Shown one piece after another: positions 1 to 64,000 of a stretch of 64,000 nt of DNA. Source of the stretch: Myrmaecium sp. VS I D KN 1. Taxonomy: Eukaryota; Ascomycota; Dothideomycetes; Valsariales; Valsariaceae. The stretch's first letter is position 1, and every line of letters begins with the position of its first letter. The stretch lies in the NCBI GenBank assembly GCA_019775845.1, contig JADQAV010000032.1:186001-250000 (forward strand). Reading direction: 5' to 3'. The notes beneath the pieces are model-generated. The model was not told the DNA's origin. It did not search any database and saw only the letters and a program-made list of their open reading frames with translations. The position numbers and the translations under genes are program-made.

Positions 1-1717
1 AGGTCCGATCGGAGGAATATTATACCAGATCACGTGGATGATTAATTCTCGATATTACGGACTACCTTCCAGGCACTTGGACGGTGGCGTTCGTGGCTGG
101 TGGATGGTGGGTGTGCTGGGCTGAGTGTGGCTTGTGTGAGGTGGGAAGGGGAAGGATCTAGATCTTTGTTTTCTGGATGTTGATGTGGATCTGGGATGAA
201 CTGCTCAGGCTGAGATTCTTCGAGGTTTCGCTGATGTATGGATACACATGTCTTCACTGTTCTTTATTTGTTTGTCTGGTTTTACTGTGCGAGTGTTTGT
301 TCGCACGTTTAGGCGTGTCCATCTATTCACATTGCCTTGCTGCGTCCGTACATGTCTTCTGCTGCTTGCTGCTCGCAGGAGAACCAGATCAAGCCGTTCT
401 ACCAAGGCCTAATTTGCATACGTACATATCCGCTGTATCAGAAGCACTCCCGGGTCGTCTTTCTCAAGAATCACTTCCTCCCTATCCCCACTCCGGTCCG
501 TTGTCTCCTTCGGCCATGTCCGAGGGTGAACAACGTCCCTGCTTCGAGTCCTCTTGCTGAAAGATGAGCGTTGCTGCCGTTCTCCACGTGGCTGACAAAC
601 GAAGAGAGAGGGGCGCTGGCTCTGTGCTAAAGCAGTGATGGGACTTTCACTCCGGACTGTCTGCGTGCGTGCGTGTCGTTCTTCCCGCTTCGGACATGAC
701 CGAGATGTGAGAGGTACTACGGCGGGGTGGAGGGGTTTGGGGGCGTGGAGTGGAGTTTGGAGAGGGAGTTGTATAGTACATCTGCCCGTCTAGAACGGCC
801 AGCTTCGTGCGGATACCCACACCCACTCCAGACCCCTTCTCCTCCCCATCACTCGGTCGCTCGCTTGTTATAACGAACCGGTATACACACACGGACGGAA
901 TGGAACGACCTCGAGGTCTTGCATAAAAAAAAAAAAAACCACAAACCCAACTCCCGACTCCCCACTCCTCACTCCTCCGTACTGCCCCTCCCTCCTCCAG
1001 ACCCCTGTGCTCCGCGCCCTCTCTCGCTTGCCCTTCGGAGCTGAACGAAGAAAAGGGGATAGAGCAAGCCTCAGGGAATACTCTTCAAAAGGTACGGTGC
1101 GTGCGTACGTGCGTGGTCGGTCTCCCCGTTCGAACAACGGAGGTGTGTCCGGTCCGGTCGGGTTGTTCTGGAACGTTGCGTCGGACGGTGTGCCGTCCCG
1201 CCGCAAGGGATCATGGGTTTTTGGCAGCCGCCTTCGTTCGGCCGTTGTGGAGAGTAAGAAGAGGAGGCGCTGGTGCTGGCGCTGGCGCTGTCAGCTCGTC
1301 GGTGATGGGGATGAAAAGGGTTGGGATGGGTTGGACCAGAATATCCGCCATCTCGGTTCTTGGATCTTTTTCTCTGCCTCGCAGCGATACCGGCCCGCAC
1401 TGACTCTCAAGGTACCATGACAGACGGACCCGTTGTGGAAAGGACGTATGGTGATGACTTTTTCATGGAAATAGAACAGAGGACTCCGTGATATATAACC
1501 CGTGCCGAAAAGAAAACAGATAAAGAACATGACAGAAGCTGTCTGTCGATATGCACTAAAGCACAAGACATACCTCCTCTTTCCCTCCTCCTCCTTCTCC
1601 TCCCTGATCCTCGCCTCTCCTCTCTCCTTCCCTCGTTTGCTTTATGGCTCCAGTACCTCAACCAGCTTTTTCCCGCCCTTCCCCTCAATCCCCTCTCACC
1701 CCCTCCCCTTTCCCTTC
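1..1717. other. Intergenic or unassigned left edge
   Basis: No gene can be supported here. Several open frames of 60-140 codons exist on both strands, but none shows family motifs or a convincing splice structure. A terminal exon of a gene entering from the left cannot be excluded around 150-560. The stretch 1560-1717 is strongly pyrimidine-rich on the + strand and is probably the 3' UTR of the minus-strand OST2 gene. Confidence 0.4.
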
Positions 1718-2342
1718 TTAGTTGATAAAGTTGACACAGAAGAAGTGCAGAATGAAGCTGCCGAACACAAAGTCGGCGAAGGCGCGCTCGTCGGAGACAG
1801 TTTGAAACTCGGCCCGGTTGGCTGGGTTGGTCTGGATGCGCAGGCTGGCCGTGAGGACGAACTGGCCGACGGTCGCGCTGAAGCCGGAGAGGAAGGCGTT
1901 GAAGGGCTGGATGGAAGGGGGAGATCAGTAGGTTTTCTTTTATCCTTCTTCTCTTTGATGGATGGATAGGAGAGATGTCTCGTGCGGGGGTCTGTGGCTG
2001 GGAAAGGTGAACACATACGTAGTTGCCCGCCAACACGCAGTAGAGGAACTGCAGCGCACCGACAACGACGAGGAAAGCGAGGAAGGTGTCGAGCAGCTTC
2101 ACCCGCTGCGGCGTCTGGCTCACGTAGCGCTGCCAGACGCCCTGGAGGATCGTCTGGGCATCCGCGTTCTTGGAGCTGATGGCGGCGCCAGCGGACGGCT
2201 TGACCGGTGTGGAGGCCGCGGTCGACGTTGTGTGCTCGTGGGAGGCGGCGCTGGCGGGGATGACGGAGGGCGAGGGTTGCCGGTCGATGGGGGCGGTGGT
2301 GGTGTTGCTGCTGCTGCCGGTCTTGCGGTTCTTCGGGGCCAT
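1718..2342 (-). CDS. OST2: Oligosaccharyltransferase subunit OST2/DAD1
   Basis: Small integral membrane subunit (DAD1 in animals) of the ER oligosaccharyltransferase, which transfers the lipid-linked glycan to Asn of nascent proteins. Model: complement(join(1718..1906,2019..2342)), 170 aa, with a 112-nt intron (GTATGT donor, CAG acceptor) that joins ...LAGNY to PFNAFLSGF. The first ~60 residues are a low-complexity Ser/Thr/Pro/Ala extension. The conserved core follows: a WQRYVSQTPQRVKLLDTFL block, a membrane helix (FLVVVGALQFLYCVL), the hallmark FNAFLSGF, a second hydrophobic stretch, and the terminal FADFVFGSFILHFFCVNFIN. The chosen ATG opens with MAPKNRK. A longer frame extends upstream but has no family similarity. 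It is divergent from the TMEM14-like gene with 469 bp between the starts. Confidence 0.95.
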
Positions 2343-2811
2343 GATGATCGATGTGCGGTGGTGGTGGTGGTGAGCGGGTGGGTGAGTAGGATGAAGGCTT
2401 GTCCGAGAGGGAGGGTTGGTGAGGGTAGAGGGAGTGAAGAAGCAATTGCAACAAGCAACAAGCAATGGCAATGGCAATGGCAAAGGCGGAGGTGGTGCGG
2501 CGGAGAGATGGAGATAGCTTCGCGGGGTTTCGTTGGAGGTGGTTGAGGCCACGACGTACTGTAGCTTCCGGCCGCGCAACGCGTGGACCCTGAGGCACCG
2601 AACATGACAGGGCTGAACGTTGACGGGCTCGGCGCTGACTAAGGACGGCCCCGGAATGCCATCGACATCATCGCTCCCCGAGCTTCTTCTGCTTACTCTC
2701 TCACATCTCAACCGCATTCCCCACAGTATCCCATCGCATTCACACGTCTTCGCCTCCTCCACCTCTCATAAGTTTCAAGGACTCACCTCAATCAGCCCCC
2801 AGATCAGTACA
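2343..2811. promoter_or_regulatory. Divergent promoter between OST2 and the TMEM14-like gene
   Basis: The 469 bp between the two start codons must hold both promoters and both 5' leaders. The OST2 side contains a short CAATGG-type repeat (about 2463-2483) and purine-rich DNA. The right side is C/T-rich and leads into the TMEM14-like ATG. No TATA box is obvious. Confidence 0.5.
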
Positions 2812-3300
2812 ATGGTACGTACTCACATGGAGCCTCGACATCTCCCGCATCAATCAACTCCGCGCCAGCTCCGCATTCCCCCTCCAACAGCAACAGCCTC
2901 CAGCTAACACCCGCACGCCCAGGCTCTCGGCGACATCGCCCTCCTCCTCGGCGCCCTCACCGCCGGCGGCGGCATCACCGGCTACATCCGCACGGGTTCC
3001 GTTCCCTCCGTCGCCGCCGGCGTAACTGTCGGCACTCTGGTAACCTCCCTTCCCCTCCAATCCCCCCCCCAATCCTCCCCAGCTAACCAATCCCGTCTCC
3101 AGTACGCGTTGGGCGGATACCGCATCCGCAACCGGCAACCGTACGGCGTGGAGCTCGCCCTGCTGGCCTCCGTCATCCTCGCCGGCAGCTCCGTGCCCCG
3201 CGCGCTCAAGACCCGGAAGCCCCTTCCCATCGGCCTGAGTTTGTTGGCGACGTATGGGTTGTATAACTTTGGGATGGCGTGGGCGAACCGTGTTCAGTGA
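2812..3300 (+). CDS. TMEM14-family (UPF0136) small membrane protein
   Basis: Join(2812..2814,2923..3039,3103..3300), 105 aa. The protein is almost entirely four glycine-rich hydrophobic segments: LGDIALLLGALTAGGGITGY, a short SVAAGVTVG segment, VELALLASVILAGSS, and LPIGLSLLATYGLYNFGMA. This matches the length and layout of the TMEM14 family; animal TMEM14C is a mitochondrial protein linked to heme synthesis. The first coding exon is only the ATG, followed at once by a GTACGT donor. The acceptor CCCAG at 2922 restores M-ALGDIA, with a CTAAC branch site near 2904. The second intron is 63 nt and has its own CTAAC. Fungal function is inferred from the family only. Confidence 0.88.
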
Positions 3301-4111
3301 GGGGGTAGTGTGGCGTGCGGACGGCCCTTTTTTGACGTCAATGGCAAGGGTTATGTTATCGTGTATGATATGGTATGGTATGAGAAACGAGGTGGAAAAG
3401 GATGTCTGGAATAATGATTCGCGATGCAGCCATGCAGTTCGGCTTTTTATTGCCCTTGCTCCTCGGAGCTTTGCCGGGGCGTGAGGGCTGAGGCGGGCCG
3501 CGGTGCTCACCCGAAAGTGGACAAGAAAGGAATAAGGGTTGACAGATCCTGAATGAATTCCATCTGGTCTTTTACCGCGCCTCTCGTTTCTCTGCGAAAT
3601 GTGCTTTTTGGGGACGCGAGAAGAGGAAAAGATCCCTCCTTGCCCAACGCAGACGGGAGCTTCCTATGTGCACGATGCGGAGAATCTTGTTCTTCGTAAA
3701 GTATATATATGTCCCCTTACCAGGTCGCCATGTGCTTGTACGATGGTATATGATGTTCGCTTAACCCGCTGGACCACCACGAGCGTCAACGTTTCCGTAT
3801 AATCCGATCCTTCTAAATAGTGAGGGAAGAGCAAGCCTTAGTTGGCCCCGTGAAGCGAGGAGATATAGAAAAGCAGAAAGCAAAGCAGAGGAGATCAACC
3901 GGGGACTGTGATGGGGGATGAGAGAAAAGGAAAAAGGAAAAAAAGGGGGAAAGGAACCTGACTTCCTGAACGGGCGATCTCGTCCCGGAAGCAGAAGAAT
4001 CCGTGAGACGGGTGGCCCAATTGCGAGCTCCAGATGGGAAATGTTCCCGAGCCTGAGGAAAAAAAGAGAAACAATAGCAACGAGGGCAGTACGCGACGAC
4101 GATACGACTCC
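3301..4111. other. Intergenic, convergent 3' ends
   Basis: Lies between the 3' ends of the TMEM14-like gene and RTC4. Both 3' UTRs are expected here. No open frame has recognisable content. Confidence 0.5.
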
Positions 4112-5979
4112 TTAGTCCTCGTCGGACGGGATGTCCACCACCGGCGGTGGAGAAGGGTACTGACTCGACTCAAGCAATCCAGCGCTCTCCTCGCCATCCT
4201 CAGCATCATCAAAACCGCTATGTCGACGGGGTCCCGCAAGCCACCCGCTGACCCTCCCCGCCTCGCCCTCCTCCTCATTGACGAGGTCACCAACACCAAT
4301 GCTGGCCTTCAGGATCTGCCGGGCCGCCGGCGCATCGATGCGCATGTCCTCCATCACCAGGCGGGTGGCCAGCTCAGGCACGAGGACGGCCTGGACGAAG
4401 CCGCTGACGCCGGCGGCGGCGATGAGGCGGTCGGACGGGGCGCGGCGGCGGATCGGCCCGCTGAAGCGGGCGAGCACGCACTCGCCCAGCAGCTTCGCGC
4501 CGCGGGTGCCGTAGTAGCCCGGCGTGAGCTCCTCCAGCAGGCCCGACTGCATGCCGTGGTAGAGGGTGCGGCCGGCGCCGGCGTCGGTCCGCTCGCGCAG
4601 CCGGTCGCGGTAGTAGGAGGGCGCGTCGTCGGCGAGCACGGCGGCCAGGTGGCCGTGGTGCCGCTGCACCCGCACCGGCAGCGCGTCCCAGTCGATGGCC
4701 GGGTAGTGGCACGCGTCGTACTCGGCTTGGGCGGTCCGCTTCTGGTGCGCCCGGCAGAACTGTGTCTGCGCGCGGATGAGCATGGCGGGGTGCTCCAGGT
4801 GGAACTGCTTGAGCAGGATCGGATCGACCTCGACGCCACACATCGGACAGACGGACGGTCGCTGGGTCGGCTCCGGCTCCGGAGAGAGGCTGGGGGAGTG
4901 CTCGCCGCGTTGGATTTGGGAAGAAAGCACAGCGTCTTCGGAGGCGAGGGATGAGAGTGGTGAGCTGGAGAAGAGGGGATTGAACTTCTTGCCGGCTGGA
5001 GACCCAGGGGCGCTTGCCGGCACTATGAGTTCCGGAGGTTGTTCGAATGTCGGACCGGCCTTTACTTTTTTCGTTCCCACGTTCGAACCGGGGCTCTCGA
5101 ACTGGGGTCGCTTCCGACTGCCGCCGTCCGGTTCTATGTCTGGGATGGCCCGGAAGCTTTTCGCGTTCATCTGTGCCGACGTTGCGGCTCTGCCTTTGTT
5201 GCCCAGCGTCTGGAACTGAGACCTTCGTATGTTTAAGCCCGTATCTGAGTCATCCGAGTCCGGTGGCGGTCTCGACGCGGGACCTGGCAGTGGTTTGTTA
5301 GCCGCTATATATATACGGAGTAGATCGCCATGCATCGAAGTTCATGCAGCTTCCCGTCCGCGTTGCACATACCTGCCCGCATCTTCGAACCACTCCCCTT
5401 CACGTCCGTTCGAGGCGCATGTATATTCGTGAACGACCCCACCATCGGCTTTCTACTGAACGTTTTAGGTGGTTTCCTGGGCCGTCTGGCGTCCATGTCG
5501 CCGAAAAGCTGGTCATCTTGCTGTTCCTGCACCTGCCTTGACGGCTTCTTCGCCGGGCGCGTCGAACCCAGCAGCCCACTCGCCCGAGCCTCTGCCTGCT
5601 GCCTCTCCTCCGCTTTGTTTATAACGGCTCTTTGTAGCCTCGCTGAGGGCTTGCGCAATGCCTGTGGCCGTCTACGATCCGGATCCGGCGCCCGGCTGGC
5701 CCGTGGGCTGGTCTCCGCACTCGAGAGATGCTTCGAGCTCTGCTCCTCATCACTCGAGTCTATCGGCGGGGAATCGATAGGAATCTCATCTTTCGGCTTC
5801 GAGTTCGAAGTTCTGACGGAACGTCCGGTCGTCGTCGTTGGTTTACCTCCGACCTGGCTGAGGAGGGGGCCTCGGCGGTGCTTGTACTGGCCCAGTCGCG
5901 GGGAGGCGCCGTTTCCGACGTTGTACTCGTAAGTCGCGCGAGGCATGGCCATGGCGAAGCGTTCGGCAGGGCAGTTCAC
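4112..5979 (-). CDS. RTC4: Restriction of telomere capping protein 4 (RTC4-like)
   Basis: Complement(join(4112..5283,5373..5979)); the intron (GTATGT...CCAG) joins KMRAG to PASRPPPD. The N-terminal ~300 residues are a basic, Ser/Pro-rich disordered region. After it comes a zinc-ribbon-like VCPMCGVEVD pair, then the RTC4 domain: FCRAHQKRTAQAEYDACHYP, a YPAIDW strand, YHGMQSGLLEELTPGYYGTR and ending near ILKASIGVGDLVNEEEG. In yeast RTC4 modulates cdc13-1 telomere-capping defects and its molecular role is unclear. The start is uncertain: in-frame ATGs lie at 5979, 5952 and 5946. The latter two have G at -3 and may be the real start, so the length is 593 aa or slightly less. Confidence 0.85.
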
Positions 5980-6443
5980 CTGGGTTCAGCCGTCATTGCT
6001 CTGCCGACTTCTGGTGGTTCGGGCAGCTGCCGGCGGGCGCTCGTACGGTGGTGGACTCGAGGTTGCGGGCCTGCAGATACGCGAGGCCTCAGCGGAGGAA
6101 CACGAGGTGCCTGAACTCGAAGGATCTTGAACCCAGTTGTGAATATCTCTCCGCGCCACCTCAAACTGCCGATAGAAGCAATATGCAAGGCTGTGATCGA
6201 TTGACAATGGCCGGAATTGAATTCAAGGCGTCTCAAGACCTTGCCTGGATTCCCAGTTGTTCACAGCGTTGCTTCACGCTTCGAGCCCCAGCGTACAGAA
6301 ACGTCCTCATGTGCTTTCAAGTATGTAACCATGAACATCGCTTCAGCATTCAGCTTTTGGAAAATCTCCAATCCTCCCAACGCCAAAAGAAATATGTACA
6401 GAAACCAGATATAACCCATGGATATCATGACGACCGTCCGTCT
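5980..6443. other. Intergenic between RTC4 and RCL1
   Basis: Promoter and leader of RTC4 plus the 3' UTR of RCL1, both minus strand. Nothing else is recognised. Confidence 0.5.
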
Positions 6444-7715
6444 CTACGCAGCCTTTTTACCCACGTTCCCAATTCCCCTGCCCTTAACGCTGACCACAAT
6501 ATTCTTGTGTCGGTCATCTTCCTCCTCCTCGTCCTCCTCATCATCATCCTCTCGGTCGACGACGCTGGTGGTGGCATCTCTCAGACCCCAACCGCTCGCG
6601 CCGAAAGCCCTCAAGTCCCTACCGAGGGCGATAATCTCCTCCGATCCCACAACCTCCCGCCCAAGCTGCAGTCTCCCCACGTCCTCGCTGCCCATAGCCA
6701 TCATGATAAGCATCACCTTCGCCCCAAGCCTCGTCGCGCATCCACCCTCATGGATCTTCTCCAGCAATTGGAACGCCGCGCGCTTCCCGATTTCCTCCGG
6801 TGTGATCCCGCCCTGATGGCCGCTCGCCGCGTCCGACTCGTACAGCACGCCACTGCTCGTCTCGGCCACGAGACTCAGGCCGAAACCGACGCCGACCTTC
6901 TTCTTCGCCGCGGGATCGCTCCGGACGAAGCCGGCGACGACCGGCGCGCTGCTGGTGTCGGAGAAGATGTATGTGTCCGGCACGAACCGGTTGAGGATGC
7001 CTCTGGCGGCCTCGATCATTCGGCCGTTATTCGCTCCGGCCACGCCGACGGCATACGCCACACCCCGGATCCTCTTCACTCTCCCGGCACCCAGCAGATG
7101 TAATGTCTTGGGCAGCCGGACCTGATGGTTGCAGATCAACTGCACCTCTCCGCCACCACCCTTGCCATTCGGACCCACGCCGCTTCTCCGGAGTATTCTC
7201 AGCTCCACGTTCCGCTCGACCCCAAACCGCGCCAACAACGGCAGCACCGCCGTCCGCACCGTGTCCACACTGACGTCTCCAGTTTCCGTCGCCGAGGTGA
7301 TCACGCCGGGGCCAGAGAAAATGACATTGACGCCGGCCTTGGCGAACGGCGCCAGCAGCGCCAGCGGGATGAGGAAGTAAGACACGCCGCGCGTGTTGTC
7401 CACGGGCAGCTCATGCGTGACCACGCCGCCGGCACTCGCGGCGCCGTATCCCGCCGCGCATCCGACGATCAGGCCGGGCTTGTAGAGCAGCGTCGTGCCG
7501 GTGACGGAGAGTTCGATGTGGGAGCCGTTGGTGACGGTGTCGAGCAGGCGGAGCAGCGAGACCTCATGCGGGGCGAGACCCGGGTGCGTCGGCGAGGAGG
7601 AGCGGATCTGGGAGATGCGGATGGGAGTGCCGGTCAGGGTTGCGAGGAGGAGGCGCGTGGAGAGGTGGGCGTGCGTGGTGAGTTTGAGCGGCGGGAGCTC
7701 CACCGCGAGGGACAT
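6444..7715 (-). CDS. RCL1: 18S rRNA processing protein RCL1 (RNA 3'-phosphate cyclase-like)
   Basis: Single exon, 423 aa. This nucleolar protein of the RNA 3'-terminal phosphate cyclase fold partners with the GTPase Bms1 and is required for pre-rRNA cleavage in 40S biogenesis. The cyclase fold is seen throughout: an APHEVSLLRLLDTVTNGSHI helix, TGTTLLYKPGLIVGC, a CNHQVRLPKTLHLL insert region, the C-terminal GHQGGITPEEIGKRAAFQLL motif and GLRDATTSVVDRE. The end is a patch of about 12 Asp/Glu residues followed by a basic tail, longer than a minimal family member. Middle and 5' codons are C-ending and the last part is G-ending. Confidence 0.95.
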   Translation of the reverse strand: MSLAVELPPLKLTTHAHLSTRLLLATLTGTPIRISQIRSSSPTHPGLAPHEVSLLRLLDTVTNGSHIELSVTGTTLLYKPGLIVGCAAGYGAASAGGVVTHELPVDNTRGVSYFLIPLALLAPFAKAGVNVIFSGPGVITSATETGDVSVDTVRTAVLPLLARFGVERNVELRILRRSGVGPNGKGGGGEVQLICNHQVRLPKTLHLLGAGRVKRIRGVAYAVGVAGANNGRMIEAARGILNRFVPDTYIFSDTSSAPVVAGFVRSDPAAKKKVGVGFGLSLVAETSSGVLYESDAASGHQGGITPEEIGKRAAFQLLEKIHEGGCATRLGAKVMLIMMAMGSEDVGRLQLGREVVGSEEIIALGRDLRAFGASGWGLRDATTSVVDREDDDEEDEEEEDDRHKNIVVSVKGRGIGNVGKKAA

Positions 7716-8519
7716 CTTGAGGGGGGGTTCGGGTACCGCAGTCGATTTAATACATGGGCAACAGGTCCAAAAGTGTGCTGAGCAGAAAAATATGGTGGAC
7801 TAGGCGGGATCCGGGCGTGATGTCTACCGCTGGAAGGTTTGCGATCGATCGCTCGTATGGTATTGGAGACTTTTTTGGCGGCAGTATTCTGGGGTTCCGT
7901 TGGCGGTGAGTGGGTAGCGCAGCCTAGGTGCGCAGCCTCGGCTTCATCCGGCGCACCATGCCTGAATAGGTAATCATATTCACAAACCCAACATGGAATG
8001 CAAGAGTGCGCTCCAGTGAGATGTTGAAGGGGAGTTTCTCGGTCGGTATGGGACTTGAAAGTTGATCATGAAATCATGGTGCAATTAGGGTAAGATATAT
8101 CTGAACACTATCGTTCCATCTGCACTTCTCTATACAAGATCGAGTGCTTATTGGTATATCAAGCCTGTCTTTCTCGTCGAAGTATTTTTTTATCTCAGAG
8201 CGCTCCTTTTTGCTGCACTGTGAAGATCTCCTCCTCACCTTACTCCTTGCACTCAACGCAGTGCTCTGCTCGCTCTATATCACAGCCCTTGAAGGTGCTG
8301 GATGAACCCTCACTTTTCTGATGTCGTTTTGTGCACCACGCCCACAAGGCTAAAAGGCTCGATTCACAACAAAATCATATCAGCGAAAGTAAGGCTTCTT
8401 TTATTTCTATAGGGCAGCGATGGAATGCCGGATCCTCATTCACTTCTTATTCGTAATCGTAAGTCATAAACATGATAGTGCTCGAAACTATGGTCGTAGC
8501 AACTGGGTCGTAAGCTTCA
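7716..8519. other. Intergenic between RCL1 and the LanC-like gene
   Basis: Promoter of RCL1 and 3' UTR of the LanC-like gene. Composition drops to balanced, AT-richer DNA at about 7900. No gene is supported and no small lanthipeptide-precursor-like frame is seen. Confidence 0.5.
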
Positions 8520-9641
8520 TCACAGGTCATTGTATCCCAGGAAAGTCTTCGGGATCCCTTTGTCAGCGACCGCCCAAGCCCAGGCTCTTCCTGCTTCGCC
8601 GCACCACAAGGATGCCGGGTCGTCCGACTTCTCTAGCATGCCATCCTTCTCCATCGCCTTGATCTCATGTCCCGTCGTGTACGTCAAGAAATGGTGGAAA
8701 TCCTTGTCCTCCAGAGCAAGAGCGTTGCCGGATATACCATGACAGAGGCAGGGCTCTTTCGTGAGCAGACCTCTCTCAAGAATAGCCGCGCGCCCTTTGC
8801 GAATCGCAGAATCGATACGGTCCTTGAGGTCCGGGAAGTATTGCCGGATGGTGACAAGCGACGCCACGACGCCCGGGGCACCATGGCAAAATTGCACTAA
8901 GCGGTCCTTCCCGGGCGGGATCGATGAAGGCCAGTTGCCGCTCTCATACTGGTAGCTCAGGAGCGCGCCAAGGTCCGCTTCCAGCTTGGGTGCCCAGCTC
9001 GGGTCGGTCAAGACGATTTGCGTAATGATTCCAATGGCTCCGTGTGCTGCGCCGAGATACGCTTTTCCGTGCCATTTCCACGGGCGGGGTGTCTCCATGA
9101 TCGCATCGATAACCTCATCGGCGGTGTCGTTGATCAAATCCAGGATCTCTTTGTCGTTGCGGAAGATCGACCTCACCAAGCGTAGGAAATACAGGTAGCC
9201 TGCCCGACCGTATAGCCATTCGTTCGATGCTTCCGGCTCGGTCGTGACGGCCGCGTAGTTGCAGAGCTCACGGACAGTATCCTTGTCTTTCGCCGATGCG
9301 GCATAGAGAGCGAGCATAGCCATGATGTCGTCGCTGATACCGCATTTACTAACCGTGGGACCAGAGAACTCCTTGATGTGAGCCTGTGCTTGCTCAACGT
9401 ACGCCGCGGACCAGACATTCAACGGGTAGTCGTCCACTTTCATGTCCGGATACAACCGATGGAGAGCGAAGAAAAGGTACGCGACCGAAAGGGGCCCGTA
9501 GTAGAATCCGCCTCCGGGTGGAATCTTATCAGGCGGATGCTCGCTGACAAGTCGAGTCAACGAAGCCATCAGCTGCTTCGATGCATCGCGTTTGGCTGAA
9601 GCACCATCGTTACGGAAGTAGCGCGGGCGCTGAGCAGCCAT
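8520..9641 (-). CDS. LanC-like protein
   Basis: Single exon, 373 aa. It has the alpha/alpha-barrel LanC-like fold, with repeated Gly-containing turns: LYGRAGYLYFLRLV, YLGAAHGAIGIITQ, FCHGAPGVVASLVTI and CLCHGISGNALALE. The residues expected to bind zinc in the LanC/LANCL family are present: Cys in FCHG and the Cys-His pair in CLCHG. The C-terminal SLWCGEAGRAWAWAV replaces the usual SLFEGxAG box. Eukaryotic LANCL proteins bind glutathione and add it to dehydroamino acids; that role here is inferred from the family. No transmembrane or signal segment. A bacterial-type lanthipeptide role is unlikely because no precursor or dehydratase gene is nearby. Confidence 0.9.
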   Translation of the reverse strand: MAAQRPRYFRNDGASAKRDASKQLMASLTRLVSEHPPDKIPPGGGFYYGPLSVAYLFFALHRLYPDMKVDDYPLNVWSAAYVEQAQAHIKEFSGPTVSKCGISDDIMAMLALYAASAKDKDTVRELCNYAAVTTEPEASNEWLYGRAGYLYFLRLVRSIFRNDKEILDLINDTADEVIDAIMETPRPWKWHGKAYLGAAHGAIGIITQIVLTDPSWAPKLEADLGALLSYQYESGNWPSSIPPGKDRLVQFCHGAPGVVASLVTIRQYFPDLKDRIDSAIRKGRAAILERGLLTKEPCLCHGISGNALALEDKDFHHFLTYTTGHEIKAMEKDGMLEKSDDPASLWCGEAGRAWAWAVADKGIPKTFLGYNDL

Positions 9642-10445
9642 GGGTTTTCTTCTTTCACAGAGATGCAGAAGATATAGATGATCGCTTTGTTCCCAAGGAA
9701 ATGTTGTCTTGCTTACTCCAAGACTTCAGCAGTTTAAGTTTGATCGTTCTGGTGCTAGAAGCGAGGAAGTGTACGAGTAGGAGATGGTAGGTATTGAAGA
9801 TGACGTAGGAGTCAGCCGATTGCAGGGAAAATATGCAGACGCTCGTTTCGCCAAGCGAAGCACGATCAAGTGGATAGAAGCAGGGACATCATAAGCGTTA
9901 CCAGCATGTATACTCTATAGCTCTCGTGGGAATTGAAGCGCGCAAAGGAGCGCCAGCACCCCTATCTGGTCTATAGATTTAACCTTTCTAGCTTTCAGGT
10001 TTCCACTTCGCGCTACACCCTCCGTGCAACTCTAACTGCCGTTCTGGGTGCGGCTTCTTTGGTAGAGCGCAGAGGACTCTCTTCGCGGTCGTCCTGCGAA
10101 TCATAGAGGTTGTTGCTTGACTCCTGTTCCATCTCATGGGTTTCTGATGGTCGCTAGGTTTCCTAGTACTAATGGCATACAAATCCCCGAGACCTCCAGG
10201 AAAGTTACGATCCCCAGGTATATCGGACCAGCAAATATCCAACAAGGCTGAGGAACCTTGCCCGCCGACCATGACTGACTCCAAGTTATGCCGCTTCAGA
10301 AGACGACTCGTGTTACAGTTGGCCGTCTCCCATCCGCTCGCTCCTCTAGGAAGAGATGGATTCGGGCTGCTTCTCCGTTGAAAGCTTCGGCGAAGAGCGC
10401 ACTCTTCTGAATGGAAAGTTAAGGTATGGAAAGCGACGAAGTTGC
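9642..10445. other. Intergenic between the LanC-like gene and OGG1
   Basis: Promoter of the LanC-like gene and 3' UTR of OGG1. Balanced composition, no recognisable coding content. Confidence 0.5.
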
Positions 10446-11732
10446 CTAGCCATTCCTCCTTCTCTTCGTTTGCCTGGTGACCCGTTCGGTCACCTCGATA
10501 ACCTGATGCTCGGGCTCGAGCTCTCTTTTGATCCTTCTATCAGTCACAGCCACGGAGTCAGCTACCTCCTCGATCTTGACGTTTTCCTTATCTTCGACTT
10601 TGACGGCCATGATCTCTTCTTTGACTTCGACCTTCGCTACGAGCCGTTCAGAGAATGCCTTGAGGTCAGCCGTGAACAAGACCGAATGGGCCCAGCCGGC
10701 CTCTTTCCCCCAGAGGCTGCGGAACTTGTTTGCGACAGCATCATACGTAGCCTTCGTCAAGCTACTATGTTTCCCTTTGCCGAATCTGTAATCTCTTTGA
10801 GCGATCTGCCACACATGCGTGTCGACCGGTACAGCTTCTCCCCATCCAAGCCCCATTAGACAAACACAATCAGCGACCTTTGGTCCTACACCTTGTAATG
10901 CTAGGAGTTCCTGGTGTGCTTTTCTATAACCGTCTCGGCCACCTTCAACCAGTTCACCCGCAGATCTGGCCTCCTGTCCAAGCAACGGGCTCTCAGGGTT
11001 ACGCAGACCATCCAACCAGCCTTCATCTCTTTCTTCCGCGATGGTTATAGCTGTTTGATGAATATATTTGGCTCGGTAGCCGAATCCCAGTTGCCGTAGC
11101 TGTTGTTCGACTTTGGGATCAGTCAGTTGGCTTGGTGACGGGAGGTCATGGTATGGTCGTGAGTCCAGATGTCCAATCAGCGGGCCGTAGTTTATGCAGA
11201 GCTTTTCGACCATCTGCGATATACGTGCAATGTTATTGTTGCTGCTACAGATGAACCCAACGAGCGCTTCCCAAGCGTCTTGCTTCAAGATGCGGACACC
11301 GGTGAACTTCGGCGCCTTCTTCTTGAAGTTGCTATCCGCAGCTGCCCACTGCTCGTACAGCTGCGCCAGGTTGGGGCCCAGGTTGAAGTAATGTTCAATC
11401 AGCGCCTGCGTATCATCGTCCCGTTCATTCGCGATACCGCTGGATGCGGTTTCCTCCGATGGATTCTGCTCGGGGAAGATGGCTCTGTAGTAGAGATGCT
11501 CCGGGTCTTGTTTCAGCGAGATTATGCGGCCGTGCAATGCACAAGACCACTCGTCATCTCCTGACTTTCTCCATCTACCAAGAATATCAATGGCCTGTTA
11601 ACTCAGAGATCTGCAACGGGAACCGCCATCAGCTTACCGAAAGGATTGCCCGCAGCGAAGCGTGGTATTAATGCACAGCTCGGTCAAGCTCACGGGAAGT
11701 TTCCGCCATTCTGATATCCGCAGGTTTCCCAT
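10446..11732 (-). CDS. OGG1: N-glycosylase/DNA lyase OGG1 (8-oxoguanine DNA glycosylase)
   Basis: Complement(join(10446..11574,11638..11732)), 407 aa. It excises 8-oxoguanine opposite C in base-excision repair. The 63-nt intron joins TTLRCGQSF to RWRKSGDDEWSCALHGR, as in the family. The N-terminal OGG domain is followed by the HhH-GPD core: EALVGFICSSNNNIARI, then LLALQGVGPKVADCVCLMGL with the catalytic Lys in GPKVADC, and VPVDTHVWQIAQRDY with the essential Asp. After the glycosylase domain there is a Lys/Glu-rich tail of about 65 residues with four psi-K-x-E motifs (residues 349-383) and a KRRR basic end that could be a nuclear signal. Divergent from U2AF with 337 bp between starts. Confidence 0.97.
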
Positions 11733-12069
11733 TCCGCCACCAGTCAATGCCCCAAAAGCGACATTGTATTTCATCGCTTCTTAACTCCGACGGGACGCGC
11801 CCTCGGTGGACAGTGCGCGTCTCCGAGTCGGAAAAACGTTTATACGCTAATTTCGAGCGCGGACCAACTACCCTACTCCCGACCTTTTCGTAAACCAAGC
11901 TCGTCTGGAAGCAACATTGCGAAGCACAAGAACGCCTGCACCTTTTGCGCCTTTCCGAGCCACTGCATTTTATCAAGGAGCCTGTGCTGCGCAGTGGTGC
12001 CCAGGAAATACTCACAGAACCCCGATCCCTCAAGCGAAGTGACAGGTAAACCCTGCCACTCCTGCAACA
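11733..12069. promoter_or_regulatory. Divergent promoter OGG1 / U2AF large subunit
   Basis: Only 337 bp separate the two start codons, so both promoters and leaders overlap. A TTTATACG stretch (about 11839-11846) is the only AT-rich core-like element noticed. Confidence 0.55.
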
Positions 12070-13985
12070 TGAACGGCGATTCTTATTCCAGAGGTGAGAT
12101 CTCCTCCAGCTACCATGTGTATATCAGCACAAGGACTCGGTTTAACGTCTTCTAGAAAGCGGTCGCCATAGTTCAGCTCGTGAGCATCACGTAAGTGCAC
12201 CTTCAATCCCCTCATATCTGCCGGTACCTGGCTAAACATCATCAATAGTCATCGCGCGTTGACCGCGTAGAACGTGATGACCGTCGCGAGAGGGACAGAG
12301 GAGACAGAGGGGAGCGTGAACGTGACCGGCGCCGTCGGTCGAGATCTCCGGGCCACCGCGGTTCGCGCCGCGACTACGAAGTGGACACTTATTCCTCGAG
12401 TCGTGGGTACAGGGAACGTGAGCGCGAAGATAGGTATGCCGGCAGGGAGAGGCGGGACGATCATGGATGGGAAAGAGACCGTGAGCGGGGATCGCGTCGG
12501 GAGCGTAGAGACGATGACAAGCCTCGCCGTGACCGAGACCTTTTCGATGACCGCGGCGGGCGTGGGAGGCGTGAGCGCGACGGAGCTGGTGGTCGCGAAC
12601 GCAAGCGCAGCGCAACACCTCCACCGAAGAAACGGGAACCGACACCGGACCTGACCAACGTGGTCTCCATCCTTGAGCGAAAACGCAGAATGACGCAGTG
12701 GGATATCAAACCCCCCGGTTATGAGCAGGTAACCGCTGAACAGGCCAAGCTTTCCGGCATGTTCCCGCTTCCAGGAGCGCCGCGCCAACAGCCAATGGAC
12801 CCTAGCCGCCTACAAGCGTTCATGAACCAGCCCGCTGGTGCTGCGAACTCCTCCGCCCTCAAACCGACCAACTCGCGCCAGGCCAAGCGGCTCGTCGTTC
12901 ACAACATTCCTTCGAATGCAACTGACGAGTCCCTTCTAGAGTTCTTCAACCTCCAGATGAACTCACTTAATGTAGTTTCAGGTCCCGAGCCCTGTGTTTC
13001 CGCCCAGATGTCGCCGGATAAATCCTTCGCTTTGCTGGAGTTCAAGACCGCCGAAGACGCTACTGTGGCGCTTGCTATGGATGGCATCACTATGGAGAAT
13101 AGCGAGAGTACCGCCGAAAATGGTGCAACGAAAGGCCTGTCTATCCGCCGCCCCAAGGATTACATTGTCCCTGCGGTCGCTGATGATCCAGACTACCAAG
13201 AGGGCGTCGTCTCCAATGTTGTCAAAGACTCACCCAATAAGATTAGCATTACCTCCATCCCTCCGTATCTCACCGACGAGAATATCACCGACCTTCTTAC
13301 TGCGTTCGGTACCTTGAAGGCCTTTGTGCTGGTTAAGGACAGGGATTCCGAACAAAACAGGGGTATTGCCTTCGCAGAGTACACTGATCCCGCAGCCACA
13401 GACGTTGCTATTGAGTCTCTCAACGGCATGGAGCTTGGCGAGGGAACACTAAAGGCACAGCGCGCCAGTACTGGCATTCAGCAGGCTGCAGGTCTTGAAA
13501 TGGGTGTAAACGCCATGTCCTTACTGGCCGGAACAACGTCCGCAGATCTTGAACAGGGCCGTGTCCTTCAGCTTCTGAACATGGTTACTCCGGATGAGCT
13601 CATTGACAACCAGGAATATGAAGGTATGCGCAGACGCGCAGATTGATGCGCAGATCCCAGAGCCATTGCTGACAGCTTATGCACAGAAATCATGGACGAT
13701 GTTCGCGAAGAATGTGAGAAGTACGGGAAGGTGCTTGAGGTAAAGATCCCTCGTCCTAGCGGAGCTAGCAGACAAGCACCCGGGGTTGGTAAGATCTTCG
13801 TGAAGTATAGTACCCCCGAAGAAGCTCAAAAGGCTTTGCGAGGACTTGCTGGCCGCAAATTCTCGGACAGGACGGTTGTTGCCACGTTCTTTGCAGAGGT
13901 AAAACTCACTCCCCGGACCATCTTTGATCGGAGATGGAATGCTAATACCTTCTCACAGGAATATTTCGATGTGAACGCATGGTGA
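12070..13985 (+). CDS. Splicing factor U2AF large subunit (U2AF65-like)
   Basis: Join(12070..12094,12156..12190,12249..13623,13687..13898,13959..13985), 557 aa. It binds the polypyrimidine tract and recruits U2 snRNP. Order: an RS/RE/RD-rich N-terminal ~120 residues; the small-subunit-binding linker VVSILERKRRMTQWDIKPPG; RRM1 (RQAKRLVVHNIPSNATDESL); RRM2 (NKISITSIPPYLTDENITDL, then RGIAFAEY); and a C-terminal UHM-type RRM (LLNMVTPDELIDNQEYEEIM ... GKIFVKYSTPEEAQKA) ending FDVNAW. All four introns are 58-63 nt with GT/AG ends. The first two coding exons are tiny (25 and 35 nt); they keep frame but are the least certain part. Confidence 0.95.
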
Positions 13986-14584
13986 TTGGTATGTGGGGGC
14001 GCCTTGAGCAGATATGGCTTTGCTGATGCATAGTGTGAATACGACGCTGCTTTCACGACGTGATCCGGGAAAAGGGAATGCACTGTATAACTAGGATAGT
14101 ACGCTGCCATAGCTGGATTGATATATAAAGTCTCGTCCGCCGATTAGGGCGTATCATTAGTAGTCTCGTGTAGACGTCAAAACCGTAATCATCTCATATC
14201 TTGCGACTCCTAAACACTTTATGGCATCTTCGGGCCGTCTGGAGACGATGGATCTTGCGCGAACGAGGTTTTTCAGAGATGCAGGCATGATTGACGGCGC
14301 TATATGGCCCGTTCCGTGACAGTGGTTTGACGGGAGCGCTCTGCTGAGAGCGCGGCCCATCCGCAGGGTCCGCCGTTCACCCAAGAAGGGGCGAACTTGG
14401 AAATCCCCGCCCCCGCCATTGGTCCCACCGTGCGTTCCTCACGAGTCGGAGATCGACTGCAACCCCATGGCGCACCCTCAGCAAGCAACTGCGCGACCGT
14501 CTATGACATGATTCTCAGCTCCAGTCGCTCATCCGCCTCCTTCACCCACTTCCTCGTCACCCTCAATCGTCCGCTGGGATAACA
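13986..14584. other. Intergenic between U2AF and the dehydratase gene
   Basis: U2AF 3' UTR and promoter of the nucleotide-sugar dehydratase, same strand. No other gene seen. Confidence 0.5.
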
Positions 14585-16162
14585 ATGTCCGCCGTCGCGG
14601 ACGGTCCGCTTGAAACGAGCTCTCCCGACAACGAAAGTAGGCGACTCCCTCGTACATATATGGGATCTACGGACTCACCAAAGCTGTTGCCAGGCCGTCG
14701 CAGACGGAGCTCAACCGTCCTCGATCCGAAAAGCTACATCCATCCTGAGATATGGACCCAGGCGCCGGTGCTCACGGGTACGACCAGCTTCGAGCCCTTG
14801 CCTGACGCCCGAAATATCATGGTCACTGGTGGAGCGGGCTTCATGTATGAGACGTCCTCCTACCCGGCGCATCGTACATCGGACGCGCTGACGCAGACGA
14901 CAGCGGCTGCTGGCTCGTCCGCCATCTGGTCCTCACCTACCCGGACGCCTACAACGTCGTCTCCTTCGACAAGCTAGACTATTGCGCCTCGCTCAACAAC
15001 ACGCGCAAGCTGTCAAACTGCGCCAACTTCGCCTTCGAGCAAGGCGACATCACCTCGCCGGCGGACGTGAAGCGGTGCCTGCGCAAGCACCACATCGACA
15101 CCATCTTCCACGTCGCCGCGCAGTCGCACGTCGACCACAGCTTCGGCAACTCCTACCAGTTCACGAACACGAACGTGTACGGGACGCACGTGCTGCTGGA
15201 GAGCGCCCGGGCCCATGGCGTCTCCCGCTTCATCCACATCTCCACCGACGAGGTGTACGGCGAGGTCGCCGCGGACGCGGACGATCTGATCGAGAGCAGC
15301 ATCCTCGCGCCCACGAACCCGTACGCGGCCAGCAAGGCCGCCGCCGAGATGCTCGTGAATGCGTATTGGAAGAGCTTCAAGCTCCCCGTCATCAGCGTCC
15401 GCAGCAACAACGTGTACGGGCCGCATCAATTTCCAGAAAGTCGGTGCATGCACATCCCCCCCTCCTCCCCCCATCCCTCATCCTAACCATCCCCCCGTCC
15501 CAGAAATCATCCCCAAATTCATCATGCTCCTCCACCGCAAGCGCAAACTGCTCCTGCACGGCGACGGCCGGCCGACGCGCCGCTACCTCTACGCCAGCGA
15601 CATGACCAACGCCCTGGACACCATCTTCCACCGGGGCACCATCGGACAAACCTACAACGTCGCCTCCACCGCCGAACTCTCCAACCGGAGCCTAGCCGGT
15701 TACATCCTGCACGCCTTCGGCCTCCTGCCCCTCTCGGAGATCCACAACCCCACCGCCCTCGCCCCCTTCGTCCAGCACACCGACGACCGCCCCTTCAACG
15801 ACCACCGCTACGCCACCGACGGCGCCAAGCTCGCCCGCCTCGGCTGGCGCGCCCGCGTCCCCTTCTTCCCTGACGGCCTCCGCCGGACGGTGGCGTGGTA
15901 TCGGCGCTTTGGCGAGGTTTGGTGGGGTGCGGATTTGGCCCGTGTACTCACGCCGTTCCCCGTCGTGGGGCCCGGCAATGCGATTTGGACGCGCGAGGAG
16001 CATGAGGCGTTTGGTGATGAGGAAGAAGGGGAGGGGGAGGGGGAGGGGGAGGGGAAGGTGACAGGGGAGGAGGAGGAAGGGAAGGAGGGGGAGGGGGATG
16101 GGAAGGATGGGGAGGAGGAAAGGAGGAGGGAAGAGGGGGAAGAGGGCAAGCAGTCCTTGTGA
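14585..16162 (+). CDS. Nucleotide-sugar (dTDP/UDP-glucose) 4,6-dehydratase
   Basis: Join(14585..14844,14904..15439,15504..16162), 484 aa. This extended SDR enzyme converts NDP-glucose to the 4-keto-6-deoxy sugar, the first step toward rhamnose-type sugars. Seen: an N-terminal extension of ~75 residues, the NAD-binding TGGAGFIG rebuilt across intron 1, FHVAAQSHVDHSFGN, ISTDEVYGE with the catalytic Thr-Asp-Glu set, YAASKAAAE with the Tyr-x3-Lys pair, VRSNNVYGPHQFPEK across intron 2, and DDRPFNDHRYATD. The intron 2 donor is the weak GTCGGT. The last ~45 residues are an almost pure Glu/Gly/Lys tail with no counterpart in the enzyme family. It is encoded by G-rich low-complexity DNA. Confidence 0.92.
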
Positions 16163-16790
16163 TATCCTTCTTTTTCTTTTCGCTTGGCTGGGGCCGGGGG
16201 AAATGGGTGATGGTGGTCCTTGGCTGATCAATGAGTTTACGTGAATTTCTGGTTGGATGATAGAATTGAAGGCTCTGGGACACGCATCCAACTATACATA
16301 GATCGAGCGAGCAAGAACTCGGCGTTGGTCAGATGGGCGCAAGCGTCTTATCCTTCTTACTGTTTTCCCCCTTCTCTATATGCGGAGGCATTCCGCAACC
16401 TGATGTAACACATATACGTACATTAGCCATTTACGCCGGAGCAGCACTTCGCCATGCCACTGATACACGCACGCAGGGCATGAAGAAGCACGACATAGAT
16501 GAGCACCACTCATATCCATGGTACAGTATAAGCGGAGGGAAGCGGAGCAGTATGTACGGGGGTGTGCAGCGGATCGAACAAGAAGAAAATGATGGTCTAG
16601 GTAGTATATAGTCTAGGTAGTAAGAGGATGAAGCTCCCGTCTATCATCCACTCCACGCATCCACGCATGCATCCATCCGCTCATCCCATCCCATCACCAT
16701 CAACAATCAACCCATCGCGCTCCCTCCCCATCGGGAGGCCACCACATCCAAGCACCCTCACCCGGCGGAACGGTATACATCCCACCAAGA
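16163..16790. other. Intergenic, convergent 3' ends
   Basis: Between the 3' ends of the dehydratase and the GH81 gene. Short CATCCA-type repeats near 16640-16700. No gene seen. Confidence 0.5.
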
Positions 16791-18982
16791 TCAACAGCCC
16801 CCCAACCCCGCACACCAAGCCAAATACCACGTCAAGCTCGCACCGCCATCGAGGGCAGCCTCATTAAAATCCGGGGCGGCAAAGAACGCATACGCCGCGC
16901 GGGGGTCCACGAGGGCGTAATTCGCATACAGCAAGCCGCGCCAGCCATCCTGGGCGTCATCGGCGCGGCCGTCCGAGAAATACGCGTCCCACTCCTCCTG
17001 CACGAAGCGGGGGCGGCGGGTGTAGGTGCTGGCGGGGCCGAGGGGGATCATGTGGATGCCCTGGATGAATTCGGGCGCGATGCCGAAGTAGGTTGCGTGG
17101 TCGCATTTGTTCTCGAAGAGGATGCCCGTGACCTTGTTGCCGATGAAGCGGGCGGGTTGGTCGACGTTGGAGGCTTCCATCAGGAAGTGGTGGTGGAAGG
17201 TGCGGGCTTGGATGGCGAGCATGAGCGTGCCGCGCGCCTCCATGTTGCGGTCGCCCAGCACGCGTCCCCACATCCGGAGCGCGTAGCTGGCGAAGGCGTC
17301 TTCGGATGTGGACTCCTCGTCCTTGCCGTCGCCGGACTCGTATAGTCCCTTCGCCCAGCTGTGGCCGTGCCACCAGTCGAACGAGCGGGAGAAGGGGTAG
17401 TAGTCGCCCACGTACGAGTTGGCGTAGTCCTGCACGAGCATCTGCACCCACGCCTTGTTCGTCCCCTGGCTCAGCCAGGCCGGGTCCATGTACGCGATCA
17501 CCGCGGCAGCGTAGACAAAGTAGCCGTAGTGGAAGTGGTGGTCGTTGAAGTTGGTGTTGCCGAAGTCCACCCCGGAGTCCTCGTACCCGCCCGTCGAGAT
17601 GACCCCCTTCCAGGACTCGTCGTACACCAGCGGGTTGATCTGCTTGTTGTCCACGAAGCGAGCGAAGGCTGCCTTTAGCTTGGCCAGCCCGGCCGTCGCG
17701 AGGTCCGGCTTGTCGCTGAGGTAGCGGGTGGCGAAGAGGATGAAGGCGAACTTGGCGAGCGCTTTGCCGGCGAAGTACATCGAGTCCAGGTTGCTTTGTG
17801 CGAGCATGTCTTGCTGGAGCTCTTTGCTTGCGGCGTTGGCAACAGCAGTGGCTGCTGCTGGTGGAAGTTTGGTGACCGATCCCTTCTCGGGCGTCCATGG
17901 TGCGAAATGCATGTCAACCGGGAGGTTTGGCTCGATCATCGTCATTTTGTCTGGAAAGGATGATAAGCATGTCATTCTTCATTTCATCTACAGCGGACTC
18001 ACTTACCTCCGATGATAGCGGTCGCCACGCCTTTGGTCGTCGTCCGAAGCTGGATGCACGTCTTGGTGGACTGCGTGGCCGCATCAAAGGACTCGACATG
18101 GTGCGGCAACGCAAACATGACCAAGGGCTTGGTCCCAAACTTGGTCCACCGCAGGGTGTACGTTGCCGTCGTCCCATCGTTACTCACGGACGCGGAGATG
18201 TTCGCACTCAACGCGAACGTGCCAGCCGATCGATCGTAGACAGCCTCTCCGTCCGCGCCGGCAGGGTTCTTGGCAACCTGTATGCTGCCGTAGAAGCCCG
18301 CCGGTCCTCGGATGGTGGTGTTGTCGACGAGGGTGAAGCCGGCCGGGTTAGCATTGCCGCTGGTGCGGGTGACATAGATCAGCCAGATCTGGTTGTCCTC
18401 CAAGACCACTGCGAACTTGACGGACGAGCCAACCGTGACCGGGCGACTGAGGCTCCGGAAGAACACGGAGGACTGGATCAGGGGAGTGGCACCGCGATAA
18501 ATGGCCGAGATGAACCCCATTCCCTGGAGCATGGGAAAGGTGATCGTGGGGTCGCCTCCAGCCGCGGCGGAGAGGTGAGCGTTGGCCGAGAAGGCACGGA
18601 TCGTGTCGACGGTCAACGTCGTGCTGGGCCCCAGCTCCGCGGCAGACATGATCAGGGAGTGGACGCCAATGGGGTTCAGGTAGTAGCGTGCCGGATCACC
18701 GTCGCCCAGAGCGAGCTGGTTCGCCTCCGTGTGGGAGATGGCGAGGCCCCAGCTCTTCGCGTTGCCGGTCCCTTTGCTCCATTGCAGGGAGTAGGGCTGG
18801 GGGAAGATGGGACAGCCTTGGCTGCCGAGGAAGAAGTTGGCGTAGAACTTGTTGGTCTCGATCGGGGACTTCTGGTCGATGGCCGAGATTCCCAGGCGAG
18901 GCACTGGATGGTTGGTCCGGTGGGCGATGTTGGCCGGCGGAGGATCGCTGCTGATGGGGGTAAAGATACTGGAGGATGTCAT
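16791..18982 (-). CDS. GH81 endo-1,3-beta-glucanase
   Basis: Complement(join(16791..17950,18007..18982)), 711 aa. It hydrolyses internal beta-1,3-glucan bonds in cell-wall remodelling. The N-terminal beta-sandwich begins at HPVPRLGISAID and includes ETNKFYANFFLG and YSLQWSKG. After the 56-nt intron (GTAAGT...CCAG) the (alpha/alpha)6 catalytic domain carries FNDHHFHYGYFVYAAAVIAY, SFDWWHGHSWAKGLYESGDG and the acidic motif KDEESTSEDAFASYALRMWG, which holds the catalytic Glu region of GH81. The protein starts MTSSSIFTPISSDPPPANIA and has no hydrophobic signal peptide, so it resembles the intracellular Eng2/Acf2 type more than the secreted Eng1 type. No C-terminal anchor or binding module. Confidence 0.97.
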
Positions 18983-19936
18983 CTGGGACTGATGTTGGAT
19001 CTGTGAATGAGTGATGGAAGATGCAGGTGTAGGAGGTTCTCAGGTCAAGCGGAATGCTGTGAGTAGTAGATGGTAGGCGATGTGGAGGAGGTGAGGAGTG
19101 TAGGTGGAAGGATGAAGTTGGAGTGAAGGCAGAGCGAGATCCGGTTTTCGAGGTTGGGCTGGCTGCTGATGATGTCAAGCGGGCAGGAGCAATCAATCAG
19201 TGCTGGAGGAGGGAGGAGGGAGGTGGCATGGAGCAATAGCGGGAAAGGGCAGGCCAGAAGGGATGAAGTTGGAAGTCGATACTAACCGCGGGCGTTCAGT
19301 CCAGCAAGAGGCACGACGTACTCGCACCTCTGGCAAGCTCAAAGCGGAGAAGCATTGCCCGCCCCGATCAACGCAGATCCATCAGATCGCGCGAGTAAGT
19401 GAAATCCCGACAACTGGACCGACACACGATCGCATCACCGTCGCATCCAAACCGCCCTGAGTTCGACAGCCATCTTGCACTCGATGGTGGTAAATTGTTG
19501 TAAGAAGAAGGTTGGGCAAGGCGGATGAACTGAACCCTCAGCCCCGGCTAGTCCAGCTTCATCAAAAATCGGATAGCCGAGCATCACCCCAAGGCATTCC
19601 CTCACGATGAAAGAGGAAAAAAAAGGACAGAAATATTGAAGTGAAAAGAAAGAGCCCGGCACGAGCAAGAAATCAGAGTATACATTTATATCCATCTCCT
19701 GACTGATTTTCCGTCCATTCATCTCCACGCAAAGCAAGCCTCATTCACCCCGAGGAAAACAAATGAAAAAGATTATAATTAATATGGCCCTTTCCGATAT
19801 CTTTCCCACAGAGGCACGTTGCCCCGTCATGTCTATGAGAATGTAGTAAATACAGATCCCGAGTACCATAACCTATCATACACCCACTCCACCAATCCAA
19901 CCCCACCCATCCTCCAAACTCCCCTCTCCTCCCCAT
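18983..19936. other. Intergenic, GH81 promoter side
   Basis: Promoter and leader of the GH81 gene and 3' UTR of the hemerythrin-domain gene, both minus strand. No coding content recognised. Confidence 0.5.
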
Positions 19937-21017
19937 CTAAATCAACTTCTCCTCCCCCTCCACCCCCTCATCCGCCACCGTCCCCACCCCATCACCACCA
20001 AGATACTCCCGATTAAACGCCCACAACCCCCTCGGCACACCCTCCGCATCACAGCTCGCAAACCGCCACCAGCGCGCATGCCACCAACCACCCACATGCA
20101 CCAGCGCCCATCGGACCGGGGCCGGCATCGGGGGCCAATCGCGCCACCGCCCCCCTTCGACCGTGCGATCGCAGTGGTACAGAAAAAACGGCAGGACGTC
20201 GGTGTAGCCCGCGCGAGCCAGGGAGGCTTTACCCCAGGCCTTGAAGAGGGCGCGGGTGGTGGCGTCGGTGGTGGGGTCCTGCGGGGGAGGAAGAGAGGCG
20301 ATGGTGCGGATTTCGGCGTGGAAGTGGGTGGTGAAGGGCTCGCGGAAGGCGGCGAGGAGGGAGCGGAGTTTGGTGGGGGAGAGGGCGCGCGGGGAGGGGA
20401 GGGTGGCGAGGTAGGTGTGCAGGGCGCGGAGGCCGGGCATGAAGGATGCTGGTGGTGTGGTGGTGTTGGTTAGTTGTGGATTGGGGATGTGGAGGGGGAA
20501 AAGGGGGAGGAACGTACTATGCTCGGCGAATGTAGCCCCCCAAACTTCCTCCTCCGACTTCCCGAGCACCTGGGCGACGGCGGGGAAGAGCGAGCGCTCC
20601 TCCTCGTCGTGGTGGGTCTGGACGAACTTGCACCAGGTCAGGCAGTAGCCGATGAAGTCGGCGTAGTCCTCCTCCGCCAGCACGGCCGCCTGGTTGTAGA
20701 TGCTGTTGTAGCCGCGCAGGATGGCGTTGTGGAGGAGCGCCATGTGCGAGGCGCCGATCGTGAACACATCATCCTAGACACATCCATCCATTCCGTCAAC
20801 GATCTGAATCCCCACGGGGGAGGGAGGGGGCTCAACTCACCTTGCCCGTCTCATCAACCGGCGTGCGGATCAGCGGGATAGGCGTGTCCGCCCACGGTTT
20901 ACCCGCCAGCATCTTCTTCGCCATATCCGAGTCCATATGCAGCATCCACTGGTTGAGGATGTAGACGCACAGGACCGAGATCAACGGCACCACGATGCTG
21001 GAAAACTTGGCCGACAT
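19937..21017 (-). CDS. Membrane-anchored hemerythrin (HHE)-domain protein
   Basis: Complement(join(19937..20448,20518..20773,20841..21017)), 314 aa. Exon 1 encodes a short cytosolic start, one membrane segment (FSSIVVPLISVLCVYIL) and a linker. The HHE cation-binding four-helix domain follows: SHMALLHNAILRGYNSIY, KFVQTHHDEEERSLFP with the HHxxE-type ligands, FAEHTSFMPGLRAL formed across intron 2, and FTTHFHAEIRTI with the last His/Glu ligands. Intron 2 could be read through, but its GTACGT donor, CTAAC branch and CAG acceptor restore the family spacing. A Trp-rich stretch (WALVHVGGWWHARWWRF) near residue 280 may lie at a membrane surface. Ligand and function (O2, iron or redox sensing) are unknown. 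Confidence 0.9.
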
Positions 21018-21805
21018 GGTGGTGGTGGTCGTCGTCGTGGTCGTCTCCAGAGGGGAGAAGTCGTGGAGAAAAGACGACGCAAAACAACCCTTCCTTTCTT
21101 TTATTCTTCAAGTACTTTTGATACGATCAACCCCTCGCGAAGGCAGAAAAGGAAAACCAAGGAACGCTTCAGATGCAGAAGGACAGCGAGAGCGTGAGAG
21201 AAGTGAGCAGCAGGGCATCCCCCTTTATTCACCACCGTTTAATTAGACATTTTCGCAGAGCAGCGCAACGGCAAGCGCCATTTGTCCATACTCCAGCAAC
21301 GCAAAAAACAGAAGAGAAAAAAAAAGGGGGGGGAAAGCGTGATGACATGGTAGCGTGGTACTGTAGCTTGAGGATGCGCCGAGGATGAGGTGATGACGAG
21401 GTGGTCGGTGGGGTGAGAGAAACACTCCAGCGCGGATGGAGGGCTCTCCGTCGTTGTCGTGTCGTCCGCCTTGCGCGCGAGCGAGCGGTGGGGAATCTGG
21501 GGCGCGGAACGAGGTGTGAGGTTATCGCGTCATGTCTGGAATCTCTCTTGGCTTGATGCGACGAGGAAAAAGGATGATATGTTTATGGTGGTGGACGTGT
21601 GCTGGTAAGTAGGTACCCGGGTGGATGAGGCAAATGTCATGCCTTATGGCCTCAGGCAGATATATCCCATTCGTAATCACACTCCCTCCCTCCCTCCCTC
21701 CCTCTCTCTCTCTAAAAAGAGTAGAGACAGGACGGTAGGTCGCATTGAATAAGACAATCCTTCTACTTCCTCCACTACCACCACTATCACCACCACCGCA
21801 AGCGC

Positions 21806-21859
<54 letters not shown>
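21806..21859. repeat. (TCA)n microsatellite
   Basis: Eighteen perfect TCA units, followed within 50 bp by a GGT/GGA-rich tract. Confidence 0.95.
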
Positions 21860-21950
21860 ATAGAGGAGGAGGAGGTGGTGGTGGTGGTGGTGGTGGATTA
21901 AAAGTGAGATAAATCAATCGAACATACGAGACGACGATACATATATGTTG

Positions 21951-21973
21951 ATATATATATATATATATATATA
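21951..21973. repeat. (AT)n microsatellite
   Basis: About eleven perfect AT units. Confidence 0.95.
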
Positions 21974-21994
21974 ATCATCAGGAACGGGATCGGA

Positions 21995-22038
21995 GAGGAA
22001 GACGAAGACGAAGACGAAGACGAAGACGAAGAGGAAGA
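21995..22038. repeat. (GACGAA)n repeat
   Basis: Hexamer tract of alternating GAC and GAA triplets, about seven units. Confidence 0.9.
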
Positions 22039-22139
22039 CAGCGGGTAGAGCACCGGCACCAGCACCGGCACCAGCCGGAAAACAAGCAGTAAGGTACAGT
22101 AGAGCAGCGAGTGGGACCAGCGTAGCGTAGCGTAGGTAG

Positions 22140-22224
22140 GGAGTAGGGAGGAGAGAGGAGAGCGCAGCCCAGCGCAGAAAGCAGAGAGGAGAGAGGAGAG
22201 AGGAGAGAGGAGAGAGGAGAGGAG
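22140..22224. repeat. (AGAGGAG)n purine repeat
   Basis: Imperfect heptamer purine tract interrupted by a GCGCAG-type segment near 22167-22184. It is strongly strand-asymmetric and could form H-DNA. Confidence 0.85.
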
Positions 22225-22366
22225 CGTACGGATAGAAGTAAGTAAGTATTTCCAATGCCCACACACACACACACAAACAAACCAAAGAACCAAAAACAAA
22301 CAAAAAGGTATCCAACCCCCCCTAATCCCCGAATCCCCCTCCCCTCCTCCCCTCCCACCCCAGAAA

Positions 22367-24505
22367 TCACCGCTCCTTTCCCCTCCCCCTCCCCCTCCCA
22401 AACACCTCCCCCCACCACCCCGCCCCAAACAACCTCCTTAGCCTTCCCCCCTCCCTCTCCCCTCTCCTCTTCTCCTCCCTCAACAACCGATCCTTCAACG
22501 CCAACGCATCCAAGCTCCTCGGTCGCGGTCGTCCCAACCCCAATCCCAGTCCCCGAGCCCGGGCGCTGCGCTCGCAGAAGCCCCCCGCGCGCGGACTCGC
22601 CGCCCCCACGGCGGGCTCCCCCGAATCCCACAGCCCCGTCGTGTTGGTGGGGGGTAAGTATGCGGAGTGGATCCTCGGCTGCTGCGGTGGTGGCGGGGGG
22701 TTGGGGGAGGCTGGTTGAGTGGTGGTGGAAGCGGTGGTGGTGGAAGCGACGGTAGGCGAAGTGACCAGGATCGGAGGCGGAGGCTCAGAAGCGCGGACGG
22801 AACGCACGTCCGGGATCTTCTTCTCGTCGGCAACGACGGCGGCGGCCTGCAACGTCAGGGAGCTGCGACCGCTGCTGCGTTCGTTCTCGCTTTCGAGCAG
22901 GACGGCGGGCGGGGAGCGGCGGACGGGCGTGGCGTCTCGCGGACGGCGGAGGAAGGAGGTCGTCGACGTCGTCGTGCCGGTGGAGTTGGCGCGGCGGGTG
23001 CGCGTCGTTGATGCCGTTGTGGTGGTGGTGACCGCCGCGCCGGGGGCGCTGGTCCGCGAGGCGCCCGAGTCACTCCGACCGATCCGATCCCCCGTGCCGC
23101 GGAGGATTTTGGGGAAGGATGTCCGACGCGAGTCCTCCGCGTCGGGGGGCGGGGTGGAGGTGCCGCCGTTCGACGGGGCGCGCAGCGGCATCGAGACGGT
23201 ACGGGTCGGTCCGACGGGACGGGGGGAGGAGGGCCACGGGGAGCTGGCGCTGACGCTGGCGGCGGGCCCTGCGGGCGTGTAGCGGAAGACGGTGGACCAG
23301 GATTCCCGGAACGCGACCCAGATGCCGGTGACCAGGATGAGCTTGCGGAGGGCTTCGGTGGTGCGCATCGAGCTGTTCTCGGTCCAGGCATCCGCGCCAT
23401 CGGCCAAGGAACTGGTTTCCGACCAGACGGACGGCGTGGCGAGCGGTGTCTGGATCGGCGAGGTGAGCGGTGAATGGAGAGCGACCGAAGACCCAGCCGG
23501 CAAAGTATACGTATCCAGCACGTCGATGCTGGCGCGGGTCATGGACGCGATGATGGGATGCCGTCGCGTATCCGGACTGATGGTGCTGAAGTTGAACTTC
23601 TTGTCCTCGCCGGCCGCGGCCCCCGGCCCACGCCCCTCATACGTGCCGGACATCCTCCGGTTCGGTCGGCGGGCGACCCAGCGGACCTTGAGCTGCAGAC
23701 CATGCTCATCCGTGCTGACAAACTCGTACCCGCCGTTCGCCATCGTCGTCACCTCCCACACGGTCCCATCGTCGATGCAGATCTCCGTCTTGGCCGTCCC
23801 CTTCGTCTCATCCTTCTTCCCCACACAAATAGCACCAACAATCTCACGCCGGCCCAAGCATTCATCCTCCGAGCCATCCTCCTCCTCCGTCACCGGTCCG
23901 TAATCGTTCGCTTTGGCGACAATGATGTCGTCCGGCCCTAGCCGATCCTTCCCCTTGACCGTCTGAATGAGCTTCTTGGTGATGGCGAGGCGCGGAACGA
24001 ACTTGCTGGCCGGGAGCACGTCATATGCCGGTTTGGGTCGAGAGGATGAAGGCGAGGACTGCTGCAATTGGAGCAGCACGCGGGGTCGGAGATGCAACTT
24101 CTGGCGCGGGCCGGCCGTCGGGGGCGGATGAGCGAGGTTGTAGGCGATCTTCGACCGGGGGGTCTTCTTCTTGGGTTTGCCCTCCGACGAGGCTGCACTG
24201 TCGGCGGTGGCCGGTCGGGAGAGGGCGCCTTCGGACCGGACGTCGGGCTCGACGAACATGATCGACCGCGGGCTCTTCGGCGGTGTGGATTCGGCGGGCG
24301 AGGGTGCGCTGCACTTCACCGTGGGTTGCTGAGGGGTGACGGGGGAGAGCGGCGAGGTCGTGAAGAGGGAGAGAGGTGAGCGACTGCGGATGGGGGAGGC
24401 GGAGACGGAGGCGGAGGATTTCGTTTGCAGGAGCGCGTCGCGTGTGGAGCTGCATTCACGGCTGTGAGCAGCGGCGGCGTCTGCTGTCATCATGGACAGA
24501 AACAT
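22367..24505 (-). CDS. Uncharacterised Ser/Pro-rich fungal protein
   Basis: Single exon, 712 aa; I do not recognise a characterised family. The N-terminal third is disordered (Ser, Pro, Ala), then VLPASKFVPRLAITKKLIQT. Next is an ordered-looking block with FEVTTMANGG-like strands (TVWEVTTMANGGYEFVSTDE, LKVRWVARRPNRR), then FNFSTISPDTRRHPIIASM and SIDVLDTYTLP. A short hydrophobic segment, LRKLILVTGIWVAFRESW, may be a membrane-associated helix. The C-terminal 300 residues are low complexity (Ser/Thr/Pro/Arg), ending in a basic helix ALKDRLLREEKRRGEREG and a tryptophan pair. The ordered middle blocks argue for a real gene. The start may be either Met 1 or the Met at position 5 or 6. Confidence 0.75.
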   Translation of the reverse strand: MFLSMMTADAAAAHSRECSSTRDALLQTKSSASVSASPIRSRSPLSLFTTSPLSPVTPQQPTVKCSAPSPAESTPPKSPRSIMFVEPDVRSEGALSRPATADSAASSEGKPKKKTPRSKIAYNLAHPPPTAGPRQKLHLRPRVLLQLQQSSPSSSRPKPAYDVLPASKFVPRLAITKKLIQTVKGKDRLGPDDIIVAKANDYGPVTEEEDGSEDECLGRREIVGAICVGKKDETKGTAKTEICIDDGTVWEVTTMANGGYEFVSTDEHGLQLKVRWVARRPNRRMSGTYEGRGPGAAAGEDKKFNFSTISPDTRRHPIIASMTRASIDVLDTYTLPAGSSVALHSPLTSPIQTPLATPSVWSETSSLADGADAWTENSSMRTTEALRKLILVTGIWVAFRESWSTVFRYTPAGPAASVSASSPWPSSPRPVGPTRTVSMPLRAPSNGGTSTPPPDAEDSRRTSFPKILRGTGDRIGRSDSGASRTSAPGAAVTTTTTASTTRTRRANSTGTTTSTTSFLRRPRDATPVRRSPPAVLLESENERSSGRSSLTLQAAAVVADEKKIPDVRSVRASEPPPPILVTSPTVASTTTASTTTQPASPNPPPPPQQPRIHSAYLPPTNTTGLWDSGEPAVGAASPRAGGFCERSARARGLGLGLGRPRPRSLDALALKDRLLREEKRRGEREGGRLRRLFGAGWWGEVFGRGRGRGKER

Positions 24506-24995
24506 TGTGATGAGGAGGTCCGGTTACGCACTGTCTTCGGTTCGTCCGTCCTCGGCCAAGTCGGAGTCGCGGCTCGGACGGGGGAGGACAGTCGGCTCAT
24601 ATAAGGCTCCGCATGCAACCGTGACGGTTCAGATTCCGGTTCAAGTTCGAGTACGAGGGGAGGGTTCGTGGTCGAAGGATGCGTCGCAGGAACAACGGAT
24701 TGGGGGCCAGTTGCGAGGGCGGTGCGTAGGTAAGTAGTAGTCGTATGTCACTAGTCGGGTGGGAGGTGTGGAGAGAAAGGAGGACAGGGTGTCGACGGGC
24801 TAAGGTACTAGTAGCTGGGATTGCGCGCCGTAAGTATAAGGCTGAGGGCAGGGCAGAGCCGTCCCCACTCGGCTCTCGGACTGGGGGGTGGAGGGGGTGG
24901 TGGAGGGGGGCGTGGCACTGACTGCGCTTTGCGCTTTGCGACGTGGAACAACCGCGGTCGAAGTTTCTCGTCGGGTGGAAAGCGGTGGGGATCAC

Positions 24996-25045
24996 TGCTG
25001 ATGCTGATGCTGATGCTGATGCTGCTGCGGATGCTGCTGAGACGC
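24996..25045. repeat. (GATGCT)n repeat
   Basis: Hexamer GATGCT/GCTGAT tract decaying into GCT-rich sequence at its right end. Confidence 0.85.
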
Positions 25046-25693
25046 AGAGGAGCAGAGGAGCAAAGGAGCAAAGGACCAAGGCAAAGCAGCTCGCAACCTG
25101 GTCGTCGTCAAGGCTTGGGGACCTTGGGGGCCGTGTTCTTTCGCGTAAGTTAAACGATGGCTCGTATTGGCAGGGCTTTGTTTGGCCTCTGTTTGGCCGC
25201 AACCCGTCCGCCGGTCGATCCACAGCACAGGGGGTGGAACGGGGGAGGGACCAGCCACGAATCCCACGATGCTGGGCGGATGGATGGTGGATCGGGGGAG
25301 GGAGGATGGGGCTGTGTTTGCGCCCTTTGGTATGTAGGTACTCGGCAGGATCGGCTGCGTGAATCCGAGAAATGCGTAAAATGATGGATGGATCCAAGCG
25401 AAAGCGGTGGGAAGCAATGTATAGACGAGCTAGCTAAAGTAACGAATGGATAACGTTGGAATGGCTCGACGAACAAGTAGTATGTTCGGTTGTTTTTGTT
25501 TCATACACGAGCGAGGTGGTACTTAGGGAGGAGAAGAAGACGAGGTGAGGAGGTGATGAGGAAGGTGAAAGAAGAAGAAGAGGAAGAAAGGCAGAGCAAG
25601 GGAGGAAGCTGCACACCCCGCCCCTTAACTACTACCTAGTAACTTCACCCTCTTCCCTCTCTTTTTTCTTTGTTTTTCCAACAACGGGATGGA

Positions 25694-25760
25694 GGGGGGG
25701 GGGGGGGGGGGGNNNNNNNNNNNNNNNNNNNNNNNNNNNNNNNNNNNNNNNNNNNNNNNN
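25694..25760. other. Poly-G tract and assembly gap
   Basis: Nineteen G residues (25694-25712) run directly into 48 N (25713-25760). Sequencing probably stalled at the homopolymer, so the true length is unknown. Confidence 0.95.
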
Positions 25761-26362
25761 GACCGCCCCGAGACGGGAACTGGAAGGGGGGACTCGGGAT
25801 GGAAATCGCAGAAGCGGAGCCCGGACGCGCCTTTCCATCGCACACATCCACATGGACGACGAACAACAGGTGACGCAGGCCGGGGCACCTAGGGCAGGGC
25901 AGGGCCGGCCGAGCCCTTGTGGGGAAAAAGACCCAACCTGTGAACCTGAACCTGAACCTGACCGACCTTGCTGACCTTTCCAGCTTGTTGGCGTGGAGAA
26001 CCTCCCAAGCCATGGGACGGAAAGCAAAGGAGGATGAAAAAGCCCGCCGGCATCTCTTTCGTTCCGACCGCCGATGCCCGGGCCCTTCAGCTCTCGGCCG
26101 CTAACGTACCGCCCGTAGGCTCCAGTTGCTGAAAGGGAGGGGAGAGAGAGGGAGGGGCCACCAACGTGAGACCAGGGCAGCTTCACCCACCCACGGGCGG
26201 GCCCCGCGGACGCCTTGCATTCATTTAATTCGTGCCTCGCATTCATCGCAGAGTGGAAAACAATATACAAAAAATGTCCGTCGGCAATTGTTTCGTTTAC
26301 TGTTTGATGGGATGGGAGGAGGAGGAGGAGGTACCTGTGGGAGTGCCCCCCTCAGCTGGCTG

Positions 26363-26405
26363 GCTGACTGACTGACTGACTGACTGACTGACTGACCGAC
26401 TGACT
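26363..26405. repeat. (GACT)n microsatellite
   Basis: About ten GACT/CTGA tetramers with one substituted unit, preceded by two GGCT units. Confidence 0.9.
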
Positions 26406-27061
26406 GGCACCATCATCATCCACCGTTTCCGTTTATCTATTCTTTCATGCGCAACGACGACCACCTCAGCTCAGCTCACAAAACTGCAAAACGTCATTCG
26501 GTGTGTATGGTCTGCCCCGATCGGATTCTAACCACTACATGATGAACTTACCTAACGGCTCACCGTACAGTACAGTACGTACATCAGCATCTGATATAAG
26601 TACCTATATCGCGAGAGTAAGGGATGATCGAAGCGAAAGAGAGAAAAAAAAAAAGGCGGCGACATGCTCAGCCGTATGTACAACACTCCCTTCAGATGTA
26701 CATATACACATCGTCACTCCCTAATACATCCTCCTACATTGCCCACGAGAGACCCACTAGATGTCTTTATGACGGTATAGTAACTACCTGGTACGAGCTC
26801 AACGAAGGAAGGAAGAAAGGATGCGAAGGAATGCGTATAACTAAAAACACCAACCCCTGAGAACTAATCTGGAACTAAATCAACAACCCCACGACGCCTA
26901 TGTATGTATTCCTCTCGGTGCAGCCTTTACCTCGTTTCATTGTATCTATTAATATCTTGTCTTTGCTGTCTTCCTGGGGGGATGATAGATAGGACTGCGA
27001 TGTATGTAGATCCATCTGTGTAATACCTCCAGCACTACTCTCTCTCTCATCCGAAATAAGA

Positions 27062-27102
27062 AGAAGGAGAAGAAGGAGGAGGAGGAGGAGGAGGAGGAGG
27101 AG
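27062..27102. repeat. (GGA)n / (GAA)n microsatellite
   Basis: Purine triplet tract of AAG units followed by GGA units. Confidence 0.9.
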
Positions 27103-28182
27103 CTCACGGACAACTAAGAGACGTTGACTCGCGCACCTCGGAAAGTCATTCCCGCCATCGAAGGCCCAGCCGTCCAAACTCCCGTGACCCCCTCCCCTGC
27201 GAAAACTTTTGCTGGGAGCTTTTTCCAATCATCCTTTAGGGAGCGGTACTTCAGGTTGTGTAGCCTCATCACCCCTCCCGTCCCCCCCCTCCACGCCTTT
27301 CACCTCGCCCACAACCAACCTCACGCCGCAAAACCACGTCAAGAAACGAAAAAGACAAGAAACCCATAATCATAGGAAAAATGCCCCCACGATAAAAACC
27401 AACACCATCTTCGACCCGCACGAGACAGCGGAACGCCACCGACCGACCGACCGGACGGACAGAGACGGACGGGAGGGGTTCGGTCGGTCGGTCGGTCGGT
27501 CGTCCGTCCGAACCCGACCGCGGGCCCCCGTCTGACGGGATCAAGGCTGGAAAAAAAAAAAAGGGGGGGCGCGCACGTGGAAGCGTCGTCGGACAAAAGA
27601 GATGTGTGTGCCTGATGTGGAGGCCTGAGTAACCAGGCATGAATCTGTGGCTTACCCCGTCAAAAAGTCTGTCCCGTCCCAAGTCTTGCTCGCTCTCACC
27701 GCATTCGGCTCGCGAGTTATCTAGTGGAGGTGTGGAGTAAAGGGAAACTGGATGCGTTTGTGAATTCCTTCACGCTCTACCCGGTCCAGAACGTTTGCTT
27801 CCACGACCGTTTTCCTTCTGTACGGACCGTGCGATTCTGCATACTACGGTATCCGTACTTGGGTGAGGGCTATTGGTTTTCCTTCTTCCTTCCGTTTCTT
27901 TTCTTTCGAGCGATCGGCCGCTGGGACCAGAAACCTAGAGGTCGTCTACCTGAAGCGACTCACTCACTCCTTTCGAAAAAGGAGGAAGAAAGGGATAAAG
28001 AAGAAACCAAAAAAAAAACGAGGCGTGCGTCCGTGACACCATCCATCCACACGCCCCGCCATCCATTGACCACTGCGCCGGAACGGACGGGAACCGGGAG
28101 AGAGCAAAAGAAAAGAACGAAGACAGAGCTCACCTCCGTGCAACGGACGTATCGGACGGACCAAGGGAAAACAGAGGCAAAA

Positions 28183-30706
28183 ATGGTGGACGGAGCAGCG
28201 CAAGCAACGCCGCGGTGCCAGCGGCTGGTCGCGTGGGTGACCGAGCACGGCGGCTTCCTCCACCCGGACGTCGAGCTGGTCGAGGACGGCGACCACGGGC
28301 TGCACGTCCGAGCGAGACGGAAGCTGCCCACGCTCGGCGGGTCCCGGGGCGCGTCGTCGTCCGCATCGGCTTCGGATGGTGATGATGAGGGCGCGGAGCA
28401 GCGACAGCAGCAAGAAAGTGAAGAAGAAATCACCATCTGCACCTGCCCCGCCGCCCTCTCACTCTCCCACCTCAACGCCTCCGCCGCCTCCGCCCACCCG
28501 GGCACGCCCATCCGACACACCGCCTCCGCCATCGCGATCCTGCTCAAGCTCGGCTTCGACCCGGCCACGGCCGCGCACTTCTTCCTGGCCGAGCAGCGCC
28601 TGCTGGCCGAGCGGTCGTTCTGGGCGCCCTACCTCGCCTGCCTGCCGGCCGCGGACGCGCTCACCACCCCGCTGTACTTTGACGAGGAGGATCAGGCGTG
28701 GCTGCGGGGTACGAATGTGCTGGCCGCGATCGAGGCGCGGCGGGATGCGTGGAGGGGGAATTGGAAGTTGGGGTGTCGGGCGTTGGAGAGTGGGGGGGTG
28801 GATGTGAGGACGTTTACTTGGTATGTTTGTGAGCTTTTTGCTTCCTTTTTTACTTTGCCTCTTTGCCTTCTCTCTTCCCCCCCCCCCTCTCTCTCTCTCT
28901 GAAGTTCTCCATGTCGTGCGTTGCCCGTGCTGTCTTTTGTTGTCGTCACACCGCTCGCCGGCCTATGCCTCTCATGCCACCATCGTCAGACGTTTGCATT
29001 TCTACCTCGATACACGTTGCCCTGTTCAAGCGCGGCCATCTTTTCACTACCCGCTCGGATTACAAGAGAGACGGGAGATGGTGAAGATGGACTGTTGTAA
29101 ACCTTCTATAAGCCCTTATAAAAATCTCCCCACCCTCTCGATGCCACCCCACCCCAAACCCCACCGCGCACCTTCCCCTCCTGCAAACCATCCGTCATGC
29201 CGCCTCCTCCATTCGAACCCCCACAACCGCTAACCGAAGCTTTTTCCCTTTCTTCCACGCAGGGAAATCTACCAATGGGCCGCCAGCATTTTCAGCTCGC
29301 GCTCCTTCACCTCCAACGCCTCCGACCCCGGCAGCGGCGGCTTCCCCATCCTCTACCCGCTCGTCGACTGCCTCAACCACCGGGTCGGCGAGCGGACCGT
29401 CTGGCGCTTCGACCGGGGCGACTTCACCCTCGCCACCACGCGCAGCTACGAGGCAGGCGAGGAGATTTACAATAATTACGCCCCGAAGGGCAACGAGGAG
29501 TGTGAGTTACCCTGTCCATCCGCCGAATGCAATGGCTAAACGTCCAAACCAACCCATCCAGTGCTCATGGGTTACGGCTTCGCCCTGCCCGACAACCCCT
29601 GCGAAACCTTCTCCATCCGACTCGGCCAGATCCCCGCCCCCGTCATCGACGCCCTCCTCACCCACGGCCTGCTCCCCCGCATCAAAACCGACCCGACCAC
29701 GCTCGCGACCTTCGCCCTCCGCGGCCGCAACCACTACAGCCGGTACCCATACCCAGCCGCGCTCGCACCCTACCTCGGCGGCCTCCCCCCCCTCATGCTC
29801 GCCACCGTTGTCGCCCTCGTGCTTCTCAACCGCGACATCCCCCCAACCCGCCCCCTCCTCACCCACCCCCCGCTCCGCCTCCTCCTCGCCGCCCTGCTCC
29901 AGCTGCTCCCCAACCTCCGCCGCAAAGCCGCCCTCCTCGACCAGACGAACCCGACCCGTCCGCCCGCGAACCCCAAACAGCGCGCCGCCGCCATCTACCG
30001 CGCCACCCAGCGCGCCGTCCTCGCCGACGTCGAAGCCGACGTCGAGGCCCTCTTCCGCGCCCTCCGCCCCGCGGGAGCAGACCTCCCACAAGCCCTCCGC
30101 CTCCATCAAAACAAAACAGGCTGCACCCTCAGCCTCGCGCAAGCGCAACAGCTCCTCGCCCTCGCCGCGCCCGCCGCCGGACGTGACTTCCGCGCCGGCC
30201 TGACCGCGGGCTTCGGCACCGCGGATCCGGCGGCCCTTCGCGCGCCGGACCTCGACGCGGAGGACGCGGCGTGGGTGCTGTGGGTGTGTTGTGCGTGGGT
30301 GGTTGTCGATGCTGGTTGTGGCGACGACGGGGAGCCGGCGGCGGTGGAGGCGTTGAGGGGTGTGGTGGGGTTTTTGAGGGGTGTGGTTGGTGAGGAGGAG
30401 GTGGAGGAGACTGGGAGGGAGGAAGAGGAGGAGGAGCATCAGGGTGGGATTCGTGTGATGAGGGAGGTGGTGAGGGATGCGATGGGTGAGGGTGCTGTGG
30501 GGAGTGTGTGGGGGGATGAGAAGCGTTGGACGGCGGGGTTGATTGGCTGGGCGGAACGGGTGGTTGGGGAGGTGGGGTTTGCGTGGCCGGTTGAGGGGGA
30601 GGAGGAGCTGGAGATGGGGGCGTGGGTGATGTATGTTAAGGTGGAACCGGAGGGGGAGGAGGATGGGTGCGTGTTGATGGTTGGTGATGCTGTTGAAAGT
30701 TCGTGA
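28183..30706 (+). CDS. SET-domain protein-lysine methyltransferase (RLSMT/SETD3-type)
   Basis: Join(28183..28820,29263..29501,29562..30706), 673 aa. The N-terminal part opens the SET fold (LVAWVTEHGGFLHPDVEL). Exon 2 carries FPILYPLVDCLNHRVGERTV with the AdoMet-binding Asn-His and GEEIYNNYAPKGNEE, completed across intron 2 as LLMGYGFALPDNP. This matches the Rubisco-LSMT/SETD3/Rkm class. A helical substrate-binding region follows (MLATVVALVLLN, LLLAALLQLLPNLRRKAALL), then an acidic Glu/Gly tail around residues 580-600. Intron 1 is 442 nt, unusually long for this window, but its GTATGT donor and CGCAG acceptor rebuild FTWEIYQWAASIF. The substrate is unknown. Exon 3 flips from C-rich to G-rich near 30240. 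Confidence 0.9.
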
Positions 30707-31545
30707 GGGTGGGAGGGAAGGACATACATGTCGGGTGTGGGGGTGGAGGTGGAGGTGCGAAAGACGAGCATCGATGGATCGATCTCTCCAGCATCTCTTC
30801 CTCTGCCTTCGTCGCGTTTCAACGCGGCGAGCGTGGAACAAAGGCAAGAGACGTGCGGGCCCGTTGAGCCCGTCGCCGTTTTATCTGCGCCAATCCGGTT
30901 CAATGTCGTGCCTGTTTAATTCAAACATATCTTGATGGCGATAGCGATAGCAACCGGAAGAGAAGCGAAGCGCAAAACTCACGACGTACGGTGGTAGATG
31001 GCGAAGATATATAAAAGTAGTATCAGTCACGTCAAAAACGAAAATCAGAAGGAAAAGAAGGAAAGGGAAAGCGAAAAGGAAGCGAAGGCGAAAAGTCTGC
31101 CTGCTCCTTATTTCTACAAGTAACCCCCATGCATTCCGCTCAAGGGGATAGAATAGCTTGAGTAGAGACTGTATCGTGGCGGCGTACAAGTTCTAGCTCT
31201 GTCTTACTCATACTGTGTCCTTTACCTGCTCCTTATACCCCTCCGTTCTGACGTCGCTGCTGCTTCCTCCCGTTTTCTAAACGTTGCTGCCTAGTACCCA
31301 CAGTACCCGTACATCCTTACAGTGTGTTGCCCGCTCGGTCCAACATTGCTTGCTTGCCAAGTTGCGTCAGCATCCAGCGTCCGCTGGGGGGATGATGATG
31401 TTGGGACGTCGCATGCTATGTAGATAGCACAGCCACAATCACCGTCTCCAACAGCGAGAGGCAGCCGCGCACGCGCCTCGATACTTCCATTTGGTCGAAG
31501 GTGAAGGGCGCGGGGCGGCTGCTAAGGTAGTAGCTTGTGCCTATT

Positions 31546-31597
31546 TATGTATGTATGTATGTATGTATGTATGTATGGATGGATGGATGGATGGATA
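31546..31597. repeat. (TATG)n-(GGAT)n compound microsatellite
   Basis: About seven TATG units pass directly into five GGAT units. Confidence 0.95.
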
Positions 31598-32471
31598 CTA
31601 GGAACGCCTTCCTGCTTTGCTGGGTTCCTGCGTACCAATCTTGAACGTTTACTGGTAAGGGATGTTGGGAAGAAAGAAAGGAGAGGAGACGAGAGGTTGG
31701 CGTTGTTGTGCGAGGAGAGAGCGAGACGCCTGCCTGCTCGTCTACCGGGTTGGTTGGTTAAAAGGATGCAGGGCGGTTAGGTATGTACAGCGAGCGCGCG
31801 GGTAGAGCATGTACAGTCGTACAACACAGGCTTCGAGAAGAATGAGGCGGTGCTCTGCTGGGCTAACTACTATATACTTAGGAGAACCTACATTACGTAG
31901 GTACCGTACGGAGTATAGTACCTTACATCAACTACCTACCTACAGCGCCTTAGCAGCTCCCCAGGAACATGGTAGCAGTACATAAGGTGATCCCTGATCC
32001 TACCTACTTAGTCCTAGTTGTGGCGGGGATGTTGTCGCTGAGTAGCCGCCGGCGGGCGCTTACCTGTATTACCTACTATACCTACGTCCGAATATGTCTC
32101 CTCGGCGGGTAGAAGAGAGGAAGAGGAAGAGGGAGAAGAGGATGGCTTTGCATCCCAGCGAAAAGCAATCTGTTCCCAACCCGACTTGTTCCCAACACTA
32201 CCTATCCATCCATCCATCCATCCAACGGGGTGAGCGAAGGAGTTGTAAGGACGAGGCGGTGCAGCCAAGCCGCTTGCTAGGCTGTGCCTTGCTTTAACCG
32301 TCGCGGGGTACAGAGGCGATTGGACTTCAGCGTGCTAGGAGATGAGAAGGATGATGCTGACGAAAGGGAATGTACTCCCGCCCTTCCGGCTTGTCCACAG
32401 CGTGGAGGTTAGCAGGGCGGTTGTGAAGTCACATATAGAGGAAGAAAGACCCCTTCTCCGCCCCGGTGGGT

Positions 32472-32507
32472 GAGGCGGAGGCCGAGGCGGAGGCCGAGGC
32501 GGAGGCC
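32472..32507. repeat. 12-bp tandem repeat
   Basis: Three perfect head-to-tail copies of GAGGCGGAGGCC, followed by a partly diverged fourth. Confidence 0.95.
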
Positions 32508-33747
32508 GAGCCTGAGGCAGATGTTCAACAGCGAGCGAGTGCCGGACCAGATGAACCCGGTTGATCTGACATCGACCGTCGGTGGTAAGACGGCGTGACA
32601 TCTCATCTCCTCTTCTCTTCTTTCCTCCTCTCCTCCCATCCTCTCCTCCTGTAACTACATCCTGGACCTAAAGGTCGACGAACGACAGTCCCCGCCCATG
32701 ATGCGCGCGCGCGCGAGAGGGAGAGAGGTAGGTAACAGCACGTGGGAAAGGCAGACAGAGCCAGAGCGTTCCAGAACGCGTCTTCCCGTCCAGCCCTAGC
32801 TAGACCGCGGCGGAATGTGGGGGACCAACCTGGCCAGGCTGGGGCTAGGCTGGGCTGGGGCTTGGGCTGGCTTTCTTCGACCTGATAGCCTGGGAATAAG
32901 GTAGCTTAACTCCTATTTCCTTTGAGCTTGTACCCTTGTTTTTGGGGGAGAGCGAGGTTGGCGGAAGGGGTTATCTTTGTACCTACGATATTGGATATTT
33001 GGAGTATGTGCAGCCGAGATCGACTGCCTTGCGGGCTCGCCTTCGGTACGGAGTGCCTACGGCGGGAGCTCCCCCCGGTGCGGGTGCGGGTATGCGGAAT
33101 GCGGGAGCTCTCGGGTGCGGGTGAGAGCTCCGCTTGCTGGCTCGCTGCTGCGGTCTTGGCAGCCTTTTCCCCTTCTCTTCTCTTTTCCTTGCGAAGGAAG
33201 GAGATTGACGTGGTCATGTATGATGTACATACATACATTGTGCCCTGCTTTTCGCTGATAGTTGCTGGACGAAGGGAGCGATGGATGGGGCACTCAGCAG
33301 TCAATTCCGCGCTTATATAAATACTGTACTATCTACCTACCTATAGATGTACTAGTATGTATGTACATACGTGTTGTACGGATTCCTCACCTCCTCTTCT
33401 TCTTCTCCACACATCTCGTATCTGTACAGTAGGTATCCCAGGCACGCACGTACTTATCGTCATCATACATACTGTTACTCCATACCGCACCGATCCCTTC
33501 CGTCATCATCCGCGCTCTCGGAGAGCAGTGCGCATGTACGGAGTACGTGCGTTTGTGCGTGCGTGCCTGCGTACGTGGTAGCCAGCCAGCCAGTCAGCCA
33601 GCCTCCCAGCCATCCCATCCGAGGTTTATCCACACCACATCAAAAGAATGAAAGGATCTCGAAGCGACTAACTACTGACCGTTAGAAACAGAAGAGGGCA
33701 AAAAACCTTCCTCCTCCCTACGCCCTTACGCGTGACATGCCACACAC

Positions 33748-33777
33748 ACATGCCAGACATGCCAGACATGCCAGACA
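33748..33777. repeat. 9-bp tandem repeat
   Basis: Three tandem copies of ACATGCCAG ahead of the GACAAAGG flank. Confidence 0.85.
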
Positions 33778-34587
33778 AAGGAGAGAAGAAGAGAAGGTGG
33801 ACCCGGACCCGGAGTCTGTCCGGCGCTGCTGCTGTCAAGGTACCTAGGCTCCGCCGCCCGTTAGAGTTGCCGAATGGGGCCATGTGGATGTCGGCGTGGC
33901 TGGGAGGAGAAAGGCTTGATGCCTTGAACTCGTTACAGGTTAGTTACCTGAGGTGTCTAACTGCCGTTAAAGCCTGCCTAGGCCCGGCTGACCCTCCTCC
34001 GCTCTCCCCCCCCCCCGGGGCCGCCTAAGGTGTTTATCGTCGCCTAAGGTTTGAATAGTCTGCTGGCGGTCCCCGACCGGCCAGGCCCCTCAGGCCATGG
34101 ATCTCTTTATCGCCGGCTGTCAATAACTTCGAAGGAAAAAAAAAAAGGATTTTACACGTAGGTAGTAAGTTAGTGTGTCTGGGGAGGATGGAGTGATGGG
34201 GTTGGCAAGAAGCAGGAGGACGAAAGGATGCCGAATCATGAGCGTTCCCATTCTTCGGCTTTGTCTTGCTTTGCCTCGCTGGGGCTTGACAGTTCATCAC
34301 GCAGATCCATCACGACCCCCAGCCACCATCGCACGCATCCCTCCACGCATCCCTTCCACGCAACTCTCCTTCCCTCCCTCCCCACTCCTCCCTTTGCCTT
34401 GTACTTTAGTAGTTGACCGGAAAGATGAGCGTGAGGAGGATGAGAGTGAGCATGAGTACGAAGCACCGGGGCTTAAGCCAGAGCATGACTTCCCCAGTGA
34501 CTGCCTAGTGACCGACCAACCGATCTCCACGCAAACGAGCAAAGCCAACCAGCATCTGCAACACGACACGCAGTCCAGTTGACCGCC

Positions 34588-34645
34588 TCCCTTGATCGCT
34601 CTTTTTGTTGCTTGCGTGCACTTCGCGAGCCATCCAGGCAAGGGA
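34588..34645. promoter_or_regulatory. Inverted pair of BrlA-response-like sites
   Basis: TCCCTTG at 34588-34594 and CAAGGGA at 34639-34645 both fit the Aspergillus BrlA consensus (C/A)(G/A)AGGG(G/A), in opposite orientation about 45 bp apart and about 1.6 kb upstream of the cyclin ATG. The consensus is short and degenerate, so this is weak evidence on its own. Confidence 0.25.
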
Positions 34646-35699
34646 AGCAGAATACCTCAACGGACATACATACATACATACCTTCGTGCCCTTTCCGTAT
34701 CGTCCCGTCCCGTCCCGTGCCCGTCCACCTCCGCGTCCACGTCCACGTCCTCCCTGTCTGGACGGACGAGACATATACATACACAGTACAGTGACTGCCA
34801 GTGACTTGTACTTCATCCACGCCTTTCCCGCTCCGCCGCGAGTCTGCACTACACCGCTTGACTGCTACTCCCAACACTTACTTCCAACACAACCGCACAA
34901 CCGCACAACCGCACAACCACACAAACATAACCACCGTCGAGCTTCATCGAGCAGACTTGCCGTCGCCGCACGGTGCTCTCACTGGTTGCAAACAGACATC
35001 TACCTACCTTATCGACATCCCACAGCGATCCCAGAAATAGCCCTGGCCGCCGTCGAGGCACGAAAGCCAGCAGCGCGCACCCGCCGTCGAGGGCGGTTAA
35101 CCACGATCTTGAAACGTCCGTTTCGAGTTTGACAACGCGCTTCCCTCACCCGCGATCGTCTTTGCTGCCGCCCGGCTTGATTGGCCCCTGGCGCTTCCAA
35201 GACCCTCGACTCCCCTTGACGCGACCATCCACATTCCAAACCGCTTCGCCCCTCGCAGGGACGGGGGTTGAGACTGCGCGGATCGGGAGGGAGAGTTGCG
35301 TCGTTCGAATAAATACAGCGACCAACCGCCTGTTCGTCAAACATTGCTTTGCTGGACAGACAACTTTTCCCACCAACATTCACAACCTTCCTTTTTTTTC
35401 CCTCTCCTTCGACGGACCCCCCCGTTGCATTTGTGATCCTTCTTTTTTTCTTCCTTTTACTCATTCACTCACTCATTCTTTTCCACGTCGGAAAAAAAAG
35501 GCCTCGGTTGTCGTTGTTGGATCAAGTCACAGCCTACCAAGTCATACCCCCCGGACACACAGCCCTCGGCGCAGGAGTACCGACGGTAGTTGTAGTTAAA
35601 GAGGCAGCCGACCAACCAGCCTCAGCCAACCGCGACCGGACCAGACCAGCTCACAGGCAGTGCCTTTTGCTGTTTTCAGACCACGACCACCACCACACA

Positions 35700-35756
35700 A
35701 ACCACGATCACGATCACGACCACGACCACGTCCGCGTCCGCGACCGCGACCGACAT
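35700..35756 (+). repeat. CACGAC/GCGACC-type repeat in the cyclin leader
   Basis: Imperfect hexamer tract drifting from ACGATC through CACGAC to GCGACC. Strongly C/A-rich on the sense strand, inside the ATG-free leader. Confidence 0.8.
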
Positions 35757-36225
35757 AGCACCACCGCCCCTTTTTTTTCCCCTTTGCGTCCATCCCCCCG
35801 CACGCCGTCCAGGCACGCAGAAGCGGGACCCTTCCTACGCTATTTGATTTTCTGCCGGTCGGGAAGTCTCAAGCACCAACCTTAATCCTCTTCGGCGTCG
35901 CGCTCGCCCCCTCGCTTAACCTTCCATCACCGGTTCCAGCCTCCTGGCCCTGCCGGGCTTCAGCCTCCCCTGTCTTTGCAGCCGCGACCCCTTCACAAAA
36001 CCTCTTATTGATCCGCCTTTGCTGGCTGTGTTCAATCTCTCCAATCCACACCGACTTCTTCTTCACCTCTCTCCAATCCTCGTCGCTCCGCCTCCCCGCG
36101 CCCATCGCTCGGAGTCCACGAGGCTGTCCTACCTCAGATCACCTAAGATCTCAGCTACCGACCGACCGACCGATTGGACCTGACCACCACCGCCGCATCA
36201 CCGACCTCAGCCTCGCTCTTCCACC

Positions 36226-37407
36226 ATGGCTCACATCAACGCCCCGACCGAGCACAACGAAGCTGCTCTGGACTACTTCATCAGTCTGCCGGTCTCCAAC
36301 GACATGATCTCCCACCTCGCCCACCAAGCCTCACAGGTCATCCGCTGCGAAAGCACACCGCAAGTCAACAAGAACCTCCCGCCGACACCGCCGACCACCC
36401 CTCCCCGCCATGCGTTCGCCCGGGACCCGTCGTTACCCAGCGTCGAAGAATTCATCGCCTCGCTGGTGGAGCGCAGTCATGTGCAGGTGCCGACCCTCAT
36501 GACCTCGCTGGTGTACCTGGCCCGCCTCAAGGCTCGCCTCCCCGCCGTGGCCAAGGGCATGCGCTGCACCGTCCACCGCATCTTCCTCGCCTCCCTCATC
36601 CTCGCCGCCAAGAACCTGAACGACTCCTCCCCCAAGAACAAGCACTGGGCCCGCTACACGGCCGTGCGGGGGTACGACCACTTCGGCTTCTCCATCACCG
36701 AGGTCAACCTGATGGAGAAACAGCTCCTCTTCCTGCTCGACTGGGACCTCCGCGTCACCCCGGAGGATCTCTACTACCACTTCGAACCCTTCCTCGCCCC
36801 CATCCGCGCCCACTTGGAACGCAAGGCCGAGGCCGCCCGCGCGGCGGAGCGCCAGGAGATCGTCCGCCGACAGCAGCAACAGCAGCAGGCCGCCATGTCC
36901 GCGCACCGCTACGCCACCAACCCCCGCGACTTCCACCACCACGCCTACCCCTCCCCGCAAACCTTCTCCGCCTACGCCGCCGAAACCTACCCGGCCCGCT
37001 CCCGCACCTACCACCACAGCAGCACCTCCTCGACCTCCACCACCTCCACCTCCCGGACCCCCTCCCTCTCCCCACCTTCCCGCAGCTCCACCTCCTCCTC
37101 CTCGTCCTCCGGCGACTCCCTCCACAGCTCCCCCTCCTCCAGCAGCATCGGCTCCGAGCCGTACATCGCCAGCTTCGACGAGGACGCCTTCGTCGTGCGC
37201 GGGACCGCCGTCGTGGATGTCCCTTCGCAGCAGCATCACTACGCGGCGGCGATGCAGCATGTGAAGGCGCTGAATAGCAGTCGGTATAGTTTGCCGCTTG
37301 CGCAACCGCAGCAGCAACCGCAGCAGCAGCAGCCGGTGGCGAAGAGGGTGAAGACGTCGGGGGCGAGTAGTATTCTTGCAAGGTTTTTGGGGGCCGCGAC
37401 GGCGTAA
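36226..37407 (+). CDS. Pcl1/2-type (PHO80-like) cyclin, PclA-like
   Basis: Single exon, 393 aa. Regulatory cyclin of the Pho85/PhoA CDK class. After a Pro-rich linker (LPPTPPTTPPRHA) the cyclin box runs from about residue 75 to 195: LPSVEEFIASLVERSHVQVP, TLMTSLVYLARLKARLP, CTVHRIFLASLILAAKNLND, SITEVNLMEKQLLFLLDWDL and RVTPEDLYYHFEPFL. The C-terminal half is disordered: a Gln run, His-rich and long Ser/Thr stretches, and a second Gln run near residue 365. In Aspergillus nidulans the Pcl-like cyclin PclA is developmentally induced and involved in sporulation. The long upstream region fits such regulation, but that is inference. Confidence 0.92.
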   Translation: MAHINAPTEHNEAALDYFISLPVSNDMISHLAHQASQVIRCESTPQVNKNLPPTPPTTPPRHAFARDPSLPSVEEFIASLVERSHVQVPTLMTSLVYLARLKARLPAVAKGMRCTVHRIFLASLILAAKNLNDSSPKNKHWARYTAVRGYDHFGFSITEVNLMEKQLLFLLDWDLRVTPEDLYYHFEPFLAPIRAHLERKAEAARAAERQEIVRRQQQQQQAAMSAHRYATNPRDFHHHAYPSPQTFSAYAAETYPARSRTYHHSSTSSTSTTSTSRTPSLSPPSRSSTSSSSSSGDSLHSSPSSSSIGSEPYIASFDEDAFVVRGTAVVDVPSQQHHYAAAMQHVKALNSSRYSLPLAQPQQQPQQQQPVAKRVKTSGASSILARFLGAATA

Positions 37408-38931
37408 ATACGTCCGGTGTTTTATCTGCCGTCGTTCTTTTTTTTTTCCATCTCACGTCATGACGACATTTCTTCTCATTTCTTTTTTCCTTTTGCATTA
37501 ACATTTTCATCTTCCATCATTCATCATGGCTAGCTAGGGGTGGGACACACATTTCTTTTTTTTTCACTCATGACGTGGAATGAAGGGGAAAAAGAGAACC
37601 AGCGTGACGAGTTTCCTACAGTGCAGTCCGTTTTTTATCGGTGGAAAGAGATGGGATCTTATAGGGGTTTTCTTTGCTGCTCATGGCGTCTGGCTTTCCT
37701 TCTCCTTCTGCTTCTGCAGGCTTCCTTGCGGATAGATTGCCGGCTTTTTCTTTTTCTTTCTTTTTACATTGTATCATCACCAGCGACACAGAACGAAGGA
37801 CGAAGGACGAAGGGCATGGACTTTTTTTTTACGGACTCAGGGATCTTCTTTTTATACGAAGGACAGGGAATAGCCAATAGCGCATGGGAATCGCGAAAGG
37901 GAATCGCATGGCGCAATAGGGAACGGGCACGGCGCATCGGGCATCGGAAATATACTATTTACCTACATAGTAATCTTCACTATCTGGCATTTCAACAACA
38001 GGCGTTTTACGTACCTTTACCTACTACTACCTACTACTCCTGCCTCCGCCTCAACCATCCATCCTTACCTGATGCTTTTCCTTTTGATGGTGTTTGTTTA
38101 TTTGCTTATCTATTTGTTTGTTTGTCATATGTATGTATATATACATACAACGAAACGCGTACGGAATACAGATCCGCGTTCCACGCGCGCGCGCGAAAGG
38201 GAAGAAAGTGGGGAGCGGCATCAGCACAAGGGTGGGGGGTGGGGTGGGGTTTCTTCCCACGCGGTGCGGTGCGCGCGTTTTCGTTCCCCACTCTATCTAC
38301 CTAGCGAGGTAAGTGGTGTCCATTCCGCCCGCCCCGCTCGCGCCCACCTCCCGCCGACCCGCTCGCCCCATCATCGCTCGCTAGATAGATATGTACTCCT
38401 GCCAGGGGTAGGGAGATGGGGATTGGATAGACTTGGCTGCTTTGCTTTTTTTTTTTTTTTTTTTTTTTTTTTTGTTTTTTTTTTTTTTTTTTTTTTTTTT
38501 TNNNNNNNNNNNNNNNNNNNNNNNNNNNNNNNNNGGGATGGGATGGGATGGGATGGGATGGGATGGAGACGCGATCCATTCGATGGTAGTTACTAGCGTT
38601 TATACATGGCAGGCTGCGTATTCACTATGTCTCTCTGTCCAGTACAGTAGTAAGTAGTATGTACATAGATCCTCGGATTCTCTTCAATGCCTTCTTTCCT
38701 TCCTTCTGCCTCTTCCTTCCCGTGCGTATCCCTTCCTTCCCCCCACTCTCCCTACCTCCCTTATTCATAGGAGCCACCATCATCGCGCTGAAAGGGCAAG
38801 GATCGGAGGATCCTGTCCCGCCTTCTTGATGCGTGTCCTCCACGATGGCTGGAAAAGAGGGAGGCTCTCGAGCATGTAGGCTCGTCTTGGAACTCCATCC
38901 ATCACTTCATCACTCCATCGCTCGCCTTCTC
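37408..38931. other. Intergenic with homopolymer and assembly gap
   Basis: Cyclin 3' UTR at the left and 3' flank of the DUF4385 gene at the right. Between them are T-rich tracts, TATG/TACA-type short repeats, and the gap. No gene supported. Confidence 0.5.
38446..38566. repeat. Poly-T tract, N gap and (GGGAT)n pentamers
   Basis: About 55 T with one G interruption (38446-38501), 33 N (38502-38534), then six GGGAT pentamers (38535-38566). The pentamer is not the TTAGGG telomere unit. Confidence 0.95.
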
Positions 38932-39536
38932 TCACCCCTTCTCCTCCCCATCCCCATCCCCATCCCCATCCTTCTTCTTCCCCTTCCCCTCCCTCTTCCC
39001 CTTCTGCTCCCTCTCCCACCCCCTCAGCTCAGCAACAAACCCCTCCTTCCGCCGTCGATACCCCTCATGCGCCCGACACCGCTCCCACACCTCCCGAAAA
39101 ATCCGCGACGCCTCCAGCTTCTCCGCTCGATCCGGATGGCTCTCACTCCTCGGCAACTCCGCGCCCGTGGTCGGGTCATACTTACGACCACCAGCGTGGT
39201 TCGCGTAGCGCTTCGCGCGGGTCATTCCCTATCAAATAAAATCCCTCCATCAGAAAGGGCATTCGAAAGAAAAGAAAGCGGAGGCCTCCTCACCATCTGG
39301 ATGAACTTCCGACACATATCCATGCCCACGAAGTCGCCCTCGGCGTCGTAGCGCTCGAAGCGCTCCCAGAGCTGGGCGGCGCTGGCGCGGGCCAGTGCGG
39401 GCGTGCGGAACCGCCAGAGCGGAAGCAGGGCGGATTTGTAGGGCTCGAAGGTCAGCACGCCTTGCTCGCCTCGGCCGATCCGGTAGCTCATCCGCAGCGC
39501 GTGGTCGTGGGCGGCGGAGCGGGGGGTGGGGGACAT
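38932..39536 (-). CDS. DUF4385-family protein
   Basis: Complement(join(38932..39228,39294..39536)), 179 aa. The intron (GTGAGG...GATAG) joins CRKFIQM to GMTRAKRYANHAGGRKYD. Seen: YRIGRGEQGVLTFEPYKS, LLPLWRFRTPALARASAAQL, FVGMDMCRKFIQMGMTRA and ARRYANH-type motifs. This is the DUF4385 pattern, a family of unknown function found in bacteria, phages and fungi. The C-terminus is a low-complexity Lys/Gly/Asp tail (KGKREGKGKKKDGDGDGDG). The conserved basic Arg/His/Lys cluster suggests nucleic-acid contact, but that is speculative. Confidence 0.85.
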
Positions 39537-40291
39537 GGGAGGGGGTGCTGAGGGGGGGGGGGGTGAGGATGGGATGTTTGGTGTATATGATTGTATTGTT
39601 TATGGTGAGGAAGAAGTGGGATGCGGTCTGGGGGAGTGATGGATGATGGATGGAGGCTCAAAGGTTGCCAAAATCGATGACGTCGATGTCCATGGTGACT
39701 TAGTTGAAAGGGCATCAACGAGGTCATTCGGACACTCCAGCCTCGTGCGGCAGCGAAGAGCGCTGTTCACTCCCATCGGCGACATCGAAGCCACCTCGGA
39801 ATCGCATACCTGTCACCATTTCCCTCACCCCCCCGCATCTCGACCTGATGCCGACGATGCACGTGAAGATTCCCGCTCGCATGTGAGAGGAGCAGGGCAG
39901 CCGAGATTCCCGGGACCCCGATGCGAATCTCCGGGGGTGATCCACGGACGCACTAAGCCGAAAACGGTATCTGCCTCGGCTCAGACACCCTCGGTCTCCT
40001 CCACCTCCGCCTCCGCCTCCCGCCTCCTCTCCTCATCCACTTCCCATGGGGTACGGCATGTAGTAAGCAAGCTTGGCTACCTCTCCCGTCTTCCTCCCCG
40101 GGTGCCCCGTCATAATAAAGCAGCCGTTTTTGCCTCTTTCTTCACCTTGTTCCTCTCGCCTCCTCCTTTTCTCATCGCTCCGCCCTCATATATCTATCTC
40201 CTGACTTTAACTCTTCCCCCTTTTGTTCGCTCACAGTTGTATACCCTTCTTTGTCTCACGTACAGTGCCGCCATCCCAGATATCGTTCGAC
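39537..40291. promoter_or_regulatory. Divergent region between the DUF4385 gene and thiolase
   Basis: 755 bp holding both promoters. The thiolase side (40120-40290) is CT-rich with a CATATATCTATCT stretch near 40188, typical of a fungal core promoter and leader. No coding content. Confidence 0.5.
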
Positions 40292-41742
40292 ATGGCAAAC
40301 CAAGCAGGGACGAGACTCAAGGGTGAGTGGCAGCGGGCAGCCAGGATAATATGAGAGCCCGTTCTGACATACGTTGTAGCCCAGGAGCGCCTCTCGCAGG
40401 TCAGCGATCACCTCACCTCATCCGGAACGGATGTTCCGAAGGGAAAGAACGCCCTTCTGGAAGCGCACCCTGATGATGTACGCATGCCCTCCCCTCCATA
40501 ACTTTTCGCAGCCGCATCGTTCCCATGCCAGGTTGCTCGCCAAAGACTTGCCGTTTCCCCGGCTAACCTCCGTGCCTCTAGATCGTCGTCACCTGCGCCC
40601 TCCGCACAGCCATCACCAAGGGCGGCAAGGGAGGCTTCAAAGACACCGCCGCAGCCGACCTGCTGCACGGCGCGTTCAAGGCGCTCATGGAGCGTTCAAA
40701 AATCGACCCGAACCTCGTCGAAGACATCGCCGTCGGCTCCGTTCTCGCGCCAGGCGGAGGCGCGACCGAGTTCCGCGCGGCCGCGCTCGCCGCCGGGTTC
40801 CCCGTCACGGCCGCGGTCAAGAGCTTGAACCGGCAGTGCTCGAGCGGGCTGCAGGCCTGCGTGGACATCGCGAACGCCATCCGCACCGGCATGATCGAGG
40901 TCGGCGTCGGGGCCGGGGTGGAGAGCATGAGCAGCCAGTATGGTCCCGGGGCGGTGACGGAGTTCTCGGAGCTGCTGGACGGCCACCCGGAGGCGAAGAA
41001 TTGCAAGGTCCCCATGGGCGTGCTGTCGGAGAAGATGGCGAAGGAGAAGAAGATTGCTCGTGCCGACCAGGACCGCTTCGCGGCCGAGTCGTTCAACAAG
41101 GCGGTCGCGGCGCAGAAGGCGCATCTGTTCGATGAGGAGATCGCCCCCTTGACGGTCAAGTGGATCGATCCGAAGACCGATGAGCCGAAGGCCATCACGG
41201 TGGCGCGCGACGACGGGGTCCGCGAGGGCATCACGGCCGAGAGCCTGGGCAAGATCCGGCCCGCCTTCGCCAAGGACGGCTCCATCCACGCGGGGAACGC
41301 GTCGCAGATCTCGGACGGCGCGGCGGCGGTGCTGCTCATGAAGCGTTCCAAGGCGCTCGAGCTCGGACAGCAGGTCCTAGGCAAGTTCGTCACCGCGTCG
41401 GTGGTGGGCGTGCCGCCGCTGCTCATGGGCGTCGGCCCGCTCGCGGCGATCCCGCCGGCGCTCCGCAAGGCGGGCCTCGCGACCGACGACGTGGATCTGT
41501 TCGAGATCAACGAGGCGTTTGCGAGTCAGTGCTTGTATTGCATCCGCGAGCTCGGCTTGGATATGGCCAAGGTCAATCCGAAGGGCGGCGCGATCGCGTT
41601 CGGGCACCCGCTCGGCTGCACGGGTGCGCGCCAGGTCAGCACGCTTTTGTATGAGCTCCGGCGCCGGAAGCAGCGGGTTGGCGTGACGAGCATGTGTGTG
41701 GGGACGGGCATGGGGATGGCTGCGGTTTGGGTGGCGGAGTAG
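40292..41742 (+). CDS. Peroxisomal 3-ketoacyl-CoA thiolase
   Basis: Join(40292..40322,40380..40477,40582..41742), 429 aa. It catalyses the last step of beta-oxidation, releasing acetyl-CoA. The N-terminus reads MANQAGTRLKAQERLSQVSD, and residues 14-22 (RLSQVSDHL) are a perfect PTS2 signal, R-L-x5-H-L, formed after intron 1. Catalytic residues are visible: the nucleophilic Cys in SLNRQCSSGLQA, NEAFASQ, His in GGAIAFGHPLGCTGARQ and the second Cys in TSMCVGTGMGMAAV. The C-terminus VAE is not a PTS1. Introns of 57 and 104 nt have GT/AG ends and keep frame. Confidence 0.98.
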
Positions 41743-43526
41743 AGGGGAGGAGCTTCGGGAGGGCGTTGGCTGTATCGTATTTATATCATGAGCTACTCGC
41801 TCGCACGGATTGGTTGTTGTTTCTTTCTTTCTTTCTTTCCTGATGAGGTTCTATATAGTATGAGGGAGGCGTTCCATGTTTCCACGTGCACGTTGTCCTC
41901 CAATGATCGAATTATACAGTAGGTACATACTGTGGTCCCTCCCCCAGTAACTGGCACGTCATTTGTTGGAACTACTAGAAAAATCACTGATTCAGTGCGC
42001 TGATGGCGTCTTTATCCGTCGGTTCCTACATCGCACCACTCTGTATGGCAGTGTGTACAGAGTACCTACATCCACAGTGTGACCGCGCAGTCTCTATCGT
42101 GCGCACGAACCACTCTCCCATAATCCTCCTCCACATTCCTCCCTTCATCCCATCAGGCCCACGCACATTCCTCCTCCTCCTCCTCCTTCTCATCATCATC
42201 AACAACCAACCAACCAACCAAAGCGCCGTACCTGATGGCAAGGGTCCATCATATCCACGAGCATCATCCCCCGGCAAGCAGCATCCCTTCGTGCCAACGG
42301 GACTCCGCCTTCACGCTCTTCACGGGATGAACAGAGTTCCGTAGAAGCCAGTACTTAGTCGTACGCACAGTATGTTTCTCTGCGGACTCGCTGGCACCTG
42401 CATGCACCCTTCTAAAGTCCCCCTGATGAAGGGAGTGAATGAGAGCTCGGCTCGATGCGGGATTGTGTGGTCTGGGGTGTGGAGGTGGAGAAGGGGAGGG
42501 AGGGGGGTGTGTTACCACATTCCACGGCACTTTGGCTGTGGGGTATGCTGCTCACTTACATTCACACCGTCAATCTTCCCTTATGGATCATTTCACGCAT
42601 TCCATTCTTTCTTTCTTTCCTCCACGCACTTCCCTCATCCTCCTCCTGCGGACGGCGGGAAGCAGCAGCGGCGACGGGCGGCCGTGTCTTCTTTTCTCTC
42701 GCGGCCCTTTGGTTGCCTACCTACCTACGATCACCTTTTTCCTGTCACAAGGATGACGACAGTAGCCCAGCCTCCTCCAAGTCTATCCGAGAGTCTCCTT
42801 GATGACGTTTCCCTCATCCCTCCTCTTCCTCTCCATGGCCGATCAATCAATCCCTCACCCCCCGTCCCCCGTCCCCCGCTCCCCCTCACCATCAACATCA
42901 CACATACCACGCAATTCACACCCCCATGCATCCATCCACCACCCTCCATCCCATCCCCCACAACGCCAAGCATTCCACCTCTCCCTCCATAAGTACATCC
43001 CTTCCTCCCGCCCTCAGGGCTCAGGGCTCAGGGTCCAGGCCCCAGGGGGGCTGGGCGACGCCAGCCGGCCGTTGTTCAACCTTAATTCTCGGCTCTCTCC
43101 CGGCCGGGGCGGTGGTTCTTGGTCGTCAAGCGCAACGCAACAACGAACCCCCTAAGTTATGGTATTTGACGCCGACCCCAGCCTTCTGCCAGCCTCAGCC
43201 TCACCAACTTACGGCGTGCGGCTTGGGTACGGCCTCAACCTCGTTTGCGTGGAGAGAGAGAGGAAGGGAACAGGAAGGCTGGGGGGAGTTTTGAGTTGCT
43301 GATGATGACGAGTTGAAAGGAAGGGAAGGGGAGTATACTTAAGATCCCACCTCTCTTTCTTCTCAGTCTATTCAATTCCATTCTATATCGGCTTCTTCTT
43401 AGTATCTCCTTCTCCTGCTCCTATACAACCATCCATATATCTCTCCAACCACCCACCAAACCCCCCCCCGAAACCACCAACCAAACCACCCACCAAACCA
43501 ACCACACCACAGACGCCTCCAAAAAG
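41743..43526. other. Intergenic between thiolase and the small secreted protein
   Basis: 1.8 kb with thiolase 3' UTR, C/T-rich tracts, and the promoter of the secreted-protein gene. A TATACTTAA box lies at 43334-43342, with a CT-rich stretch right after it. Open frames here have no supporting features. Confidence 0.5.
43334..43342 (+). promoter_or_regulatory. TATA-like box of the small secreted protein gene
   Basis: TATACTTAA about 185 bp upstream of the ATG, followed by a TCTCTTTCTTCTCAG pyrimidine stretch that often marks fungal transcription starts. Confidence 0.35.
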
Positions 43527-44086
43527 ATGAACACCCTCCTCCTCACCCTCCTCACCCTCCTCCCCCTCCTAACCTGGGCATCCCCATCCCTCCCAAACCT
43601 CCCCGATCTCAACAAACCCCTACCAACCCACACAATCTTCGCCCGCAGCGCGCGTCCAACCCGCACCGTCTACGCCACCACCACCGCCACCATCTCCGTC
43701 TCCGTCTCTCCTTCTGCCCACACGGCGGAAGCTTGCGTTTGCGGGCCACAGGACGTGGTACGTTGCCCCTCCTTCCTTCCCCTTCCACCCCCTGGCTTCG
43801 GCCTTGGGCGCGCAAAAGCACACCCCCTCGCTAACCTTCTGTGTTTGGATAGGACTGCGCGTGCGCAAACGTAGCGACGACGTTGGTATCGGTGATCTCG
43901 AAGGAGGAGAAGCCGCGGGCGGTGACGGTGTCGTCGTCGTTGAAGCAAGAGGAGAAGGAGAAGGTGGAGAGGGACGCACAGAAGGAGGAGGCCGATCCCG
44001 TCCGCCGTTTCCTCCGGCAACACCGGCGCTTGAGCCGGACTCACTCGAGGCATTTGGGTGGTGTGAGGGGGGGTGGGTCGTTTTGA
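43527..44086 (+). CDS. Small secreted Cys-containing protein, hypothetical
   Basis: Join(43527..43757,43853..44086), 154 aa, family not recognised. Residues 1-18 (MNTLLLTLLTLLPLLTWA) are a clear signal peptide with likely cleavage at WAS-PS. A Ser/Thr-rich mature part follows (TVYATTTATISVSVSPS). The splice junction then builds a Cys-rich ACVCGPQDVDCACANV segment (CxC and CxC, possible two disulfides or metal site). The second exon is charged (KQEEKEKVERDAQKEE) and ends Arg/His-rich with a Gly tail. The intron has a GTACGT donor, GCTAACC branch and ATAG acceptor. Promoter-like TATA box upstream. Could be a wall-associated or effector-like protein. Confidence 0.65.
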
Positions 44087-44482
44087 TTGAATGGGAGGTG
44101 GGGGTGAGGATGTTCTTTTGTCTTTTTTAGGGGCGTTTGGGATACGGGATTGGGGAGCGTGGTGTTTTTTACTTCTTTTTCTTTTCTTTGATTTGCTTCT
44201 TCTTTTCCTCCCTCACACGCTGACTCCTTCCTTTCCTTCCTCGGGGTTGGGAGGGGTTTGGGTGTGTGGGTGATGGACCTCTTTTTCTCTTCTTTTCTTT
44301 TCTCGGAGGACTTTCTTCCGAGACTATATATTTCTCTTTTTTTTTTTTTTTTTTTATGAATATATAACAAGATATATCGACCCTACACTCATCAGTCCCC
44401 ATCTTTGTTCTTCAAACGATGCGAGAAGAAAAGGAGAAAAACAAAAGAAAAAACCCACTACTCCCCCTCCCTCCACGCAACC
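44087..44482. other. Intergenic, convergent 3' ends
   Basis: T-rich + strand with a T17-type run near 44337-44356. 3' UTRs of the secreted-protein and MFS genes. Confidence 0.5.
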
Positions 44483-46121
44483 TCACAGTTCCACCCTCGG
44501 AACCCTCACCCACCCACCAACCACCACCAACCCCAGCGCAGCCAAGCCGGTCGCGCAAAGGAAGACATCGCGATACGCAGCCTTCGGGGCCCCGTTCCCA
44601 CTCTCACCCCCGCCCCTAGCACGCACAACAACATCGCCAGCAGCGGTGGCAAGAGCGACAGCAAGGTTAAAGCAAACGCTGCCAACAGCGCCGGCGAGGG
44701 CCTCTCGCTCAGGCGGCTGACGCTCAAGCAGAACGACAGTGGCGACGGTGAAAGTGAGGTCGAGGGCGAGGGAAGCGGCAACCATGGCGAGGGGAAGGAG
44801 GATGAGGCTCAGATTGGGGGTGAAAGTGAGAACGACAAGAAGGAGCGGGGTGGCGACGGCAGCGAGGGAGCCGACGAGAACGAGCGAGGTGGGCGGGACG
44901 CGGTGGAGGAGGGCGCCGCTGGCGAGGGCGACGAGGGTGCCGCATGCGGCATGGGGGAGGAAGGCGAGGAGCAGGGCGAGCGGGGTGCGGTGGAGGATGT
45001 GTTGCAGGTAGGCGGTGCCGTGGAAGAGGAAGATGCCGTAGGAGCCGTAGAGGAGGAAGGCGGCGAGGAGGAAGGGCCGGAGGGAGGGCGGGGCGAAGAA
45101 GCGGGCGGGTAGGAGGGGGCAGCGCGCGAGGTGCAGTTCGATGGGGATGGCGAGGAGGAGGGAGGTGAGGCCGAGGCTGAGGGGTACGAGCGTGTGAGCG
45201 GATGTCCATGCGTGCGGGATTGAGGCGGTGGAGAGGCTGTAGACGATGAGCGTGAGGCCGGTGGAGATGGCGAGCGCGCCGGGCCAGTCCATGCACAGCG
45301 GGGTGCTGGATGCCGGGCGTGAACAGCGGGAGGGCGTGCTGAGGTAGGCGATCAGGGCGACGAGAGCGGAAGCCGCCACGGCGGTCCAGAAGTAGACGCG
45401 CCAGGTGGAGAACTGCACAGCGAGGGTGGCGGCGAGGATGCCGGCGAAGAAACCCAAGGGGGCGCAGGCGCTGTAGATGCCGAGCACGATGTTCCGCCGT
45501 TTCCCGGCCGGATACAAGGCTGCGATCATGCTCATGGAGGCGGGCAGCATGGCGGCCGCGGCGACACCTTGCATGGCTCGGGCGATGCCTATCGTGGCTT
45601 CCGAGTTGCAGAAGCTACCCGCGAGCGTGGAGGTGCTGAGCCAGAGTGCGCCGAACATGAAGACGGGAAAGCCTCCTCGCATGTCGGCCACACGGGCGAG
45701 TGGTAAGATGGTCGCGGCGATCGCCAGTGAGAGGGCGCATGTCGGCCACACCATCAGCTGGCCTTCGTCGGAGTGGAAGCTCGATGCGAGGTACGGTGCC
45801 AGTGGTCCGAAGCCGGAGATCAAGTATTCCTGCTCGTCCGTCAGTACTCATGTTGAAATACCAAGCAAGTCCTCGTACGGAGAGTAATTGTGAGACGGCA
45901 ACCGCAAAGCAGAACCCAACTTCCGCCGCAGTGGAGTTGAAGGGGGGTTTCGGCTCGAGCTGTTTCTCATCGATCACGGATGCTGCTATGTCTTGACCAC
46001 ATGTCGTGATCGAGGGTACATTTGTCGCATTGGTCTCGCCATTGGGCACTCTTGTACCCCCTGGTGTCCAGCAAATGTCCGGATCATCCGAGTCATTGGT
46101 GGTCATTGAACTGGCTCCCAT
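44483..46121 (-). CDS. MFS transporter, DHA2/ATR1-like drug:H+ antiporter
   Basis: Complement(join(44483..45829,45879..46121)), 529 aa. The 48-nt intron joins VAVSQLLS to EYLISGFGPL and rebuilds the first helix. A polar N-terminal ~65 residues precede about 14 hydrophobic segments. Motif-like elements are ARVADMRGGFPVFMFGALWL (motif A region), RAMQGVAAAAMLPASMSMIA (motif B), and GIYSACAPLGFFAGILAATL (motif C, typical of antiporters). The layout fits the 14-TM DHA2 family, and the EY-x-ISG element recalls fungal ATR1-like exporters. Substrate unknown. No biosynthetic cluster adjoins it. Confidence 0.93.
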
Positions 46122-47371
46122 GTGAGGATAGTGACAGGCGCGAAATCATACGATAGGGAATGTCCTGAAAGACAGAAGGAAAGAATAAAAGAACGAAACA
46201 GTTCGGTGCGATCAAAGCAACTTAGCACTCGTACATGATGTGATTGTAGACCGAAAAAAGACAGCAACGGAGAAAGAAGGCACAAGATCTCCAAAGGAAG
46301 GGATAGATCCATGCTTCAGAAAGACAGCGGGAAGACTTTATAGAAAAGCGATACTCTCCCATCCATCTCGAAGAAGAAGACGGCCGAGAAGCCTCAATCC
46401 AAAGCCTTCCAATCCAGCATCCCAGAAGAGACCGCCAGCTCCTCCACTCTATTGGCAGTAGACATCCAGAAGTATTTCCGAACGAAAAGAAACGGCCACA
46501 CCGCATCCCCGTCGCAACCGAGGGGAGAAAACCAATGCGCCTCCCTTCCAGAAACAACCCGCCATGCGGGCCTGTCAATCATTCGTTTCGGTCCGGGCCG
46601 TCATCGTGCGTCCCTCCCGCTCCCTTGGGGAGCGCCCCTGTCAGCCACAGTGAGAATTTCAGCTACCCGGACAGGCACCAGCAGGGGTGTCAGGACCATC
46701 CCGGCGCAGCCATGGCGACCGTACGACGGTACAGCCGCCCCGATTTGGAGGGCTGGCTGGCTGCTAGGTGGGTTACATGAGTGCTGCTTGGGCTTCTGAC
46801 GGGTCGGTGTAGAGCAAGTGGAGGGAGGATTGAAGTCGGAGAGGGGGGAATGGGAAAGCCAAGCGGAACCGGAATGGGGGTACGTCCGACGGCGTGGGGG
46901 TATCCCGTCTTGACCCAGGCGAGTACGACGTCGGGCACACACCTACTTTCGGTTCTTTGTCTAGGAAAGGCTTGATATTGGCCGGCGTAAGGGGTTGGTT
47001 GACGCTCGATTCGATTGCGGTCGGTGTTTTTTTTACAGATTGGTGATTGAAAGCGAGGGGCGAGAGCTGTGCTGTCGTTTGTTCGTTCTAATTGGCTTTT
47101 TCTTCGGGTTGGGATGAGATGGTTCAGCTGGCTCTGGTCCTGGGGGGCAAAATATGGGTTGTTCTTCCCCCCGGTTCCCACGGCACTGTCACTTTTCCGG
47201 GAAGCAACAGCGGTATTGGTCTCAGCCTGTGACAAATCTATCAGTGTTGGTTGATTCGATCTTTCTATCGTCCGTCCAGTCTATTCCATTTCTCCCTGGT
47301 GAACGTCGAAAACGCCGGTGCGAATGTACACCCAATAACTCCCCTCCCTCAACCCAGCACGTCCATCCGTC
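46122..47371. other. Intergenic between the MFS and peroxidase genes
   Basis: MFS promoter at the left, peroxidase 3' UTR at the right. Apparent frames across 46690-47235 show no conserved features. Confidence 0.5.
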
Positions 47372-48423
47372 TCAAAGCTTCGCCTTAAACCTCTCATTCT
47401 CCTTCCGCAACGGCTCCGCCTCCTCATTCGACTTCTCCGGCGCCCCCGGCTCCGCGCTCTTCTTCGGCGCGCTCTCATACGCCTCCCGCTCACCCTCCGC
47501 ATCCACCACCCGTCCCTGCTCATCCCGTCGAATCCCCAACTCCATCAGCTTATCAAACGCCCGACTAAAATCACGAAAGAACAACTCCCGATCCTTCGCA
47601 TACGCAAGCACCCACTTCGAAAACTCCGGGTCGTCCCGCAGCGCGACGTCGGTCGGGAGCATCATCAGCTCCTCCTCGGTATCCTCATCGATCGCATAGA
47701 ACTGCCGGACGCCATTCGGCAGCGTCTTCTCCTTCCACTCCTCCTGACTCAACAACCGAAAAAACTGATTGCTAAACCGCGTCGGATTGTTCACCCACTT
47801 GCCATGGAACCCCGACCGATCCGCGTGGCAGCGGCCCAGATTATGCGCCCCGACCAACGCCACGATCTCCCGATCCCCAAAGCCCATGCGATAAAACACC
47901 GCGCGCACATGCTCCGCGCCGCGGGCGCCATCCGGCAGCCGTCCCCGGGGCGGCAGGCGGCGATCGTCCACGAAATCCGTCCGGCCGGGACGCCAGGGGA
48001 TGCGCGGTCCGCCCATGGCCTCGATGGCCACGACGCCCGCCAGCGTCCAGAGATCCGCGTATGTGATCCAGGGGTGCGCGGCTTTGACGGGCTCGAGGAA
48101 GACCCGCGCGTGCTGCAGCCCGGCGTTGGCAGGGTCGCCGCCTTCGGCTTCGTAGCGCATCCCTGCGCCGTTGGAGCCGCCGGTGTTGGTGGCGGCGTCG
48201 TAGGTGCCGGCGGAGTGCCTGGGTCGGGGGTAGGTGAGTGAGTATGGGGGAGGTAAAGGGGGTGGTGGGGGATGGGGATAGGGGGGTTGACTGCGCATGG
48301 AGGGAGGGCTTACCATGCTAATCGGACGAGAACTGGCCCTGCGCTGCCATCGTCGTATTCGGGTTGGTGGAGCAGATCGATGATCGATTTCCGGACGGCG
48401 TCGTAGTCGCCTGGCTTGCTCAT
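47372..48423 (-). CDS. Cytochrome-c-peroxidase-family heme peroxidase (CCP2-like)
   Basis: Complement(join(47372..48218,48314..48423)), 318 aa. Class I heme peroxidase reducing H2O2. The intron splits the distal heme motif, rebuilt as VLVRLAWHSAGTYD with catalytic Arg, Trp and His. The proximal ligand is in [19 protein letters not shown], followed by the expected [15 protein letters not shown] segment with a Trp at the radical-site position. Binding elements include [20 protein letters not shown] and [18 protein letters not shown]. It begins directly with [14 protein letters not shown] and has no mitochondrial presequence, unlike Ccp1, so a cytosolic location is inferred. A charged tail of ~45 residues extends past the domain. 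Confidence 0.95.
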
Positions 48424-49247
48424 CTTGCTAAACGGCAACGGCGGACGGTGAAAGAGGACCGTAGGTAAGGGATGAAAGGAGCGTTTCGCTTCTGCTGGCT
48501 ATGCGGAGCAGTATCGGTATAACTGAAAATATACCCAGAAGGAAGAGCAATAAGAGTGCGAAGTGCAAAAGAAGGTCAACCGCAAAGTGGCGGAAATCGA
48601 TGACTATAAACCGAATCGTACATCCTTAACTAGGAGTAAATACCATCGGGGAGTTTGCCGTTCGGCCATTGAATGGCATCGATCCGAGCCCCAGTGCCTC
48701 GGCAATTGATAAGATTTCCCCGGGTTTCTTGGCATGCCCTCCGCAATTGCTGTCTCCAACGTGCATGTGAAGGGCCAGACGGCCGACGGCGATGGAGGTC
48801 TGGTTGATATACAGAAAGGGCTCGATGAAAAGGCAGCATACGAGGCTTCGCGCAGGTACCGATATGCATCCATGCACATGCTTCCCGGTCAGCCCTGCAG
48901 CGCGAGGGGGGAATAGTCTGAGAGCCAATCAGAAGGCGTGTAATCCCGGTTACGACCTTGTGGACCTGCATGTGAGGAATTATCGGGATTGGTTGGATGG
49001 AGGGAGCCATAGAGGAGTGCGGCAAATGATGCACAGGAGCGTTGCTTGGGAGTCCAGCCTTGTTCTTCCATGTAGGGGATGCGCTGATTATGAGTATTCG
49101 TTATACAGTACTAGTAGCTATGAAGGATAGCCTTAGACAAGCATTTCTTATTCCCCTTATTCTTCATGTACCTCCCTCTACCGACTCCAATCTTCATACC
49201 CTCCAGAGTCCGGCTCGACCAAACGTGACGATCGTCCAACATCTCCT
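48424..49247. other. Intergenic between the peroxidase and NTR1 genes
   Basis: Peroxidase promoter and NTR1 3' UTR, both minus strand. Balanced composition, nothing recognised. Confidence 0.5.
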
Positions 49248-51473
49248 TTACTTCCCTTCCGCCCGCCTGACCAAATCCCCTCCAAGCCCAATCGGCTCCC
49301 ACACCGTCTTATCCTTCGCATTCCTCGCCCACACCACATCGCCACGAAGGTAGACAACAACACCACCCCTACCCGTCGCGCTCGCCGTGATCCTCCACAG
49401 CGGCGAGCCAGTCGTCTCATGCGCTTCCCGAAGCGGCAACATCAACAAGCCCTCCTCCTCGCACCAGCCCTCCACCACATCGCGGAAACTTGCCTCGGGC
49501 ACGGGCGCTTCCTTCCGCCGAGCCTCCGCCCCCCCGCCGCCCTTTCTCGGCGTGCCTTGCGTATGCGACGTCGTGATCGCGATCGGCTTCGCCGGCCCAG
49601 CGGTCGGAAAGGGGAGCTCGGTCGCGGCGCGGTCGCCCAGATCGAGCGCGAGGTTCATCATCGCGAGGCCCTTCTCCCACATGTCCGCCACGGCCTTGAC
49701 CTGGTTGACCTCAGGCGGGAAGACGCCCTTCCACCACTCGAACCACATGCCCACCTCCTCGTAGTTCGGCTCCGCCGTCAGCCACTGGTGCAGCACGTTG
49801 AGCCACTTGGGGAAGAACTCGGCGAGCAGGAGCTGCCCGAGGACGACGGGCTTGAAGAAGTCCTTCCACGCGAGCACGTGCTCCATCGGCGTGAGGTTCT
49901 GGTCGCTGGGGTCGACTTCGAAGTTGGCGGTGAGGTGGGAGGCGAGCCGCGGCAGGAGGTGGCGGATGAGGACGTGGTCGAGCTCGGGGCCGAGGACGTC
50001 GCGCCAGGCGGCGAGGCCGGGGAGCGGGCCGCGGGTGATGTCCCAGGTGTCCAGCGCCAGACGGAGCTTGCGTTTGACGTCGGCGAGGAGACCGGTGGAT
50101 GAGGTGGGCGAGGTGTGCGGGGGCGGCAGATGGGGTAGCCAAGGGAAGAGCCAGGTATGTGGAGGGGGTGATCGGTTGGGATGACGGAGCGAAGTACGAG
50201 GGTTCCACGATGATATCGCGGAAGAAAGCTTCTGGACTATCTGCTGGTTAAGGAGGTTGGAATATATGAAAGGCGGCAGTAGATCTTTCCAGGCTTCGAT
50301 AAGGGTCAGGAGCGAGGATGGCTGGTGCGGGTCCCAGGAGTTGGTGATCACGGTCCGAACTTTCGGCAGCCAAAGTGTATAGATCATAGTCTCGTAAGGC
50401 GTGGTGGCTTTGCGCCGCCGGTAGGTGGGCTCGTAACTACCGTTGTAGGTGGAAACTTCATCTTTGCTGATTCCCAGGATGGTGCGTAGGCGGCGGAGGA
50501 AGGAGACCAGGTGCAGTGGCCGGTCTAGCGGTTCCCAGTCAATCATCTCTTGTTTAAAAAGCGGGTGAATGGCAGCGACAGCCGCTTCAGAGAGATTGAA
50601 CGTGTCGAGCTCCGCCGTGTAACTTGCTTGCAGAGTCTCCAGTTGCGAAACCACGTCCTCCCATCGTTCAGCAGCCTCATCAGCCAGACTTGGCTTGTTG
50701 AGGTCTATGCTGTTCAACGCCTCAATAGCCTGAGCGATCCCCCGAACCTTCTTTATCTCCTCTTCCTGCTCCTGTATTTCGCGCCGTAGCAGTTCCTCCT
50801 CCGTGTCCACATACTTTTGCTTGTCTCGGAGCTCGTTCCAAGCCTCGGCGAAGCTTTCCAGCTCCCTGCGCGCCCTTCTGGCAATCTTCTCCGCTTCCGT
50901 TTCAGCCGTTTGAAACCCAGTAACCGGGGTCATAAGCCCGGCCGTGGATGTCAGGACCTTGTTTTCCTTGCCGGTCGCATCGATGAGTGTCTTCAGCACA
51001 TTCGGAACCTCCAAACCCTCCGCTGCAGCTTCGATGTCTGCTGCTGTCCGGTATTTCGTCTTCGGTCGCGAAAATCCGCTCGGAGTACTGGCACCGCTGC
51101 CTGTCGCTGATCGCGCTGCGTTTCTGGCAGCTTCCCTTCTCTTCTTCCTCGCCTTCCTCTCCTCTTCTGAGGAGTCCTCGTACTCCTCTCCTCTCCGTTC
51201 CGCCGCGCGCCTGGCTTCCTGTTTCGCTTGCTCGGTCTTCTCCTTCACACTTCCCACACCGGCACCCTGCGGTCGCAGTTTGACCTCAATAGGGTTCAGA
51301 ATACCCTCTCCGGTCTTACCCAAACCCTCACCCTCCTTGTAACCCATTTTCGCCATCATCCTCTGGGCGAACGACATCTTGCCGGTACCGGCGCCGGCGC
51401 CGGCCGTCTTCGCATTCTTGCGACTCGCGGTATCATCGAAGTCGCTTTTGCGTTTGAACGATGGACGCTCCAT
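49248..51473 (-). CDS. Spliceosome disassembly factor NTR1/TFIP11-like (G-patch, GCFC)
   Basis: Single exon, 741 aa. It activates the DEAH helicase Prp43 in disassembly of lariat spliceosomes. The N-terminus holds a G-patch at residues ~33-78 (FAQRMMAKMGYKEGEGLGKT, then GILNPIEVKLRPQGAGVG). A charged Glu/Lys/Arg coiled region follows, then the GCFC/PAXBP-like helical core: LHLVSFLRRLRTILGISKDE, MIYTLWLPKVRTVITNSWDP, LLTLIEAWKDLLPPFIYSNL, HVLAWKDFFKPVVLGQLLLA and MWFEWWKGVFPPEVNQVKAV. It ends with a SFRDVVEGWCEEEGLLMLPL domain. The first 1.3 kb has mixed codon use and the last 0.9 kb is GC-rich and skewed. Confidence 0.95.
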   Translation of the reverse strand: MERPSFKRKSDFDDTASRKNAKTAGAGAGTGKMSFAQRMMAKMGYKEGEGLGKTGEGILNPIEVKLRPQGAGVGSVKEKTEQAKQEARRAAERRGEEYEDSSEEERKARKKRREAARNAARSATGSGASTPSGFSRPKTKYRTAADIEAAAEGLEVPNVLKTLIDATGKENKVLTSTAGLMTPVTGFQTAETEAEKIARRARRELESFAEAWNELRDKQKYVDTEEELLRREIQEQEEEIKKVRGIAQAIEALNSIDLNKPSLADEAAERWEDVVSQLETLQASYTAELDTFNLSEAAVAAIHPLFKQEMIDWEPLDRPLHLVSFLRRLRTILGISKDEVSTYNGSYEPTYRRRKATTPYETMIYTLWLPKVRTVITNSWDPHQPSSLLTLIEAWKDLLPPFIYSNLLNQQIVQKLSSAISSWNPRTSLRHPNRSPPPHTWLFPWLPHLPPPHTSPTSSTGLLADVKRKLRLALDTWDITRGPLPGLAAWRDVLGPELDHVLIRHLLPRLASHLTANFEVDPSDQNLTPMEHVLAWKDFFKPVVLGQLLLAEFFPKWLNVLHQWLTAEPNYEEVGMWFEWWKGVFPPEVNQVKAVADMWEKGLAMMNLALDLGDRAATELPFPTAGPAKPIAITTSHTQGTPRKGGGGAEARRKEAPVPEASFRDVVEGWCEEEGLLMLPLREAHETTGSPLWRITASATGRGGVVVYLRGDVVWARNAKDKTVWEPIGLGGDLVRRAEGK

Positions 51474-52352
51474 GGTAGAGATGGGGAGCTTTCGCTGCCT
51501 CGAGAGCGCGGCGCGCGGTGATTGCGTTGACGTTGGAGTTGGCTGGGGAGCTTGGTGTGCGTACGCGAAGCTTTCTGACGCGGCCGGGCAGTTTTAGTCA
51601 AGTTTCTCGGCGCGCGACCGAGCGGGCATGGGATGGACCTCCGCGATCGACGACAGCGGGATCCATAATTTGTGCATCGGAACACCCATTCGCATGCTAT
51701 TCTACTTCAGTACATAGATATCGACATGATTGGAAGACGCCAGAGCAGTCGAAAGATAGCTACATCGGCCAGGTTAGATTGTCTCCGAAGATGCAACAAA
51801 GACCATCATCTTATCCGTGTATAAAGATCTTTCTATGTATAGCATAAGTATCCGAGTACGGGCACCTCGGCTTCTTGCGCGAACCGCCTCACCGAGCAAA
51901 AGGTTCGGTCGTCTCGGTCGTCAAGTTGTCAATCTACACGGCTTTTGGTGGCGCTCCCAGCCCCCCGGGCCAATGACCGCGGCGGGAACAGCGCGCTTTT
52001 GACGCACGCTTAGTCCCGCCTGGGGCACAGGCTAGCCAGCGGGTTACGACGTGCGAGCCGACGATAAACAGGTGGGAAGTGCCAGGTACCTCTACCTACC
52101 CTGCCAGTGGGCACCTGTGCTTCTACGACCTGCCATGCCCTCGCACGCCGTGCCAACGCGCATGTCCCTACCCCCATACGAGTACCGACACCAATTCTGA
52201 CAGGGAGCCGGATGCACGCCTTATCTACTACACTGGGCCACTCATATCTCCCTTCGCCCTCGACCCCATCCTCCCCCTAACCTCCCTCGTCCTCCCCTTC
52301 GTATCGCCCTCCACTTCCTCCACTCTCGACGAGCTCTACGACCGCGCCCGTC
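51474..52352. promoter_or_regulatory. Divergent region between NTR1 and the 1032-aa protein gene
   Basis: 879 bp with both promoters and leaders. The right-hand leader contains upstream ATGs (for example at 52133 and 52211, the latter opening a short frame). Confidence 0.45.
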
Positions 52353-55300
52353 ATGGCCGCAACGCCAGAGCCAATGGCTCGCCCTTCCTCTTCCGACAGC
52401 CCTCCGGCGCTCGAACATCCTACACCGGATCTTCAAACGCTACAGGGAGCCTACGTAAGCAATATCGAGAAACTGGAGCAACACGCGGAGCGGATGAGCA
52501 TGAGCGGCTCCGATATTGGCGAGGAGATCAGGAAATTGCAGCTGGAACAGAAGCTGTCCGAAAGCCGCAGGAACTCCATACGATCTTCCCAAGCCGAAGA
52601 AGCCGGATCCCTTCCACAAAACCGGTCACGCAACGTCTCCACCAGCTCGTACTCGAATTCGATTGTGGACCTGAATAACAACCTGAGAAGGGGAGGGGGA
52701 GGGCTGAGCAGCCCCGGAGGATATATAACCTCTCCTGGAGGATCAATACGATCCGGTTCTTGGTCGCATCAGTCCCTGCCGAGGCCAAGATCGTCGTCGA
52801 GGGTCTCACGCCTGGGTGCTATTGACCAGAATGGCGAGGAGTTGAAGTCTCCAGCTAGCATTGACCAAGCGTCTGCCATACCGCTACCTCAGTCTCCCTA
52901 CGGGGACTCGACCCCTTATGAATACGCACATATAGCACAGGAGATGATTGACTTCGACAATCTTGCCTCGCGGCAGCAGGAAGAGTATGCGAATGCGTAC
53001 GGAGGACACATGCACTACTCAGACATATATCCGCAACGCCCAGCCAGCGCTTGCTCCGGAGATACCTTCCAACAAGCTAATAAGCTCTTCCAAGACTTCG
53101 ATGGCGTTCACTATGCACCTACCGAAGTGGGGGACGCTCAAAGTATCCGCCATTCGTCCTATAACTTTCCTCATCCACCGCAAACAAGTGCTCATGCTCC
53201 TCCCGACGAGAATATGGTTTACTATCCGGCTCCTGTCCCGCGCATGTTGAATCTCCCAAAACGACTTTCGCAACTCCCGTCAACATCGGTGCAGACGAAG
53301 AGACGTACACAGCTCCTAGAAGAGATCAATCCGGAGGCGCGTAGGTCTTCTATCTGGCACGGACCCGAGCATGGCCGTCACAGCAGCAACAGTTCTGCCA
53401 ATCTACCAGAGAGCCCTCAAAAACACAAAGGTCACGATCCGCGTCAGAGCACCACGAATTTCACTAGCTTGCCACCTCAGTTGAGAGCTAGTGTGTACTT
53501 TGACCCTCCACCTGTGGAGGTGGAAGTTCCTTTACAAGATGGCTCTGCCACGCGGACTTTGGAAGGAATCTTAGAGGCCTCAACACGTGCTCCCGTTAGC
53601 GCTTTCGTCGATCATCCGTTCGCCGGCCACGTTGGCGCTGAGGTGTACGGCAAGGAGTCCGCTCGCAAGAGTACTGCCACGCTGGCGCAGGTGGAGTCCG
53701 AACCGAAAAAGAACCGCAGCTCTCTAAATATCCTGCTTGGGCGAAGACGAAGCTCGAGTACTGATCAAATCACAAACAAGCTGCAGAAAAGAAATAGCAC
53801 CATGACGGTTGCGACTGTGATCGGTCCCAAACGCAACAGTGCTGGTGGCGACACCCTCAAGCAGACTGACGCAGAGGAAACCGATCACACAGGCAAGAAT
53901 GCGCTGGCGACGGATGATGATCGGCTGCAAGGGCAAGACGATGAGGGGCAACTGGAAGACGTACCGCTTCCCGACGAACCTCAAATTCATGGTGCTCCGA
54001 CTACCCTTCTTGCCGAGCTGCAGATACGAAAGCAGCAACAACGGCAGCGCAACCGCACCGCTGCCACGGCTTTCCCCAATGGCATGCATTCTACCCTCCT
54101 CGAACTCGATGCTGTTGCTGCAATTGAGAAGCAGAAACGATTTCACAAGCGTCCTGCGCTTGCATGGGAAGATCCTGATGCGGCACCTCCTGAAATGGCC
54201 GAAGATGAGGATGAAGATGTCCCTCTTGGTATGCTGTACGCCGGGAAGAAAGGCGTGTCGGGCCCCGGAAACGACCTCGATAGGCCTTTGGGCCTCATTG
54301 AGAAGAGAGAGCTCGAAGACAATGAACCTCTTAGCAGTCGTCGCGCAAGGCTTCGGGGCGAGGAGCCGAACCGACTATCGACGCCTAACATTCAGTCGAA
54401 CCCACAAGCAACACGCAGCTCGGAACTGCTTCCTAACATTGCTGTTGAAGGCCTGTCCAGCCCAGGTCCCGAAGCCGCAAAGGAAGAAGATGACGATGAA
54501 AATGAAACCCTTGCTCAACGTACGCGCCGCTTGCGCAGCAAGCAAGCTCTCGATAAACCTATTGAGGAGTTGCATTCGCGGAATATATCTGGGGAGTTTG
54601 CCAGCGAGTTGCTCAGTCGCTTAGGTGGTGATGGTGATAAAAAGAAGCCTGACGCTACCCCTCCAGCTACTGCCGATGAGGAAGAGGAGACTCTGGGACA
54701 ACGTCGCGCACGCCTCCAGGCAGAAGCGCTTGCGCGCGGCGGCAGTGGAGAGCCGGCCGGTTCTCCAGGCAGACACGCGCTACGGCAGTCGCATAGCCTT
54801 GCCGATCTCCTCGCAGCTCACCCGGTCACCACCGCGAGGAAAGTCTCCAACGATGCTCTGGTAGATCATCTTGCTCCAGGAAGCTTGCTTTCGAGGGCGG
54901 AGAAGACGCAAACAAAACACAAGAAAGCCTTGCTCGAGACGAATCGGCGAAGCTCTAGCTATATGCTTGAAAAGCCGCTGGTTGATGTAGGCGATCGGGC
55001 ACGCGAGAGTGATCCTAGGACCAAAAGCATGGTTGGCCTTCCTGTGGGTGGCATGCCGATGTCTCAGCCGCAGATGGGCATGCTCAATACCGGCATGCCG
55101 ATGAGCCCTGGCCATATGTCCATGGGTAGCATGGGTGGCATGAGCGTGGGAATGGGAATGGGCCCCATGATGAGCCCGTACATGCCACCGATACAACAGG
55201 GGATGTGGATGCCGGGTATGATGGGATTCCAGCCGAACATGGGCGTGGGCTTCCCGAGCCCGCACATGGGTGCGATGGCCTACCCGAACATGATGGGCCT

Positions 55301-55451
55301 GCCGATGCAGCAGCCACCGATGATGGGCGCCATGGGTTTCCCGCAGAATGGTATGGCGATGATGCCGCAAGCGGGCATGCAGAGTCAGGCTTCGATGGAT
55401 CCGCGGCAGCGCGAGAAGATCGATCGCTGGAGGATGGGCGTCTCTCCTTAA
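52353..55451 (+). CDS. Uncharacterised fungal protein with acidic L-x-x-R-x-x-R-L repeats and Met-rich tail
   Basis: Single exon, 1032 aa, no domain of known function recognised. Residues ~28-70 form a helical LQGAYVSNIEKLEQHAERMS / IGEEIRKLQLEQKLSESRRN segment. The middle is disordered and Ser/Pro-rich, with basic patches (LNILLGRRRSSSTD). From ~585 comes TTLLAELQIRKQQQRQRNRT, then FPNGMHSTLLELDAVAAIEK and EDEDVPLGMLYAGKKGV. Three acidic-basic motifs follow at about 60-residue spacing: NEPLSSRRARLR (~656), NETLAQRTRRLR (~715) and EETLGQRRARLQ (~776). The last ~110 residues are Met/Gly/Pro-rich and end PRQREKIDRWRMGVSP. Probably a scaffold or RNA/cortex-associated protein, but this is not demonstrated. 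Confidence 0.85.
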   Translation: MAATPEPMARPSSSDSPPALEHPTPDLQTLQGAYVSNIEKLEQHAERMSMSGSDIGEEIRKLQLEQKLSESRRNSIRSSQAEEAGSLPQNRSRNVSTSSYSNSIVDLNNNLRRGGGGLSSPGGYITSPGGSIRSGSWSHQSLPRPRSSSRVSRLGAIDQNGEELKSPASIDQASAIPLPQSPYGDSTPYEYAHIAQEMIDFDNLASRQQEEYANAYGGHMHYSDIYPQRPASACSGDTFQQANKLFQDFDGVHYAPTEVGDAQSIRHSSYNFPHPPQTSAHAPPDENMVYYPAPVPRMLNLPKRLSQLPSTSVQTKRRTQLLEEINPEARRSSIWHGPEHGRHSSNSSANLPESPQKHKGHDPRQSTTNFTSLPPQLRASVYFDPPPVEVEVPLQDGSATRTLEGILEASTRAPVSAFVDHPFAGHVGAEVYGKESARKSTATLAQVESEPKKNRSSLNILLGRRRSSSTDQITNKLQKRNSTMTVATVIGPKRNSAGGDTLKQTDAEETDHTGKNALATDDDRLQGQDDEGQLEDVPLPDEPQIHGAPTTLLAELQIRKQQQRQRNRTAATAFPNGMHSTLLELDAVAAIEKQKRFHKRPALAWEDPDAAPPEMAEDEDEDVPLGMLYAGKKGVSGPGNDLDRPLGLIEKRELEDNEPLSSRRARLRGEEPNRLSTPNIQSNPQATRSSELLPNIAVEGLSSPGPEAAKEEDDDENETLAQRTRRLRSKQALDKPIEELHSRNISGEFASELLSRLGGDGDKKKPDATPPATADEEEETLGQRRARLQAEALARGGSGEPAGSPGRHALRQSHSLADLLAAHPVTTARKVSNDALVDHLAPGSLLSRAEKTQTKHKKALLETNRRSSSYMLEKPLVDVGDRARESDPRTKSMVGLPVGGMPMSQPQMGMLNTGMPMSPGHMSMGSMGGMSVGMGMGPMMSPYMPPIQQGMWMPGMMGFQPNMGVGFPSPHMGAMAYPNMMGLPMQQPPMMGAMGFPQNGMAMMPQAGMQSQASMDPRQREKIDRWRMGVSP

Positions 55452-56000
55452 CTAACTCTTTCTATCTTTCTTTTGTCCGTACTTCCCCCATTTTTTCGAT
55501 TCTCGCGTTCGAGCGTCTCGACAATCCATCTGATTTTTCCTTCTCATTACTGAATTTGGGGCGATTCATCAGCATATGGCATTTTGAAAGGACAGGCGGC
55601 TTTTGCATCAGCATATGGGTCTCTTAAGTCATACCGATTACAACCTTGATTCGAGGTCGTATGCGTTTTCTTCGGGAGGCAAATATATTTATATACTATT
55701 TTAATCAAGCGATGGTATTAATGCCAGGTAGTTACAACAACCTCTTACATATTGACGTCAAGAACTGTAGCAGATTCGTAAGTACACGTACCTTTTGTGT
55801 TGGGGGATTATTTGGTGGTGTACAGCGAGGACAAGGCTGGTAGTTGCGAGTCACGTGAATTGGCTTGCCAACCGTGGTCTGTGCACGGAGCTTGCGCATC
55901 ATCGTCGGGCGGCGTCCAAGCAAGCTGCCACTCTCCAGTTCCAGAGACACCCTATCAGGCAGACCATCGCCATACCAGTCTGTCTGCAACCATTGTCACC
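55452..56000. other. Intergenic upstream of V-ATPase subunit a
   Basis: 3' UTR of the 1032-aa gene and promoter of the V-ATPase gene, same strand. Nothing else seen. Confidence 0.5.
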
Positions 56001-58697
56001 ATGGGGCCCCATCAGGACACCCTCTTCCGCTCTGCGGAGATGTCTTTGACCCAGCTCTACATCTCAAATGAGATAGGGCGCGAGGTCGTGAGCGCTCTCG
56101 GAGAGCTGGGGGTCATGGACTTCAGAGACGTGAGTTAATCTGGACATTGCTAAGGGAGATGCTTGGGACATGCCCGAATTACTGACCGTCCTCCCCTTTT
56201 CAGCTGAACTCCGAAACATCTGCATTCCAACGAACCTTTACCCAGGAGATCCGGAGGCTGGATAACGTCGAGCGTCAACTCCGCTACTTTCACTCCCAGA
56301 TGGATAAAGCCGGGATACCGATGCGGTCGATCTACGAATTCGACAACGTGATGGCTGCGCCGTCCGCGACGGAGATCGACGAGTTGGTGGACCGGAGCCA
56401 GAGCTTGGAGAACCGGATTGCGTCATTGAACGAGAGCTACGAGACGCTCAAGAAGAGAGAGGTCGAGCTCACCGAGTGGCGATGGGTGCTGAGAGAGGCT
56501 GGGGGGTTCTTCGATCGGGCTCGCGGCCAGACTGAAGAGATCAGACACTCGGTCGACAACGACGACGCGCCGCTGCTGCGGGATGTCGAGCAGATGCCTC
56601 AGAATGGAGATGCACAGGGAGATGCTACCTTCTCCGTGATGAACATCGGGTTCGTCGCTGGTGTCATCTCCCGTGAGCGCATGGCTGCTTTCGAAAGGAT
56701 TCTCTGGAGAACTCTCCGTGGTAACCTGTATATGAACCAGTCCGAGATCCCCGAGCCGATCATCAACCCGGAGACGAACGAGGAGGTCAATAAGAATGTC
56801 TTCATCATCTTCGCGCATGGAAAGGAGATCGTTGCCAAGATTCGCAAGATTTCCGAGTCTCTGGGGGCGGATCTTTACAGCGTGGACGAGAATAGCGAAC
56901 TCCGCCGGGATCAGATTCACGAGGTCAACTCCCGCTTGAGCGATCTGTCGAGTGTTTTGCAGAACACCAAGCAGACACTTGATGCTGAACTGACTGCTAT
57001 CGGCCGTAGCCTTGCAGCTTGGATGGTGGTCGTTAAGAAAGAAAAGGCCGTCTATCAAACACTCAACAAGTTCTCTTATGATCAGCAACGGAAGACCTTG
57101 ATTGCGGAGGCTTGGTGTCCGACGAGCTCCCTTGGGTTGATCAAGTCAACCCTTCAGGATGTCAACGACCGTGCTGGTCTTTCTGTCCCGACTATCGTCA
57201 ACCAGATCAAGACTTCCAAGACTCCGCCCACATACTTCAAAACCAACAAGTTCACGGAGGCTTTCCAAACCATCATCAACGCTTATGGGACTGCCAAGTA
57301 CACCGAAGTCAATCCCGGTCTTGCAACTATCGTTACGTTCCCTTTCATGTTCGCCGTCATGTTCGGTGACTTTGGACATGGTCTGATCATGACTTTGGCA
57401 GCCTGCGCGCTCATCCACTGGGAGAGGAAGCTCGCAAGAACGAAGCTGGACGAACTCGTATCTATGGCATTCTATGGTCGCTACATCATGTTGATGATGG
57501 GCATCTTCTCGATGTACACCGGTTTGATCTACAACGATGCTTTCTCGAAGCCTCTGCCCATGTTCAAGTCCATGTGGACGTGGCCCTCGGATATTCCGGA
57601 AGGAGTAGAAATCCAAGCCCGGCGCGTTGACGGCTACACCTATCCATTTGGATTGGACTGGAACTGGCACGGCGCTACCAACGCTCTTCTTTTCAGCAAC
57701 AGTCTCAAGATGAAGTTGAGTATCCTTCTTGGTTGGGCGCATATGACATATTCTCTCTGCAACTCTTATGTCAACGCTCGCCACTTCAAGACGCCCATCG
57801 ATATCTGGGCCAACTTCATCCCTGGAATGATCTTCTATCAGTCCATTTTCGGTTACCTCGGTTTCTGCATCGTTTACAAGTGGTCCGTTGATTGGGTGGC
57901 CATTGGCAAACCTGCCCCAAGTCTGCTGAACATGCTCATCTTCATGTTCCTCTCGCCCGGGACTATCGAGACTGAACTTTACAAAGGCCAGGGGACCATT
58001 CAGGTTATCCTCTTGCTCATGGCTGTGGCTTGCGTCCCGGTTATGCTGTTCTTGAAGCCTTTCTGGCTCCGATACGAGCACAACAAGGCTCGCCGGCTCG
58101 GATATCGCGGGATCGGAGAAAGTACTCGTGTCAGCGCCCTGGACGATGATGATGATGACCATCGCATGAACGGCGGTCGCGCGAGCTTCGGTGACGACGA
58201 GGACGGTGTTGCCATGATCACACAGGACATCGGTGAGGAGCATGAGGAGTTTGAATTCTCCGAGGAAATGATCCACCAGGTCATTCACACCATTGAGTTC
58301 TGCCTGAACTGCGTCTCCCACACCGCCTCCTACCTACGTCTTTGGGCCTTGTCCCTCGCTCATCAGCAGCTTTCCATCGTGTTGTGGGACATGACTTTGA
58401 ACATTGCCTTCGGCATGTCTGGAATCGTCGGCGTCATTGCCGTCTTCTTCCTCTTTGGACTTTGGTTCATTCTTACCGTGTTCGTCCTGTGCATTATGGA
58501 GGGGACCAGCGCCATGTTGCACAGTTTGCGTTTGCATTGGGTCGAAGGTAAGTCCAGCAATGCTCTCTCACTTCTTACTCGTAAGATGCCAATGACTGAC
58601 ACCCTCAACAGCTATGTCGAAGTTCTTCATGGGCGACGGTGTGCCTTTCGAGCCTTTCAGCTTCAAGACACTATTGGAGGAGAATCCTGTCGAATGA
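56001..58697 (+). CDS. V-type proton ATPase 100-kDa subunit a (VPH1-like)
   Basis: Join(56001..56129,56204..58547,58612..58697), 852 aa. Vo-sector subunit forming the proton half-channels of the vacuolar/Golgi V-ATPase. The N-terminal cytosolic half begins with [20 protein letters not shown] and [20 protein letters not shown]. The membrane half has the expected segments, including [40 protein letters not shown] and [19 protein letters not shown] with the essential Arg. Intron 2 restores [20 protein letters not shown] and the terminal [13 protein letters not shown]. An acidic loop ([20 protein letters not shown]) sits before the last helices, as in fungal orthologues. Confidence 0.98.
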
Positions 58698-59066
58698 TCG
58701 CAAAATCCGCTTTGTTGATTCTTTATTTCTTGTATTCGGTTATTCGTGGCATATAGGTCGAAATCTAGCGGCTAGCGTTAGATGTGTATAGAATGTATCC
58801 GTATCGCCTTGTATGATTCAAATCCGTGATTATATGCAAATGGCCAATCTACTGCGCTATCCTTGGGATTGTTGTAATCCTGCGGATCGTACGGTCTACT
58901 AATCACAACACATGCTATTCCTGATGATGTTGCATCTTGAAAGCCTGAAGCTGGCCCTTGGCGCTTTCCGGAGTTCGACCAATCACAGGCCGCAGCTTGC
59001 GGAGCTCTAGCATGATTGCCCCCGTCATCGCCGCCCCAGCATCATCCACACAACTTCCCTCCAAGG
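58698..59066. other. Short intergenic region, V-ATPase a to TFB1
   Basis: 369 bp with the V-ATPase 3' UTR and TFB1 promoter, same strand. No other feature noticed. Confidence 0.5.
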
Positions 59067-61156
59067 ATGTCGAGCGCACCAGCTCAATACAAGAAGAAAG
59101 ATGGCACGTTGGCCGCCTCTCAAGACAAGCAGTCGGTTCACTGGACCCCTGCCGGGGCATCTGCGCCCACCTTGATCATCCAAGTCAAGGAGATCACCAG
59201 TATGGCGAGCGCGAACTTGCATTAGACAGCGCAGTCACTGACGACATACACATAGACCTCCAGCAGACCCCAGAGAAAGCCGCGAAAGTCTCTCTTCGTA
59301 TCGTCGTTCAGCGAGATCCCACATCCGCAGCCGAGAATCACACCTTCACCTTCACGTCCCCTACGGCCAGGGCCGATCAAGTAGCGATCACACAGATCCT
59401 ACGCGATGAGATTGAAGCGCTCAAACAAAGAGGCGGAGCATCCCACGCTTCGGGAACGCCGGCGAAGACCGCGACACCAGCTCCGTCTTCCAAGCATGAG
59501 GGTCAACCAGCCGCGTTGGCGATCGCTCATGCGGTCACCGCTGCGGCGAACTCGGACGACGACAAGAAGTATGAAGCATCCAGGCTTCTCTCGGACATCC
59601 CGCTGCAGCGATCCTTGCTGGAATCGAACCCGCAGCTGCAGCAGCGACTGAACCAAGCGCTTCGCGAGAAGCCCGAGTCCATCAGCATGAGCCAGTTCTC
59701 GCAGCAGTTCTGGGAGTCTCGGGTGCACCTCTTGCGCGCGCATGCGGTGGAGATGAGCCAGAATCAGGGGCAGTATAATGTGCTGTCCAGGATTAAACCG
59801 AAGCATGACGAGAACGGCGCGTTGGAGTTGAAGCTGAGCCTGGAACAGGTCCAGCTCATTCTCAATCAGCATCCCCTGGTACGGACCGTTTATGACAAGG
59901 AAGTCTTTTCGGAAAGGCGCGATGAAAGGGGTCTGGTTACGAAGGGAATGTCTGAGCCGGAGTTTTGGTCAAAATTCTTCACGAGTCGACTGTTTAAGAA
60001 GTTGAAGGGTGAAACGATCACTGAAATGGATCCTACTGAGCCGAGGATTGACAAATACTTGAACTTCGACGAAGAAGCGGAACGATCGAGGCAACTGAAC
60101 CTTGTCACGGTGCCCCATTTCATTGATCTGGAAGGTAACGAACAGAACCACAGTCAACGCAAAGGGAACGCTCCGGATATCACAATGAGGTCCAGATCTC
60201 GTGCTGAAGTACCCATCCTGAGGGTCCTTAACAGCATGAGTGAGAAAATGATGGCCGACGTCACCCCCTCCGATCTCGATCCCCATGCGCCTGCTGGTAT
60301 GGTTGAGGAGACATATCGACAGCTGCAGTTGCGCGACCTACAGCGTGAAGGCGAGGACAATCGTATCACACTGCAAATCAAAGATCAGAAGCGCTTCTTC
60401 TCCCGGGCCAAAGGCGATCAGTTGTCGGCGGAGGCGTCCTTCTACGCCAAACAATCACCCACCGAGGTTATGTCAAAACTGAAGGGTGACTTTGAGCCCC
60501 TATGGAGCTTAAGTTCGAATACCGGCGGATTGGATCTTCAAGTAGCCATCGGCTATAAAGAAGATAGTGATGACGACGAAGATACCAACGCACCGAAGAA
60601 AATGCGGATCGGAAGTAAAGCTGCGCGATCCGCATCTACCAGGCAAATAATGAGTGCCATTCAGCAACGGCGCACGCAATCAAGCGACTTATCGAGCCTG
60701 GTGGAGGAGAAAATGTCCTCGACAGGAAACAGAAAATATGGTTTCCCCAGCGACATATACGATTCGTTGACGATGACGCATAACACAACAGTAGAGTTCC
60801 TACATTATTTTTGGTCGGTCTTTTTGTCGGGAGATCCGGACCGTGCCGGTGAGATCGCAAAGCTTGTCGAGACGCTTGACAGATCGCTCGACAGGATCAA
60901 GGCTGTTGCCGATGCTGCCGAAGAAGACAGGAACCGCCAGATCGAGCGGGCAAAGAAGCAGCTGCAGGAACATTACCAGCGAACGGGACGCAAGAAAGCG
61001 TTCAACCCTGCTGTCATCAAGGCGGGCGGTGCCGCGTCCGTCAATGCCCTGATGGCACCAACAGTTCGAGCCATCAAAGCCGCCACGGACGAGTACAGAA
61101 GGGTTCTAGAAGCGCAGATGTCCCAGAATCAGCCTCAGCCGGGCCAGGTGGGCTGA
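59067..61156 (+). CDS. TFB1: TFIIH subunit TFB1 / p62
   Basis: Join(59067..59199,59256..61156), 677 aa. Core TFIIH subunit for transcription initiation and nucleotide-excision repair. The N-terminal PH-like domain starts AQYKKKDGTLAASQDKQSVH and is rebuilt across the 56-nt intron (EIT-NLQQTPEKAAKVSLRI, then ENHTFTFTSPTARADQVAIT). The two BSD domains are visible: ISMSQFSQQFWESRVHLLRA and MSEPEFWSKFFTSRLFKKLK, each with the Phe-Trp pair. The C-terminal helical region contains TVEFLHYFWSVFLSGDPDRA and a long Lys/Glu/Arg helix, ending near NALMAPTVRAIKAATDEYRR. Length and order match fungal Tfb1. Confidence 0.95.
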
Positions 61157-62496
61157 GCCGGCGTTCTTTGTCTCTCCCTTGCCCTTTGGCTTTCTTTGGA
61201 TAACGGGAATTTCTTGTTACAGCATAGCGACGGTGTTACAGGGCTGACTTTCGGGGCGGCACCATATGGCTGGAAGAGGGGTCTTCTTCATGGAGTGGCG
61301 TTTTTGTGATGGACGGACGCGATGGCCTGATTCTTGCAGCAGCATTTCTCATATTCACACATGAAGAAGCCCTCTCGCTCGGTCCTCGTGCTTCTAATGG
61401 CATCCTAGCAAGTGTATGCATACCATCTTGCTCTGTGTAACATGTGCTGGTCTGGCTTAGCAAAAGGAGCCTCCCATGATGAAGTATTATAGAAGACATT
61501 GCTTGGCGTCATGTCTAAAGGCCACAGGCTGTCGCCGTTCGGAGCTCTGCCCGGCTCCGCCAGGCTCTACAAAAAAGCAATCCGACAGCTACCCTGGTAT
61601 CACTGAGGCGGGGGGAGAGTCACGGATGACCTCAGTTGTCCCATGAGATTTGCAGGTTGGTTGGCAACCTCGCAGGCCAGTGGGGAGCACCCGAACGATT
61701 TCTCCGCGGATTTTATGCTGTTGGATCTGGCAGCATTGATGCATGCAAAATGCAGTGGACAAGGTCTCCGATCTGCCTTTACGGGACGGACGTGACATCA
61801 TGGGAACTCTTTCATGTCTCGGTTGGATGGTTTGGCTGCTGTGTAATAGAATGGCGAGGTTGTGGTTCCCCGGAAGACTTATTGATCACCTCTATCTTTG
61901 CACACATGACTTGCACCACAATATAATGCACTTTTGCTACCACGCCCTGTAGTCACGATGGTGTCTTAAGAGAACAACTCGCTCTCGAGTACGGACCTCA
62001 GGAAAAATACAACCTTCGTTCTTCATTTCTGTGAACGCTAGCTTCTTGATTATGTTGGTATCCGACTGCTGCTCCGGCTTATAGCCTTCATCATCCCTTC
62101 GGTCCTGAGAGGGCCGCCAATTGACCGTCGTCATCTAATTGGGGAAAGACAGTACTTCAGAAGAGTCCCAGCCTCTCCCGATATTCCTTTCTCATCCTCG
62201 CAGAATACGGCATTTCTAACAACATGACAGAACCGAGATGAAAGTGAGCCGGCAGCACACAATAAAGGGTAAAAACTAGGTGAACGTCCAGCGCATCGAT
62301 GACCAATTGCTCCGAAGCTGATGAGCAGCTAGTGCGGAACAACAGCCTTGAGGCGCTCTGCGCTGAACCTTGCCGATCCTTGCGCTGATCCGGGAATACC
62401 CACGTTCTCATGTTGGAGCTTCGACTTCTTCGCCAAAGACGTTGACGGATGCCATCGGAATACTCGAACGCTCAATGTCGGTTAGCCTTCTCCGGG
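61157..62496. other. Intergenic between TFB1 and the small hypothetical gene
   Basis: 1.3 kb of balanced, lower-GC DNA. TFB1 3' UTR at the left and 3' flank of the hypothetical gene at the right. An alternative last exon of the hypothetical gene could extend down to 62408. Confidence 0.45.
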
Positions 62497-63113
62497 CTAA
62501 AGCTCCCTGATGGGGTCCCAGTAGCCGCTGGCATTGTCTCCGGCTGAACTCGCTGTTAGTTGAGCTATCAGACGACGAGCTTGACCGCGTCCGCAACGGA
62601 TATTGGCGGTAGGATGCATACCTTCAGCAGCAGCAAAGCGCCTATGGTCATGGTGAGCGTTACGTTGCGGACTCCCGAATGGATTCCCTCCGCCCGAGGA
62701 TCGATTGCGGCCGTCCCGGTATCGAAAGACATGCCAAAGGCACCAACGAGCGACCCAGTTCTCCTCGTTCTGTCCGTCACGATAACGACCCTTCTCATAG
62801 TAAGGCCTGGTGATATCGCTGGCTGTTTCCACGATGCGCAGGATCTCTCGGTGCCTGGCTGTCTCCGTAACCTGATCCCACGAGCTTGGCTCCGCCACGT
62901 TCTCCCTGCGGCTCTGCTCGGTCAGATTGCCCTTGTCTGCTTTCAGCCTTTCATAACCGGCGACGGCTTCTCTCTAATAAGGAATCCGTGTCAATCTCCT
63001 GCCTTTGGAGGTGGAATTCTATATACCTTCAGTAACTCATAGATGGCCGTGCCGCGCCGATCATCCTCTTCCAGGCCAAGTCTTTGGAAGAACTCCGCTT
63101 TGGAAGCACTCAT
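62497..63113 (-). CDS. Small hypothetical fungal protein
   Basis: Complement(join(62497..62973,63027..63113)), 187 aa in the simplest model. Exon 1 reads MSASKAEFFQRLGLEEDDRR; a GTATAT...TTAG intron joins IYELLK to REAVAGYERLKAD. The notable part is WVARWCLWHVFRYRDGRNR near residue 100, a Trp/Arg-rich motif that resembles repeatedly occurring hypothetical proteins of Aspergillus-like fungi (from memory, unverified). The 3' end is uncertain: GTATGC near 62620 could be a donor spliced to TTCAG or CCAG, giving an end at YWDPIREL or a different short tail. Function unknown, no membrane or signal segment. Confidence 0.5.
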
Positions 63114-64000
63114 GCGGATTGGTGTAGACGGAGACATGATTCACAAGGCCCAGCGAGTGGACTATCCTAAAGAGACCTCAAAGCCCTGGATGCGACGGAT
63201 CGATGTTCGAGTTGGTCCTTGGCCGTCGCAGTCACCCCTCCGTGCCGTTCTTATACTCGGCGATGGCATCCTTCCTCATGTGATGCTGTACGGACGGACT
63301 TCAGGCCCGTTGTTGATCTGGGAGGCTTCGCCGCAACCTCACAGAAACATCCAGGATCAGCAAAGGCGGTTACTGTGCTTATTGGGTCGCATGGGGCTTC
63401 ATGTTAATGGCGAGACAGTGCTGATGATCAGCCTTGCAAGCTGGGAAATCGGGACACAAGACACACCATTGGTGCCGAGCATACAGCCGCCAGTCAAGCA
63501 ACGTGCCAGATCCGATACAGCCACCGAAAGCGCCTTGTTTGGCCGCCGACAAGATACCTCCCTCGACTAGAAGACGGGTGACTGGAATGGTCCAACTGCG
63601 GGATAGTTCATCTATTGCAAGGAATCGATCGGCAGCTGGTCAGCCGGCGCTGCATTCGATCTCCGGAGAGTCAGATCCCCGGGCTGCTCTGGCGAAATTT
63701 CTAATTGCCCATCGCAGGCCTGTCCCGCTGCGTGTGCTACACCTGGCATCCATACCGGGCAGGGCCACGCGGTTTGCCTGCGAATGCGTTCAGGTCTCTC
63801 CGCGACCGACTCGTTTCCCCTTTTTGACCAAAGTGTGAACGGATACAGACGACGGCCTGGTAGCCTAATTCCTCCAACGGTTCGCTTCGAGTATGCTACA
63901 CAAACACATGGCAACACCTTTGTTCCAACCCGGTTACACACAGGAGGATCATGCAGACCACCACCGCATTGCAATGCTGTCAGAACGGTGCACTGACAGG
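63114..64000. other. Right edge, no gene supported
   Basis: Promoter side of the small hypothetical gene, then about 700 bp with open frames on both strands of up to 175 codons, none with recognisable motifs or clean splice structure. Confidence 0.4.

Follow-up and report, generated by a model that had tools for sequence, protein, structure and literature searches.

The window, the whole stretch of 64,000 nucleotides of Myrmaecium DNA under study, holds genes on both strands in which the 3′ end of the coding strand forms a G-rich zone (Table 1). The 60-base C and G counts quoted in the preliminary description were exact on recount in nine of ten blocks, the exception being the 3′ block of NTR1, which holds 29 rather than 28 G residues. 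That description took every listed gene to have a C-rich body; five of six bodies indeed have a negative third-position GC skew, but the value for NTR1 is +0.02, and its body is therefore not C-rich overall. Among the genes previously judged similar by eye, the cyclin gene showed a strong flip (p = 0.0005), GH81 a significant but small one (−0.03 in the last 75 codons versus −0.32, p = 0.0005, with G-richness in the last 45 bp only) and RCL1 a weak one (p = 0.067). The SET gene owes its name to a Pfam match of the previous exon that stays below threshold (E = 0.0012, 19.7 bits versus a cut-off of 22.4), and a search with the protein of the terminal ORF returned zero relatives at E ≤ 0.001.

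Table 1. G-rich 3′ zones and one predicted intron in the window (third-position GC skew; bp counted from the stop codon).
Feature	Coordinates	Strand	G-rich 3′ zone	Pfam match	Step (bp)	LLR	Skew across step	Last 50 codons vs body	Remark
Dehydratase/epimerase ORF	15359-16162	+	15881..16162	PF16363/PF01370	279	46	−0.68 to +0.66	+0.89 vs −0.66	
Predicted C-rich intron in dehydratase body	15440..15503	+							Intron scan; G3, C34 without intron ends
GH81 gene	16791-17978	−	16791..16838	PF17652	45	6.5			Very short, weak G-rich end
Hemerythrin gene	19937-20773	−	19937..20161	PF01814	222	35	−0.49 to +0.77	+0.89 vs −0.51	
Uncharacterised ORF	22367-24523	−	22367..22564	No match	195	35	−0.16 to +0.96	+0.95 vs −0.17	
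SET-gene terminal ORF	29540-30706	+	30254..30706	No match	450	94	−0.66 to +0.87	+0.94 vs −0.45	
Cyclin gene	36184-37407	+	37240..37407	PF00134/PF08613	165	38	−0.47 to +0.90	+0.89 vs −0.45	
MFS transporter	44483-45847	−	44483..44548	PF07690	63	21	−0.54 to +1.00		Short zone
Peroxidase gene	47372-48427	−	47372..47920	PF00141	546	32	−0.36 to +0.61		Step inside Pfam domain; gradual, not abrupt
NTR1-like G-patch/GCFC gene	49248-51593	−	49248..49604	PF07842, PF01585	354	12.9	+0.01 to +0.57	+0.66 vs +0.02	

The analysis covered 264 kb of the contig that carries the window (C24), where 104 ORFs were predicted; the Pfam scan omitted eight of them that cross stretch borders. Fifty terminal ORFs, 34 classed as Pfam-supported and 16 others, were chosen by judgement of length, Pfam match and apparent terminal position, with the skews of the window ORFs known before the choice, and the first 10 codons of each were skipped. 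Over both strands, the GC skew of these ORFs at fourfold sites went from about −0.25 in the body to about +0.4 over the final 100 bp. Upward C-to-G steps (LLR > 8) were found in 33 of the 50 and downward G-to-C steps in 3, and the flip exceeded a synonymous-codon shuffle within each ORF (p < 0.01) in 28, comprising 19 of the 34 Pfam-supported ORFs and 9 of the 16 others. The flip is thus real, frequent and gene-oriented on both strands near stop codons, as originally reported: in many genes a C-rich coding strand gives way, often abruptly, to a G-rich one some 250 bases ahead of the stop codon, and step-like flips are frequent in single C24 genes. The stop-aligned profile was the same in the 31 ORFs outside the window. 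Among all 83 predicted C24 ORFs of at least 150 codons, taken without selection, 68 shifted in the same direction; the 50 used ORFs had a mean shift of +0.61 (44 positive) and the remaining 33, many of them probably internal exons, one of +0.28 (24 positive, p = 0.003), so that our choice inflated the size of the effect and not its sign. Of the 16 ORFs initially placed in the group without Pfam support, two (OGG, RRM) later proved to have a match; both lack the flip, as do the V-ATPase, AdSS and NSTrans genes on C24. When genes were grouped by GC3 from low to high, 4 of 20, 6 of 18, 11 of 20 and 8 of 16 had strong tails, and GC content as a driver is weak (rho 0.29, p = 0.04 for GC3; rho 0.18, p = 0.15 for fourfold GC). 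ORFs with tandem (23) and convergent (27) neighbours did not differ significantly in the coding flip (p = 0.20), which was also unrelated to neighbour distance on C24; a neighbour-driven cause therefore finds no support.

In the C24 profile the G-rich zone is about 350 bp long, beginning roughly 250 bp ahead of the stop codon and ending roughly 100 bp past it. The all-base skew was +0.44 in the last 50 bp, +0.30 at 0–50 and +0.19 at 50–100 bp past the stop, and negative again from +150; the coding flip correlated with the post-stop skew (rho 0.47, p = 0.0003, 56 genes). Upstream, the fourfold skew was about −0.3 in Pfam-supported bodies and weaker in the 16 others (0.00 to −0.24). On the 5′ side of 47 ORFs, a C-rich stretch of the coding strand spans about −300 to +250 relative to the inferred start codon, with a skew of −0.2 to −0.3 near the start, and the start-aligned profile is close to zero by +350. 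Intron skew followed that of the flanking exons (rho 0.60, p = 0.001, n = 26), and hence non-coding DNA has the local skew too. By distance from the stop, mean intron skew was −0.23 below 350 bp (7 introns), −0.35 at 350–800 bp (9) and −0.17 beyond 800 bp (10); near-stop introns therefore show no flip on average, and some of the ORF stops concerned may not be gene ends. AATAAA-like motifs were too rare to place poly(A) sites.

For base composition at fourfold sites, we compared the region 500–800 bp upstream with the last 102 bp in the 34 Pfam-supported ORFs. From body to tail, C fell from about 0.57 to 0.23 and G rose from about 0.28 to 0.54, while T went from about 0.07 to 0.17 and A from about 0.07 to 0.06. 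Because the pyrimidine share dropped from about 0.64 to 0.40, transitions are insufficient, and C-to-G or other transversions must contribute. In twofold codons on C24, tails carry T instead of C and G instead of A, the T fraction of NNY codons rising from 0.23 to 0.48 and the G fraction of NNR codons from 0.68 to 0.88. This shift is present before every next base and is thus not CpG-specific, which makes methyl-CpG deamination unlikely. The change in G−C tracked the change in T−A (rho 0.43, p = 0.0005, 62 genes). In Pfam-supported C24 ORFs, the fourfold AT skew was about 0 at 500–800 bp and about −0.5 in the last 300 bp; fourfold T was also 0.15–0.19 beyond 900 bp upstream, where T exceeds A and the AT skew is −0.17 to −0.36. 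The all-site AT skew of these ORFs was nearly flat (+0.08 to −0.10).

W, V, G, E and R are over-represented in the tails and T, P, S and H under-represented, and the C-ending codon is reduced in nearly every synonymous family, Ser AGC being the sole exception. The preliminary description saw no amino-acid reason for the codon shift. This is correct insofar as the flip exceeds a synonymous shuffle, but shuffled tails often keep a positive mean skew (+0.54 for the dehydratase), so the amino acids of the tail carry part of it. C24 codons outside Pfam matches flip more (+0.53), and in-domain codons stood at +0.23 within 102 bp of the stop versus −0.33 at 510–900 bp. Ten of 24 steps lay within 25 codons of the end of a Pfam match, where 6.5 were expected (p = 0.063), and a step fixed by the domain end was not established.

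On other contigs, the mean shift of 24 genes was +0.23 versus +0.61 on C24, with 15 of the 24 shifting in the same direction (p = 0.034) and no significant T−A change in these genes (p = 0.39). Kinase genes elsewhere (14 of 16 loci, two having been dropped for having no stop in the stretch) barely changed from body to tail, with an NNY T fraction of 0.29 to 0.32 and an NNR G fraction of 0.69 to 0.72. A shuffle test similar to that of McLean & Tirosh, in which the first 100 bp of the stretch were used whether or not the gene begins there, was significant for 36 of the 50 C24 ORFs versus 3 of the 14 kinase genes. In 20 kb of contig C10, one of ten scanned ORF pieces matched Pfam and one ORF was flipped; this sample was excluded from the statistics.

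McLean & Tirosh (2011) described opposite GC skews at the 5′ and 3′ ends of fungal genes (PMC3315797), and the basic 5′-C/3′-G pattern is therefore already known across fungi in a milder, average form. Our genes resemble their fourth group, in which the gene is mostly C-biased and a short G-biased 3′ end often reaches into the UTR; in both studies fourfold sites as well as amino acids are affected and the skew peaks at the stop codon (PMC3315797). Whereas they worked with averages and modelled a gradual ramp, and found 33% of genes significant in C. albicans (PMC3315797), we see step-like flips in many single genes and significance in the 36 C24 ORFs given above. To their description we add these single-gene flips, the twofold T and G replacement on C24, the intron skew, the lack of a detectable effect of neighbour orientation and the amino-acid contribution. 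They reported a largely flat AT skew and used it against C-to-T deamination (PMC3315797). In the twofold codons of C24, T and G increase jointly while the all-site AT skew stays within the narrow range given above, and this joint rise weakens that one published argument against deamination of the non-template strand, at least for C24. A GC-compositional strand bias at transcription starts has been reported in plants and fungi (PMC555766), and the C-rich coding strand around fungal gene starts is common to that report and C24; it concerns 5′ ends, and a search of its main text returned no mention of the 3′ end, the stop codon or termination. Vertebrate genes likewise have GC skews of opposite sign at their two ends, which that study considered in connection with transcription-coupled repair and deamination and, for upstream regions, with antisense transcription (PMC2927911). 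Their signs are reversed, with G at the 5′ end and C at the 3′ end, and none at the 3′ end in primates (PMC2927911).

The explanation we favour, at nearly even chances, is that strand-asymmetric mutation linked to transcription left the zone behind near 3′ ends, and that conserved domains partly hide its effect. A precedent for the pattern and a mutational hypothesis have been published (PMC3315797). We infer the mutational origin, the link to transcription and the chemistry of single-strand damage. The non-template strand would often be single-stranded near the 3′ end of the transcript, where C might change to T as well as G, and A might change to G, while GC-favouring fixation could keep the total GC content high. 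Conserved protein domains would partly resist such mutation, so that C-terminal tails under weak constraint would show the strongest and often sharp-edged zones, and mutation may shape the residues of these tails as well. Against this reading, uniform transcription-linked damage should turn the whole body G-rich and bodies are mostly C-rich; transversions are needed at fourfold sites, where T is also high beyond 900 bp upstream; near-stop introns are not G-rich, some genes on C24 are unflipped and the shift is weaker elsewhere. The directions of change proposed here are read from differences between body and tail within one genome. A more specific version, which we consider doubtful, is that the transcription cycle sets a discrete, sharply bounded domain of strand-asymmetric mutation in a subset of genes, which removes non-template C and A and writes Trp/Val/Gly/Glu-rich tails; the averaged fungal gradient would then be a mix of sharp-switch and no-switch genes.

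Alternatively, antisense transcription might start near the 3′ ends, so that C-rich antisense starts make the sense 3′ end G-rich and the two gene ends mirror-like. The start and stop zones described above are roughly mirror-like, the step-like edges and the variation from gene to gene would fit discrete antisense units, and the C-bias near fungal starts is published (PMC555766; PMC3315797). The mirror is imperfect, however, with a fourfold AT skew of about −0.5 in Pfam-supported tails and about −0.1 in the first 250 bp, and the lack of a significant difference between tandem and convergent neighbours and of any relation to distance also argues against it; we regard this explanation as a serious competitor, though an unlikely one. 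Mutational asymmetry, driven by antisense transcription, had been the second suggestion of the preliminary description. Such asymmetry fits better than a built-in terminator, but antisense transcription may or may not be its cause, neighbour orientation and distance having no detectable effect.

Selection on codons or amino acids could also be invoked, with a C-ending optimum in conserved parts and either another optimum or low-complexity Glu/Gly/Trp/Val C-termini in the tail. The residues enriched in tails, the stronger flip outside Pfam matches and the part of the skew that survives synonymous shuffling are in its favor. It is nevertheless improbable, and as the sole cause largely refuted by the extension of the skew into the 3′ UTR; introns have skew too, C-ending codons are lost in all families but Ser AGC, steps also occur inside domains (peroxidase, abhydrolase, RRF), and relaxation alone predicts zero skew, not +0.9.

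At the 3′ ends of human genes, GC skew with a G-rich non-template strand is accompanied by R-loops and linked to termination, and R-loops that act in termination would be expected at the poly(A) site or downstream of it. The human signal is tied to termination, whereas the zone described here lies across the stop codon and fades out a short distance past it. A built-in 3′ R-loop/termination signal under selection, the first proposal of the preliminary description, draws on a tail composition that would favour R-loops: R-loop-like motifs occurred in 22 of 50 tails on the sense strand versus 5 of 50 on the antisense strand, and in 3 of 35 sense bodies. The antisense strands of bodies hold them as well (11 of 35), as C-rich bodies would, and G-runs in 23 flipped tails were no more frequent than composition predicts (z = 0.5 for runs of at least 3, −2.2 for at least 4 and −2.8 for at least 5), which likewise speaks against selection for G-quadruplexes or G-clusters. 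The zone does not last beyond about +100 to +150 past the stop and many genes have none, and McLean & Tirosh also placed the peak of the 3′ skew at the stop codon and not in the termination region (PMC3315797). We therefore think a terminator quite improbable, and the strong version of the pattern is more suggestive of uneven mutation having left its mark than of a built-in signal. An annotation artefact, in which sense ORFs run through into the antisense of real convergent genes, as the long antisense ORFs common at high GC might allow, is most improbable and already weakened, for the tail skew is strongest at sense position 3 (+0.73 versus +0.51 and +0.27 in 21 flipped genes), 3 of 8 genes without a coding segment within 2 kb downstream have a last-75 skew of at least 0.67, and three long antisense ORFs (29507-30880, 40578-41525, 17876-19006) lack a Pfam match.

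McLean & Tirosh left the cause undecided between mutation and adaptation (PMC3315797), and our literature search found no later answer. Strong, sharp flips in one genome make the rival explanations testable: zone edges that fall on antisense starts, on R-loops or on poly(A) sites would single out one mechanism. The flips also caution that mutation may lie behind the composition of C-terminal tails and the codon bias of such genomes.

The dehydratase/epimerase tail is Glu/Gly-rich and built of purine repeats. DNA of the dehydratase stretch matched two other flipped genes (ankyrin, CCCH/RING) and one further place; the ankyrin and CCCH/RING genes, having been found with a G-rich query, were excluded from the independent evidence. 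Compositional tails of this kind can mislead similarity searches.

GC skew, (G−C)/(G+C) on the coding strand, stayed between −0.24 and −0.35 at fourfold sites from −1224 to −408 relative to the stop codon in 34 Pfam-supported ORFs, then moved through −0.19 at −306 and +0.08 at −204 to +0.40 in the last 102 bp. Another 16 ORFs had a body skew closer to zero (0.00 to −0.24) and reached +0.38 to +0.45 in the last 204 bp. Past the stop, the all-base skew of all 50 ORFs was +0.30, +0.19 and +0.05 in successive 50-bp bins and negative from +150. The profile was consistent between the two strands.

These ORFs come from the window (C24:186001-250000; C24 is its contig in a genome of 25.66 Mb and 66 contigs) and 100 kb on either side. 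Coding segments were predicted with a model blind to G versus C at the third codon position, so a third-position flip could not drive the ORF calls, and frames were verified against Pfam. The 50 apparent terminal ORFs were chosen by judgement from 104 predicted, and two of the 16 others later proved to have Pfam matches; when all 83 ORFs spanning 150 codons or more were taken without picking, 68 shifted in the expected direction (mean +0.48, versus +0.61 in the chosen 50). Among the best 120 thiolase relatives listed, the top match was 86% and the top named match 85% identical, and the closest named were ascomycetes (many Dothideomycetes and some Leotiomycetes); the host is thus an ascomycete without a close relative among the matches listed.

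The preliminary description rested on base counts in 60-base blocks, nine of ten of which were reproduced exactly, the remaining one differing by one. The last-102-bp skew was +0.38 in 31 ORFs outside the window and +0.19 in 11 window ORFs left unnamed in that description. Synonymous-codon shuffling within ORFs gave p<0.01 for 28 of 50, and change points with LLR>8 were upward in 33 and downward in 3 of the 50; for C24 these results argue against flips placed at random, which that description had named as grounds for abandoning its claim.

The 20 strong steps (LLR>20) lay a median of 252 bp from the stop (IQR 192-339), with no significant correlation with ORF length (p=0.23). A switch was better by AIC than a whole-ORF linear trend, the only model compared with it, in 18 of the 20, and its best-fitting width was zero or near zero in 12. 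The change was gradual in the peroxidase and anthrone oxygenase genes, and two steps were far upstream (714 and 1674 bp), both in ORFs lacking Pfam support.

The G-rich zone continues across the stop codon, and predicted introns resemble the neighbouring exons in skew (rho 0.60, p 0.001, n=26); the zone is therefore a DNA- or RNA-level feature. The seven introns within 350 bp of a stop, which were not G-rich (mean −0.23), count against this reading. In the last 50 codons W, V, G, E and R increased and T, P, S and H decreased. In C24, codons in the last 102 bp before the stop had a skew of +0.53 beyond Pfam matches and +0.23 in-domain (in-domain −0.33 at 510-900 bp), versus +0.14 and −0.01 on other contigs (−0.17). 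The last 30 residues of an MFS transporter encoded on another contig (C29:860213-861358) consist almost entirely of Gly, Val, Trp and Leu, and the post-stop skew of its gene is +0.78; this extreme tail is apparently shaped by base composition. DNA matches to the dehydratase tail in an ankyrin gene (L003:1488-2555) and a CCCH/RING gene (L004:1511-2779), both outside this part of the genome, look compositional, since both tails are G-rich and flipped.

From body to tail in C24, T replaced C at NNY codons (T fraction 0.23 to 0.48) and G replaced A at NNR codons (G fraction 0.68 to 0.88), whatever the next base; in 14 kinase genes elsewhere the fractions rose only from 0.29 to 0.32 and from 0.69 to 0.72. 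Damage to a non-template strand while it is single-stranded would be expected to enrich G and T in the way that these C24 codons show. The fourfold-site change requires transversions too, and fourfold T was as high >900 bp upstream as in the tail. McLean & Tirosh (2011; PMC3315797) report the 5′-C/3′-G pattern in most fungi examined and argue against C-to-T deamination from AT skews largely constant along genes; in C24, AT skew hardly varied when every site was counted but did vary at synonymous ones. No later work on fungal 3′ skew was found among the top-ranked open-access matches, which is no proof of absence.

We favour transcription-linked, strand-asymmetric mutation, which would generate the G-rich zone, with constraint hiding part of its effect in conserved domains, and put it at slightly under an even chance; the near-stop introns, far-upstream fourfold T and kinase-gene figures lowered our confidence marginally from even. 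Neighbour orientation and distance had no detectable effect on the flip among C24 ORFs. That antisense initiation causes the G-rich ends we consider unlikely. A selected R-loop terminator is improbable, given that G-runs in tails were not enriched above composition, although R-loop-like motifs were commoner in sense tails (22/50) than in antisense tails (5/50) or sense bodies (3/35).

On other contigs the shift was weak in the 14 kinase genes and mixed in ten MFS/SDR genes: of these 24, 15 shifted the expected way (p=0.034), the mean was +0.23 versus +0.61 in the C24 set (p=0.005), and last-50-codon skew exceeded 0.4 in 5/24 versus 24/50. A McLean & Tirosh-style shuffle test was significant for 36/50 in C24 versus 3/14 kinase genes. 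Pfam domains served to choose the comparison families, and in some of these conservation reaches the C-terminus, so that region, gene class and C24 ORF choice are confounded. The strong flip is a finding for the C24 set rather than for the genome as a whole.

The 8-oxoguanine DNA glycosylase (OGG) gene (window 10446-11597, minus strand) has a GC3 of 0.59 and no flip. To the right of the window, about 85100-102700 in window coordinates, only two coding segments were predicted (ORFs 91460-91735 and 93648-94238), and this stretch is possibly repeat-rich or poorly modelled.

Repeats and a homopolymer run (window coordinates)
Feature	Position	Remarks
T run	38446-38501	56 bases, 96% matches
GGGAT repeat	38535-38566	6.4 perfect copies, shortly after the T run
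(TCA)18 repeat	21806-21859	perfect
AGACGA and GAGGAGA simple repeats	21994-22221	downstream of the stop of ORF 22367-24523
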